Shown here one piece after another: positions 1 to 64,000 of a stretch of DNA of 64,000 bases (position 1 is its first letter; each line of letters starts with the position of its first letter). The notes below the pieces were generated by a model. The model was given only the letters and a program-made list of their open reading frames with translations. It made no database searches and was not told the DNA's origin. The stretch is taken from positions 124,001-188,000 of the forward strand of contig JAIWND010000020.1 in assembly GCA_025330725.1 (NCBI GenBank). The letters are read 5' to 3'. This stretch comes from Chlamydoabsidia padenii. Its lineage: Eukaryota; Mucoromycota; Mucoromycetes; Mucorales; Cunninghamellaceae. The position numbers were made by a program, and so were the translations under genes.

Positions 1-71
1 GGGGGCCACGAATGTTCTCAATCCAGAAGGACTCGACCCAAAAAGATGTTGTGCTAATACATTAGCTGTTC

Positions 72-75
<4 letters not shown>

Positions 76-114
<39 letters not shown>

Positions 115-117
115 GAC
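76..117. repeat. (GTT)n trinucleotide repeat
   Basis: About 14 uninterrupted GTT units. On the minus strand this lies just downstream of the conserved end of the Fanzor-like relic, where it would read as a threonine run before a stop. It is probably a microsatellite expansion in decayed sequence. Confidence 0.9.
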
Positions 118-119
118 GT

Positions 120-1310
120 TGAAAAGGCAGGATATGCCACCTTGGTGGCACCCAGATAGATACCAATTTTCATTATGTTAATGGCAGCATTCGCATCTCT
201 GCCACAAAGTGAGTATCCATAGTTTTTTTCCATAACAATCAGGGTTGATACATTTCACGACACCAAAATTACTTCGCCCGTTGCGACGTTTAGGATACTC
301 CACACGGGTGTCAAAAAGGCAACATAGCTTTGATGACAGGTATTCTTTTGTGTCGATCAATTTTGATTTTGATTTTGAATATAATGTCATTTGTAGCCAA
401 TATGTACTTCTTCCTTCTTGCCCACGTATTCTTGAACCAAAACCACGACCAGCATCGCCATAATAAATGGAGGTAGATGAAGTGATTTGTTTCCCTTTCC
501 CTTTTTTAGCACTAGCAGAAGCACGAGCAGAAGCACGAGCAGAAGCAGAAGCAGAAGCAATAGCAGGCGCAGTAGCAGGTGCAGAAGAGGCATTAGTAGA
601 AGTAGAAATAGTAAGAGCGGTAGCAGGGGCAATAGCAGCGGCAGCCTTCATAATCTGGCTAGCGGTGGTGGCGTAAGGCCTTATCGCGGAAAAGCGATAC
701 ACCGTTCTTTCTCTTCTTCGTCCAGAACGATCGGTGGTAAAATTGTGTCAAATTGTCTCGTGATTGCTTGTCATATAAAAATTTTTCCATCCACAATTCA
801 ACTACATTGTCGCTTTTGATCTTTTTCCTTTGTTCCGGTAATTCCTTTCCACCATCAAAACATCACCAATTTTCTTCTTTTCACTTTGCATCTTGATTCG
901 GTTTTGCAAGGTCCGGGCTTTACTGCTAATAAATTTCCCCAATACTTCCTTTTTTGCAAACTTTTAAACTTTTTTCTTGCATCTTCATGGTTGTCGAGAT
1001 ATTGTTCCAAAGCTGTATACTTGTTAGAAAGTAAAAGGTAAGTGCCTGCTTGTTCTGAGTTCATGATCACCGCCGAAGTGATAGTCTTGATACCAGGATC
1101 AATGCCAATATACTTGTTTTCAACTTGCAAGTAGCCATCAGCGGTAGGTGCACAAGAAGTAGTAGCATCAACGAACTTTTTACCACTAATATTGCTGTAG
1201 AGCACCGCTTTTTTCTTGTTTATCTCATCAATGTTAGCGTACACAGTGATAACTTGTCGGTATATGTGATTCAAAGACGTTTTGTCCATATTTCGATTTT
1301 CAATGCATAC
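120..1310 (-). pseudogene. Decayed Fanzor (TnpB-like RNA-guided nuclease) relic
   Basis: Fanzor proteins are eukaryotic relatives of the transposon nuclease TnpB, with a split RuvC domain and a C-terminal zinc ribbon. Reading the minus strand, 855-1289 encodes YIGIDPGIKTITSAV, which matches RuvC-I with the catalytic Asp. Then 178-500 encodes GFGSRIRGQ and EYLSSKLCC, followed by GVVKCINPDC, a cysteine-rich zinc-ribbon stretch. Shifting frame near 200-220 gives GYSLCGRDANAAINIMK, which matches RuvC-III (RDxNAAxNI). The frame change, several stops at about 700-860, and the absence of an N-terminal half show that it is broken. A low-complexity Ala/Ser/Arg insertion lies at about 490-640. The motifs are seen directly; assignment to Fanzor rather than another TnpB-derived family is inference. 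No element ends were recognised. Confidence 0.72.
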
Positions 1311-1464
1311 CAGCTTTTCTTAGATCGATTGACAAGTGGGTGATTCTTCAAAAGTCTCGACTATGTTGAAGATTTTATGATTACATTCTGCAATACTCTT
1401 TCTCAATCCAGATATAGGCGCCTTGATACCTTTCAGTGCAGCATGCAGCTTCGTGGTTTGTTCC

Positions 1465-2445
1465 TTCAAGTCGACCATAGTTTTTATGACGGTATTGCTT
1501 CTTTCAACTGGCAACTATGGAAACAAAAACGGGATACTTATGTTAAACGACTGAATGGAATTTATCAGCGAAACCTTGACAATGTACAAGGCTAGGCAAG
1601 TGTTATCGACAAGCATACTATCCGCGTCCAACCTGCTCAAGACAATCCTATGCAACTTCAAGCCAAACATATTTTAATTGCACCAGGTAAATAAGAACAT
1701 CACGCGGGGGGGGGGGAGAAAACTAACTGTATGTTATGTTATGTTATGTTATGAAAAAAAAAAAAAAAAAAAAAAGGAGGCCATCCTGCCAAAGCAACAA
1801 TTCTAGGTGGGGAACTTGCCATCACTTCAGACGAATTCTTTGAATTGGAACAGTAACCTCAACGAGTCGCAGTAATTGGTGCTGGATATATTGGGATCAA
1901 ACTGGTAGGTATTCTCAGTACCCTTGGCACTAAAACTACCGTCTTGCCACGAACTCGACACATCTTGCGCCCCTTTGATATTATTATTTGCGACAATCTC
2001 TTGACTAAAATGCAATCGGTAGGTGTGGACTTTTGTTTTGATACCAAGACCAAAAGCCCGGAAGAACAAACTGGCAGTTAGACTATCACTATTTACTATG
2101 AATCCAATGGTCAACCTATCTCTTCTCACATCCGACCGCTGACACATTGGGTCTGAATGAACCTCAGGGAAGGCAACGAATATGGGGACGGTAACGTCAA
2201 GGTGTACATGTTCAAATTCACCATTCGGTTTTTGCTATGCTAAAACACAAGGGATTAACGGTTTATAAACTGGTGGTGGTGGGTCCCCGAAGAAAAAATC
2301 GTAGGGGTCTATTTGTCAAGTCAATGAAGTGATAAAATCTCACAGAGCTTTGGCGTGGCGGTACATATGGGTGCGACCAAGAAGGACTTTGATAATTGTG
2401 TGGCTGTTCATCTTACTGCTGCCGAAGAACTGGTATGTTTTGAAG
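1465..2445 (+). pseudogene. GLR1: Decayed glutathione reductase gene
   Basis: Glutathione reductase is an FAD/NADPH flavoenzyme that regenerates reduced glutathione. Fragments in family order are visible: FNWQLWKQKRDTYVKRLNGI (about 1503-1562), then AKHILIAPG ending at a donor near 1687. After an intron with a poly-A tract come GGELAITSDEFFELEQ and VAVIGAGYIGIKLVGIL, the NADPH-binding Rossmann motif (about 1860-1920), and then ILRPFDIIICDNL. The C-terminal [20 protein letters not shown] lies at about 2352-2411. In-frame stops occur near 1592, after FFELEQ (about 1855), and near 2080. The FAD-binding N-terminus and redox-active Cys segment are missing upstream, where the Fanzor relic begins. 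A functional copy presumably exists elsewhere in the genome (inference). Confidence 0.82.
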
Positions 2446-2823
2446 GGGGGGGAAGTGTCAAATCATTGAAGTTGATCACTAATTATCCGTTTTATCTTTA
2501 TATATGTATATATATTATAAGTGACCATGCCATAAACTCTTTTAGATTAGATGTATCAATAATTAGTTGTATATGTAGTAGCATAATATCAATAAAACAT
2601 TCTACTTGGTAGGTACTGTACGTACTGTACCTTTATTTATAGATCAGGTCTTTAAAATTCAGGGTCCGCCTGGAGCCAGCCATGTTTTTGGTGGAAGCCC
2701 CCTTTCCTCTCTTTACTTTTTTCTTTCTTTCTTCTATTATTATTCATACCCTCTCTCATTAACATTTGAATCACCCACTCTTTACATATTTTAAATTCAT
2801 AACGAACGAAAACAAACAATAAA
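2446..2823. other. Intergenic, likely promoter of the next gene
   Basis: AT-rich sequence with a TATATGTATATATATTATA stretch (about 2500-2520) and a pyrimidine-rich run just before the ATG at 2824. No credible coding sequence is seen. Confidence 0.5.
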
Positions 2824-3596
2824 ATGGCAGTCGACAAGTGCTGTTTCTTCATATCACTACGAAAAGGAACGTTTTCGATATTTATACTCGATGCATTATA
2901 TGGGTTAATCTTTGCCATACTCTCAATCTCTCGGCAACAAGGTGTGTAATATTAGTGATAATAGTAATAATAATGTTAATAATGTACCCCATGGCTAAAA
3001 ACTAACTTTTTTCATTTTAGCCTTCTCTGTGACCTTTGGCTCACCTGGCGTGCTCTGGATCCAAGTCATCCTTCATTTAGCTTATGCCTTATGGAGTTTC
3101 TTTGGTATCTTTTTAATATTCAAGGCAAGTATTATTCAGACCACAAAATGAAATCTTTACCAACCTTTTTTTTTTTTTTTTTTTTTTTTTTGTTGTTGTA
3201 TAGGCATCAGCGAAATGGCTCGTCCGCATACCCACATTTTACCGCATCGCCTGTCTATCTATGGGATTCCTTCAATTCATATTACTGGTCATATCGGGCG
3301 TCTTCCGATCCTCCGCCATCACCTATTGTCAATCTGAAATGCAATGGCCTGCTGATGCATGTAGTACGGCCATGACATTGGCTTACTGCTTCTTGGGACT
3401 GGGTTATGTGGTGTGGCAAGTTCTCCATGTCTACTTTTGGTTTGTGGTCCAGGCTTTCTCTTTGAAAATGGAAGGACGACTACGATACTCGGCACTCAAG
3501 GATCAATATTTACGGGAATGGGACGATCGGTTGGAAATGAATGGTGGCCAAATACCAAGAACTGGATCCGTCCGTAGTGCTTATAGTGTCATTTGA
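2824..3596 (+). CDS. Four-span membrane protein of unknown function
   Basis: Three exons (2824-2941, 3021-3124, 3204-3596) encode 204 residues. The second intron begins with GC (AAG|gcaagt) and ends TATAG; only this join keeps the long third-exon frame open. The protein starts MAVDKCCFFISLRKGTFSIF and has four hydrophobic segments at roughly residues 18-37, 48-70, 85-107 and 125-155. A polar cytosolic-looking tail rich in charged residues ends SAYSVI. The CCFFxSLRxGT start resembles LAPTM/MTP-like fungal four-span proteins, but that is only a weak impression. I do not recognise a specific function. An ATAATAAAAATT polyadenylation-like signal lies at about 3715. Confidence 0.8.
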
Positions 3597-3758
3597 ACCC
3601 TTCCTTTCCCCTCTCCACTGATAGATTAGTTGTATACATAGCTTTTGTTGTTATATTTGTATTTGTTACCCCTTTGTGTTTCCACTTGTTTTTATTTGTT
3701 ATTATTCCACATTTATAATAAAAATTGTCCCTCGACAACTCCATGTGTCATCCACTGG

Positions 3759-3760
<2 letters not shown>

Positions 3761-3790
<30 letters not shown>
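3761..3790. repeat. (TTTTG)n microsatellite
   Basis: Several TTTTG units followed by T/A runs in the spacer between two genes. An ATTA-type repeat follows at about 3835-3855. Confidence 0.85.
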
Positions 3791-3970
3791 TTAAAAAAAA
3801 GACTATAGTACATAAGGACAAGCCAATGTTTTTATTAATTAATTAATTAAATTAGAGACAGAGATTAAACTACTACTAATACTGCTACATACAAATAATA
3901 GTATAATTATAAATATATATGTGAGTGGGATCGAACTATTTCAATGTGGGGAAGATCAATCCATAGGCTA

Positions 3971-6043
3971 TCAAAATGGACTATCATCAATAAACAACAG
4001 TTTATCCATTTTCCTAGGGTTGAAATATCGGAAGCGAGTTTTATAGTTCTTGGTGATGGAGGTATTCATGCATGTCACCTGGACATCTGATCTAGGTTTT
4101 GTTGTTGTCGCGGCCCCTGAATGCTGTCGATTCAAAGTTTCCTTTCCATTGTTGGATAGTGGTGATGAAAGCCCCACCAAAGGTTGTTGTCCCAATAGTT
4201 GTTGTAATGGTAAAGTTTCCGGTGATGGTGATATTTTGGTGCAAGTCCCATGTCGCCGTAATTCAATGTGTAAAAAATCCGCTACTTTAACCCACGGTTT
4301 CGTCCCCACCATACATTCAGGTGTACGTTCCAGTACATTGATTGTTCGTTCCAAATGATGTCGTAAATAATCCACCTTGTTGTTATCATCGTCATTGATC
4401 GTCCGGTAAATGTCCATCGCCATAGAGAGAATTTGTCCCACCCGCCAGAGTTCAAACAGGTCAAAATTACACCGTAAACTAGGTTCAAGACATTTTTCCA
4501 ACATATCCAATTGTTCCAAAGTCACACGTATACATATGTTTAAAGAGATCATGGCTTCTTGACTAGGTTGCATGTCACCAATATCAGGTACAAATGGTTT
4601 GTGAAGAATGATGCGACTAGCATTATATTCCACCCTGATCCGAATCCTTGCTCCTTCCATGTCTTTGCTGTTGCTGTTGCTCTTGTTGTTGTGCCATTTC
4701 AAACTGGAAGGTATCTGGTTATAATAATAATCTTTTAGTTGTTCATCAAAGTTCAAGAGTTGTTCACTAGTCAGATCCGATTCTTGTTCATACATGGTGT
4801 CGATTATATTAGCTTGGATCCTCCAAAAAGTCAAAGCATGAGCTTGAATCACCACTGCTACTTCATTACCATCGATATCTTGTTCAAATACCATTGGCAA
4901 GTCCACATCTTCATAGCGTTGATTAGGATGTCGTAACAAGGGTGTAATTTTAGATGATCCCGACGTCCAATGAGAAAAGTCAACCTGCCAGACAAACCAC
5001 CACAGCCGTGTATTCATTTCCAAATCATAAGGAGAGATGTCATCATTGCCGTTTGCATCCGAATGATTAGTGTCCGTCGTCATACGTGGATAAATGCCAA
5101 ATTGTTGTAACAGAGAGATCGCCAGCCCGTTATAATGGTGTCTTCGGCCCGAGTCAGCACGCGCAGATAATATGGCCAAGGCAATGATGGTGAATCGATC
5201 AGGCGAATCAAAGCATTGTGCCAGAGCATCGCGGGCACGGTTGAAGAAGAATTCCTCTTGTTGTTGTACCAGATCAGGATCATAAAGCAAGTGGTGTAAT
5301 ACAGGCGGACAGTGATGAGTGATGATATGACGCAAGACCAGAGCACAGAGCGCATTTACAATAAGTGTATCTTGAGGGGCATCATGCGTCAAGTACCATT
5401 CCATAAAGTCTCGACGTTGAAGCACAGGAGGGAATCGAATCCCACAGGCAAAATATGTATCCACACAAATGTCAGCCATTTGACGCAAGGTTATCATTCC
5501 ATGATGGCTAGGATGCGGGTGTAACATTCGACCGAGGAGTCCGACCATTTGAGGGTAGTTGACAGGCGCCGTTATGCATGACTTATTTCGATAGAGTACC
5601 ATACTATTTTGTCGACCTGGAGTACATGAATCGCTTGTTGTCGATGGTGTTTCTGATGTAATCGTAGTTGTATAAGAAAGTTTGCCAAATATGTCGACCA
5701 GTGACCAGAGTTCAGACACCGTTGTTATGTTGGCCTCCATATTAATATCATTGTCATCAGTGTAAGATAGATGGATTCTTGATAGTACCGCACTTAGTGT
5801 GTTGACATTGATGTTCGAATTTGGTGAGATGGGTGGTATTAATTGGTGCTGATCAAAGCTGTCCTCTGTCACATGATATTGCCGCCGATCGTATATATCG
5901 GATGATTGGTAATTCGCCTTGCTGGTAAGTTGTGCCGATTTGAATGATCCGTTTAAAGGTGGATTGGTTGATGATGAAGTTGATTTGCTATAGTCATTGT
6001 CATTCATAGGTTCGGTATAGTCAATATTCCGCCTCGTATCCAT
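3971..6043 (-). CDS. Fungal-specific transcription factor domain protein
   Basis: A single-exon gene of 690 residues from the ATG at 6043 (CCATGG context). An in-frame ATG at 6109 would add 22 hydrophobic residues and is less likely; it is preceded by an in-frame stop. The central region (about 180-560) resembles the fungal-specific transcription factor domain (PF04082). Features are LLGRMLHPHPSHHGMITLRQ, a YFACGIRFPPVLQRRDF segment, and later RLWWFVWQVDFSHWTSG. These proteins normally carry a Zn2Cys6 cluster at the N-terminus. None is visible here; the N-terminus is Ser/Asn/Thr-rich. Either an upstream exon has been missed or the protein acts without that DNA-binding module. Target genes cannot be inferred. 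Confidence 0.82.
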   Translation of the reverse strand: MDTRRNIDYTEPMNDNDYSKSTSSSTNPPLNGSFKSAQLTSKANYQSSDIYDRRQYHVTEDSFDQHQLIPPISPNSNINVNTLSAVLSRIHLSYTDDNDINMEANITTVSELWSLVDIFGKLSYTTTITSETPSTTSDSCTPGRQNSMVLYRNKSCITAPVNYPQMVGLLGRMLHPHPSHHGMITLRQMADICVDTYFACGIRFPPVLQRRDFMEWYLTHDAPQDTLIVNALCALVLRHIITHHCPPVLHHLLYDPDLVQQQEEFFFNRARDALAQCFDSPDRFTIIALAILSARADSGRRHHYNGLAISLLQQFGIYPRMTTDTNHSDANGNDDISPYDLEMNTRLWWFVWQVDFSHWTSGSSKITPLLRHPNQRYEDVDLPMVFEQDIDGNEVAVVIQAHALTFWRIQANIIDTMYEQESDLTSEQLLNFDEQLKDYYYNQIPSSLKWHNNKSNSNSKDMEGARIRIRVEYNASRIILHKPFVPDIGDMQPSQEAMISLNICIRVTLEQLDMLEKCLEPSLRCNFDLFELWRVGQILSMAMDIYRTINDDDNNKVDYLRHHLERTINVLERTPECMVGTKPWVKVADFLHIELRRHGTCTKISPSPETLPLQQLLGQQPLVGLSSPLSNNGKETLNRQHSGAATTTKPRSDVQVTCMNTSITKNYKTRFRYFNPRKMDKLLFIDDSPF

Positions 6044-6109
6044 GGAGAAGTAAAAGAGAAGCAAGGAGAACTTAAGAATGTGTGGAGGGGGAAGAAGGAT
6101 CTGAGTCAT

Positions 6110-7538
6110 AATTTAATAGATCGTGTAACTGGACAATCTAATATGATGATAACAAGAATGGTCGGTTAGGTCAGTTTACTTTATTATTATTATTATAAGA
6201 GCAGTAGTATTATTCGATTTACCTTCTATACCATACCAAAGTAAGGCAGAGAATACATAATTAACATTCTGTAAGAAGGATATATATATAAAATAGGACA
6301 TTTAGGGAAAAGACATACAGTTACCAACAAATTATTCAACAAACTTTATCTTTGTTTTACCTTGTATTCATTTGTCCCAACAATATTTGGTATTCCCCCC
6401 CCCCACCGACCTTGGTCTTTAATTTATCGCCTATTATAAAGAAGAAGAAAGTAAGTGAGTCATCAACCAAACGTTTACTCTTTCTTTTAAAACCTACCAG
6501 GTTATACATCAAGTTCAACCACGAATAGCTAGCTTGATAATCCATATAAGCACGCCTAGTTGCCAGTCTGTTTTTACAGTAGATCAATGACGAAAGCCTA
6601 CTTAGCCTAATGATGAAGAGGTTACCGTCAATAGAGTTAATATTCTGTCTGTAATTTTAAGAGACTTGCCTTTTTCAAAAGTCGCTATTCGTGAGATTTA
6701 AAAGGCATCAATAAACTACTTGCCAAAGAGATGTGTTGTGCGTATAAAGATGAAACCACCAATGTTATCAACTCGTTGGTTGGTTCCAGAAGAATGACGC
6801 CAACAACGAAGTAAACTAAACATAAAGAAAGTGTGAGCAAATAACTTCAACTTCTCTTTTCCTTTCCTTTTTTTACCTTTGGGTCTTCATCCAGTAATTA
6901 CAGTGCTTGGTTGGTCCCGTTGAAGTTAAGATTGATACATTTTGAAGTTGGAGCGAAAGAAAGGGATTTGGGATTTGAAAAAGATGGATAAAGACGGGGT
7001 CTAAAAAGTGTGGACAGATCATGCGAAACAGAAACAGAGAGACATGGTTTTAATCAGCGCTTTATTTGTATAAATAGTTATCAAGTATTACTGTCAAGTG
7101 TATAAACTCTTCATTTAAATTTATCGAATTTGTCTTGGATTCTAGTTTCTGCCCAAACTGATATGTATTTGAGTTGATTTTTGGAAAAGCAAATTGCCAG
7201 GCTTGAGAGTACATATTTTTTTTTTTGGTTGCATGACCAAAGATTTGTATAATTGGTAAATGGTATTGCGGAGAAGAAGAAAAAACAAGGACCAAGTCTT
7301 GTGTGGACTTCCATTGGCAAGCCAATGTCTAATAGCCAAAAGAAGAGAAAGAAAGAGAGAATGGGCAGCGGCATAGAATTAGAAGCCACCTGTTACACCT
7401 GGACATTTGCCTTCATATCTCGTTCCCCGACTTTTTAAACCTCGTTCTTATAGTAGTTTTTCAAATCCCGCGTATCTGTCCCGTTGCTTTTCGGAGTTTT
7501 TATTTTCCCCTTTCTTTCTCTCTTTTTTTCTCTTTCTA
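6110..7538. other. 1.4-kb intergenic region
   Basis: AT-rich sequence between divergent genes with poly-C (about 6395-6405) and scattered poly-T tracts. Short ORFs on both strands lack domain signatures, splice support or codon bias. A TTCAAATCCCG element lies at 7460-7470, close to the kinase start. Nothing else is recognised. Confidence 0.6.
7460..7470 (+). promoter_or_regulatory. TTCAAATCCCG element upstream of kinase gene
   Basis: Exact 11-mer ending 68 bp before the kinase ATG. The same 11-mer occurs at six other places in this window, three of them also 66-85 bp upstream of starts. Confidence 0.5.
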
Positions 7539-8937
7539 ATGAACTCCTTTTTTACTTCCATCGCCAACACTGTCAACACTGCAATCGATACTTACATCAA
7601 ACCTTCCTCAGAAACTTTTATCATCAATGATCAAACTTTGAAGAACATTAAACTTTTGGCAGAAGGGTAAGGGGAAAAAAACACAGGGACGCTAGTGGAC
7701 CCCATACTAACAGTACTTTATCATTCTTTATTGCCGTAGAGGATTCTCGCAAGTATATTTGACTCAAGACGATAAACATTGCGACTTTGCCGTCAAACGG
7801 ATTCCTTGTAAGATTGGAAAAGAACAACTCTTACTGGCAAAACGAGAAGTGGCTATCCAACGGCTCTTTCAACATGAATTCATTGTGCCTTTAATAGTAA
7901 GTGCTTGTTGATGAATTAATGAACACTATTATACTAACTTGTTCTTTTTAGAATTCTGCGGTTATAAAAGAACTTGATGGATCAAGGACCGTGTATGCGG
8001 TGATGCCCTTTTATAAAGTAATTACATATGTACAATCTCCCGCCAAAGAAAACTAATCACTTTTTTTTTTTTTTTTTTTTTTTTTTTTGAAACAGAGAGG
8101 CACTCTTCAAGATGTCATAGAAACCTATTCTTCTAATGGTCAACGATTCAAGGAAAGGCAGATTTATCGATTGTTTTTGGATATTGGTCAAGCACTACTT
8201 TTACTTCACACACATACAGGTCCTGGCATATCAATATCATCACAGCAGGAAGAAGGTAAAGGTGTAGCATGGTCACACCGTGATATAAAACCTGGGTAAG
8301 TGCGGTATGTGATAGTAGATCTGTAATCACTAAATCCATTCAATTTGTGTGTGGGGGGGGTGTAAACTAGGAATATTATGATCTCTAATACAGGCAAACC
8401 ACTCTTAATGGATTTCGGATCAGCTTATCCCGCCAAGATTGACATTTCGACAAAACAACAAGCAGCAAAACAACAGGATTTGGCAGAAGAGCATTCATCC
8501 ATGCCTTACCGATCACCAGAACTAATGAAAGTGGAGGTGGATTCTGTCCTTGATGAAAAAGTGGATATATGGTCTTTGGGATGTACCATGTTTACAATGG
8601 CCTACGGGGAATCACCGTTCGAATACCATATTAACAAACAAGGAGGTGGATCGTTGGCTTTGGCGGTACTTAATGGACAATATAGTTTTCCCGACACGAT
8701 CACTTACTCGGAAGATGTAAAGCGATTGATCACTTGGATGCTGACTGTAGATCCCCATGAACGGCCGTCTATTCAACAGGTATGGGGGGGGAAGAGTAAA
8801 GGATCAAATGGCGAGTATACTCACTTGTTTTGTTTGATATATATATATAGGTCTTGGAACGCTTGGAAACTCTCTTGGATTATTCTCCTCAAGAACAAGC
8901 AAAAGGTGGCAGGTCCGTTACTCCTTCAAAAGATTAG
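7539..8937 (+). CDS. Ser/Thr protein kinase, NAK family (STK16/Env7-like)
   Basis: Six exons (7539-7666, 7740-7896, 7952-8017, 8096-8295, 8371-8779, 8851-8937) give 348 residues. Kinase landmarks in order: glycine loop AEGGFSQVY, VAIK-type lysine in FAVKRIP, catalytic loop HRDIKPGNIMI (split by intron 4), metal-binding DFGSA, and YRSPEL in the activation/P+1 region. WSLGCTMFTMAYGESPFEY follows. The HRDxKPxNIxI...LMDFGSA pattern and compact length fit the NAK/STK16 group, which in yeast (Env7) is membrane-linked and acts in vacuole and secretory dynamics. The N-terminus lacks an obvious acylation motif. Intron 3 contains a long poly-T tract (about 8061-8088). A TTCAAATCCCG element lies upstream. 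Confidence 0.9.
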
Positions 8938-9657
8938 TTTTTTTACTCAATAGCCTTTAGAATTAGCTTTACTTTGTTATCATTAATTTAAATAATAAAT
9001 AATAAATCTATTCTTATTGAATAAAGGGAAAATGAAGTGATTATGTGATGGAATCGCATCATGCAGTAAAAAGACATACTTTATTTGACCCTAGAAAAGT
9101 GGGATTTCATTATTTGACTGATAAACTGCGTGCACCACGTAAGGAGAGAGTATTATATGTGTTCAAGATACCAATAAATCATCTGATTCATCTGTTGAGG
9201 TAGGTGATAGTAAAGAGAGAGAAAATAACCATTCTCTTACTGTCATGGTATCACTATCTCTTCACAATACGTTTCCATAGCACTTTTCATGAAATCCTCG
9301 ACTCACTCGGATGGAAAAGAGGAGTTTATTTGATAGGTCGCTAATTTGAAATCCCGAAACAAACCACGCTAATCCGTCTTATTTCTTTTTTGCCCAACTT
9401 CCTTTCGCTTTTTCTTTTTTTTTTTTTTCCACCTGGTCACAACTTTCTCCTTCAAATACTGTATACGCAGATTACCTCAACACAATCATACATTTACTAC
9501 ACACATACACATACATACACTCACACGTTAACGACTTCTTCATTTCACACTCGCTCTTCTCTCCATCAACTTTTTTTTAATATACTCTATTCCCCACTTC
9601 GTTTATTTCTTCTTTTTTTTTTTTTACTAGACTGTTTACTTATTACGTTTAACCAAC
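8938..9657. other. Intergenic region and NOT4 promoter/5' UTR
   Basis: AATAAT/AATAAA-like signals at about 8990-9005 suit kinase 3' end formation. A variant promoter motif, TTTGAAATCCCG, lies at 9345-9356. Long T-rich and CA-rich stretches (9410-9630) precede the NOT4 ATG. No gene is seen. Confidence 0.5.
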
Positions 9658-12600
9658 ATGATGTCGGACGATGAGGATATGGATTGTCCTCTTTGTATGG
9701 AAGAATTCGATATTGCGGATCGTAACTTCCGGCCTTGTCCCTGTGCCTACCAGGTAAGTTGCCTTTTTTAAAAATAAAAACAAAAACAAAAGTGACAGTT
9801 ACAACAAACAACTAATGGCATCCTTTTTTTTTTTTTTTTTTTTTTTTTCTTCTTCTTCTTCTTCCTTCCTAGATTTGTCGATTTTGTTGGCATCATATCA
9901 AAACTAATCTGAATGGTCGTTGTCCTGCTTGCCGTCGTCTTTACTCTGATCAAATTGTAGAATTCATACCTGTCAGCGCGGAAGAAATTCAAAAAAGCAA
10001 ACGGGAAAAGAAGGAAAAGGAACGCCATGAACGTGACATGAAGGATCCCAACCGTCGCCAACTGTCCAATGTTCGTGTGGTGCAGAAGAATTTGGTGTAT
10101 GTACTTGGTCTCAACTCGAAATATGCTAACGCAGAAGTAAGTAGCAGTCATGGATGGGGGAAGGGAGGGGAAAAGGCTTAAATGGTACTAACTTGTCTTT
10201 TAGAATGACTTTTTTAAAAAGTATGGCAAGATTATTAAACTGGTGGTCAGCAAGCGCCAACCCACTTCTACCGGTAGTACTTCTGCTAGTATTGGCATCT
10301 ATGTGACCTATGCTCGAAAAGAAGATGCTGCAAAGGCAATTGAAGAAATCAATGGTGCGGTTTGTGATGGGAAATCAGTCAGGTAAGAAACAAGTCGTTT
10401 ATCATGTACTATGTGACTCAATTTAACTCTGTATTTTATAGGGCGTCTTTTGGAACCACCAAATATTGCACCTACTTTTTGCGTCATATGCCTTGTCCAA
10501 ATCCTAATTGTATGTATCTTCATGAAGCAGGCGATGATGCTGACAGTTATAACAATGAAAATCCAACGGTTGGGTAAGTTCGAAATAAACTCACACGTAG
10601 TAATATATCAGAGTGTCTAACATGTTTTATGATTTATAGGACAAAACATGGTCATGGTGGAGTTACTGGCTATACTTATCCGAACAAACGTCCGGCAGCA
10701 AGCACATCATCGACAACCGTGGCTACTTCTGGCTCGGTGACAATACCTCCAGTTACAAAATCAGCATTGACGGTTTCGACATCAGAAACTGTGGTACAAC
10801 CGGCTCCTCCTCCAATTAAATCAGCATGGGCTCCTATTCCTAAAGTGGCACCTTCTCCAGCACCTGTACAAGAACCTACACCAGCACCTGTAGTTAATAC
10901 ACCCCATTCACCCTCTGCAACTTTAACCACAGCGACCAGTGAACACTCATCATCACCTACGACCTCGAAGTCGGGTGGTAAGCAACAGTTTACTTCTTCC
11001 AAATCGTCATCCAAACTATCATCATCATCTTCTTCTTCTTCTTCAACGACACAAAAGAAGCAGCCTGTATCCTTGTTATCTGCGTCTCTTTCTCAGCAAC
11101 AAAAACAAAAACCAGTGGATTCGGGTGCCAGCGACAATCGGGACCTCAAAACTAGTAACATCGACAAGGAAAACGAGAAACCGGCACTACCAGCAACGGC
11201 ATCATGGGCAAAAGGTGGTGGTCAAAACACACAAAGCACATCACTGACTCCGGATCATTTTGGCCCTTCACTATCGGATGCATTGACGACACCTCAAAAA
11301 CCTAAGCATGAATCATCCTCTTTACCTTCCTCATCTACTAGTCGCAAGAAGGACAAGAAGAAGGCCAAGATGGTATCGTTGAAAACATTTGAAGAACTTA
11401 CACGACAATCACCTACAAAAAAATCACCCTTGTCATCTAGTCCATTGAATGCAACTCTTAATAAAAAACAACAAGTTGGTGATGGAGGAGATGGGAAGAA
11501 GGACCTGGATGGCGATATCAACAAGGAACCAACAATCACCAAATCAGCTTGGGGAACTCTACCACCTCCCAAACCATCGACAATAGCGGTAACAGATAAT
11601 AAGCAGTCTGTAAGCACCACACCTGCTGATGATCCTGCGGATGCCAACAAACAGCAACAACAAGAACAAGAACCTGTGATGCATCATGACGACTCATTAA
11701 TAACAGCAGAAACTAACAACAAGGAATCTGATGTGATCAATGAAACAGCACCAGTGATGGATACAAAGGCAGTGATGGTCGAAGAAACGGAAATCAAATC
11801 ACCAGTAGTGGAACCTGCGACACTAGCTAATAGTGACGATGGGATGAATCTTGTGACGGCGGTGGCAACAAAGGATGAAATAGCACAGATACCATCTACG
11901 GCATTTACTTTATCTTTACAAGGCTCCTTGGAACTCACCCAACAACAATCTACCTCTACTGATGAAATCACTATAGAATCACCCAAAGTGAACGACAAGG
12001 TGGGATCCGATCAAGACTCTGTGGCATCTGAACAAATTGTGGACCAATCATATAGATCAATGGAGCAAGACAAAGAACCAGTGGATACATTACATCAAGA
12101 TGACGACGATGAAGCATTGGAGAAACACTTGTCAGACGAAGAACCTAATCACACTGATTCGACAGCAAATAATGTATTGGATATAATGTTTGCCGATGAT
12201 GTATTGGGTAGCGTGATGACGGATGACATGGTAGACAGCAATAGCGATTTTGCCAGTGATAACGACGAAATTGTCAAGGTGTTTGATGTTATTGGTCAAC
12301 AACAACATTCATTAGAATCACCATCAGCTTCAGAAAAGATCCAACAACAACAGCAACACCAGCAACAACAATCAACAACACCCACCATGGTCAACAATTA
12401 TGCGTCGCCATCACTATTCTCTTTGGCACAACCTATGCATGGCCAACAACCCATACCACCATTTTTACCTGATATGCAACACCTTCCTCGTCGTCATCAA
12501 GGTCCTCCTCCAGGTTTCCCTCCACCACCACCTGGCTGGTTACCACGTAACTTTGATCTCTTCCAAGGTCAAGACCCGGTATTGATTGCAGCTCGTCGAT

Positions 12601-13963
12601 TACAACACTCTCAACAAATGTTGGAAGCATCTGGACTATTCGGTTTTGGCGGACGACCACCTCATGGACATCCTCCTCCACCACCACCACCTCCTCCTCC
12701 TCCACCACCACCACCAGCACCACCAGCACCATTCAACTTTTCACCCCACTTTTCTAATGGTGGCCACCCTCCAGGCATGTTCTCAACACCGCCACCTCAT
12801 ATCACTCGACCAAACATGATGCCACCACTACCACAACAACAACCACAACCAATGATGCCACCCCCACCTCCACCACAACCATCAAATATTGGTACATCAT
12901 CACCTTTATTGTCGCAACATGAACAACAAGATGTGACACGACTTCGATCCGAATTCAATCAAATGCACCTGTCACCAGCTTCTTCATCCGATTCATTGAA
13001 AGCATTACCTCAATCACCATCTCACTCATCATCCACTCTACATCAACTTGCGTCGCCTTCCTTTTCTTCACCTCATCAACAAGCACCTTATGGTCAAGAA
13101 CAACCATTGAATGGGGAATATCAACTACGCAACGATCTTCGAGCGATGCTTCCAAATGCTAGTATTAGTTTTGGTCCGATGGGTAATATGCGAGAACCAT
13201 TGTCTCGTCCACATGGTGGTATGATGGCACCTCCACCTGGATTCCAACAAGATCAGCGACACATGTTACAACAACAACAGCCTTCTGGTGACAGGCGACA
13301 AGAAGCACAACACTTTTTTGGCGAATTCTTGAAAAATGCAGCCACTCATACAACGGAAAAGGATCATGGACATGAAGGTAGGAAAGCAAAATGACGATTA
13401 GATGGGGGTAACTCAAATGTGATATTTTTTTTTATTGGGGGGGGAGAGTAGGATCAGCACCATTCCATGACCCAGCGATCATGTCTGTGCGTGTTGCTGA
13501 ACGTGAAAAAGAAATGGAATCGAAACGATCATCACACTTTAATTCGTCGGGTTTCCCACCCCAAGAAAATGGATTCCCTGGAATGATACATCCTCCACCA
13601 TTTGGTATATCATCTCAACAACAACATCTTCAGACATTGCAACAACAACAACAATGGCAACAACAACAACAACAACAACAACAACAGCAACAACAAAATG
13701 GACCTTGTGGGATGATGATGCCTCCTCCGGGACTTTTTGATAGATTACCACCTGGAATGATGCCTACAGATATGAAGCAACAACAACAACAGCCTGATCC
13801 ATTCATGCAACAACCTCGCCCACCGCCACCTGGTTTGTTTGGTATGTCTCCCCATCAACATGCCCAACACCAGCAACATCTTCTCTTCCAACAGCAGCAG
13901 CAACAACAGCAACAGCAACAACATTTACAAAATCAACATCAACAACCCTACCCTCCCTTTTAG
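9658..13963 (+). CDS. NOT4: Not4/CNOT4-like RING E3 ubiquitin ligase of the CCR4-NOT complex
   Basis: Six exons (9658-9753, 9873-10136, 10204-10382, 10442-10573, 10640-13377, 13452-13963) give about 1306 residues. The N-terminus holds a C4C4 RING (MDCPLCMEEF...CPCAYQICRFCWHHI...CPACR), as in Not4. A linker coiled region (KREKKEKERHERDMKD) follows, then an RRM (NLVYVLGL... IYVTY) and a C3H1-type finger (CTYFLRHMPCPNPNCMYLH). This domain order is diagnostic. Not4 ubiquitinates ribosome-associated substrates and couples translation quality control to mRNA deadenylation. The remaining 1000 residues are low-complexity: Ser/Thr/Pro/Gln-rich with a proline run near 12680-12725 and glutamine runs near 13655-13695 and 13895-13925. 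Exons 1-4 are conserved while the tail appears expanded. Both RING and RRM are intact, so it should be functional. Confidence 0.95.
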
Positions 13964-14343
13964 TTTACCTCTTTTGTTTAGTCTCTATATATATATTAGT
14001 ATTTATTGGTTATTAGTGTGGGTTGTATGTCTGTGGGTGCTTTGATATTGTATTTACTTTATATATATATATACCGTATCACATAGTGGTTGGGGCGGTG
14101 ATGTTGATCCTCTTTTTTTAAAAAAAAAAAAACAAACCAACAACAGCAAAACAATTAACTAATAAAATGTATGGGTGATTTATAAATACATTTGAGACAA
14201 GACTTTATTATAGACCTGTTTTTATAAAAAAAATTGTTTTGTTAGACAAGGGGGACTAAATAAAAAATAGGTGTATATACTGTATATTAAAAAAAAAAAA
14301 AAAAAAAAAATAATAATAGAGTAGGGGGAATCACGGAGGAGGA
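13964..14343. other. Convergent 3' region
   Basis: Spacer between two converging genes, with TATATATA runs (about 13990 and 14060) and poly-A tracts at about 14118 and 14288-14310. It probably contains both 3' UTRs; no coding sequence is seen. Confidence 0.5.
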
Positions 14344-14594
14344 TCAAGAGGACGAAGGATTATTGACAAAATTCATACTATAATTGCCAGACGATGGATC
14401 CTTTTGGAATTGAAAGTTATCAGTCGACAACCCAAACTTTCCCAAGACGGTATTACCCAGATCCTTCAATTTCCCAATCATTTCATCCTTTTCCTTTTCC
14501 ATCAACACCTTGATTTTAGGCGGCAAATCACGTACCGCTCGTTGACATATCCCTAGTGTGGCCTTGTCCAATACAATCCTTGGTAATACTTGTT

Positions 14595-14626
<32 letters not shown>

Positions 14627-15225
14627 CCTTGGTCTTTGTCTTGTTGTTTATATATATCCTTCTTCTTCTTCTTCTTCTTCTTCTTGGTGACTCCGTTATG
14701 ACGATCCAAAAGGTCTTGATAATCCTGGAGTGCATCCGAGAGAGCGGATGAGGAAGTCCCCAGTCGTTCGTTGGCCTGAGCACGACGTAGTTTTGCCTTG
14801 ACATACTCAGGGTCCAGTTCAAGGGCGGTATCACACCATGATTTGGCTTGCTTGGGTTGACCGAGTTTTAAATAACATGCTGCCATATTGGCGGCATACA
14901 CTGCTCGTTGTTGGTACTCGTTAGCAGGACATAGTGTGGTGGCATCTTGATAACTCGTTAATGCCTTGTCGTAATCACCGGCGCCAAAGTATCGATTCCC
15001 TTGGGTTTTGTATTCGGTTGCTTTGGCCAAGAGATGGGCAGGATCTTCTGCCGCATCATAGAATAGATCTTGGTCGTGAATGACTACTTTGGGTGAGGAT
15101 AATGGTTCGTCGTCGTCTGGTGGTGAGGGAGACGTCATCATGGGTGGTAGGTTGGTTGTGTCTTGTTGGGTGGATGATTCTGTTATAGAGGGTGGATCAG
15201 ATGGAAGTTCTTCAATGATAGCCAT
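14344..15225 (-). CDS. TTC1-like TPR protein
   Basis: An intronless gene of 293 residues. An acidic/Ser-rich N-terminus precedes three TPR helices pairs (about 70-180), including YKTQGNRYFGAGDYDKALTS, AVYAANMAACYLKLGQPKQA and AKLRRAQANERLG. A lysine run then an aspartate run (about 183-215) interrupt the fold. The C-terminus, GNTVLGKFGLSTDNFQFQKD followed by SGNYSMNF, is the characteristic tail of the TTC1 family. TTC1-type proteins are proposed Hsp70/Hsp90 co-chaperone adaptors. Its start lies about 310 bp from the divergently transcribed C2H2 gene, so the two may share a promoter region. Confidence 0.87.
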
Positions 15226-15535
15226 AGTGGGGGAATGTGTATGAAGAAGAAGTGAAGAAGAAGAAGGGAAAGAAAAAGGGAATCCTTTTTAAAAAAAAAA
15301 TGTGGACATTGAAAAAACAAAAACATTGCATTTTCTCGAAATTCCGCTCGCTGGTGACAGGTGCCTTATTGAAAAGAACCACCAAGATAGCTCGCCACTA
15401 TCCATTTATGGATATCTAAACTAGCTTCTCCTTGTTCGGTCAAGCCAATCCGAAGAATTTTCAAAACATATATAAATTAACTGCCTTTCCAAACACGTAT
15501 TTAAACTTCTTTTTCTTTTCACTTGTTCAATTCTC

Positions 15536-16406
15536 ATGGACAACCTTTCTTTTTTACCGAAAAAGCTCAAGACCAGTAGCTCTTCCACTTGCTTTTCACA
15601 TCAACCCACCATCCATTCCATGCTTCTCACACCATCTTTTAGCCATCAAGAGAAACTTGAATCATCGCCAAGAAACTCAAAGGAGGTATCCAGGACATCA
15701 CCATTAGACACTTTCCCATTCTTGTTAACACCGGCGGACTTCCAATCTCTGCCAAAAACAACTCGATCACCGATCACTGGAGCAAAAAAGAAATTATTTC
15801 GGTGCGAACAGTGCCATCGCACATTTACAAGATCCAATAATTTGAAATCTCATTTGACAACGCATACTGCAGAGCGACCTTACAAGGTACCAAAAGAAGT
15901 GTCGGTGTTTGAACATATGACTGACACTTTTGCATGATTTTTATAGTGCGATTACTGCCAGCAAGATTTTCGCCGCCAATACGACTTGAAGCGTCATTTG
16001 AAACTACATACAGGAGAGAAACCATATACATGCCATTATTGTTCACGATCATTTGCACGGTCGGATGCACTGAACCGTCATCGACGATCAAGTGGAACAA
16101 CTTGTCCTCTTGTGGACACCATGGAACCCAACCCTACTAATAACTTGCCGTTTGTTTCCTTACCCTCTCCTTTCAAATTCGAATACGATCAATTGAAGAA
16201 ATCTATGTTGCTGTTACAGGAACAATATCAATGCCAGCAAAATGATATCAATGCATTAAAATCTGCTTGTCATGATTTACAAGTAGAGGTAAGAAACAAA
16301 AAAACAAAAAAAAAGGATCAAAACCACCATGTGATCCTGACTTTTTCTCTCTTTTGTGTAGAACAAAGTGCTCACTTCCTTGGTCCATAAACAACCGAAT
16401 CTATAG
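15536..16406 (+). CDS. C2H2 zinc-finger transcription factor (Crz1/Azf1-like)
   Basis: Three exons (15536-15886, 15947-16288, 16362-16406) give 245 residues. Three consecutive fingers lie at about 88-170: FRCEQCHRTFTRSNNLKSH, CDYCQQDFRRQYDLKRH and YTCHYCSRSFARSDALNRH, joined by TAERPYK and TGEKPYT linkers. Intron 1 falls exactly between fingers 1 and 2. After the fingers is a short predicted coiled coil (KKSMLLLQEQYQCQQND). The linker style and the NNLKSHL...DALNRHRR pattern resemble Crz1/Azf1-type fungal factors, but family assignment is tentative. No calcineurin-docking motif was identified with confidence. Confidence 0.83.
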
Positions 16407-18349
16407 AATGAATACCCTGGCTTAAAAGTTTTTTGTTATAATAAAGAAAGTTTTTGTATTGAAATCTGTGCTTTTCTATAGGTCCCCCCCCTCTCGCATG
16501 ATTACCTTTTTTAATTAATGGCCACATGACAGGCAAGCGTGGCGACTGGTTCCTGTCAAAGAATGGTTTTCACACCCCGACTGGTTCTATAGAGAAGATC
16601 AGGGTAATGACAAATGGATAATATTGTATCTACGAGTCGATCTTATTACTAAGCTTTTACGAAAATATAATATGATGATAGCCAATGCCTTACTATGTTT
16701 TAGAAGGGGAGAGGTATCGTTCCTGAATTGTCGCTGTTTGAAAATAAGGTCACAGGTTACCAAAAACGGACGAGAAGACTTTTTTCTTTCTTTTTCTTTA
16801 TCACTTTTTAATCGTAGGACTCACTTGGTGATTCCAAGCCTTGCCCTTTTATATTACTGGTGTATGTCTTTTCCGTTGCTTATCTCTGTGATATAACTAT
16901 GACCACAATTATATTCGACAATGTACAGTCAGACAATAACAAGTTGGAACATCCTCACGACGACTTTGATCACCACCACTACACTCATCTTTACGACTTT
17001 TTTCTCTTTACACAATATCATAACAAAAGTCACTGGATGAAACGGTTAGACCAAGTTATATGGAAGAACACACTTTCAACAGTTGATGCTGATGCAACTA
17101 CACCAAGCTTCTACTGACCGAATTGTACAGTACTTTCACACTGCTTCTCATTGGTGCTCTGGACTTGTCATAGGATTGTATATGATGTACTTGATTATTC
17201 TGATACACATCAAGGGGTGTGAAATGATTGCCCATTACCAATAATCTATTAGTGATGATATTCGAACCTACAGCAACATTCACTGGAATACGAAAGTGAT
17301 ACACATGGTTGAAACATAACAATAATTAGTCTCAAATCAAGGTGGTATGATCAAACAACAGACTATGGCTATACAGGTGACCAAGGGACTAGGCATATCT
17401 CATACTATTCGACTTTTATAGTGAAACTCTTGGTAGTCGACTTTGACTTTGAAGATAGTATGTATCAAGCTAAAACAATGTCATTATGGTTGTTATATAG
17501 TTAGATTAGACACATTAGATTAGATCATTTTATCTCATTATTTGTATAAATAAACTCATTGACATGTCTCTCTCTCACTCACTTCACACATGGTTATATT
17601 CAAACTTCGCTGTCAGAACCGAGTAAATTTAATTTTTCGTCGATTAGGATAAACTTTAGCCCGAGTGGCTTCCTATAGGCTTCATCTCATTAATGCGAAC
17701 TATGATGGCCAATGTCCTGTATAAGATTGTTATAATTTGACAATGCATGGTTTTGATCATCTGATTTTTTCTTTTTCACATCATATAAAAGAGCTTTTTT
17801 TAAATTCTTTTCAACTTTCCTTGGGGATGCCCACCCCTTTAACAAACAATAACAACTTGTCAGTCAATTCTTGGATGAGAATATGGCTGGCACCCCTCCT
17901 TTGAGAGGGGATTGGTACGGGGCTTCGGCCAACGGTAAGTGAAAAATAAAAGGAAACCACATACTTCCCACATAATATTAACTGATATTTCATCCTCCGC
18001 TTATTCAAGTTGCCCAGAACTAAAGAGTGATATGCCTAAAAAAGTCATCAGACAACCTGACTATGCACCTTGTTTTGCATAACAAACCATGTGAATATTC
18101 AGGCTCCATTCAGTCGGCCCACTTTTTTTTGGGAGTGCTCCCCGTTTTTTTTTTGTCTTTCTTCATAAAATTCGTCCCCGTCCGCCATTCTCTTCTTCTT
18201 TCCTCTCTTCTTCCTCCTTCCCACGTTTTATTTTTACAATCTCTTTGTTAAAAGAACAAATAAACCTTCCTTCATCTTATATAACCTACGTGTATTCTAT
18301 CCACTTGTCATTCCTTACTATATATATATACCTTGATAGTTTAACACTC
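16407..18349. other. 1.9-kb gene-poor region
   Basis: Contains the C2H2 gene 3' signal (ATAATAAAG, about 16437) and the Num1 promoter. An open stretch at 16860-17117 and other short ORFs show no recognisable domain. A run beginning WRLVPVKEWFSHPDWF at about 16542-16590 could be an old exon fragment. No gene can be supported. Confidence 0.5.
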
Positions 18350-21300
18350 ATGTCACAATACCCTCGACCCACACGCTCCACTCCACTTGGTCCTTCTAGT
18401 CGGTCAGCACATCGATCCATACCACCACCTGTACCTAGTCCTTCTCATTCAACTGATGATCATTCAAGATTGGAAATGGAACAAGACCTCAAGGAAAAAG
18501 AACAACAACTAGCAGAATGCACCAGTGCAATCCAACGAAATGTGCTGACCCGTCAAATCAGTTTACTACGTGATAAACTAGTCAATCTAAATACTACTCT
18601 TGGTGATACTTCTTGGCACAAGGAAAAGGTAAACCCCCCCATCAATAATATATATATCTTTGCCCACTAACACGATTGCTCTTTTATCGGGGGAAACCAA
18701 AACACTCCCTGATTCATATCAACTCCCTATTCAACTAGTCACCTCAAAGAAGTACCACCACTAGTCAGCTTTTACAACCACCCGCCAGCAGCTCACTTTT
18801 GCCACTTCCACCTGCACCTCTTACTGGTTCAATACCCACTCAACGACGATCCAAAACACCCAACACTGATCGACGCAACACAGATATCGAATTCGCCACC
18901 GAAATTGGTCAAGGTTTATTGATTGAAGTCCGGAAAATGCAGACCATCATACAAGAAAAGGAAGAACAGATACGGGAATTGGAAATTCAAAAAACTGATT
19001 TGGAACGGTCTGCTGAAACAATGGCCAAACAGTTACGTCAACGTGAAGAAACCGAAGGTAAACAAAAATACTAAACAAAGATATAGAGTAAACTAACTCC
19101 TTTGATGTGCCTATTTTAGAACATCTCAAGGAAGGAACGTGGAACCTGGAATTGACAAAACAAGAACTGACACTTGGCGTGACGGAACTACAGCACCAAC
19201 TGGACAAATCAAGTCATGAACAAGCAAAACTGAATCAACAACTCGACATCGTCTTGCAAGACATGGATCAACTGCGTGACAAGGAGGAAAAGCTCACGGA
19301 ATCATTGGAACAATCAAAGCAACGGCATGAACAAGATATGAATAGTATGCGACGACAGTGTGCGGGTTACCAACGACAAGTGCAACAACATGTCAAACAA
19401 ATTGAAGCCTTGACATCTGAACTCGCTATTGCCAAGGCACAATCTCGACTCTCAAAACCTTTGGTACCTACTCACCATCAACAACAACAACAACCAACAA
19501 CAGACGACGACGATACACCTGATCCTACTAATACTAGTCAACATCATCACTACCATCATCACCTCACTAACAACAATACATCAGCCATGGAAGTGGAATC
19601 CTTGAAAACCTCTCTTGCTCATGCTCATCGTATGGTCTCCCACCTCCGGTCTCATCTACACAAAGAGAAGACGGAAAAGTTTGAATTCAAGAAACTGCTT
19701 GCGGAATCTCAAGAAACCATTGAACAATTACAGAATGATCCTCATTTATGGGTGGATGCTTCTTCTTCTTCTTCTTCTTCAGGTAATCCATTGGATGATC
19801 AACAAAAGAAACAACGCAAGGTGAAATCACATCGACGGCCGGCAACAAAGAAACCTATTCGGGGCGTAAAATCAAGAACAAGGCAGACTAATGACGAGGT
19901 GGTGGATTCTGATGTCTCTGACGGTGTGTCCAGCGATAATGATGAAGATGTACCTACCGGATTTACTTGTTTGTCTCATGAACTATTACATGCTCATAAT
20001 GGATCGGATACTCAATTACATCAAGGAGCATGGACAGTGGAATATTCGGTATGCTTGGATCAACAAGCCCCGGTGACATTATGTGAAACAACTAGCCAAA
20101 CCGATCATGACATCTTCAAAGTGTGTCATCAAGAAATACAGTGTGATTTATTGAAACAGGACAACGAAGCAGGTATTAGGGCATTGGGCATATCAGAGGC
20201 AGCAGTGAATCAAGGCGTACAATGTGTGACTCTACAACAAGTCAACTCAGGACCAACTCATCAAACCGTGGATACGGCTGTACAAAATGAACGGCCACCA
20301 ATGGTCGACGGACAAACACAATATGAACGCTCGCCGATGATTGATCAGCAAACACAGTACGAGTATGAACGAATGGTCGACCAAGGCACTCGATATGATC
20401 ACGATTGGCTCGGTAGTCTCAACAATGGCACCACTATCAAGCACTATACCCAAGAAGAAATGGATCAAGTGGTATCACAAGCGGTTGAAGAGTCCATGGC
20501 AAAATACAAGACGCAACTCGGGATCAAGGCAGGTGAAGATGACCAGGAAATGATCTTGGTACCCGCCCGACCTCACCACCCACCACCTTCCACTCTACTC
20601 GTCAAAGCAAGGAGCATCATGACTACAGAGTACCCCGAATCCATTTCCTCCTCCTCATCCACATCCACTATTGGCAACAAGATCCATGATCAACAAAGTA
20701 TCACAGCAGATTCCACCATCACCTCTATTACCCAAACCATGATTGGTGAATGGTTGACAAAGTACCCTCGTAGACATATGGGTGGGCAAGGATTCTCAGA
20801 CAGGCGGCAACATTTACGGTACTTTTGGATCCATCCGTATACCCACACACTGTACTGGTCAGATCAAGCGCCTAGTCATGCCAACGAATGGAAAGCCAAG
20901 AGCGCGTTGGTGGAACATGTCACGGTGGGATATGATGATCAAGTGCCTTTTATATTGGTCCACACTTCATTGCGACAACTCAAGATCAAGGCGCCTACCA
21001 AAGAACGACATGATATATGGGTAAAAGTAAGTTGAAAGAAGAAGAAGAAGAAGGGGGAACAATGAATTCACTCGTTTTTTTTTTTTTTTTTTTTTTTGTT
21101 TTTTTGGTGGTAGTCTTTAAACTATCTGGTGACTAGTGGTCTTACGTCTTTTTCACCCACTCTTGATCTTGCCATTACACCACGACGATCTGTCTCGGCC
21201 TCTATCCTGCGCAAACCTAGTTTCCAACGTATCAGTGACATGTTTCATAGATCCCCCAGTATTCATGATGACGACGAAGAAGAAGATGGGCTTGAAAATG

Positions 21301-21404
21301 TCCGGCTGTGTTGTGGTGGGAAACATGATATTGGGCGATTGGAAAAACAGGAACATTACCATCGACCTGCTTATCATCAACGAAAACACTCGCCGTTATC
21401 ATGA
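18350..21404 (+). CDS. Num1/ApsA/Mcp5-like cortical anchor with PH domain
   Basis: Four exons (18350-18628, 18739-19057, 19120-21026, 21114-21404) give about 931 residues. Extended coiled coils occupy roughly 40-90, 170-360 and 400-440. A C-terminal PH domain begins MIGEWLTKYPRRHMGGQGFS and continues RYFWIHPYTHTLYWSDQ ... LKIKAPTKERHDIWVKSLNYL, the signature of the Mcp5/Num1 PH family. Such proteins bind plasma-membrane phosphoinositides and capture dynein (and in yeast mitochondria) to position nuclei. The last intron splits the PH domain just before its final helix. The segment at about 560-620 repeats short blocks such as MVDGQTQYERS and MIDQQTQYEYE. A Ser/acid-rich tail follows the PH domain. 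Confidence 0.9.
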
Positions 21405-22241
21405 ATAGAATATTTTTTTAATAAAATTAATACCATGCATTTACAAACGAACAAAAAAGTCTTTTTAAACTGTGTACAAATAGGTTGGATGGCTAAGGAA
21501 ACATCGTATACTTCAATTGGAGTGTGTTTGGGTCACCTGATATATCAAGTATGGAATGACCCAAAAACGTGGCCCTGGATCTGGATTTGAACTCCCCTAT
21601 TAACTAGCAACATTTCTTCTTCTTCTTTGCCTTCCTTCTTCACAACACCACATGAAAATTGCAAACTTGGACGTTGGTTCGGTGATCATGACCATGTTTG
21701 ACACTGGTACAATAACATTCATTGTAGTTGATTCGTCGACACCAATATCTTTGTATAACAAATAGATCAAGTTCATATAACTGTGATTCAATAGAGTTGA
21801 CAATCTTATCATCGACTTTGTTATGCGTATCTTGAAAGAAAGAAAGAAAATGGTACCTGAAGCGGATCACGATTAATTTTCCCACGGTGAGCGGCGATAA
21901 TGGTGATAAAGTCGACGATGATTGGCTGCTTTAGTCTAGGTCCAACGTTTAACCAGGCAGTCTCAGTCCTAGGGTTGATCCAATGATATCATGGGTCCCC
22001 AAGGGTCTCTGCACCGTCCATGTGCATTCACATTCCTCAAACATCGGGTTTCGAATGTCGTCCAAGAATGCCGTTGGGGTCATCTTATCTGACTCACTGA
22101 GTAAAAAAAGTGGTGTGCGCGCTCGTTGAAATATACACACCCAAAAAAAAAAAAAGTTGGGGACCTACTTAAAACACAGATTGGCCCCTCCCCCCTTTTA
22201 TCTTTTTCTTTTTTTTTTTTTTTTTTTTCTAAACAATCACC
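21405..22241. other. Intergenic, BIO2 promoter
   Basis: AATAAAATTAATA polyadenylation-like signal at about 21418-21430. The rest has no supported gene. A long T-rich run (about 22201-22229) sits directly before the BIO2 ATG. Confidence 0.5.
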
Positions 22242-23695
22242 ATGTCCAGTCTTCGTCTTGCTCTTCGCCCTCTTTCTTCATCTACTACAGTCAGTCGTCT
22301 TTTTTACAGCACGGCCAGTCCTTCTCGATTGGCATCCGTCACCGCCACATCATCAAGTCTTCCTCAAGCCACGAGTGCTGCTGCTTTACATGCTGGTGGA
22401 CCTCTACGTAACGACTGGACTCGTGAAGAAATTCAAGCCATTTATGACTCGCCCTTCTTGGAACTCATGTATTATGGGGTAAGTAAAAAAAAAAAAAAGA
22501 GGAGGGGATTTATTACCATGACCCATGTGTCTCACTCACTCTCTCTCTCTCTTTATAGGCCAAAACACATCGTGAAAACTTTAATCCTCGTCAAGTCCAA
22601 CAAGCAACCTTGTTATCTATCAAGACAGGTGGTTGTACTGAAGATTGCAAATATTGTCCTCAATCCTCAAAATATAAAACAAGTGTGGAAGCTCAAAAGA
22701 TGTTGGATGAAAATGTGATTTTGGAAGCTGCTCAACGGGCAAAGGCGGCTGGAAGCACAAGGTAAAATATATATATATCAGGTAACTAGGGACTCAACTT
22801 TTTCTCTCTCTTTTTTTTTTTACATGTGTAGATTCTGTATGGGCGCTGCTTGGAGAGATTTGGCGGGACGAAAATCTAACTTTAAGAAGATCGTGGGACA
22901 CGTCAAAGCTATTCGGTAAGATAGATGATGATTGAACCTCCACGGATGATGACTCATCCCTTTTTAATAGTGGTATGGGAATGGAAGTATGTTGTACTTT
23001 GGGCATGCTGAACGAACAACAAGCCAAAGATCTCAAAGACGCCGGTCTCACCGCCTACAACCACAACTTGGACACCTCTCGTGAATTCTACCCCAAGATC
23101 ATTTCAACACGCACCTATGACGAACGATTGCAAACCATCAGCAATGCACAAAACGCCGGCATTTCTGTGTGCTCTGGTGGCATCATCGGTCTCGGGGAAC
23201 AAGAAGAAGATCGGGTAGGTTTGTTGCATACCTTGTCGACTTTGGCCAAGCACCCTGAAAGTGTCCCTGTCAATGCGCTGTTGGCGGTCAAGGGCACGCC
23301 CTTGGAGAACCAGGAACCTGTGTCTGTGTTTGAAATGGTGCGTATGATTGCTACGGCTCGTATCATCATGCCTCAGTCTATGGTGCGACTCTCCGCGGGA
23401 CGTGTGCGGTTCTCTGTGGCTGAACAAAGTATGTGCTTTATGGCGGGGGCTAATTCTATCTTTACTGGTGATAAACTCTTGACAACTCCCAACAATGAAT
23501 TCACGGATGATAAAAAGATGTTTGAAATCCTTGGTAAGTCATTATAAAACATTTCATATCATAGTGATATATACTCATGGACTCCTTCTTTTGTGTGTGA
23601 TAGGTCTTGAACCCAAACCTGCCAACTTTGAACAAGGTAGTGACAAGGTGAACCAACCTGTTTACGAAACTAGCCAACAATCCACTACAGCATAG
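22242..23695 (+). CDS. BIO2: Biotin synthase
   Basis: Five exons (22242-22478, 22559-22761, 22832-22915, 22971-23533, 23604-23695) give 392 residues. A Ser/Arg/Leu-rich start ([20 protein letters not shown]) looks like a mitochondrial presequence. The radical-SAM CxxxCxxC is visible in [14 protein letters not shown], followed by [26 protein letters not shown] and [11 protein letters not shown], all hallmarks of BioB/Bio2. It inserts sulfur into dethiobiotin using SAM and Fe-S clusters. The conserved Arg of the 2Fe-2S site fits RLSAGRVRF. The gene looks intact. No other biotin genes are adjacent. Confidence 0.97.
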
Positions 23696-24288
23696 GTATT
23701 ATAGATATATAGTTGTTGTTATTCTTTTTAAATAAAAAAGCAATTTGAAAAACATCTGTCTTTACTTGTACTGGGATTATGCGGCCTCGTTTGTATAGTA
23801 CGTCCCAATAAGGCAACCATTCACCGAAACCGGGAAATAAAAAATAAAAAAGAAAGATAAAGTATTAAAAGACCCACTATCGATGCCCAGTACATTGTAA
23901 AATGACATGTACAGAAAGTTTGAATTACTATTTCTTTCAAAAAGATAAAAGCCGAATCAGAAAATAAGCGCCCATCAATGGGATCCAGAGATAGAAAACA
24001 CATGGTTTCCAAAACCAATGGTCGGAGTTGAATTCTACAATGTTACTGGTACAAACAAAAAGGTTTTTAACTTTCAGGGAAACAACGTGCGCCCATTTCC
24101 TTTCTTTCCTTTTATCATACCCTCTGCTGATTCTTATTACTTTTTTTTCTTATTTTAAAAAAACCCCCTTTTGTTACATATACAGGTAAGTAAGATGATT
24201 GAACAAAAACAAGAAACCATCCATGACTAACTAGTTGCTCTCTTTATTGGATCCATCTTTTGGATACTAGTCAAGTTAATTGATCAAG
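23696..24288. other. Intergenic, RasB promoter
   Basis: AATAAAAAAGC near 23730 probably serves BIO2. The remainder is AT-rich without supported genes. A minus-strand ORF at 23821-24018 has no signature. Confidence 0.5.
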
Positions 24289-25176
24289 ATGATGCTTTAT
24301 AAATTAGTCGTATTAGGTGATGGTGGTGTTGGCAAAGTAAGTAGATAACAACACAAGGACTTTGTAGGATTACTCACATTCTTTTATTACTCTCTCTCTC
24401 TCTCTCTCTCTCTTTTAGACAGCTTTGACAATTCAGGTATAAAAAGAGAAACATGAAGGTATCTTTAACTGTCAACTCATTTTCTTTTTACTTAGCTTTG
24501 CTTGAATCACTTTGTAGGTAAGTTTTATCATTATGATAAGAGAATGGACACTCACCTCTTCTCTCTCTTTAATAGAAACCTATGATCCTACCATCGAAGA
24601 CTCTTATCGAAAACAAGTCGTCATTGATGATCAACCTTGTGTATTAGAAGTATTGGATACGGCCGGACAAGGTAAGTCAGGATCATCCCTATAGACTTTA
24701 ACTAACTGGTTGAAACACAGAGGAATACACAGCACTTCGTGACCAATGGATCAGGCAAGTCCTTCTTCTTCTCTTCCAATCCAACTGACTGACTGACTCT
24801 TTGTATTTTTTTTTTATATAGGGACGGTGAAGGTTTCTTACTGGTGTATTCCATCACATCCAGATCGACATTTGACCGAATCGAACGGTTCCGTGACCAG
24901 ATATTCCGTGTCAAAGATGTCGACAATGTACCATTGATGCTGGTAGGGAACAAGTGTGACAAGGTGACGGAACGGGATGTCCATCGTGAAGAAGGCGCCG
25001 CCATGGCCAAACGCATGGCATGCGATTTTATTGAAACTTCCGCCAAGACTTGTGTGAATGTGGAACGATCGTTTTATCAAGTGGTCAAGACGATTAGGGC
25101 TCAACGTGAAGGACTCAAAGCGGGTACTAAATCAAAACCTAAAAAGGATAAGAAAAAAGTATGCTTAATCCTTTAA
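24289..25176 (+). CDS. RasB-type small GTPase
   Basis: Six exons (24289-24336, 24419-24436, 24496-24517, 24576-24671, 24721-24754, 24822-25176) give 190 residues. G1 GDGGVGK, effector [12 protein letters not shown]3 DTAGQE, G4 NKCD and G5 ETSAK are all present. The stretch [21 protein letters not shown] matches fungal RasB (Neurospora ras-2) rather than Ras1. These control polarised growth and morphology. The tail is lysine-rich and ends CLIL, a CAAX box whose final Leu favours geranylgeranylation over farnesylation. Intron 5 is GC-AG (AG|gcaagt) and is fixed by the conserved WIRDGEGF join. Exons 2 and 3 are tiny (18 and 22 nt). A (TC)n tract precedes exon 2. Confidence 0.95.
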
Positions 25177-26440
25177 AAAATCGTTGTGTAGTCTTCTTTA
25201 TCTATTAAAATACTCTTTTATTTATTTACATACCTCAAAAAACCCCTAGTTTAGTCTTTGGTACACTTTTATCTATATAATAAACGAAATGGATCATCTT
25301 ACTTATCTGTCTAGATGTCCCTCTCTTTCTCTTTTTTTTTTTTAGGTGTATATATAGGTGCAAATTAGGCAATTTGTTTTGATCTTTGTGCGTCTTTTTT
25401 TTTTGGAGGGGGGGACTATCTGTATAAAAGGACTTTGTTCTTTGGGATGTAGTTGGATCTGACGAGGCGGGATTTCCGATCGCCCTTCAATCGTCCGAAA
25501 AACAATTCGTATCCCGATGAAGACCGGCACCATTTTACCCTTTTCTTCCCACTTTATCACTATAATGTATCACTATAATGAAATTGGTGAACAATGCTAG
25601 TACGATTGCTCGATGGTTGGTTTACTGGGGGTATCTTTGATTCAAAAAATCAACAACTGACATGAACAACCAATCAATCTATTAACAGCAACAACTATAC
25701 CGTACCTCCTCATCTCAACATCATATATCCGGAATCCTTCTTCCTTCGGCACGCTTGTCCCTGTACTGGATTTCCTTGACCAATAAATGACGCTCGTCAT
25801 CCACTACATGTGTTGCATTGCTACGTCGTTACTTTGGTTTGGATCTTCCTGGGGAATTCTTCCAGGTGGAATCACCAATTCAGGGATAGTAAATGGTGTC
25901 TACTCATCTAATCTTCGACGTGGGATGATTAGTGCTGGTGGTTCGGCATCTTTTTTGAACATGGGCAACAGGACATCGCGTAGGTGGACGAGGCAAAAGT
26001 CCATTACGCGGATGATCACCAGGATGGTACGAATTGGGGTTGATGGTCTACGTGTTGAAATAGTTAGCATAGTTATAGATTAGATATTATTACCGGTAGG
26101 AAACTGATGAATGATGGTCTTTTAATAAAAAAAAAATAAACTTTCTGTTGGCCCATTGCACAATGTAACAGGACTGGGTAAGAATGCTGGGCAAACACAT
26201 ACCAAATTAGTTAAATAGTGATTGCCAGAAACCTGTGCAGTCCTTCCCTTATTTCGTTCGATGAATGGAATGAATTTGGCATAATTCTATTTTTTAGTAA
26301 CTTTGTCGATCATTGAAAAAAAAAAACTCTTACCTTCGGGAATCATATGGTGCATGATTCCTCTCTGTTCCACGTTGGTCAACCGATTTCTTCTTTTTCG
26401 ATCATCAATGGACCGGAATAAAGTGGGAATCGTTGGAATT
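25177..26440. other. Gene-poor region, left part
   Basis: Contains RasB 3' sequences (TATAATAAACG at about 25277) and then anonymous sequence. A 98-codon ORF at 25787-26083 (+) has no recognisable domain. Probably decayed repetitive DNA. Confidence 0.45.
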
Positions 26441-26449
26441 ATACTCATT

Positions 26450-27450
26450 ATGTGCTTCTAATGCATTGTAAATGGGAAGAGTGGCAGTCTTTGGTTTGGT
26501 TTTTACGGCTTTCTTCAAGTGCCAATTGCAGCGATTTTAGCTTGATCTTTCATCGCCCTGCAGAAGATTGTCAAGGCTGCAATCCTTGTCGTATCTGTAT
26601 GTGGATCAGATATAACACATTGGTGTTAACCTTCACAATCAAATAAGCAATTGGGTAGCCAGAGCCATTTACATTTGCAACAACACGAAACCAGCACGAT
26701 TCGTTTTGTACGTTGAATTGACATGGTACTCTGTAACTTTGGACAAGCATATCAAAAAAGTCAGTTTTGAACCCCAGATATTTTACATTAGCAGTGCCTC
26801 TAAACATCAAGTACAACAATAGATTAATCAAGTTTATTGGTAAAAATTGACAAAGTATCTACACTAAACTATCTATGTTCTAGTCACCCACCACACTCAT
26901 TGCCATGGTCCATGGAGCCCTTCACCAGACCCATCACCGTTGCTTACCTCTTCACGTAGCGATTCCACCAACATACGGCTTGATTCGAGCTAATCATCGG
27001 CGTTCTTGTAAGAAGCTTCCAATGCATTACGCCAGGTGGTCGATACTTGGCCAACATATCCAACTTGCCCGACCACACCGCTTTGAGGTCGTTCACATCC
27101 ATCTGCGAGGCAACAAAGGATTTGGTTGAATCCAATGCTTCTGATCGTCCGTGATCGAGGTGGTGGACAACATTCAGATTAATCCAGTGAGGATTGATGA
27201 ATCCAAATACCTTTCCTTTGTACTCGAAGGAATCCATCCGTTGGTAACGTCTTTGCAAATTCGATTGTTCCATATGCTACGGGGGACATTTCTGACTTTT
27301 ACACATGAACATCCTGCGCGTAAACAAACTTGAAGCCCACACAGTGTCGTCCTATATATTGTGGATAGTAATCGATATCCTTGACCAAGTTCAGGATCGC
27401 CATCATCACCGACTTTATCAGGATCCAAGAAGTGATGTCAGAGCTGTATA
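26450..27450 (-). mobile_element. Possible MULE-type transposase relic
   Basis: On the minus strand, 26571-26831 encodes LGFKTDFFDMLVQSY followed by GSGYPIAYLIVKVN, resembling the DDE core start of Mutator-like transposases. There the consensus runs from a Gly-Phe-x-Thr entry to a Gly-x-Gly-x-Pro-x-Ala-x-x-Ile strand. Past a stop, further pieces (LKSLQLALEE and CHSSHLQCI) could match the E/CxxH part. Upstream minus-strand ORFs at 26944-27428 may be N-terminal fragments. Catalytic residues cannot be lined up with confidence, and no terminal repeats were found. The call is tentative. Confidence 0.28.
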
Positions 27451-27882
27451 TAAATGCTGAAGGTTTTTATCGGCTCTAACACCAATAAAGAGTCCACGTT
27501 GTCTATGACATTTGCATCGGCTACAGATTATAAGTGTATCGGCGCCAGTGGGAGTGTTCATAGTTGATGTGAGGAATCATCGATCGGGATTCAAAATTAT
27601 TGAATGAAAAAATCATGCATTGTGATAGCGCCGTTTTTTATCACGACATCTTGAGATCAAAGTTACTTTTTTTTAAATAAAAAAAAAAAAAGGTTACATG
27701 GTACTATCAATCAAAAGTCTGATCTGTCTCTGGTGTGAATGACTAGATTAGACTGCCTCGATACCTAACCTCGATTTGGCGGGATGTGAAAAAAATGATC
27801 TACCGAAGGTGGCTGTGTGTGGTCAAAAATGTTTTTCCTTCTTCCACACTTTTTTTTTTTTTTCCATATTTACACATTTGAC
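27451..27882. other. CMS1 upstream region
   Basis: No coding sequence seen. A near match to the recurrent promoter element, GCGGGATGTGAAAA, lies at about 27779-27792, some 90 bp before the CMS1 start. A poly-A run is at about 27678-27692. Confidence 0.45.
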
Positions 27883-28754
27883 ATGGCATCCACCAAAACA
27901 CAACCAGCCGTCTCTGCCGATGCGTTTGAAGATGATTTTGTAGAAGAACAAGTCTACTCAGATACCAATGATGTCGATGAAGAAGAAGAAGAATCCACCA
28001 TTAAACGCCCAGCCGATACGACCACTAATGACCAACCACCAGCAAAGAAGAAGAAAAAGAACACCAAGAAAAAGAGCCGGGATCCTTACCACGGGTTAAA
28101 AATATGGCTGGAATCACCTAGCGTACAAGCAGACTACCTTGCCGATCGATTCAAACAAGCCTTACCAACATTGACGAGTTTGGAAATCACCGCCATGACC
28201 TCAGATGCCCTTGTCGACAATGGCAAATTCAAACAAGACCATACCATGGATGCCTTGCCTAATTATATCAAATTTGCCGTCATGCGACACAAGAAATTGA
28301 CAAAGTCTCCGGTGGGATACGGTGCGCCATTGGCCATTGTCGTGACTCATTCAGCCATTCGTGCTGCTGATCTATCAAGGTAAAACCCCCCCCCTTCCAT
28401 TCTGTTGTTTTGAGTCTCACTCACCTTTTTAATAGAGGTCTCAAGGTATTTGCTAGTCAAGCACGAATTGCCAAATTGTTTGCCAAGCATATCAAGATTC
28501 AAGAGCAAGCCGACTTTTTGAAAACCACCCCTATTCATCTAGCAGTAGGCACCCCACAACGATTGGTGGCTTTAGCCGAACAAGGACACTTATCCATGGA
28601 ACAATTGGAATTGGTGGTGATTGATACGGATACGACCAAAGGCAATTATAATCTCATGGAACAATTGTCTGGGCGGGAACCCTTGTTTACTTTTTTAAAT
28701 ACGTATATTGCTCCTCGTATGCAAGCTGGTCAATCCAAATTAGGTCTTTTTTAG
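27883..28754 (+). CDS. CMS1: Cms1/CMSS1-like pre-ribosomal protein
   Basis: Two exons (27883-28379, 28436-28754) give 271 residues. An acidic then Lys-rich N-terminus (about 15-70, with PPAKKKKKNTKKKSRDP as a likely nuclear signal) precedes a helicase-like but incomplete fold. Recognisable pieces are GAPLAIVVTHSAIRAADLSR, VFASQARIAKLFAKH, HLAVGTPQRLVALAE and LELVVIDTD, as in the CMS1 family (PF14617). The DEAD-box Walker A and DEAD motifs are absent, as expected for this family. Yeast Cms1 associates with early 90S pre-ribosomes and links to replication-initiation mutants. An AATAAAG signal lies at about 28816. Confidence 0.9.
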
Positions 28755-28943
28755 AATAGTAACACTTTTAGCATTATATAATCATTCCCCCTCATTGTTT
28801 ATTTGTTTTTTTAAATAAAGAAGAATCAGCATGCCAATTTCTTCTTTTTAATTTTTATTGTTTGTCTAGGATATATAAATAAATATACAAAATGATAAAC
28901 TAACTAACTATACTAAGGGTATACATATAAAGAGAATGTTGTT

Positions 28944-30462
28944 TCAAGAGAGTAAAAGTGGTGTGGAGGTAAAAGTGGCCCTTTGATTATCCAATTGTGA
29001 TTTCGATCGATGAATAGTATCAAACAAGGATCCCAATTCATCTTCCATGGATAGTTGTTTTGGTCGTGGTGTGATCCATTCAGCATCTTGATTTGTCATC
29101 CGTCGATCTTCCATTCGATCCATTTTATGAAGCACTTTATGAAAGAAGAATTCCCGTTCTTTCATGGCTGAGAGCGAGTATCGTTGTTGATTATATTTAG
29201 GTCGATTCATGACTTTGGATAACATATCTGTCATGGTTGTCATGTCATCAATCATTTGTTGTTCAGGAGTAGCCCAAGCCTATCAACCAGAAGAAGACAT
29301 GGGTGAGTACATGAGGACAAGTATGGATATTCTTACCTGACTAATCGCCTTCTTTTTCTTGTTATTGTTGATTCGATTCGTCGTCATACATACACGTTGA
29401 TTATCTAAAGAGCGTAAAGAAGACCGTTGGATTTGATTCATGAGTCCCTGAAGCATATCCACCTCCTCTTGGCCCTTCGACAACCGTTCCACCGTTCGAC
29501 CCACAGTAGCAGCAGCCAATTCTTTTGCTTGTCGTTCAGTCAATGCCACACGTTGATTATTCAATCTAGGAGATACATGGGATAGTTGATCGATGGCATC
29601 GAGGAGTTGATCTAGATCATGATAACCAGGAGGTGGTGGGACAATATCATGGTATGCAGGAGGTTGAGTAGCCAAACAGGTAATAGAATTCATCAATTGG
29701 TCCAATTCATCCCACAGTATCGTCATTTCCTTGTTGTTGCTATTCGTCATCAACTTGTCTTTATGTTGGAATGTCGTCAACCTTTCCACGAGTTGTGAAT
29801 AGATATCATCATCGGTAACTAAGGAAGACGTACATGGTTCGTTGTCGTCATCTGATGAATGATAATCTAGTTCGAGAATACGATACACATGATGTAAAAG
29901 AGCAGCTAGAGCACAACACATATTATAATCCAGAGATGCATGTTGTTGTTGTTGAGTCAAGACTTGATGGACAAGTGTCAACGTGGCTGGTGTCGAGTCA
30001 CTTTTTTTCATGGTTTGTGCAGTGGATAGACGTCGAGTGCTTTGGACAATGGATCCCAACAAGGTAGTTTCGTGCAAGGAGGAATCAGATAATCGTCGTT
30101 GGGACTTGCTAGGAATAGTATGTACTAGTTGTCGAAGGAGTGAATCAAGTGAGACTAGGCAGACTTGTTTGACGGACTGCAGTGACTGGACAAGTTCAGG
30201 TTTGAGTCGTTCTGTTGGTTGTTGTATTGTTGTTGTACAGAGATGGTCATAACTGACTGGTTCCAACATGAGTTGTTCTAGTTCGTTGGTGTCACCATTA
30301 GCTTGTTCAGCATTAGTGGCGTCTTCTGTAATCTAAAAATGAGTTGAATAAAAAAAAATGTTATTAGTCTATTGTTTTACAATATAAAAGAGTATAATGA
30401 CCTACTTGTTGTGGAGAAGATGGTCGATTAATACGTGGTTTTGGTTTTTGTAAGGTAGCCAT
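28944..30462 (-). CDS. Conserved-looking protein of unknown function
   Basis: Three exons on the minus strand (30462-30406, 30332-29337, 29279-28944) give 462 residues starting MATLQKPKPRINRPSS. No catalytic motif or known domain is recognised. The protein is mostly helical and Gln/Leu/Ser-rich, with heptad-like stretches (about 60-100, 215-240 and 285-330). A central IVPPPPGYHDLDQLLDAIDQL segment gives it a proline corner, and AKELAAATVGRTVERLSKGQEEVDMLQ looks like a coiled coil. The clean exon frames and codon use argue it is real. The Kar5-like gene starts about 475 bp away on the other strand, so the pair is divergently transcribed. Function unknown. Confidence 0.78.
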
Positions 30463-30840
30463 GAAAGATAAGTGATGAAAAAAAGAGAGAGAAAAGAAAA
30501 AAAAAATGTTTCTGACTCAGACTTATGCCTTTTTAAAAATAAAAATAAAATCCCCTCGCCTCCTCCTTGATTTTTTAATAATATTCTAATTTGATTGGTC
30601 ACGGACTTTAAATAATGTTTCTGTTTTTCTTTTTATATATACGCGTAACACCCCTGATGATCATCATCCTAATGGTATACATACATTAGTAAGACACTTG
30701 ACCTTGAGGGTTGATTCTCCTTCTCTCTTTCTCCTTCTGTCTCCCTTCAAGGAGAAAAAGAGGGGGGGGGGAGATCTAAACAAGTAGCCACCTTGAATAA
30801 ATGGGCAACCTGTAGTACAAGTCGACATTCAATGGGATTA

Positions 30841-30851
30841 TTCAAATCCCG
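30841..30851 (+). promoter_or_regulatory. TTCAAATCCCG element upstream of Kar5-like gene
   Basis: Exact 11-mer ending 85 bp before the ATG of the Kar5-like gene, the same spacing class as at the kinase, PABP and TPX2 genes. Confidence 0.5.
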
Positions 30852-30936
30852 ACGACGGCATTTTTTATCTTTTCGGAACATCCCTTTTCTTTTCCTTCTT
30901 TCTTTTGCTCTTTTTATTATTATTGACAAGTGTATC

Positions 30937-32845
30937 ATGAAATGGATCATGGTGTGTATTGTTTTTTTATTACTACAATACCATGTAGGAGCATTCATTC
31001 TCCTACCTGTTACACAACAAGACATGATTCAACAAGTAGCTGATCAAGGTTTAGGTAAACACTCTTTTTTGCATGAACAGGTTATGTATGTAATAGCTTT
31101 ATGACTATAGATATCTTGCATGCTTTACAATCAAAACAAAAGGATTGTTTCCGGAAATCCACTTTGGCTCTTGAAGCAGATTGTCAAGTACTTGCATCTG
31201 ATGAAACGTCTCACATGAAATGTAAGTCTCAACGATACGACACATGATCATTCACTTTTATATATAGATGCATTAATGTTGACAAAATGTGAATTGGCCA
31301 CTGCTGATATCCAGATACCAAAGGCATGTCAATTGGATGATTCTACTTGCGTCAAAAAGTTGGCCATCAACCCTCAAACCTGGACAACTTATAGTGGTAA
31401 AATAAAAGAGACAATGATGCAAGTCATTTAACGTTTGATGATTTAGGGTATTACCGTGATGTGGTGACCATCTGTTTTTCTGTCCGCTATCCTATGGAAA
31501 AAGGTAAAAGGACTTGATGATATCTATAAGAGTTACCTTCTCTATTTGGGTTAGAGCTACTTTTACAGGCACAAGATGCCATGGCGACCTTTCAAACGAA
31601 AATCTATCAAAAAATGCAACAACAACAACAAGATTTTTACCAGTGGCGACAACAAGAAATGGAACTATTACAAAAAATGCAATCAGATCAATCAGATCTA
31701 TGGAATGACATGTCACAACAGCAGGTAATATACTCTTATTCCATGGTGTATCTCACGTCTGTGTGTATGCTTTAAATTAGGGACGTGCGGCTAGTACTTT
31801 ACTTGATCTGATATCACTGATTCAAGATGCTAAAGACAAAGCTGGTGATATGAATACAATCCAACAGACCACCATGACTAGTCATCTAGATCAATTGGAC
31901 CAACTCACTCGGACATGGAATCAGGCAAGTCAGGGCCACAAAAAAAGGGGAAATAGTTAGTGGTCATTCAACCTTTTTCTTTTTACTCTAGGTCTTTTAT
32001 TCAATGGATCATCAAGTGGGCTCCATGTTTTCCAAAATGGATGCATTCTCTCTATTACAAAATCAATCCTTGTCAAGATGGCAGGTAAAAAAAAAAAAAA
32101 AAAAGACAACCTGCACCTTTTTTTTTCGAATACTTAAATTCCTCTGTTGGTAGGCATCTCAAGATCAAGCGATTGAACAATGGCAACACTCTATTCATCG
32201 TGCAAATCAAAGTATCACCAGTCTACTTAACTCAACCGAGTATCATCTTTATGATTTGAAACATGATATTCTTGAACTACATACCGGCCTGTCTTTTCTA
32301 TTTACATTTGCACGACACTTGATGGATCATGGTAAGTTTCCTCCTTTTTTTTTTTTGCTTATTCATAATCACATATATTTTTTTTTAGGTATACACCCTA
32401 TTATTGTCAGTGGATTAATGTTTTTGTGTTGGATATTACCCACTTCTCCAGCCTTCACCCTGATAAAGACATTAGCTTTGGGTAAAACAAATCATCCTAT
32501 CTTTCTTCTCTTTGACCAACTTTTTCCCTTTTAGGTTATCAAATGAAATCTACTTGTCATTGGCTCTCTTTATTGATTTGTTTTGGAACGGTAAGTACAT
32601 GAAAACAAAGGGGATCAGACTGATACTTTATATATATATATATATAGATGATGAAACTCTGGATTGATTGCCAGCAGCAGCATTATCCAGATCTTCTCTT
32701 ATCCAATAGGTAGGTTGGAAAGAGGGAGGGGGAACGACAGGATGGCTCACTCTTACCATTCTGTCTTTGTAATAGTGAACGAGCAGCACAAAATGAACGC
32801 CGTAGAATGGAACTTTATTATAAATATATTATGGACGAAGAATGA
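30937..32845 (+). CDS. Kar5/Tht1/Brambleberry-like nuclear fusion protein
   Basis: Twelve small exons separated by eleven introns, one of them GC-AG at 31925 (CAG|gcaagt). The product is about 390 residues. It starts with a signal peptide (MKWIMVCIVFLLLQYHVGAF). A Cys-containing lumenal domain follows (KDCFRKSTLALEADCQVLA, then LTKCELATADIQIPKACQ), the family hallmark. The middle is coiled coil (about 145-290). Two hydrophobic segments come near the C-terminus (IVSGLMFLCWILPTSPAF and HWLSLLICFGTMM), ending in a charged tail. Kar5 proteins act in nuclear-envelope fusion during karyogamy. The order signal, Cys domain, coiled coil, C-terminal membrane spans matches. The exon joins were all inferred from frame and splice sites; individual small exons could be off. 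Confidence 0.8.
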
Positions 32846-33108
32846 ATAAAAAAAGACTTTTACATCCTGAATGGAAATATGCGCATAGTGCATTTTAAAC
32901 TCCGTGTATGGGCAGTGGGACGTGTGGTTCATCAATAAAATAAAGGGGAAAGAAGCAGTAACCTATTGATCTTACATGAATAGCCTATATAGATCATTCA
33001 GAGTAAAGAGAAAGCTTCAGTACACAAGAAGTTACCGATTCAATTTAGGAGAGCGTAATATCACAGTCTTCCATTTACCTGATGAACTTGCAGATAGGGA
33101 AACGTCAG

Positions 33109-33119
33109 CGGGATTTGAA
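33109..33119 (-). promoter_or_regulatory. TTCAAATCCCG element (reverse) upstream of PABP gene
   Basis: CGGGATTTGAA, the reverse complement of the recurrent 11-mer, ends 84 bp before the PABP ATG. Confidence 0.5.
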
Positions 33120-33203
33120 AAAGAGGTACAGGCGACTTTTTTTCCTCTGAAAACAATTTCTCTCTCCCTCTCTCTCCTTTTTTTTTTTTTTCCTTTCCTA
33201 GAC

Positions 33204-33537
33204 ATGACAGATCATCCACCATGGCATCCATCAGAATCATTGGGACTACGAGGATTAACTAGTCAACAACAAATGGATATTGCGACAATACAAGGCCAGG
33301 CAGCTCTTCCAACACAAAGACGATCATCGACATGTACACTTTATGTATGTGAACTAGATCCCTCTGTAGATGAATCTATCCTCATGAATGTATTTACCAA
33401 CTTTGGATCTATTGATTCCATTCACCTCTGTCGAGATGCTATTACCGATAAAAGTTTAGGTTATGCTTATATTCAATTCAAGTCGGACGGTAATCACAAC
33501 ACACACTACTCCCAACCTTGAAAACACTCACACCACC

Positions 33538-33572
<35 letters not shown>

Positions 33573-34758
33573 TACACGAACGATACTTGATCATACAATG
33601 ATTAACGGGAAACCATGTAGGCTAATATGGATGAAAAAGGACAAGGACAAGGCAAATACGACGGGTAATCTATTCATCAAGAACCTCGATCCATCCATCA
33701 CAACCAAATCACTCTTGGACACCTTTTCACTCTATGGTCATATTACTAGCTGCAAGATTGTCACGGATGAACGAGGACGATCTAAAGGATATGGATTTAT
33801 TCGATACGATACCACTGAATCAGCAGAACGGGCTATAGATCATATCAATGGCATGACATTGTACGACCGAGAAATGTAAGTCATACAAAAAAAAAAAAAA
33901 AAGGCAAGTAATAAAATCTCTCTGTAGTTTTGTAGGTCATCATATTCCAAAACAAGAACGGGTACAACGTATGGAAACACATCGATTCACCAATGTTTAT
34001 GTCAAGAACCTTGTCTCGGATATCACAGAACAAGAACTCCAAGAACTGTTTGGTGGATTTGGACCCATTGGATCAGTCTGGATCCAACGTGACGATCAAG
34101 GCCATTCCCGTGGGTTTGGATTTATCAATTATGAACGTCCTGAAGATGCCGAACGGGCGGTATCACAGATGCATGCCACGGAATATATTGGTAAACGCTT
34201 ATTTGTGTCTCGGGCTCAGAAACGATCAGAGCGACAAGAAGAATTGAAAAAGCACCAACAAGGGGTTAATTTGTATGTCAAGCATTTAGCCGATGGGGTG
34301 GATGATCAGGTGCTCAAGGATGTGTTTGCACCGTTTGGTGTGATCACCAGTGCCAAAGTGATGCGTGAAGAAAAGGTAAATCAATTAAATGATGGGATGA
34401 ACTCTGATTCTTCTTGCTTGTCTAGACATGTCAATCGAAAGGGTTTGGATTTGTTTGTTTCCATACTCCTCAGGAAGCCAACAAGGCAGTCGGGGAAATG
34501 AATGGCGCGACGGTGATGGGGAAATCTATTTATGTGGCTCTGGCTCAGAAAAAGGAAGATCGGCGGGAACGATCGGCTAAACGATATCCGAAACAGCAAC
34601 ATGACCTTGGTGAAGACGGGCAAGTTCTGGGTTTATGTGTGGATGCTGTATCCAAGCTAATAATGCCTTTTTTTTTTATATATATATTTAGACATGCGAC
34701 GGATGCAAATGAATTATTCTTGGATGAAACAATGCAACAAGGAGACAATAGTATATAG
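33204..34758 (+). CDS. Short poly(A)-binding protein, four RRMs, no MLLE domain
   Basis: Five exons (33204-33489, 33572-33875, 33928-34375, 34426-34619, 34692-34758) give 432 residues. Four RRMs are readable by their RNP1 strands: SLGYAYIQF, SKGYGFIRY, SRGFGFINY and SKGFGFVCF. Each has a matching RNP2 (TLYVCEL, NLFIKNL, NVYVKNL, NLYVKHL). PABPs coat mRNA poly(A) tails and stimulate translation. The protein ends about 60 residues after RRM4, so the Pro-rich linker and C-terminal MLLE/PABC peptide-binding domain of canonical Pab1 are absent. The last intron is read as GC-AG (34620-34691). It is 72 nt, a multiple of three and stop-free, so retention would also keep the frame. Intron 1 carries a long (TA)n run. 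Confidence 0.88.
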
Positions 34759-34930
34759 CCATTGTATTTTAGTTTTGATTTAATAAAACAAACCCTTTGG
34801 CCTGTATACATGGTGCAGAAAAAAAAAATAGGTGGATTTTTTAAACCCCCGCTCTCGACTGACATGGAATTAGTCAGCCCAACGGCAATAAAATGGGGAG
34901 TCTGACTGTTCTCTTCTTCTTCAACACACC

Positions 34931-35797
34931 ATGGCTGAACAACTCACTTATCTTATTACTGGTGCTTCTCGTGGTCTTGGACTTGAATTCGTCAAACAGT
35001 TATCTGCCAAGGGTCATATTGTCATTGCCACCGCCCGCAATCCTCAAAAAGCCCCCGAATTGGTCTCTTTAATCGATTATGAAAAAGTCATTGGCGTCGC
35101 TTTAGATACTACCGATCTCGCCTCTGTCAAGGTAACAACAACAAGAAGAAATAAGCATCCATGGCTCACACTTTTTTGTATAGGCTGCCTTTGACAAAAT
35201 TCAAACGATTGCTCCTCATGGTATTGATGTCCTTATCAACAATTCTGGCATCTCGGGTTCTGGGGATCGCAATGTCCTCACAAGGTAAAGTGGCATTTCG
35301 CTCTACAGTTGGACTCACACGATTCTATAGCACTCCAGATGATTATTTGGAAGTATTCAAGACCAACGTGGTGGGCACGTCCAATGTGACTCAAGCCGCT
35401 TTACCCTTGTTACGCCAAAAACAAACTCGCAAGATCATCAACATTTCCTCAGTGGTGGGCTCGGTCACATTGAATGTCCATGGTAGCCACATGCCTCAGT
35501 ACGGGACGTCCAAGGCGGCTGAAAATTATATAACCAAGGCATTCTCGGTTGCACTTAAAGAGGAACACTTTGCCGTGCTTGCGTAAGTAGACACACACAC
35601 GAGGAGGGGGGGGAAGAATACTAACACGTTATGATCATAGACTTCATCCTGGTTGGGTCCAAACCGATATGGGTGGTAAAAAGGCTCCCTTGACGGCGGA
35701 TGTCTCCATTGCTGGCATGATTGAACAAATTGAAAAACTCACCGTGGACAAGACGGGTACTTTTATGGATTACAACGGTGACACTCTTCCTTATTAA
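34931..35797 (+). CDS. Short-chain dehydrogenase/reductase, copy 1
   Basis: Four exons (34931-35131, 35184-35284, 35331-35582, 35641-35797) give 236 residues. The NAD(P) loop TGASRGLGLEF (TGxxxGxG), LINNSG (NNxG), the catalytic Ser in NISSVVGSV, and a YGTSKAAENY (YxxxK) motif are all present. This is a classical SDR of the C-factor/sniffer-like type. The substrate is unknown. It is paralogous to the gene at 37737 with the same length and intron positions, except that the last coding part here is one uninterrupted exon. A variant promoter motif (TTAAACCCCCGC) lies about 80 bp upstream. Confidence 0.93.
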
Positions 35798-37736
35798 ATA
35801 GCTTTTATATATATACATGTATTGATTGTAATAAAAAAAAAAAACTCCTTGTTGTTGTAATGATTGTCTATGGTGGGGGGAAATGCTACATTAAATATGT
35901 TTAAACCCTCGCACACTGCGTGGTTTTGTGAATCAAAAACCTCTGCCATAGTGTATTTGCATAAATAGTCGAGATTCGCAAATAGGACTCGTCGAACCAA
36001 TCACGCCACCTGGTTATTGCGGATTTTGAAGCTCCTATTTGGGATCTTGGACTCTCAAGCAGAAACTTTCTATTTTAGAACGGTGTTTTAAACTGAAACG
36101 GCGCTTCAACTGATGCATGATCTATACAACGGACAGGTGTTTTGAGTATCTCGAATGTGGGAATGGCCGCCTCTTGATGTATCCTGAAGAAACATTGGTG
36201 GCTGAAGAAAGTTAATACTCCTTTTGTCAATGTGGTTTGCTGGCATCAACAACTCATTTCCCTTGCCGGAAATGCTATTACAAAAACCAATAACTTTTGG
36301 CAACAATCAGTCGATTTAGTTGGTTCATGCAAAACGTTGTCAATGGTACGCAATTTCAAACCTTCGGGTGCGGCGATCATCTAATGTTCCTTGGTTCTTT
36401 TTTTTTTTTTTTGATGGCAGATTAAATCATTGAATGATGGGAGAAGCTTCAAATACAACGAATCAAGGCATCTATTGAAATCGATCCAGCAACTGACACT
36501 CCTGTAGAGGTCCTCCATACTATTCTTCTTGGTATTGCAAAGTACTTGCTAACGTACCTTGTAAAAGACATTATAAAATGAAATCAACAGCTCATGACAC
36601 GCCTTCAAAAACAACTGGAACAGCAATCGAAATCACCCAGCTATTTCAGGAACTTGAGAAGAAAAATCCAGCAAGTTGGTTCCTTCCTCAGTCGGGATTT
36701 TAAACAACTGATCCAAATTCTTCCTGTGGCTCTTCAACTTGAATTTGGTACATACCTGTGGAAACGATACAAAACATTATCCCTTGCTTTTCTGCTTTGG
36801 GTGCTCTCTCCTCTCTCCTATTTGTTCGGTCCATTGAAAACGCGGCAAAAAAAAACGTTTAGAGTGCCGTATTCTTATCACAGATACGTGCCATGTCCGA
36901 TCGTTCCTTAACAATTGGCAAATTGTTCAAGTTGGGTGGGAAGCAATGCTACAAAATGGATACCTTCCACAACTACAACAATATTACTACAACGCTTACA
37001 CCCACAATCCAACGATTAGAATATCTGAAGCCAGAGATCATAATAGACATGGACAGGAGCACTGGGTTAAAGCACATTGCGAACACAGCAAAGTTTAGCG
37101 TACATTGGTTATTTTATCTTACTTTAACCTAATAAAGTAGATACATGTATCGCCCCTTACCAACTTTGAACAAAAAGTTTGTTTTTTTTTTGCATGAAAA
37201 GCGGATTTCCATTTTTTTGAAAAGCCGCCTGCCTTTGATTTCAAAGTTGCACAATGGAAAAAAAGTTCAAGGACAGATGGAGATGTTTGGCCAATGATGT
37301 TCATTCATTATAACTGGGTTTTATTTCCAGTATTAAGGCGCCGTTTTATTACCCATTACGAACCCCCATGAATAGTTTGTTTTTATTGTTTCGGGAAATA
37401 ATTTATCCGTGCTGGTATCCCAATAAAACACATGTGTAACCTCTCTTCTTGGAACGTTTTCCGACATGTATTCGTCATATTCTTTTCTTTCTTACACTTG
37501 CTTGATCTGGTTAAAAAACGAATATCTCCAAACTGGAAAGAGCCCGACATGGATTAGTAATGCATCGCCATTGTAGCATTGATTTACGAATACTAACACT
37601 ACATTGTTGGTACAGCATGATGGAAGAATGTTTAAACCCCGCAGTCCCGTGGTCCAGGTTATTATATAAACATGAAATCTGTCTCTCTCTCTCTCTTTTT
37701 TCTCTCCTTATCAAACAACTCTCTTTCTTTTAAACA
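35798..37736. other. Spacer between paralogous SDR genes
   Basis: 1.9 kb of sequence without an intact gene. Open stretches at 36594-36911 and 36893-37132 show no known domain and are interrupted. The motif variant TTTAAACCCCGC (37631-37642) sits upstream of SDR copy 2. A similar TTTAAACCCTCGC occurs at about 35900. Confidence 0.5.
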
Positions 37737-38718
37737 ATGTCTGAACAACTCACTTATCTTATTACTGGCGCTTCTCGCGGCCTTGGTCTTGAATTCATCA
37801 AGCAATTATCTGCCAAGGGCCATACTATCATTGCCACCGCTCGTAACCCTCACCAATCCGAAGCTTTGGTCTCATTGATCGATCAAAAAAAAGTCATTGG
37901 TGTCACTTTAGATACCACTGATATTGCCTCTGTCAAGGTAATAAAAAATAAAAAAGCTTGATGGCACATGGAACTCGAACACTTTTTATATATAGGCTGC
38001 TTTTGACAAGATTCAAACCATCGCTCCTCATGGTATTGATGTGCTTATCAACAACTCTGGCATTTCAGGTCCTCGTGACCAAGATGTACTTAATGCGTAA
38101 GTGGCACTTTTTTTGGGAGGATGGTGGTGGACCAACTTTTTTTTTTAAAAAAAAAAAACAACAAAATCTATAGCACCCCTGACAATTATTTGGATGTCTT
38201 CAATACCAATGTGGTGGGTACGTCCAATGTGACTCAAGCCGCTTTACCCTTGTTACGTCAAAAACAAACCCGTAAGATCATCAACATTTCCTCCATTCTT
38301 GGTTCCGTCTCGCTTAATCTGCAAGGCGCTGCTGCTCCTTATTATGGTGCTTCCAAGGCCGCTGAAAACTATGTGTCCAAGGCATTCTCCACTGCCCTCA
38401 AGGAAGAAAACTTTGCCGTGCTTGCGTAAGTGAGAAGGATACTACCACTACTCTGTGTATACTAACACCTTTTTTCTTTTTTTCTTTATTGTGTGGTCGA
38501 TAGGCTTCATCCTGGTTGGGTAAGTAGTAGAGGGGGATCCTGATTCGTGTGATTACTTATCTCTGTAATATGTATAGGTTAAAACTGATATGGGTGGTGA
38601 CATTGCTCCTTTGGAGGCACCTGAATCCATTGCTGGTATGATTGAACAAATCGATAAACTCACCGCGGACAAGACTGGTACTTTTATTGATTACCTTGGT
38701 GAAGCCATCGTTTATTAG
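37737..38718 (+). CDS. Short-chain dehydrogenase/reductase, copy 2
   Basis: Five exons (37737-37937, 37996-38096, 38174-38425, 38504-38519, 38578-38718) give 236 residues, aligned end to end with copy 1 without gaps. It has TGASRGLGLEF, LINNSG, NISSILGSV and YGASKAAENY. An extra 58-nt intron (38520-38577) splits the coding sequence right after HPGW, creating a 16-nt exon; copy 1 has continuous coding there. Both copies look functional. A (TC)n tract lies in the 5' UTR and a GTAATAAAC signal at 38751. Confidence 0.93.
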
Positions 38719-38941
38719 ATATATAAAAATGTATAGGTTATTATTAACTTGTAATAAACTTGTTTGTGTTAATGTCTATTTGGGGATAATGTTTAAATAT
38801 GAATGATTAGGCAGGGTGATTAATGCAAAACCTTCATTTTACTTTAAAACGCCGATTTTGAACTGCCGCGCCTTCTCGCACCTTCCAACCACGTTAAATT
38901 GGTAACTTTTATGGGTGACTATGATATAAAAATAGACAATG

Positions 38942-39125
38942 GATGCTCTCATCGTGCACTAAGTTTGTCTCAGCATACTTTAAACTCAACCAAGGTAGTA
39001 CCATGAGTTGCACCCTGAGACGACTTTTTTTACTAACCTGAGATGCTCTCATCGTGCACCAAGTTCGTCTCAGCATACTTTGAACCCAGACGAGGTAGTA
39101 CCATGAGTTGCACGATGAGAACATC
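38942..39125. repeat. Two 84-bp repeat units in tandem, period 100 bp, with terminal inverted arms
   Basis: Unit 1 (38942-39024) and unit 2 (39042-39125) share GATGCTCTCATCGTGCA, GTCTCAGCATACTTT and GGTAGTACCATGAGTTGCA in the same order. In unit 2 the left arm GATGCTCTCATCGTGCA (39042-39058) is mirrored by TGCACGATGAGAACATC (39109-39125), a 16/17 inverted repeat. In unit 1 the right arm has decayed. This looks like a small hairpin-forming or MITE-like element that was duplicated. An exact promoter-type 11-mer follows at 39150. Confidence 0.85.
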
Positions 39126-39149
39126 CCTTGACTTTTTGCATAAAATCGT

Positions 39150-39160
39150 CGGGATTTGAA
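39150..39160 (-). promoter_or_regulatory. TTCAAATCCCG element (reverse) upstream of hydrolase
   Basis: Exact CGGGATTTGAA 222 bp before the hydrolase start and just outside the 100-bp tandem repeats. Confidence 0.4.
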
Positions 39161-39382
39161 TGATTTGGCCTCTACTGTATACATTGCTTTGCCATCGTAT
39201 CAACAACATTCCTAAAGAATAGAGAGACACCTATCATTTGTTTAAAAGCTGGAGAATGCCAAAAAGTATGTTCCGGCGACAATTCCAAACCACATACTAA
39301 ACGATCATTCTAGAAAATGACACTATATATATGCATATGTAAAGGACAAAGCGCTTCTCCTTTACTCTCTTTTTATCAAAAC

Positions 39383-40626
39383 ATGACTATTGATCAAAAC
39401 ATAGCTATTGATGCAACATCATCTCATGGAAAAGTGGCAGTTGGCAAAAGTTATAAGCATAATAAGCCCATACAACTTTACTATGAACTACATGGCACAG
39501 GGGCTGAAAAAGTAGTCATGTTGAATGGCCTTGGTACTCCTTGTCAATTTTGGGACATTCAGGCATGTAAACCTCGGAACAAAAACGAAATAAGAACCAA
39601 TCTTTTTTTTTTTTTTTTATGTGTATAGGCAGAGTACCTTGCAGGAACGGGTGATTACACTGTTCTCACATTTGATAATCGAGGGGCGGGAAAATCAGGT
39701 AATAATGATCAAACAATGTGTATATATACTTTTTCATCTAAACCTATTTTTTATGCCAGATTCACCTCGTGAACTTTATACGCAAGTGGTTTTGAAAAAC
39801 AAAAAAGGGGGGTGGGTCGGACTTTGACATTTAACTTTTATTTATTTTTTCACCCTCAGCATTCCTGAAATGGCAAATGATACTTTGAGTCTATTGGATC
39901 ATCTTGGTTGGCACTCGTCTGTCCATCTAGTGGGTGTCAGTATGGGTGGTATGATTGCATTGGAGTTAGCCGCCATGGTACCTAAACGATGGAAAACATT
40001 GACATTGACAAGTACTTGCCGAAAAAATACCATGCCCGCTGCAAGTTGTTCCCACCCTCCCTCCCCATTCTCTCCCACTAACCTTTGTATGTTTGCTTTA
40101 AATAGATGAAAACATCTATTGCAATAAGTAAGGCCGTCTTTTTAAGTAAAACAGTGGATGAAAAAATCAATCACATTATTGACGTGGCGTACCCATCCAC
40201 TTGGCTCACATCATCACCCACAGAATCGTCAAAATACACTACCAACCGTGACATGTTGGTGGCCACCATGAAGACATGGTTTGAAAAATCTGAAGATCAA
40301 CCTATCCATGGTCTTATCAGTCAATTCGCCGCTTGTTGTCGACACCATGTATCGAAATCACGTTTAATGGCTTTACGGAAAACTGGTCTTCCTGTCTTGA
40401 TCGTGACGGGATCGTTGGATTCTATCGTTCGTCCGTTCAATTCTTATCAAATACATACCTTGTTAGGAGGTCGAATGGAAGTATTTGTAGGAAGGTAAGA
40501 AGGAAAGAAAGAAAAGAGTGGCAAGTTCCACGATTCACGTTGCATATCTTTAGTGGCCATGGCATACCTCATGAACAAACCCACCGATATAATGTGTTGT
40601 TGGTCGATCACTTTACCCAAGCATAA
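39383..40626 (+). CDS. Alpha/beta hydrolase with three GC-AG introns
   Basis: Six exons (39383-39562, 39629-39698, 39760-39781, 39860-40040, 40106-40494, 40554-40626) give 304 residues. Fold landmarks: VVMLNGLGTP before the oxyanion region, FDNRGAGKSDSP, nucleophile elbow VGVSMGGMIALEL (GxSxG), acid segment IVTGSLDSIVRP, and late His in GSGHGIPHEQ. This is a classic AB-hydrolase order, similar to 3-oxoadipate lactonase-like enzymes, but the substrate is unknown. Introns 1, 3 and 4 start with GC (gcatgt, gcaagt, gcaagt). GT alternatives a few bases away put the conserved downstream segments out of frame. Confidence 0.88.
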
Positions 40627-40913
40627 ATAAATAAATAAAAGAAGTAGATGGTGGATACTTTTTTTTTTTTTTTACTTGTCAAAATAAAAAAAAAAGTGTT
40701 TGTCGATTCATGCAATCGGAGTTTTACATTGTGAAGTCGGGCAGGAATGTCGACAAACGAGTCATCTGAGGCAGAGTATATATAAAATTGCAGCAACCAT
40801 GTATCTATCAAGGTCATCATTATTAAACAAAGTGGTAAAAAAAAAAAAAGAAGTATGTGTTTATTATTTATATAAAAGTTATACTAGATGATCCAAATCC
40901 ACGACCAAGCCAT

Positions 40914-42462
40914 TCATCGTTTCAGTCGTTTATCAGTAGCAAATTTTGGACTTTTAGGTACGGTCAACGCAACAGGCAAGTAGGGTGAGACAAAGGACTA
41001 GGAGACCGGAAAAAAGAAAAAGATAAGTGTGAGTATAACTAGATCCAAGCACTGCAAACCAACTTACATGTCCAGGTAAATGATGTGTCCATGTATCCAA
41101 GCCTTGTAAGGTATCTTCTTCTTTTTCTTCAAATGTAGATTGAATCACCGAAAAACGACGAGCAGGGACCAGTCTCCTTTGCTGTTGCGGTATAACCCAT
41201 TTCTTGCTCTTGCGATTCGCTTCACGTATCACTCTTTTCGCCCGTTCCATCGTGGTTTCCTTCCACATTGGTTTCTGATGTGATTTGACCTGATTAATGA
41301 GTTTTAATAATGGTGATGGATGTGATTTGATTCGAGCGATCAGTTGTAAAAGTGCCTCCGATGGTGGTGATGATGTTTTTGCTGCTTTTGGTGGCGGTCC
41401 TTGTTGATCCAGAGATCGTTTTCTTGATGGCGGTTCGTTTTGAGTCGTCGCCAAAGGAGTCGATACATCAGACTGTTGTATTGACGAATCCACATGCTGT
41501 GGTTCTTGTTGAGAGTGGATATCGTGTTTATGTAAAGTCTGATCTAACTCTATTTTTGATGATGGTTTTGGTATTGGTGATTTGAGAGTGACGCCCAGGA
41601 GAGGTAACTTGATGATATGCCTATAAGCCAATACTTCTTGTCCGTCCACAGTATGATCGCCTTGTTGGTCAGTGGTTTTTTGAATGGCATCAGTTGCAGG
41701 TGAAACGTCTTCTACAGGTGGTGGAGTTGATGATTCTTCATACTGTTGCCCTGTATTGTCTTTTTGTTCTGTATTGTCTTGTTGCTCTGTGGTGTATTGC
41801 TGTTCCGTGTCATCTTGTCGTTCCGTATTGTCTTGTCGTTCCGTATTGTCTTGTTGTTCTGTAATGTATTGTTGTTCTGTGATGTATTGTTGTTCTGTAA
41901 TGTATTGCGGTTCTGTGATGTATTGCGGTTCTTTATCTTCATGTTGAATAAGATTTGGCGAAGATGACCTGAGCCAAGGATCGTCATCCAGTTTATCATC
42001 AGAAAGTAAATAACCAGTGTCATCATCATTAAGGTGTTGAGTTTGTGCGATGCGTGTCTTTTTCTTGAGTTCCATTTTGATATCCCTCCGTTTTGATACT
42101 TGTTGTGATCGTCGCTGAGAAGGTGAATGAAGATAAACATCGGCAGTATAATTGACAGGAGGGTGATAACTAGTATTGTTTTTTAAAGAAAGTGTTTTTT
42201 CGACATGATGGGTTGTTAGTCCTTGATCATTTGTTGTTGTTGTTGTTGTTGGTGCAGTCAGGATACGTTGGGAGAAGAGAGAAGTGTTTTGTTGAGCTAT
42301 TTTTGAGAGGGATTAATTAATCTTTGGTCACTTTATTAGCTTTTGTTTCTCAATCTTACCAAACCATTCATCGCCAACATGGTTGTTTTCTTCTTCTGTT
42401 TTGGTGAAATCGTAATATCTTGGTGCATCAAATTGCCATAACGAGGGATTAGTGATTGCCAT
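40914..42462 (-). CDS. TPX2-like spindle assembly factor
   Basis: Three minus-strand exons (42462-42360, 42296-41068, 40997-40914) give 471 residues. The N-terminus LWQFDAPRYYDFT...DEWF matches the conserved start of TPX2 proteins (Aurora-binding region). The C-terminal exon ends LTVPKSPKFATDKRLKR, resembling the PxSPxF motif common to TPX2. The middle is Lys/Arg-rich (WKETTMERAKRVIREANRK) and could be microtubule- or importin-binding. Residues about 120-185 form a degenerate six-residue repeat (EQQYIT/EQQDNT type) encoded by an 18-bp minisatellite. TPX2 promotes Ran-dependent spindle microtubule nucleation. The protein is shorter than animal TPX2. It converges with the hydrolase gene. Confidence 0.8.
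41738..41936. repeat. 18-bp coding minisatellite in TPX2-like gene
   Basis: About eleven imperfect 18-bp units (TGTTCTGTRATGTATTGT type), encoding repeated six-residue blocks EQQYIT, EQQDNT and ERQDNT on the minus strand. Confidence 0.9.
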
Positions 42463-42528
42463 TGATCGAAAGAAAAACAGAGCAAAGTCTCTCTTTTTTT
42501 CCCAACGCGATAACCAAAAGACATGATT

Positions 42529-42539
42529 TTCAAATCCCG
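42529..42539 (+). promoter_or_regulatory. TTCAAATCCCG element upstream of TPX2-like gene
   Basis: Exact 11-mer 66 bp upstream of the TPX2 start codon (gene on minus strand), so it is reversed relative to transcription. It lies in the 219-bp gap to the MFS gene 3' end. Confidence 0.5.
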
Positions 42540-42681
42540 ATTTCGACTATCAAGTCCCGCAATGATTCAGGGACAATATATACATATTAGATCCACGTTT
42601 TACATCAGCAAAGTTAAAAAGTAACGGAGATTTTTATTTGATTTGATTAAAGTTATATACACAAATAGAGAAAGGGGTAAC

Positions 42682-44327
42682 CTAGATTTCTAATTTTCTT
42701 TTACCATTGGGAATAAAAGTCCAAATCACTAGATCACAAAGAGAAGAGAGTCAGTTGATACTGAATCATGATACCAGTATCTGTTTGTTTTTTGTTTTTT
42801 TCTTACCTTGCATCACCACTGCACAAGCAAACCATGTCAACGGCATGTAAATAATACCAAGGAAGCCTAAAAAGAAGGGGGAGGGAAATAACCCAATGAG
42901 TTGTTCAAGAAGAATACCTTTTTTTAAAGAAAAATAAAATAAAAACCCCCTTACCGGCTATTTGTCCTGCAAGGAATGGGAAAAAAGCTGCACCACCAGC
43001 ACCAAACCTATACAAAAAGATATATATAAAAAAGGTTAAAAGTGATTCTAAAGTATACAATCGTGAGTGCCCTACGCAGCCATGAATCCAATGGCAGTAG
43101 CGTGCATATTTCTAGGAAGCACATTGGATGCCAAAGAGATACAAGATGGGAACATGGGACCTATGAAAAACCCAACAAGAATAATAAAACTCGAGTCCAT
43201 CCAAACATTGGGGATCAGATATACCAAAAGTAAAAGAGTAGCAGCAGTGATAGTGAAGACCGACACCATCAACTTTTCCCCATACTTCCCTGTAAACCAA
43301 CCCAGCACGAGGCGACCAATGGCTAGACCGGCCCAATAACCCGAAATGACATGACCCATATCGATGGGATCCCCATGCATACCTTCGGTCAAGTAAGAGT
43401 AGCCCCATCCACCAATACAGACCTCCACACCAGCATAAGTCAGAATATAGATCGCCCCAAGTAAAGTCATACGATTGAGAATAGCTTTGCGTCGTAAAGT
43501 ACTTGAATGTGTTTCGTCGTCGTCAGTCCTAGTGGTTGTCCCATCCAAATCCACGCCCCTGAAACCAATGGTAACTAGTATATAGTTGACGATAGCCACA
43601 CCTAATAGAAACACATAGATTCCCTTCCATGACATGTCGTGAGCCAATAAATAAGTGCCCACCAATGGAGAAATCATGGCACCCACACCATAGATAGCTA
43701 AAGAAAGAAAATGCGAATTAGTTTAGATGTAAAAGGGGTGAAGAGGGAATTGATTTTTTTTTTTTTTTTACCGTGAAGAATGTTTAGCATCAAGGTAGCC
43801 ATTGGTACATTGGCCACATACACATTGATAGCCCCATCCATCAATCCGAACCCACCACCCTGCATAATCATCGACAAGGCCATGATAGGGAACCCAAATC
43901 CTTGAGACATAACCATGTAAGCAAGAGCAATGGCCGTTGAACCCACATAAATTGTCCGTAATTGCCCCAATGTGTGTACCACATAACCATTACAAGCAGC
44001 TGCTAAAAAAAATCCTGCCGCGCCACACATGAAGAGTGTCGATACCGTACCATTGGATATACCATAGTATTCTTTCAATCGTGGAATGATCTATATCGAA
44101 AAAAAAGGATGAGTACATAGGATTTAAAGAAAAAATAACTAGTCCCTACTACTTACAATGCCCAAATTACCATCGTTCAAACCTGCAAACATGGCAATAA
44201 AGTTGGATGCGATCAAGGGACGAATATAAGGCTTCAGATCTTTCCATTTGACTTGAGCAGTTTGTGAAGATTCTAATAGGTGAGTTGATTCATCGGCTTG
44301 AGTATTATTTCCACCATCGTAAACCAT
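42682..44327 (-). CDS. MFS transporter (Bsc6/FucP-like)
   Basis: Six minus-strand exons (44327-44157, 44090-43772, 43697-43076, 43007-42955, 42866-42807, 42728-42682) give 423 residues with about 12 hydrophobic segments. Landmarks include IASNFIAMFAGLNDGNLGIIIPRLKEYY in TM1, MDGAINVYVANVP, GYWAGLAIGRLVLGWFTGKYGEK (MFS signature loop), and FGAGGAAFFPFLAGQIAG in TM11. An N-terminal acidic tail (DESTHLLESS) contains a dileucine-type signal, which suggests a vacuolar or endosomal location (inference). The Asp/Thr-rich loop near 245-265 lies between the two six-helix halves. Substrate unknown; similar fungal proteins have been linked to sugars or lipids. CGGGGTTTGAA, a variant of the promoter motif, lies about 205 bp upstream. 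Confidence 0.9.
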
Positions 44328-46601
44328 GTTGAACTAAAAGGGAAAGAAAGGGAAAGAAAAAGTTTACCCTTCCCCTCTTTTTTATTTTTTTCGGGCTGCG
44401 GAGTTATAAAAACAAGATTTAGGCATTCTCCACGAATCATCAAGGCCTTTGTAGATTGAAAGAAGGGGGAGGGAATAGTATGTAGGTAGTGTCGTCAAGG
44501 GGCACCAAGAAAGTGTTCCAAAAAGGATAGTATCGGGGTTTGAAAAAGTAGAAGAAGGTAGAGTAAACATCTTTGGCCCTTTTTCTCTTTTCTCTTTTTC
44601 TTTCTTAAATTCAATCAACCGAGGTAATCAAGAAGTAATCAATAGTCCTTTGAACATACTAAACATCTTCTTATTTTCCCGTCGACATTCTTTGTAGATG
44701 CACTTGTCCTGGGGGTGAACTTGTTCGATCCTTACCATCGAAACACGTCTTATCTTTAGTTGCGGAATGGAACCAAGGTTGATTATGTCATTTACGGATT
44801 AGTGCATCATGACAAGGTAATTCTAAGCTTGATGGTGACAAAGAATCTAGTGACCAGGGTCAAGTTTTGTTTATGATACTTACTCTTCCTTGTTTGACTT
44901 TATAGGATGCCTCTATGTTTGCCCGTTGGGTTTGGTGGTGGAAAAAAAAAATCTGGACCAGCTTGTACTCCTTGTACCGATATGGTTGGTTACTATCCAA
45001 TTAGTTATAAAAATAGATTAGGGAATGGATTTAAACTTTACTAACGATAGATTTGTACTCGCTAATAAAAAAAAAATATTGTTAACAAGATGGCTTGATA
45101 ACAACTATAGTGCCATAATGTATATATGCTGGGTGTTGTCTATTGGACTGATTCATTGTTTGTAGCCGCCTACAGGAAAGAAAAAAAAAAGTGCGGGGTT
45201 TGAATCTCGAAAAAATCCAGGTACACGCCAAGTTTTTTTGCTTGTTGACATTTATAACAAACAATCGTATATCATCGTTCCGTAAACATGTGTTTATTAA
45301 ATACGCTCGGATGACATGTTTTTAATCGACAAAAGTACTCCATATGAAATACCATTGATAGTAATCACCTTTCTTTTAGAGATCACCTATCATGTGAACT
45401 GTGCGTTCTGTTACACCCCTCATGAAAAGCTCATGCTTTAGTCTAACCATCATTTGATAATGATGACGATTCACAACCAGTGGCATTCCAAAAAAGGGAA
45501 AACTGGGGTTGCGGGTAACTGTTATAGATTTCTTTTTTAGTGGGAGTGCGGAGATTGTAAACCCCACTTTTGAGTTCATCACGGGAACCATTATCGATGT
45601 GAGCCAAGAGATCAACATCAGAAACAAGGTTTCTTTCATGGCGTGAAAGTTTGCCAAAAATTACTAGACCTTCAAATTGTCGGGATTTCGATTTTTTTAG
45701 TTTTGATCATACAAGTGGTACTTACGGAATGGTGAAAAAGGTGGTATTTAAGCAAATAGGAAAGACGATCTGGGTGCGGCTACGCAAAGAAAGAGAAAGG
45801 TGTTGTTTAGGTAACCAGCTAGTTATCATGGGACGCTACACATATGCTGGTGTTACTTTATTCATAGAGGACCTACCCACTATCAAATAGATCAAATCTA
45901 AAGTGGGTGATTTCGGATGAAATGATGGCGAGTGTATGCATAGTATCAGCAGTTATTTTCTCTCTCTCGCAAAATACCCTTTGACATGAGCTATAAATGA
46001 AAAGACGGTGATACAAGAACGAGTGGGTAAGCGCTCGAGCCAATAAAAAAAAATCGGACCCCTGAATTTCCCCCTCCTCGAGGCATGATTTATGCAGACA
46101 AAGGACTGTATTGATAGTTGGGTCGGGAACAAGAGACGATGTAACCCAAAATCATGGGGACGACGGAAGATGTCGATTTTTTTTCTCTCTCTCTCTCTCT
46201 CTCTCTCTCCATTGACATGACCAAGCTTACAAAAAAGAATCGGGATCTGTATGCACGGGATGGTTACTTTATAAGGGGGTGCGTAGATAGGGTAAACCTT
46301 CCAAGATTTGATGCCCATGACCCCCTCTTTCAAAAACTCCATCGACTCGTGATTCGTTTTTCAGGTGATGGCAACAAAAAAAAAGTTTTTCCATTACATG
46401 AGAAGGATCCACAAGAGAAAATTTCAGAGTAGGACAACATTGTATTCCCTCAAGGTGGCTTTTTTTAAGATACTAGTACATCTTACTTATTGGCACTATA
46501 AAAGACCTATAGTATTTCTTTTTTCTTTCTTTCTTTCTTTCTTCATCCTCATATCAGGTCCTCCTCTCATCTCGGGCATTTAATATTCATACTCCGACAA
46601 C
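44328..46601. other. 2.3-kb gene-poor region
   Basis: Short ORFs without signatures. Two exon-like pieces with a plausible intron (about 44746-44816, GT at 44817, AG near 44907) read LRNGTKVDYVIYGLVHHDK then DASMFARWVW and may be a decayed gene. Motif variants CGGGGTTTGAA occur at 44534 and 45194. A (TC)n run is at about 46184-46210. Nothing else is supported. Confidence 0.45.
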
Positions 46602-46736
46602 ATGGCTTCTTCATCACCTTTATTGACCTTACCAGTATGTCATGGCCGAGGGAAAAGCTATTGTCTGACTCACCGAAGATATTTTGAGACAAGTTGGTGT
46701 CCTGATTGTCAAGCCAGAGCCAAAGTCCAGATCTAA
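46602..46736 (+). CDS. Possible 44-residue zinc-ribbon-like microprotein
   Basis: A short intact ORF with an ACAACATGG start context, preceded by a T/C-rich leader and followed by TAATAAAAC near 46875. The peptide carries VCHGRGKSYCLTHRRYF and SWCPDCQ, i.e. Cys/His spacing (C-x7-C-x2-H and C-x2-C) capable of binding one metal. It ends ARAKVQI. I do not recognise the family. It could also be the surviving piece of a larger lost zinc-binding gene. Confidence 0.35.
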   Translation: MASSSPLLTLPVCHGRGKSYCLTHRRYFETSWCPDCQARAKVQI

Positions 46737-47599
46737 GTTGTCGTTTTGGTCGACATTTGAAAACAATACACACATACACATTTCATTATACACCCTGCAT
46801 AGCTTATCCCCCCACCTCTTTACCCATTATCTTTTTATATACATTCCTCTCTCTTTTTTTCATGTTTCCTTTCTAATAAAACTATACAACAAAAATTATT
46901 CCCATCATCAAATCAAATTGACTTTTTTTTTTTTTACTACCATGCCCACATGAAAATGTAAACCATTTAATTTCAAACTCAGCCGATGTCATCATCCTTC
47001 GTTCATGCAAAAGATCAATCCGTTTCCCCTGCTGTCATTCGAATCACCGTAGCCTTCTTCTTTCTCTTGTTCATGCACATTGAAATCCCGCTTTTGGTAA
47101 ACGCTGGGTTAAATAGAGCAGGAGCTTGGTATTTTTCGCTGACCCCTCTCTTTTACCAACACAAGTACATCCGTGTACCACTTTGGCGAACATGCCAAAT
47201 ATATATTCGTATTAAGAAAAAATCAGTGATCTAGAGCATTATCATCAAAAGGAAAGCAGTAGTAGAGCATAGAAACTGAATATTGTGATGCATAATGACA
47301 AACTCGACTTTTTTTTTTTTTTGGACGTTAACAATAGATGAAGGTCAATCAGCCAATCAGAGGCGAAGAAACTGGAGTTACAGGTAATGACGTTTGATCA
47401 ATGGTATCGCCTTGCACTGAGTCAAAGTGAGGTCGACCAATGAAATCGCTGGATTTCAATTTTGTCAGTTGCAGAAAAAAAAAAAGTGTGGGATAATTTA
47501 AAGGTGCACACTTTTTCCTCCTCTTTCACTTTTTTTTTTTTTTTTTCTTACTACTTACATTATATTTTTTTATTCCCCCCTCCCCCACTTTATCTACAA
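46737..47599. other. LEU1 upstream region
   Basis: Intergenic. A TTGAAATCCCG variant of the recurrent motif lies at 47080-47090. An 82-codon ORF at 46986-47234 has no signature. A long T-run (about 47530-47547) and C-rich leader directly precede the LEU1 ATG. Confidence 0.5.
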
Positions 47600-49914
47600 A
47601 TGCCTCAAACACTCTTTGACAAGGTCTGGGCCGACCATGTGGTTGACCAACAAGAAGACGGTACTTGTGTCCTTTACATTGATCGCCACTTGGTTCATGA
47701 AGTCACCAGTCCTCAAGCCTTTGAAGGCCTTCGCAATGCCGGCCGTTCAGTACGTCGACCTGATTGTACGTTGGCGACGGTGGACCACAACATTCCCACC
47801 ACGACTCGCAAGCATTTCAAGAACATTACCACGTTTATTGAGGAAGCTGATTCGCGTACGCAATGTGAAACACTGGAGGAAAACATTCAAGCCTTTGGTC
47901 TGACTTACTTTGGCATGGAAGACGATCGTCAAGGGATTGTCCATGTGATTGGTCCCGAACAAGGCTTTACTCTCCCTGGCACGACGGTGGTATGTGGTGA
48001 TTCTCATACGTCTACTCATGGTGCGTTTGGTGCTCTGGCCTTTGGTATTGGTACCTCCGAAGTCGAACACGTCTTGGCCACTCAAACCATTCTCCAAAAG
48101 AAATCCAAGAACATGCGGATCTCGGTGGAAGGCACATTGACACCAGGTGTGACAGGAAAGGATATTGTGTTGCATATCATTGGTGTTATCGGCACGGCAG
48201 GCGGTACGGGTTGTGTGATTGAATTCTGTGGTTCGGCGATTCGTGAACAAAGCATGGAAGCCCGCATGTCGATCTGTAACATGGCGATTGAAGGTGGTGC
48301 TCGGGCGGGTATGATTGCTCCTGATCAAGTCACGTATGATTATCTCAAGGGCCGTCCTTTGGCTCCTACTGGTGCGGAATGGGACAAGGCGGTGGCGTAC
48401 TGGAACACTCTGCGGGCCGATGACGATGCTGAATACGACATCAATGTTGAAATCGATGCTGCTGATATTGCTCCTACTGTTACTTGGGGTACGAGTCCTC
48501 AAGATGTCGTGCCTATCACGGGAAAGGTGCCTGACCCTGCTCAAGAATCTGATCCTGCTCGTCGTCTGGCTATTGAACGTGCCTTGGATTATATCGGTCT
48601 GGAACCCAACACGCCTATGGAACAGGTTAAGATCGACAAGGTGTTTATTGGAAGCTGTACCAACTCTCGTATCGAAGATCTCCGTGCGGCGGCTAGTATT
48701 GTCAAGGGTCATAAAGTCGCGGATTGGGTTTATGCAATGGTCGTCCCAGGGTCTGGTCTTATCAAATTACAAGCTGAAAAGGAAGGTCTGGATGTCATCT
48801 TCAAGGAAGCTGGTTTCGATTGGCGTGAAGCTGGTTGTTCCATGTGTCTCGGTATGAATCCTGATCAACTCAAACCCAAGGAACGATGTGCATCCACTAG
48901 TAATCGTAACTTTGAAGGTCGTCAAGGTGCTGGAAGTTGTACTCACTTGTGTAGTCCTGCCATGGCTGCTGCTGCTGGTATTAAAGGGTAAGTGTGGGGG
49001 GGAGAGTGGGGGGAAAAACAGGTACTAACAACACTTTATTTTTTGATAGTTACTTGACTGACGTACGTAACATGATTCCAAATGAAGATGTGATTAAGGG
49101 CACCGGGCGCCAACATGTTGAAATCGAAAGTCCTAAACAAACACCCGCGACACTACCCAACCCAGTTGAACAATCTACACTACCATCTACCACACCTGCC
49201 GCCAACACCGTCAGCAAATCCACCACCGATGCTTCAGGTATGCCATCCTTTACCACCCTCAAAGGCATTGCGGCCCCCTTGGACATTGCCAACGTGGACA
49301 CGGACATGATCATTCCCAAGCAATTCCTCAAGACGATCAAACGTACAGGTCTGGGCACCGCCTTGTTTTATGCTCTCCGATTCGACCCCACCACCAACCA
49401 GGAAAATCCCACCTTTGTCCTCAACCAAGATCCTTACCGCCAAGCCAAGATTCTCGTGTGTACCGGCCCCAACTTTGGATGTGGTAGCTCTCGCGAACAT
49501 GCGCCCTGGGCATTCAACGATTTCGGTATCCGTTGTATCATCGCCACCAGCTTTGCCGACATCTTTTTCAACAATTGCTTCAAGAATGGCATGTTGCCTC
49601 TGGTGCTGTCTCAACAACAGGTGGATCAATTGGCAGAGGATGCAAAGGCGGGACTAGAACTCGAGGTGGATTTGGTGAATCAAGTGGTCAAGTCTCCTAA
49701 TCACGAATTCAAGTTTGACGTGGAACCGTTCCGTAAACACTGTCTGGTTAATGGGTTGGATGATATTGGATTGACAATGCAAAAGGATGACAAGATTGAA
49801 GCATTTGAAGCGCGTCGCACGGCGACTTGGCCTTGGTTGGATGGCAAGGGGTATACTGGTAAAGCGACAAAAATCAATGTGCCTCAAGCAAAGAAACAAA
49901 AATTGGATTGGTAG
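47600..49914 (+). CDS. LEU1: 3-isopropylmalate dehydratase (alpha-IPM isomerase)
   Basis: Two exons (47600-48987, 49050-49914) give 750 residues, the usual length for the fused fungal enzyme. It interconverts 2- and 3-isopropylmalate in leucine synthesis. The N-terminal LeuC-type half begins [12 protein letters not shown] and carries [20 protein letters not shown]. The 4Fe-4S ligands are in [12 protein letters not shown] and GCSMCLGMN. The LeuD-type swivel half starts [20 protein letters not shown] and holds [13 protein letters not shown]. The single intron lies in [10 protein letters not shown], between the conserved core and a Pro/Thr-rich linker. The ORF extends upstream of 47600, but the ATG at 47600 ([10 protein letters not shown]) matches family N-termini. 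All key residues are present. Confidence 0.98.
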
Positions 49915-51004
49915 ATTAGATAGGGTAGCATACAATGTAGTCCACCTTTTTTTTTTTTTTTACATTGACATATTTATTAAATAAACATTATTTACCCTTT
50001 ACTATTTATATCTTGGTGTTTTGTGTCTTGCTTTATTTATTTTTGAAGGGGGATCTACTGTATCAACCTGTGGAAGGATATCATTTAGATCTGACAATAC
50101 AAAATATGTTTCCATGTATACACAAATGGAATAGTGATTATAATTAATGTTGTCGTATTTAACTAGAAGCATCCACAGCCGTTCCATTAAACTCGACTTT
50201 AGTCCCAATTTGGCGAAAAAGCTAATGTAATGGAATTCATTCCTTTTGCATTGACAATGTCAAAAGAGGATAAAGAGAGTCTAGCTCTGTCTTTTATGTT
50301 GCTTATCATGCTAAAAGGGTGATAGGAAAAGCAAATATGGATAAATAAAGAAAGAAAAGGAGGAAGTTTAGTAGTAAAAGACTAGTTTCTCGATCAGAGG
50401 TTGTGCTTGTCAAACCCACTTCATGAGAACGATATATGTGATCCTAATGTCATGCCGTTCAGCACCATTCATATGTATCAGGCCAACAGACAATCCACTA
50501 CCTTTCGTTTATCACAAAGTCCTATGTATAAAGTGTTTCATTACATCCATTTAAAAATAAGAATTATTTTTATACTATATCTATACTAGAGTAAGAAGGA
50601 GGGGGGATGATAAAAAGAGAGCCTAAATTATGTTAGTGAAGAAGGGATGAGAGATAAAGATTGCCAGAGTCCGTCACCACTTTTGTTCATACATATATCT
50701 CTTTACCCATCAATGAACACAATAAACATTTATCGAACTATCATCAACCCAAAAGTGCTGGAACTAATGGATGGGATGACTATAGTGGGATGACGTCTCT
50801 TTATCACCCATGATACATTTTTTTTTACTTTATATTACTAGGTCAGTATGTCCATTTTTACTAGCATGTCACTTTCCTGTAGGTAACTAGTCTTTTCAGG
50901 GGCACATTGCTCAAAATTTCAATCCCCGGCACTGAAGGAAAATGTCTCAAAGTGGTCCATCTATTCTCTTCCTTTCTCTTCTTTTTCCATTAGTTTATAT
51001 CAAG
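49915..51004. other. Intergenic, eL38 promoter
   Basis: A TATTAAATAAAC signal at about 49976-49987 fits LEU1 3' end formation. About 0.9 kb follows without a supported gene. A variant motif, TTTCAATCCCCGG, lies at 50917-50929, about 75 bp before the eL38 ATG. Confidence 0.5.
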
Positions 51005-51452
51005 ATGGTAAGAAAAAAAAGGAAAAGGAAACGGTAGATTGATAGAATATATGGATGGATGGATGGATGGATGACTCACTTTTTTTTTTTTTTGGTTGGT
51101 ATCTACATTAGCCTAAACAAGTTATCGACATTAAGCAATTCCTCGAAATCACCCGCAGAAAGGATGCTAAATGTAAGTACCGACTACAACGATGACGACG
51201 ATGACTCGATGGATTCACATCTTTATTTTTTATTGTAGCTGCTCTTGTGAAGAAGAACGGTGACAAGTTCAAGTTCAAGGTCCGATGCTCTCGTTACTTG
51301 TATACTCTTGTTGTCAATGACAAGCAAAAGGCCACCAAGCTTAGACAATCTCTTCCTCCTGGTATGCAAACAATAAATGTCATATGACTCTCCCACTTAC
51401 TCTTTTTATTTATTTATGTTTATATATAGCTCTCAGCGTCAAGGATATCTAA
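51005..51452 (+). CDS. RPL38: 60S ribosomal protein eL38
   Basis: Four exons (51005-51007, 51112-51172, 51239-51361, 51430-51452) give 69 residues beginning [20 protein letters not shown] and ending LPPALSVKDI. This is the full length of eL38, a small protein of the large ribosomal subunit. The first coding exon consists only of the ATG, so the promoter-proximal intron sits directly behind the start codon, a layout frequent in ribosomal protein genes. Intron 1 contains a (GGAT)n repeat at about 51055-51072 and a T-run. Confidence 0.97.
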
Positions 51453-51713
51453 ATGCACCTCATCAACACATTCACACACACGCACACACACCAACACCAT
51501 CATTGGGATACAACTAATTAGGCCATCTCTTTTTTTTTTTTTTGGCTTGATGTCTTGTAATAAATTTAAAATTAAAAAAAAAGTCATCAACAAATATGCT
51601 TGTTTTAAAATAGGTTGTATTTTATTATCATGTAGTTTATATATTGACAAAGGGGGGGGGGATATAATCTAGGGGGGGATTTATGCAGTCTATCTATTGT
51701 GGGGTGGTATCTT

Positions 51714-54345
51714 TTAATTTAGGGGAATGATCACCGAGCGGCCACGCATGGCACCTTGTGGGAAATCGACCTTGTAGTGTCTTGGTTTGCCAAAGGAGAC
51801 CGTGATGGTGGTAAAAGACAGAGATTGAGTCGGGTCACTAATACTTGCCACCCAACCCTGTTGTTGTTGCAAGACGATCGTCAATGGATGGATGGTGTCA
51901 ATAGATACCCATGGTAGTGTGATTGATCCAGGTGCCCAAAATGCCAATGCCAATGCATGATCCGATGGACTATAGGCTCCTCTGACCTGTTGAGAGGTAA
52001 TGAATTCCAATGGTGATGGTTGTTGGCCGAATGGTTGGACGAAATAAGTCAACGAGGAGGTGGTTGCCACAGTCGCCGACCAAATATCCACAGATTCATT
52101 ACCTTGAGAAGCACCGATGGATGACCAATTGCTGATCCGTGTGGATGATTCCAATGTGAGATTCACTGGGGTGTCAAACGAGTAGAGAGTATGATCATGG
52201 GCAAGTGTTGTCACATTCATATAATGTCCATTCTGTTGCTGTTGTATGCCGTTAATATAGATAGTGCCAGGTGGTTGTTGTTGTCTTCGTTGATCCAAAG
52301 TAGTTACTAGTGTCCCATTGGTTCTTGGATCCATATGTACCGCATATAACAAGGGGAAAAAGAAGAATGTCTTTTGCCACCCATAGTCATCATCATGATG
52401 TGGATCAGTGAAATTCATCACTGCCACTGCCACTTGTTGTTGTTCCAAGACAGCCGCGCCCACAAATGCCTCGTTACCATAAAATCGATTGGTCTGATTA
52501 CATGCTGCTGAGGGTAAAGTGAGTGTGGTGGATAAAATGGTGGTACCAGGTACATGATTCCAATCCCAAGCGCCAAAGATATCCATATAGTCGATTCCGT
52601 CGTGTCGATAAGTAAAAAGACTGCCATCGTTGAGTCGATACCCCATGAGGTTTTGTCCATTGAGGCATTCAGAGATGGTGGTGCGAGTCGATACCATTTT
52701 CAATGTCGTGACGAACCGAGATGATCGATGGACAAGATAATCGGCGTTCCAGAAATACCGAGTACCAGTCAATGTGTTGGTGGTATGATTGAGACGACCG
52801 ACGATGGATGTCAGTTGTAATGCAATTTCCTTATTGCCTGACCATCTTGTCGCCACCCTATCCAATTGCTGCATGTCCAATAGAATCCCCGCTGAGCCTT
52901 GTTGATCCGTCGATTTAAAAGAGATCATCCGAGACAAGGCACTATACTGCCACATCCAAGAAGACCGTAACCCCGTCGGCGCATTCACCATCATCCATTC
53001 GCTACCAGATAACAACGTCATAAATGCCGTCAGTGTCGTATTCGATGGGGACCACGTCGAGTCACCCATCATGTCATACATGGCCAAAAGATTCACCAGT
53101 TGGTCTTCGCCATAGTTGCCATTATAGAGTTGTTCACGATGGAACAAGTACGACCCATCGACTTGAATGCCATCTGAATGAGGAAGAGCAAACACAGCAT
53201 CACGGCTTGTACGATCCAGGCAATCTTGAATCAGGAGAGGATCTTGTAAAAGGAGGGCAAGGGTGATACCATTATATGCAACATGGGCAAGATTGGCGAG
53301 GCTGTAATGATCCACCACCGAATAAGAGCGTGAAGTAAACTTGATACAGTGAGATGTTTGTCTAGGTGAGAGTTTCTTGACAAGTAATAAACAAATGTTA
53401 CCGATATGTCGAGGAATGGAGATGACCTAGTTGGGAAGAAAAGAAAAAGTTGAGAAATAGTGAGCCGTCTTTTTTTTTTTTGTAAAAAGATTTCAAATCC
53501 CGCTTTTCTTTTCTTTTGTACCTGTGAATACCAAGTCAAGTTCCATAATCCCGGCGTGCCACAAGGACATTGTCCAGTACCAGGCAACATGACACAAGAT
53601 TTTTCATTAAAGTCGTGTTTAAACCAATAGTTAAGACCAAGTAAGATCTTTGATAATAGATCATCATCGTCTTCTTTCTGACTATACCATACAGAAGCCA
53701 TCGACTCTAAAGATCGAAGAAAAAAGTGTTGTTTAGAGTCCTTTCTTTAATTGTTGTTGTGTGTATGCTACCTAGACGTTCAAGGTGTTTTCGAGCAGGC
53801 CAATACGCTTTTCTAATGGGTGTATCCGAAAAAGGAAGAAAAAAACAAAACTGTAAATTCAAATACCGCCGTTCATGCGGGATTTTCTTTTACCTTGCTG
53901 AACAACCCGAAGTATAATCCACATCAGGCCATACTCCCGACTCATTCAAGGATAATTTCCTATATATATATATGTATGTATAAAGAAGAGGATGGATAAA
54001 GAATAAAGTGATAACGAAAAAAAAAAACCCCCTGGCTTACCAATCAGGTATATAATGTTGACTGACACTGACGGTGATCTTATTCTTATTGGTCAGAATG
54101 ACTGGTAAATCGGCCATGGTGATCCGAGTTTGATTGGCAAGAATGTGGATAGGCCATGGCGAAGCGTGAGGTAAATCATGGGATGGAACGAGTGGGATAT
54201 GGGTCCTAGTGGAAATAGACAAGGAGGTATCCCACCAGTACCAAAGAAAGAACAGGCAGACTATACCGAAACTTGACGAGTAGTAGTGTTTGATGGATAG
54301 GAAAGAAACAATACAAGTGACTAGGAACAATAATAGAATGATCAT
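51714..54345 (-). CDS. Polysaccharide lyase family 8 enzyme (chondroitin/hyaluronate lyase-like)
   Basis: Five minus-strand exons (54345-54041, 53959-53894, 53812-53772, 53706-53522, 53426-51714) give 769 residues. An N-terminal hydrophobic stretch (MIILLLFLVTCIVSF, with a second near LFFLWYWW) acts as signal or membrane anchor. The alpha/alpha-toroid part has SGVWPDVDYTSGCSARKAYWPARKHLERLE. The family core DGSYLFH...LYNGNYGED and the catalytic-region block WNADYLVHRSSRFVTTLKM...NGQNLMGYRLNDGSLFTY match PL8. The beta-sandwich C-half follows. PL8 enzymes cleave uronic-acid polysaccharides by beta-elimination; the substrate is not determinable. An earlier ATG at 54402 would add a poly-Phe stretch and is less likely. 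Intron 4 holds an exact TTCAAATCCCG (53492). Confidence 0.88.
53492..53502 (+). promoter_or_regulatory. TTCAAATCCCG copy inside an intron of the PL8 gene
   Basis: Exact 11-mer in intron 4. Related sequences (TTCAAATACCG at 53857, GCGGGATTTTC at about 53877) lie in intron 2. They may be incidental, or may mark an internal promoter. Confidence 0.3.
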
Positions 54346-54410
54346 GGAAGAAATGGGAAAAGAAGAAGCAAAAAAAAAAAAAGAGAGGAGGCACACTGTC
54401 ATTCCAAAAA

Positions 54411-54463
54411 GTAAAGTCGCTGATTTTGAATTTGATGTCGTGCAAGAAAATTGTGCGTTCAAC
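54411..54463 (+). repeat. 53-bp inverted repeat, left arm
   Basis: Pairs with 56801-56853 in inverted orientation (one mismatch, at arm position 35). It lies only 66 bp upstream of the PL8 start codon, so it is likely within that promoter or 5' UTR. Confidence 0.92.
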
Positions 54464-55116
54464 AATGATGCCGGTTGATCCAGCAATGAAGTCGTGTTCA
54501 CATGTGATGAATCTTCAACATTTTCTTCGTTGTAAGGCTCACAATAAAACATGCAAATTGCTTGTTCCCTTGTAATGATGACCATCATCTGTTTAATCGC
54601 AACGATTGAATGCAAGTAAAACAAAGAAAACCCCCCTTTTATCAATTTCAATGAACAAACAAACAAACAAAAACAAAGCACTAAGCTACTCTGCAACCAA
54701 GTCAAACTGCCAACAGGTGTTTCAACCAAGAGAACCCCATGTAAAAATTATGTTAATTTAATTTTATTCAATGCTGGTTTCCATACCCAGCTTCAACACT
54801 GGCTCCAACACTGGCCTTAACTGTCGTATTTGTCAATACTCGTACTCCCCAAAAATACAATATTTTAAACCCCACCTTCTCACATTTTAATACCCGCTTG
54901 CATGATCTTCTCCCCCCGTCCATTATTGTTACACATCCATCCCTTCACCCTTTAAAGAATGATTTCAAAACAATATAAACCCCATTATCTTTTATTCAAC
55001 AAAAAACATAACCCTTTATTCACTTATTTTTGATATTCGACTTCGATCCCGCTAATTATTAACACTGGCTTCAACACTGGCCTCAACGCTGGCTTTGACG
55101 CTGGCTGTACGTTGTA

Positions 55117-55548
55117 AATCATCTGACCCCATTGTCAACCGAGATTTGCAGAAAATCAATGTCATAAATGAGCTGGCAAGCGTGGATGGGGATATGCAAG
55201 GTAACACCATTCGTTAGTGGCTGATGTTTCATACTGACAGCAATTTTAGATCTATTGAAGGTCTTATCCACCTCTCAAAAAGTTTGTTTGACCACACTTG
55301 ATGCCGCAGGTCTTACAACCAGTGTGTATGACTTATCATCATTTTTACGGTGAGTAAAAAAAAAAATTGAAGCAAAACAATGAGCTAACTTTTAAAGTAT
55401 ATGGAATATATGAATGTGAAAAAAATTCTCGTGGATAACATTCCTCACACAAATGAAATACATGTAATAGATTGTGATGAAGCAAATGAATGGCCTGAAA
55501 AGCTTCAACTCTTTGACGGTCGAAATAAGCTTCATCAGCGATCAAAAT
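55117..55548 (+). pseudogene. Exon-like fragments of an unidentified gene
   Basis: A stretch at 55121-55200 reads PIVNRDLQKINVINELASVD and ends at a GT donor. After an AG near 55249 it resumes DLLKVLSTSQKVCLTTLDAA through VYDLSSFLR to another donor (about 55350). A further open piece, 55403-55548, reads MNVKKILVDNIPHTNEIHVI and onward to a stop. The pieces look like coding exons but cannot be joined into a full gene, and the family is not recognised. Confidence 0.35.
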
Positions 55549-55775
55549 AAGATTTATTCCCTTATAATAAAGCTCTTTAGTTCATATGTTTATCAAAACT
55601 TCATTATTTTTTACTCTATCATTGTTTCGCTTCTTTCAACTTGGCAGGACATTGGTGGTATTTCAAAGGTTCAAGTTCCAATGATTTTTTAGAGCAGAGG
55701 AATGGCTTTTTTGTGGATTTTCACAGTAGCAAATTTCAACGTTGTTTTTTTTGCAAATGACAAGTAAAAGTCATT

Positions 55776-56105
55776 GCAAGCTTGGACTGGCTGACACAAG
55801 GGTCTTTCTGCTTGACTTTTGCGGTAAAGTATGTTGGAAATGGGCCAAAGTGTTTACATGGTCACTTTAATCATTAGAATCGACTGGCAATTGAGCGAGT
55901 AGGGCTCCTTCCAACTCTAGGCGGGATTTGAAAACAAAGTGTGGTTCCCTTTTCTACAAAAGACAGCTCAGTGCAAACTTGGACTGACTGTCACGAGGGA
56001 CTCGGTGCTTTACTCTTGCGGTAAAGTATGTTGGAAATATGCCTTAGTATACACATTGCCACTTTGATCGATAGCATTTGTTAGCAATCGAGCGAGTAGT
56101 GCTCT
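55776..56105. repeat. Two 133-bp direct repeats, period 197 bp
   Basis: Copies at 55776-55908 and 55973-56105 share GCGGTAAAGTATGTTGGAAAT, CTTGGACTG and GAGCGAGTAG in order with moderate divergence. An exact CGGGATTTGAA (55922-55932) lies between them. Confidence 0.85.
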
Positions 56106-56267
56106 AGCATTTCTTTCTCTGCCCACTTCAATTCCGCTATTCATGCCAAAATCAATGCCTACACTACAACACCACCCGTCATAGCCCAATCATTTAAAAA
56201 CGCTAGATACAGCCTAAATGGAAGCCAGTCGGCGACCTCCGGTCGTTTATTAAAAAAGACCCTATTG

Positions 56268-56495
56268 ATGGAATGCCCGATCGATGTCATCGCACAGCCT
56301 GTTGATATTGGCCACCGTGCCAGCACCATATTTGGCCGAAACTTGTGGCATCAACGAGTTGTTGTCTACCATTTCTTTCAAATCTTGAGTCAATGACTCA
56401 AATTCATTGACGGTGATCTAGAATATAAAGAGTCAATCATAAAAGCTTAAAACATATTGTTAAAGTTACCTGACCATTTGGTGTTGAATGCAATC
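56268..56495 (-). pseudogene. Terminal exon fragment of an unidentified gene
   Basis: On the minus strand, after an AG acceptor near 56418, the frame reads ITVNEFESLTQDLKEMVDNN and then VANINRLCDDIDRAFHQ to a stop. An upstream piece ending NGQ| at a GT donor (about 56470) could precede it in phase. Upstream the frame hits a stop, so only the gene's tail is present. Family not recognised. Confidence 0.35.
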
Positions 56496-56800
56496 ATATC
56501 GAACGTTCAAAAGCAACGGGCAAAGCTCCATCCCAACGGGTGTGATTCATAAACTCCGCAATTCCCGTCCACATGGAGCAGAGCCCGTCCACACGGGTCA
56601 AAATTTTCTATTGTGATGGCTTCAACGCTGGCTTTAAAGAAAGAGGGAAAAAAATCTTTGAGATCGCCCTCAACTTTTTTTTTTTTTTGGTTGTCAGGGC
56701 CCCCTTTTTTTTCGCGAAAAAGAGTCCCATGCCTACGAATAAGCACGAATAAGTCTGGCGGGGTTGAATTCTCTGCAACTTTTTGTGAAGCAAAGGTCTC

Positions 56801-56853
56801 GTTGAACGCACAATTTTCATGCACGACATCAAATTCAAAATCAGCGACTTTAC
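56801..56853 (-). repeat. 53-bp inverted repeat, right arm
   Basis: Inverted partner of 54411-54463 with 52/53 identity. Confidence 0.92.
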
Positions 56854-57033
56854 AAGAGTTACCTATAATTTCCCATTTAGGTGATTTCTTTTTAAATCAA
56901 CCCCTCTAAGGAGGCTTGGTATTTATTACACATAGTTTTTTTTTTAAAAAAAACAACAACAACAACAACAACAACAGTTTATTCAAGTCTATAAGATATA
57001 ATACAGTAAATATAAAGTACAACTATGTAAAAA

Positions 57034-58479
57034 CTAGATAAAATGCATTTTATGGATAAGGGATGGATTCTTGTTCATGACGCGTTGAAGTCGCTGGGGA
57101 TGTTTAAAAAAATTAACCTTCCCCGGCACCGCCATGCATTCATGTTGTTGTCGAGCCAATGAGTGAAGAGTGGTGGTGATAATGTCGCTGGCTCGACTCG
57201 GTGTTTCATTACTAAACATATTCAATATCCGATCGGTCTCATCGGACCAGTGAGCCGAGCATAATCGATATTCCAAAGGGATCCACACATCGTTTTTTTC
57301 AATCCATCGGTGGCGGATCACGTGGGATTCGTAATACGGACCATGACAGGAGGAGCAAATCTGGGCAGAGGCAAGGTAAGATACCAAGTGATCAGGTAAA
57401 GCGTCGAGTGGTGGTGGAGTTGATCGAATAATGTTTCTTGCACAGATTTCCATTAGACTGGGTGGATCATGAGCCATGTCTATCGGTTTGAGGGTGTCAT
57501 CATCGCATGGATCGAGTCGTAATTGTCGTAACTTGGCCAACTGGGTGATTTCGGCGGGAAGGACGGTGAGAGGATTATGAGTGAGATCCAGAGTGACTAA
57601 TTGTTTCATCCCTGCTACATCCGATGGGATCGACCCGAGTTGATTATGTGATACATCCAATTCTTCAAGTCGTGTTAAGTAGCGCAAAGTATCTGGTAAA
57701 TGTATCAGTTGGTTTCTTGATATCGTCAAGACTTGTAATTGCTTCAATTGGCCGATGCTGCTTGGTAGATCACTCAACTGGTTATCGGATCTAAATTACA
57801 TATTTAAACAAGTTTTTTTTTTTTTTTGTTAGTCATACCCCTTTTTTTTTCGCCACCTTTTTTTTTTTTTTTTTTGTTACACCCCTGCACACATAGATAT
57901 GCATTCAATAAAATGTCAGCTTTTATTTATACATTGCTAACCCGCCGCACAAACGCACACGCCCTCTTTTAGTACTTACAAGTCCAGTTTTCTAAGGGAT
58001 GTCAATAAGCCAATGTTGGGGTCAAGACTGATCAAGAATCTTTTAGATAGGCAGAGCATAGAAGCATCATCCAGTGCATCCAATGTCAATACAGTAGTAC
58101 CCACCGCATCACTGTTGGTATTTGATTCCACTTTTTTTTCGTTATAATAAGTTTGATCCACATACAGAATATCTTGTGCTAACCGGTTGCTGTGAGGGGT
58201 TGGTGCAAAAGTATCTTGATCTGCTGCATAGCCGGAATCGACTCGGTCCATCAGTTGTTTTGCAGGCCTGAAACAAGGAGATGCTGATCGTTCGTCTTGT
58301 TCGCTGTCAGAATCATCATTGTCTTTTGTTAAACCATATTGTTGAGGGTAGAATAACAGGCGTTCTTGATTAGGATATAGTTCAAGTGTGTCATCAGAGT
58401 CGCTCTTGTTGTTCTTATCAATGGCGATCAATCCAAAGGTATAATGTACATTACTATGACTTGAAGGAGTTTGACCCAT
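57034..58479 (-). CDS. Leucine-rich-repeat protein with likely N-myristoylation (LRRC58/SHOC2-like)
   Basis: Two minus-strand exons (58479-57980, 57790-57034) give 418 residues. MGQTPSS at the start fits an N-myristoylation signal (Gly2, Ser6). A disordered acidic N-terminal third is followed by about four LRRs (LTSLRKLDLSDNQLSDLPSS, LQVLTISRNQLIHLPDTL, LEELDVSHNQLGSIPSD, LVTLDLTHNPLTVLPAE). Then comes a C-terminal domain with SLMEICARNII and CSSCHGPYYESHVIRHRW, a Cys-x2-Cys segment seen in LRRC58-like and fungal LRR proteins. It is probably a membrane-tethered adaptor; partners are unknown. The single 189-nt intron is long for this genome, lies exactly between LRR units, and contains two long T-runs. 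Confidence 0.85.
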
Positions 58480-58689
58480 ATTATGTTCAAGTTAAAGAAT
58501 AGAATATATATATATATAAGTGGGAAGAGAAAAAGAGAGAGAGAGAGAGAGATAAAAATAAAGCCGTTTCCTTTTATTATCCACATTTAAAGGGGTCGCA
58601 AACCGGAGTTTTGAATATACAATTTCCTTTTTCTATTTTTATTCATTGTAGGTGCATTTTGGGATGATATATATAATATATATGTTCTT

Positions 58690-59570
58690 CTAAGTGGATT
58701 TGACTATAACAGTAATTGGAGTCACATTATCACCAATTTGTACTTGTACTAAATGTTCACCCAAAGATTTGATACGACCACCATCAGATTTGAATTCGAC
58801 CGCATCCTTTTCCACCACCAGACCATAATCTTGCTTTAGTTTCAATACCAAATCATCAGCAGTGACAGATCCAAAGGTGGAATCACTATTAGGTACCACT
58901 GCCCGTTTGAATTCCAATAATTTTACGTTTTCCAATCCACCCACCAACTGTTCTGTTTGTTGTTGACGTCGAATCACACTAGCCTAGTTTAATAATAATA
59001 ATCAGTTACTTGCCTAATCGAGTCATGATCGTCTTCCCCCCCCTTTTGTTATAAATTACCTCCACGTGGTTTTGGTTCGTTTGTTGTTGTTGTTGTGCTT
59101 GTTCCAATTGGCGATTACGAGGTCCATTGTAGGTTGACACATAACTTGCCTTACCAGCAGGGTATAGGATGTTTCGCATAAGACCGGCTAATATAAATAG
59201 TTAGTGTATTGTTCACGCACATGTTTCAATTTGGTTCACTTACGTCGGACGGATACCACTTCATCTATGATATTAAAAAGTACACCCAGTTAGTTTATGC
59301 ATAAACAACCCTAATTTCCACAAGGTCTGTTTTGACAGGACTATTTTTATTTTACCTTTAATACCAACACCTTCCACAAAGTCAGTCAACTTTACTTGAA
59401 TCGAGGTCTTTTTGTGGGCATGTCTCTATATCAATGGATGAGCAAAGTTAGTTGATTAATAACGGATTCTGGTCGTTTATTGTTGTTTTCATTACTGTGA
59501 GGGATCATACCTTGGTGAGATAGATGGCGCAAGTCGAAGCACGTTGGTATTGGCGGGTAAGAAAAGACAT
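58690..59570 (-). CDS. Mitochondrial ribosomal protein bL9m
   Basis: Five minus-strand exons (59570-59511, 59425-59356, 59264-59244, 59187-59060, 58983-58690) give 190 residues. MSFLTRQYQRASTCAIYLTK looks like a mitochondrial presequence. The L9 N-domain follows: VKLTDFVEGVGIKDEVVSVRPGLMRNILYPAGKA, with the conserved Pro-Gly-x-x-Arg-Asn motif. A Gln-rich linker helix and a C-terminal domain (DDLVLKLKQDYGLVVEKDAV) complete the two-domain layout. Exon 3 is only 21 nt. It is the homologue of yeast Mrpl50. It is divergently arranged with the Alba gene, 780 bp away. Confidence 0.9.
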
Positions 59571-60350
59571 GGTGTTAAGCAAATGTCAATGAGAAGAGAA
59601 AAAAGAGAGAGGGGGGATAGGAATTACCCCAAGCCACTAGTCATAAAAAAGCAAAGGGGTGTATTTAAAGCGCCGACATTCATCACTCCTGTCATCAAAA
59701 AAAAAAAAAAAAAAGATCCCCACTTTCTTTCTCATCTGTTTTACACATCCATTCTTATAAAAACAAGGTCAGTATATATATAACAAAAGAAATAGACACA
59801 ATGGATATGATGATGCAGTAAAAGGTTCGAAAAAAAAAAAGAAAAAGAAAAGAGATGGTATGATGTGTCTATTCTTATAGGAAAACAAGTGTACCTTCTT
59901 TTGCCGCCCTCCTACTCGCCCTACTGTTTGTAATCTTGATACTCATCGACTAGTCTTCTCGGTGATGTGTCGTAAGGCCAAACAAAGAATGAACAACCTT
60001 GTCTTTAAATAGATCGTCACAGGAAAAGACTTGCTTCTGGTGGAACGATAAAGGAAGGACAAGACAGGAATTGGGATCGACGGGGGACAAGAAGCTTTTG
60101 ACTGAACTTTTGTTGACTAAAGTGATTGGACAATAACTAGTGGATAACAAAAGCAAGATCCATGGGTGGGCAGAAAGGGTGGCAATACTTGGAACATTGT
60201 TTTTTTTTGGGGGGGATGGATAACTACCTCTTCTTCTTCTTCTTTTTTTATCTTTATGTGAACAATGAAACGATCTGATCCACTGATTATATAATAACAT
60301 AATATCACCTAGTTACTCACTATATTTGATTGATGTAGGCTTGGAATACA
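59571..60350. other. Divergent promoter region
   Basis: Spacer between bL9m (minus) and the Alba-domain gene (plus). Poly-A tracts (about 59697-59714, 59829-59838) and short ORFs without signatures. A short unassigned 5' exon of the Alba gene ending before 60338 is possible, since TGATGTAG resembles an acceptor. Confidence 0.45.
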
Positions 60351-60838
60351 ATGGATAACAATCCCTCTAAAGAAATGGTAGTCATGGTGTCTTTGGGTGG
60401 TTCCATCGAACGATTAGTCCAATCAGGTTTGGATAAATTGGAGGTAATAACGAAATTAAAATAAAAAGTGGGCTATTTACCAAGATATTTTCTTTTAGAT
60501 TCATCCTCATATCGGAGTAAGTGCAAAAGGTAAGGCGATTCAAAAGGCTATCACCGTGGTGGAAATCATCAAACGACGTATGGAGGGTACTCTTCATCAA
60601 TACAATATTCTTGACAGTGAAAGGTAAATAATAACATGATGAATACCTCCATTTTAACAATGACTCTATTTTAGCAATGGTGATGGTGGTGAAGCACGTG
60701 CTCGTCTCTTCACGCATCTGTCAAAAAATCCCATCCCAGCTCTGGAATCAACTAGCACGTAAGTTGGACATTACTCATCGGAAAAAGTTGTACTAACTTG
60801 TTTCTTGCAGGTACCAACCGCCACAGCAACTAGAATAG
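60351..60838 (+). CDS. Alba-domain protein (Pop6/Rpp25-like)
   Basis: Four exons (60351-60443, 60499-60623, 60675-60758, 60811-60838) give 109 residues. The Alba fold is visible as VVMVSLGGSIERLVQSGLDK, then VSAKGKAIQKAITVVEIIKR and HQYNIL. The KGKAIQKAITVVEIIKRR helix is the RNA-binding signature of Alba/Rpp20/Rpp25. In eukaryotes these are subunits of RNase P/MRP or cytoplasmic mRNA-binding proteins; Pop6/Rpp25-like is the likelier choice given the small size. An AATTAATAAAAAG signal lies at about 60885. Confidence 0.82.
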
Positions 60839-61189
60839 ATTATTCCCCCAATACCCCCTCCTCCATTTGTATATATGCATATTTCAATTAATAAAAAGAC
60901 CATTTAGACTTGTGTACATCCAATTATTCATTATATAAGGATACAATTGATCCACTAGGGCTTATTAACTTATTTAAGATTCATGCAAGCGGGGTTTAAC
61001 ATGTTAACCAATACTCCGTCTTCTGATGATTATATTAAAATGGCAAGTGTTTATTATAAAAAGTGGTATGTTGAATATGAGGTTTTTGTTTTACAAACTA
61101 GTAGATAAAAATGCTAATCTTCTTATGTTGAATTGTAGAAGAGGGAATAATAAAATGTACAGACTATATAAAGGAGAGGGGTTGATAAT
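60839..61189. other. Convergent 3' region
   Basis: Spacer between Alba (plus) and MET6 (minus) 3' ends with polyadenylation-like signals for each strand. A GCGGGGTTTAA variant of the motif is at about 60989. No gene seen. Confidence 0.5.
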
Positions 61190-63635
61190 TTAATTCTTGT
61201 GTTGAGCACGGAAGTACTTGGCGACTTTAACCATGTTGACCAAAGCAGCTTCAGTTTCAGGCCATTGACGAGATTTCAAACCACAATCAGGATTGGCCCA
61301 TAGCAAGTGAGCAGGAATGTACTTTAGCATATCACCGAATCGTTGCTTCATTTCTTCGACAGAAGGGACACGAGGAGAGTGGACTAGGAAGAGAGAAAAA
61401 AAAAAAAAAAGTTGGTATATGCACATCTTCATGATCGTCCTCCTACTTACTGTCATATAAACCGGGACCGATTTCATTCGTATATTGCTTGGTTTCAAAG
61501 ATCTTAAGGAGCTTTTCATCAGACTTGGAGTTTTCAATGGTGATCACATCGGCTAAAGAAAAGAGTTCTAGTTAGACATCTGATACTTCACTTTTTCCCC
61601 TCCCCCCTTTTTTTCCCTTACCATCCAAAGCAGCAATAGCATCAAAGATATCATTAAAGTCAGAGTAACACATGTGAGTATGGATTTGAGTGTCATCACG
61701 GATACCAGAGGTAGACAAACGGAAGCAACCAACAGACCATTCAAGATAAGTATCCCAATCAGCACGGCGAATAGGCAAACCTTCACGAATAGCAGGTTCA
61801 TCGACTTGAATACAAGGAATACCTGCCGCTTCCAAATCAACCACTTCATCACGGAGAGCCAAACCGACTTGAGCACACAATTCGTTAGCAGGAATATCAT
61901 CACGCACAAAGGACCACTTCATCATAGTAACAGGACCAGTCAACATACCCTTCATTGGACGCTTGGTCAAAGATTGAGCATACACCGTTTCATCAATCGT
62001 CATGGGACCCCGGCGAGACACATCGCCAAAGATAACAGGAGGCTTGACACATCGAGAACCATAGGACACCACCCAACCATTTTCAGTAAAGTCATAACCA
62101 TGCAGCAAGTGACCAAAGTGTTCCACCATGTCGTTACGTTCAGGTTCACCATGGACGAGCACATCCAGATCCAACTTTTCTTGAATATCCACCATCTTTT
62201 TCATTTGCGCCTTGATGAATGTATCGTAATCAGCTCGAGACAGAGTACCCTTGTTTAATTGTTGACGAGCCACCCGGATATCCTTGGTTTGAGGGAATGA
62301 GCCAATGGTGGTGGTAGGGAAGAGAGGCAACTGGAGTTTCTTGACTTGAGCTTCACGACGAGTAGCAAAAGAGGAAGGACGTTTCCATGCTTCGGTAGGG
62401 ATCTTGGCCACACGGTCACGGACTTTAGGATTGACAGTTTGAGGAGAGGTACGACGAGTGTGCACAGCAGCAGCATTTGAATCCAATTCAGCCTTGACAT
62501 CTTGACCATTCACCGCCTTGGCAACCGTGACGATTTCAGCACACTTTTCCACGGCAAAGGACAACCAGCTGAACAATTCCGGGTTGTTTTCCTTGATCTT
62601 GACTTCAAACGAGGTAGAGAAGGGAGAATGAGCCAAAGAGCAAGAGGGAGCTACTATCACACGATCTTGACCAAGTACCGCCACCGCCTGTTGTACCAAC
62701 GCAATGGACTTGCCCAAGTCGTTGATCCAAATGTTCCGACCATCCACCACACCCATCGACAAGACTTGATTGTCCTTTAACAATGGCAGCACGGCATCCA
62801 ATTCTTCAGGGGCACGTACGAGGTCAAGGTGAATGGCATCGATGAACTCCTTGACCGCATAAATATTGCTTTCCACCCGCCCAAAGTAAGCCGCCACCAA
62901 CACCTTGAGAGTACCTGCCAATTGAGTTTGAATCGTCTTGTACGCCTTTTCCAGAGCCAACTTTGTACTTGCTTCTAAATCCAAGATCAAGATGGGTTCA
63001 TCGATTTGCACCCAGTCCGCACCGGCTTGTTTCAATTGCTTCAATACGTCCACATACAATGGCAACACCTTGGGTAACAGAGATAAAGTATCAAACGCTT
63101 CTTCATTTCCTTTGGCAGCTTTACCGAGATACAAAAAGGACACGGGGCCCACCAGCACGGGACGAGTATGGATTCCGATCGCCTTGGCCGCCTTGAATTG
63201 TTCCACCACCCGAGGAGCTTGTTCCAGTTGGAAGGATTGATTTTGATCGAATTCGGGGACAATGAAATGGTAGTTGGTGTCGAACCATTTCTTCATTTCC
63301 ATCGCTGGTATATCTAATGAGTCAGCAGCACGTTGTAAACCACGACCCATGGCGAAGAATTGATCGAGAGGATTCGATATCTCTTGATACCGTTTAGGAA
63401 TGGCGCCGAATTGTTGAATGGTATCTAGGACACGATCGTATAAAGTGAATTCACCAGAGGGAATGTGTTGTAATCCTTGTTGTTGTTGTAAGGTCCAATG
63501 GGCTTGTTGAATCTTGGTGTAGCCTTCATGTAGGGTGTGTTCGGAAATCTTGCCTGACCAGAAGGATTCCACGAGTTTCTTGAGTTCACGTTGACAGCCC
63601 ACCACTGGGAAACCGAGATTAGATGCAATAACCAT
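61190..63635 (-). CDS. MET6: Cobalamin-independent methionine synthase
   Basis: Three minus-strand exons (63635-61622, 61552-61451, 61383-61190) give 769 residues, standard for MetE/Met6. It transfers a methyl group from 5-methyl-THF-glutamate to homocysteine. Both barrels are present: N-terminal [19 protein letters not shown]...[10 protein letters not shown], and C-terminal [15 protein letters not shown]. Also seen are [40 protein letters not shown], and zinc ligands in [10 protein letters not shown] (His, Cys), [13 protein letters not shown] (Glu) and [13 protein letters not shown] (Cys). The two introns are near the C-terminus. A 40-nt poly-A tract lies 118 bp upstream of the start. Confidence 0.98.
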
Positions 63636-63751
63636 TATTATATAAAAGAAGAAGAGTCAATGTAATAAACAGAGAAGTAATAAAAAGAAATGAAAAAAAG
63701 AGAGAGAAAAGGGGAAAGATATCAAATCATTTATATAGCCCCGCACTGTTC

Positions 63752-63752
<1 letters not shown>

Positions 63753-63792
<40 letters not shown>
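63753..63792 (+). repeat. 40-nt poly-A tract upstream of MET6
   Basis: Uninterrupted A-run (poly-T in the MET6 transcription sense), the longest homopolymer in the window. Long dA:dT tracts exclude nucleosomes and often mark fungal promoters. Confidence 0.9.
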
Positions 63793-63794
<2 letters not shown>

Positions 63795-64000
63795 TGAGAT
63801 GCTGGGTGGCATAACGCGGGCTTTTTTCATCAGCCAACCAAAATTGACATCGGTTTTTCAGCTTCCCATTATCATCTCCTTTCCGCCTTCCATCCAATAA
63901 CAATACAGGATCATTGTTTCAACGGAGCCTAAACATATCTTTGCATCATCATCATCTCTCCAACGCTATAATTTTTTTTTTGTGTGTGTGTGTGTTGGCT
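63793..64000. other. Right edge of window
   Basis: MET6 upstream sequence ending in a T-run and (GT)n (about 63978-63996). No coding sequence supported. Confidence 0.4.

Follow-up and report, generated by a model that had tools for sequence, protein, structure and literature searches.

What is a single 11-bp word, TTCAAATCCCG, doing in front of so many unrelated genes of the fungus Chlamydoabsidia padenii? The question comes from a 64-kb stretch of one contig (the window: the whole piece of DNA that was analyzed), for which a sequence-only reading had reported seven exact copies, four of them 66, 68, 84, and 85 bp from the starts of genes it named TPX2, kinase, PABP, and Kar5. All seven copies are present and all four distances are correct (Table 1), while 100 dinucleotide shuffles of the window give a mean of 0.06 copies and a maximum of 1. 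When at most one mismatch is tolerated, the window has 16 matches versus 1.91 expected. Since the word turns out to recur thousands of times in the genome and to lie just upstream of many unrelated genes, it is probably the landing site of a putative abundant promoter protein.

Table 1. Copies of the word, and one repeat, in the 64-kb window. For variants, distances run from the midpoint of the site to the predicted ATG.
Feature	Coordinates	Strand	Context
Exact element	7460..7470	+	68 bp upstream of kinase ATG 7539
Exact element	30841..30851	+	85 bp upstream of Kar5-like ATG 30937; divergent intergenic region
Exact element	33109..33119	-	84 bp upstream of RRM/PABP-like ATG 33204
Exact element	39150..39160	-	Upstream of alpha/beta-hydrolase gene; candidate ATGs roughly 160-230 bp off
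Exact element	42529..42539	+	66 bp upstream of ATG of gene 40914-42462 (presumed TPX2)
Exact element	53492..53502	+	Within predicted intron 53427-53521 of PL8 lyase gene
Exact element	55922..55932	-	Part of a decayed repeat unit; not a simple promoter copy
Decayed copy of dispersed repeat with ~240-bp units	55729..56106	-	Profile matches E 4e-11 to 1.5e-46
Variant TTGAAATCCCG	9346..9356	+	307 bp upstream of gene 9658-13963 (presumed NOT4)
Variant TTTAAACCCCG	37631..37641	+	101 bp upstream of SDR gene 37737-38718
Variant TTCAAACCCCG	44534..44544	-	212 bp upstream of predicted ATG of gene 43072-44327 (presumed MFS)
Variant TTCAAACCCCG	45194..45204	-	Intergenic; nearest predicted ATG 872 bp away
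Variant TTGAAATCCCG	47080..47090	+	515 bp upstream of LEU1-like ATG 47600

The variants said to precede NOT4, an SDR gene, MFS, and LEU1 were also located. Before the second SDR gene there is a similar sequence, as had been claimed, but it carries one extra C (TTTAAACCCCCGC). Variant TTCACATCCCG is present at 27780. The gene models are predictions, and in the window at least one start is wrong and one gene was missed: the predicted start of the Kar5-like gene was placed downstream of ATG 30937, the upstream ATG opening a hydrophobic leader, and the alpha/beta-hydrolase gene near 39150 was overlooked by the gene finder. The kinase gene downstream of the site at 7460 has a Pfam Pkinase match in exon 8372-8779. 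The names TPX2, Kar5, NOT4, CMS1, and MFS for genes in the window are assumed, and no Pfam match was found for a TPX2 or Kar5 identity. The MET6 encoded in the window is identical to a C. padenii protein, which places the window in a Mucorales genome. Separately, 41 matches to the proteasome family were located in the genome.

Abundance and make-up of the word

A genome-wide count, which had been suggested as a check, finds 3811 exact copies of TTCAAATCCCG versus 2 for the reversed word. The degenerate form TTBAAAHCCCG has 8469 copies versus 82 reversed. We performed the positional analysis on a sample of 264 kb carrying predicted genes, with 81 degenerate and 35 exact sites, and in those 264 kb TTCAAATCCCG is the top-scoring 11-mer once simple repeats are set aside.

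The full site spans about 13-14 bp, WTTT[C>T>G]AAA[T>C>A]CCCGM, with the word as its core; it is asymmetric and sequence-specific. Counts of single substitutions, used in place of a matrix EM refinement that drifted to poly-T, indicate that substitution is tolerated at word positions 3 and 7, less at 8, and hardly at all in the CCG at positions 9-11. The 5′ flank is A/T-rich, and in 30 of the 32 non-repeat exact sites a T or A precedes TTC.

The letters of the word are identical to those of a common tRNA T-arm, and papers that contain the word include tRNA papers. Could the word be a Pol III B box, or an extra-TFIIIC site?

In a tRNA B box, GG comes before TTC, one C is invariant, and the middle base is free. 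The element nearly always has T or A where the B box has its G; position 3, the invariant C of the B box, varies here, and where the B box leaves its base free, the element has a nearly fixed A. No tRNA was found in the 64-kb window, and Rfam gave no match in the five sources searched. Given the flanks, the substitution pattern, the tRNA-free window, and the lack of an Rfam match, we reject the B box, which has scarcely any probability left.

We also rejected a palindromic dimer site, an idea that came from a single pair of overlapping sites. Zn2Cys6 proteins of the Gal4 type have sites of the form CGG-N11-CCG. The element shares with them one CCG end, and a full palindrome, CGGGDTTTNAAAHCCCG, would match their spacing. 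The element, however, is asymmetric: there are just 4 distinct palindromic places genome-wide versus 8469 sites, and none of the 32 exact non-repeat sites matches even 2 of the 4 CGGG letters at the Gal4-type spacing.

A promoter-proximal peak in either orientation

Non-repeat degenerate sites in the 264 kb peak 50-200 bp upstream of ATGs, where we find 19 of them (1.53/kb), versus a single one (0.08/kb) within 200 bp past stops. The sequence-only reading would have lost its footing had upstream enrichment been missing genome-wide, and in these 264 kb we observe enrichment. Considering intergenic non-repeat sites alone, 19 of 58 fall at 50-200 bp upstream versus 7.1 expected (p 4e-5); for the exact word, it is 11 of 25 non-repeat sites versus 3.1 (p 8e-5). 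Exons hold 5 sites (0.037/kb), a low rate, yet above that of the reversed control. A T/C-rich, G-poor tract extends from about -80 to the ATG, and the element sits above this tract and is scarce in the 50 bp immediately upstream of ATGs. In a 40-kb hold-out, 2 of 7 sites have a predicted start no more than 250 bp downstream, a weak result.

About a quarter of the genes (22/90) have the element within 200 bp upstream, when shuffled patterns give a mean of 0.03 and a maximum of 2. These genes are functionally mixed, with varied Pfam families. Orientation is free: relative to the gene, 12 sites have the same orientation and 9 the opposite one, with 6 and 6 for the exact word. Within the first 200 bp, distances to the ATG go from 45 to 179 bp.

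A general core-promoter or activator element is what the sequence-only reading had proposed. The element is indeed genome-wide and, in the sample, strongly enriched upstream of genes; "core promoter" is doubtful because of the free orientation, the 45-179 bp spread, and the presence in 22 of 90 genes. A directional element of the basal Pol II machinery, at a fixed distance from the transcription start, could produce the peak at 50-200 bp and the few sites at 0-50 bp, but neither the two orientations nor the variable distance and limited gene share, and we consider it quite unlikely.

The type of intergenic region also matters. Among short regions (up to 1 kb), the element is present in 8 of 11 divergent, 9 of 30 tandem, and 2 of 17 convergent ones (divergent versus convergent, p 0.0018). 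Two divergent promoters of 171 and 176 bp have one site each, near the middle. Of 4 convergent regions longer than 1 kb, 3 contain sites when those in repeats are counted. Other intergenic DNA holds 27 of the 65 non-repeat sites (0.50/kb), and 10 more are found at 200-500 bp. These sites away from promoters, together with the A/T-rich 5′ flank, are what one would expect of a chromatin or replication element (an organizer of nucleosome-free regions, a boundary, an origin site) that is intergenic and prefers promoters incidentally. Against this, the rate at 50-200 bp upstream is threefold that of other intergenic DNA, sites nearly vanish after stops, and short divergent regions are favored over convergent ones. 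We regard such an element as unlikely.

Copies in a dispersed repeat

The element is also present in a dispersed repeat with units of about 240 bp, which contains 16 of the 81 degenerate and 6 of the 35 exact sampled sites. Repeat-profile matches at E<0.01 touch 19 of the 81 if three weak ones are kept. One weak match (E 1.5e-4) is at the site at 33109, and we read it as caused by the motif itself. At 478 places in the genome, the element is accompanied by a second conserved box.

Did the word then spread with a repeat or transposon, with no promoter role of its own? Membership in a transposon family, which the sequence-only reading had named as fatal to its proposal, does apply to 16 of the 81 sampled sites and to the window site at 55922. 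It does not apply to the other 65, whose flanks are not homologous to the ~240-bp family; a 2.5-kb stretch with four non-repeat sites is single-copy. The upstream peak is present in the non-repeat sites alone, and the repeat share of the 8469 sites is, by extrapolation, about 9%. With homologous flanks in only 16 of 81, we reject a repeat-only origin for most sampled sites, and as a general account it is very improbable.

Candidate binding proteins

The reverse complement of the word contains TTTGAA, next to a GC-rich block. A composite site similar to the CDE/CHR of DREAM/MuvB (GCGGGA beside TTTGAA) would be bound by E2F/DP together with a LIN54-type MuvB protein. According to PMC4974476, the LIN54 consensus is TTYRAA, and the CDE is SGCGCS, four bp from the CHR. 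Position 3 is C or T in 61 of 72 non-repeat sites, which therefore fit TTYRAA, and the genome has six matches to E2F/DP domains. On the other hand, 11 of the 72 have TTGAAA, outside that consensus; the GC block is CGGG instead of SGCGCS, and lies one base from TTTGAA instead of four (PMC4974476). A quarter or so of genes, with mixed functions, is too broad for a cell-cycle regulon. Searches for a LIN54/Tesmin protein, which had no working positive control, gave no match in the genome. The CDE/CHR reading is weakened, and we find it improbable.

We think it reasonably likely that the word is an asymmetric site for a putative abundant promoter-binding protein, acting like the general regulatory factors of yeast. 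Those factors, Reb1, Abf1, and Rap1, each have one long specific site that occurs in many unrelated promoters, near the start and free of orientation; the Reb1 site is TTACCCG. The element is likewise near the start of many unrelated genes in both orientations, and its CCCG end recalls the Reb1 site. It differs in its sequence (TTNAAAHCCCG) and in its presence also in a repeat family. In this proposal, the element would be bound, whichever way it points, by an abundant sequence-specific protein; the place of binding would be the promoter, immediately above the pyrimidine-rich stretch before the start codon. Once bound, the protein may keep promoters open and support the transcription of many unrelated genes, and one site could serve both genes of a divergent pair.

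In the titles and abstract openings of open-licence PMC papers, we found no described fungal element matching the word, in agreement with the sequence-only reading, nor any comparable promoter element in early-diverging fungi. A more ambitious proposal, which we advance tentatively and hold as possible, is that of a new, putative Mucorales general regulatory factor, whose site, WTTTCAAATCCCGM, organizes at least a quarter of promoters, with a repeat family that exploits the factor and has helped seed regulatory sites genome-wide.

An 11-bp word that exceeds its reversed control about 100-fold, recurs at thousands of places, and lies near a quarter of the starts in the sample offers a direct way to search for a major promoter-binding protein in this lineage. 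With it, one would be able to ask whether yeast-type general regulatory factors follow a broader fungal rule, realized by different proteins. And in the repeat copies, nature provides an example of a dispersed sequence that shares the promoter code of its host.

Placement relative to genes

All seven window copies of TTCAAATCCCG lie where the sequence-only reading had put them, against a mean of 0.06 in dinucleotide shuffles, and allowing one mismatch gives 16 copies versus 1.91 expected. The distances it reported to four genes (66, 68, 84, and 85 bp) are also correct; for the gene it named Kar5, the gene finder's start is too far downstream, and the ATG at 30937 begins a hydrophobic leader. 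Over 264 kb (the window plus C1:1-200000, from another contig of the same genome), TTCAAATCCCG is the top-scoring 11-mer, simple repeats aside, and we find 35 exact sites and 81 matches to the degenerate pattern TTBAAAHCCCG. This pattern was picked from a single-substitution table, excluding tolerated position-8 changes and A at position 3, and it derives from the same 264 kb used for placement, but without regard to genes.

With repeat-borne sites (16 degenerate, 6 exact) set aside, 65 degenerate sites were placed relative to 91 predicted genes.

Placement of the 65 non-repeat degenerate sites in 264 kb
Class	Sites	Sites per kb
0-50 bp upstream of ATG	1	
50-200 bp upstream of ATG	19	1.53
200-500 bp upstream of ATG	10	
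Up to 200 bp after stop	1	0.08
Other intergenic DNA	27	0.50
Exons	5	0.037
Introns	2	

The 50-200 bp class holds 19 of the 58 intergenic sites versus 7.1 expected (p 4e-5); restricted to exact copies, it holds 11 of 25 versus 3.1 (p 8e-5). Among intergenic regions of at most 1 kb, a site is borne by 8/11 divergent, 9/30 tandem, and 2/17 convergent ones (divergent versus convergent, p 0.0018), but regions above 1 kb break that order (convergent 3/4, divergent 5/10, tandem 13/17, repeat sites counted). Of the 90 genes in the first gene set, 22 carry a site no more than 200 bp upstream and 26 no more than 300 bp; the corresponding means over 300 column-shuffled patterns are 0.03 and 0.04 genes. 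Site orientation relative to the gene is the same in 12 cases and opposite in 9.

The roughly 80 bases that precede the predicted ATGs of the 91 genes form a marked T/C-rich, G-poor tract. Counting both strands, AAATCCCG occurs upstream in 21/91 genes and downstream in 2/91; together with the overlapping CAAATCCC, it is the only top upstream 8-mer that is not a purine/pyrimidine run.

Two observations count against an element confined to promoters: the exon rate, although low, still exceeds the genome-wide rate of the reversed control (82 in 34.2 Mb), and other intergenic DNA is site-rich, even if some of those sites actually adjoin missed genes (window site 39150, for example). Four more 10-kb pieces, held out, contain 7 degenerate sites (one piece has none): 2 lie upstream of a predicted start at no more than 250 bp from it, 1 lies 72 bp into a predicted first exon, and 4 are elsewhere, two of these overlapping as one palindromic pair. 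The small test lends weak support to upstream placement. The palindromic double site CGGGDTTTNAAAHCCCG at L035:413-429 (G000:C5:300413-300429, on a further contig) is one of only four genome-wide.

Genome-wide abundance and a dispersed repeat

All results here come from a single genome (34.23 Mb, 95 contigs; the window is contig 13, 124001-188000). It holds 1909 + 1902 copies of the exact word versus 1 + 1 of the reversed word, and 4249 + 4220 of the degenerate pattern versus 37 + 45 reversed. The flanks of 72 non-repeat sites, from the 264 kb plus the held-out pieces, give a wider consensus, roughly WTTT[C>T>G]AAA[T>C>A]CCCGM.

Comparing site flanks also uncovered related units of ~240 bp, arranged in tandem arrays (for instance at L015:2760-3693). 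Every unit combines the element with another conserved box, GATGCTAATGA.

Locations of the dispersed ~240-bp repeat superfamily (L, pieces of the same genome)
Feature	Location
Repeat units	L015:2760-3693
Repeat units	L009:9456-9965
Repeat units	L017:3234-4401
Repeat units	window 55729-56106

Window site 55922 falls within such a unit. One repeat query is matched by 134 pieces; another has long matches at all 40 places scored, of 579 candidates (query included). A profile of 14 units reaches 19/81 degenerate and 8/35 exact sites in the 264 kb at E<0.01, of which three weak matches (window 33109, C1 88551, C1 89437) were kept as motif-only. Element plus box, 35-65 bp apart, occur at 478 places genome-wide (control, 0), and 10 of the 16 repeat-borne sites are among the places listed. 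Extrapolated from these two figures, repeat-borne sites would number some 765 genome-wide, or roughly 9% of the 8469 degenerate sites, versus 20% in the 264-kb sample. A 2.5-kb stretch bearing four non-repeat sites is single-copy. Several repeat matches are oppositely oriented and separated by a few hundred bases; the repeat may be a satellite or the terminal repeats of a mobile element.

Gene models

The gene finder was self-trained on the sequence, and genes and starts are predictions from sequence; it reproduced MET6 (769 aa, three exons) letter for letter. The window MET6 (61190-63635) is 100% identical to a Chlamydoabsidia padenii protein, with other high-ranking named matches coming from other Mucorales. 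Three further proteins named Chlamydoabsidia padenii have 83-86% identity and may be paralogues or come from other assemblies. Separately, a predicted 147-aa piece at window 802-1289 (-) has a YIGIDPG...-like stretch, which we take to be reminiscent of a TnpB/Fanzor-type transposase fragment; it has no Pfam match.

Genes carrying the element and its possible role

For 20 of the 22 genes whose site is at most 200 bp upstream, the longest exon was searched in Pfam (one exon clipped at a piece boundary). Thirteen have a match with an E-value of at most 0.001. Two of these matches, Pyr_redox_2 and LRR_9, fall under the curated cut-off; among the rest are Ric8, Tom22, TrkH, syntaxin-18, Vps53, CSN8/PSMD8/EIF3K, Ctr, mitochondrial carrier, protein kinase, RRM, and short-chain dehydrogenase. 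No common pathway is visible by Pfam among these 20 genes.

The element is long, asymmetric, and orientation-free; it is most concentrated a short way upstream of genes and scarce in coding and directly adjoining 3′ DNA. A putative protein would bind it and open or activate promoters. The genome encodes E2F/DP domains (6 matches), and searches run without a positive control gave no match to a LIN54-type protein. The LIN54 consensus is TTYRAA, with a CDE spacing of four bases (PMC4974476). Among titles and abstract openings of open-licence PMC literature, the word occurs in 10 papers and its complement in 8, none of them a promoter-motif study, and we found nothing relevant on promoters of Mucorales or early-diverging fungi or on the 8-mer core in fungal motifs.

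Two neighbouring genes resembling short-chain dehydrogenases (window 34931-35797 and 37737-38718) are apparent tandem duplicates. TTTAAACCCCG lies upstream of the second, and the first has a version with one extra C; the two versions make a natural pair for promoter comparison.
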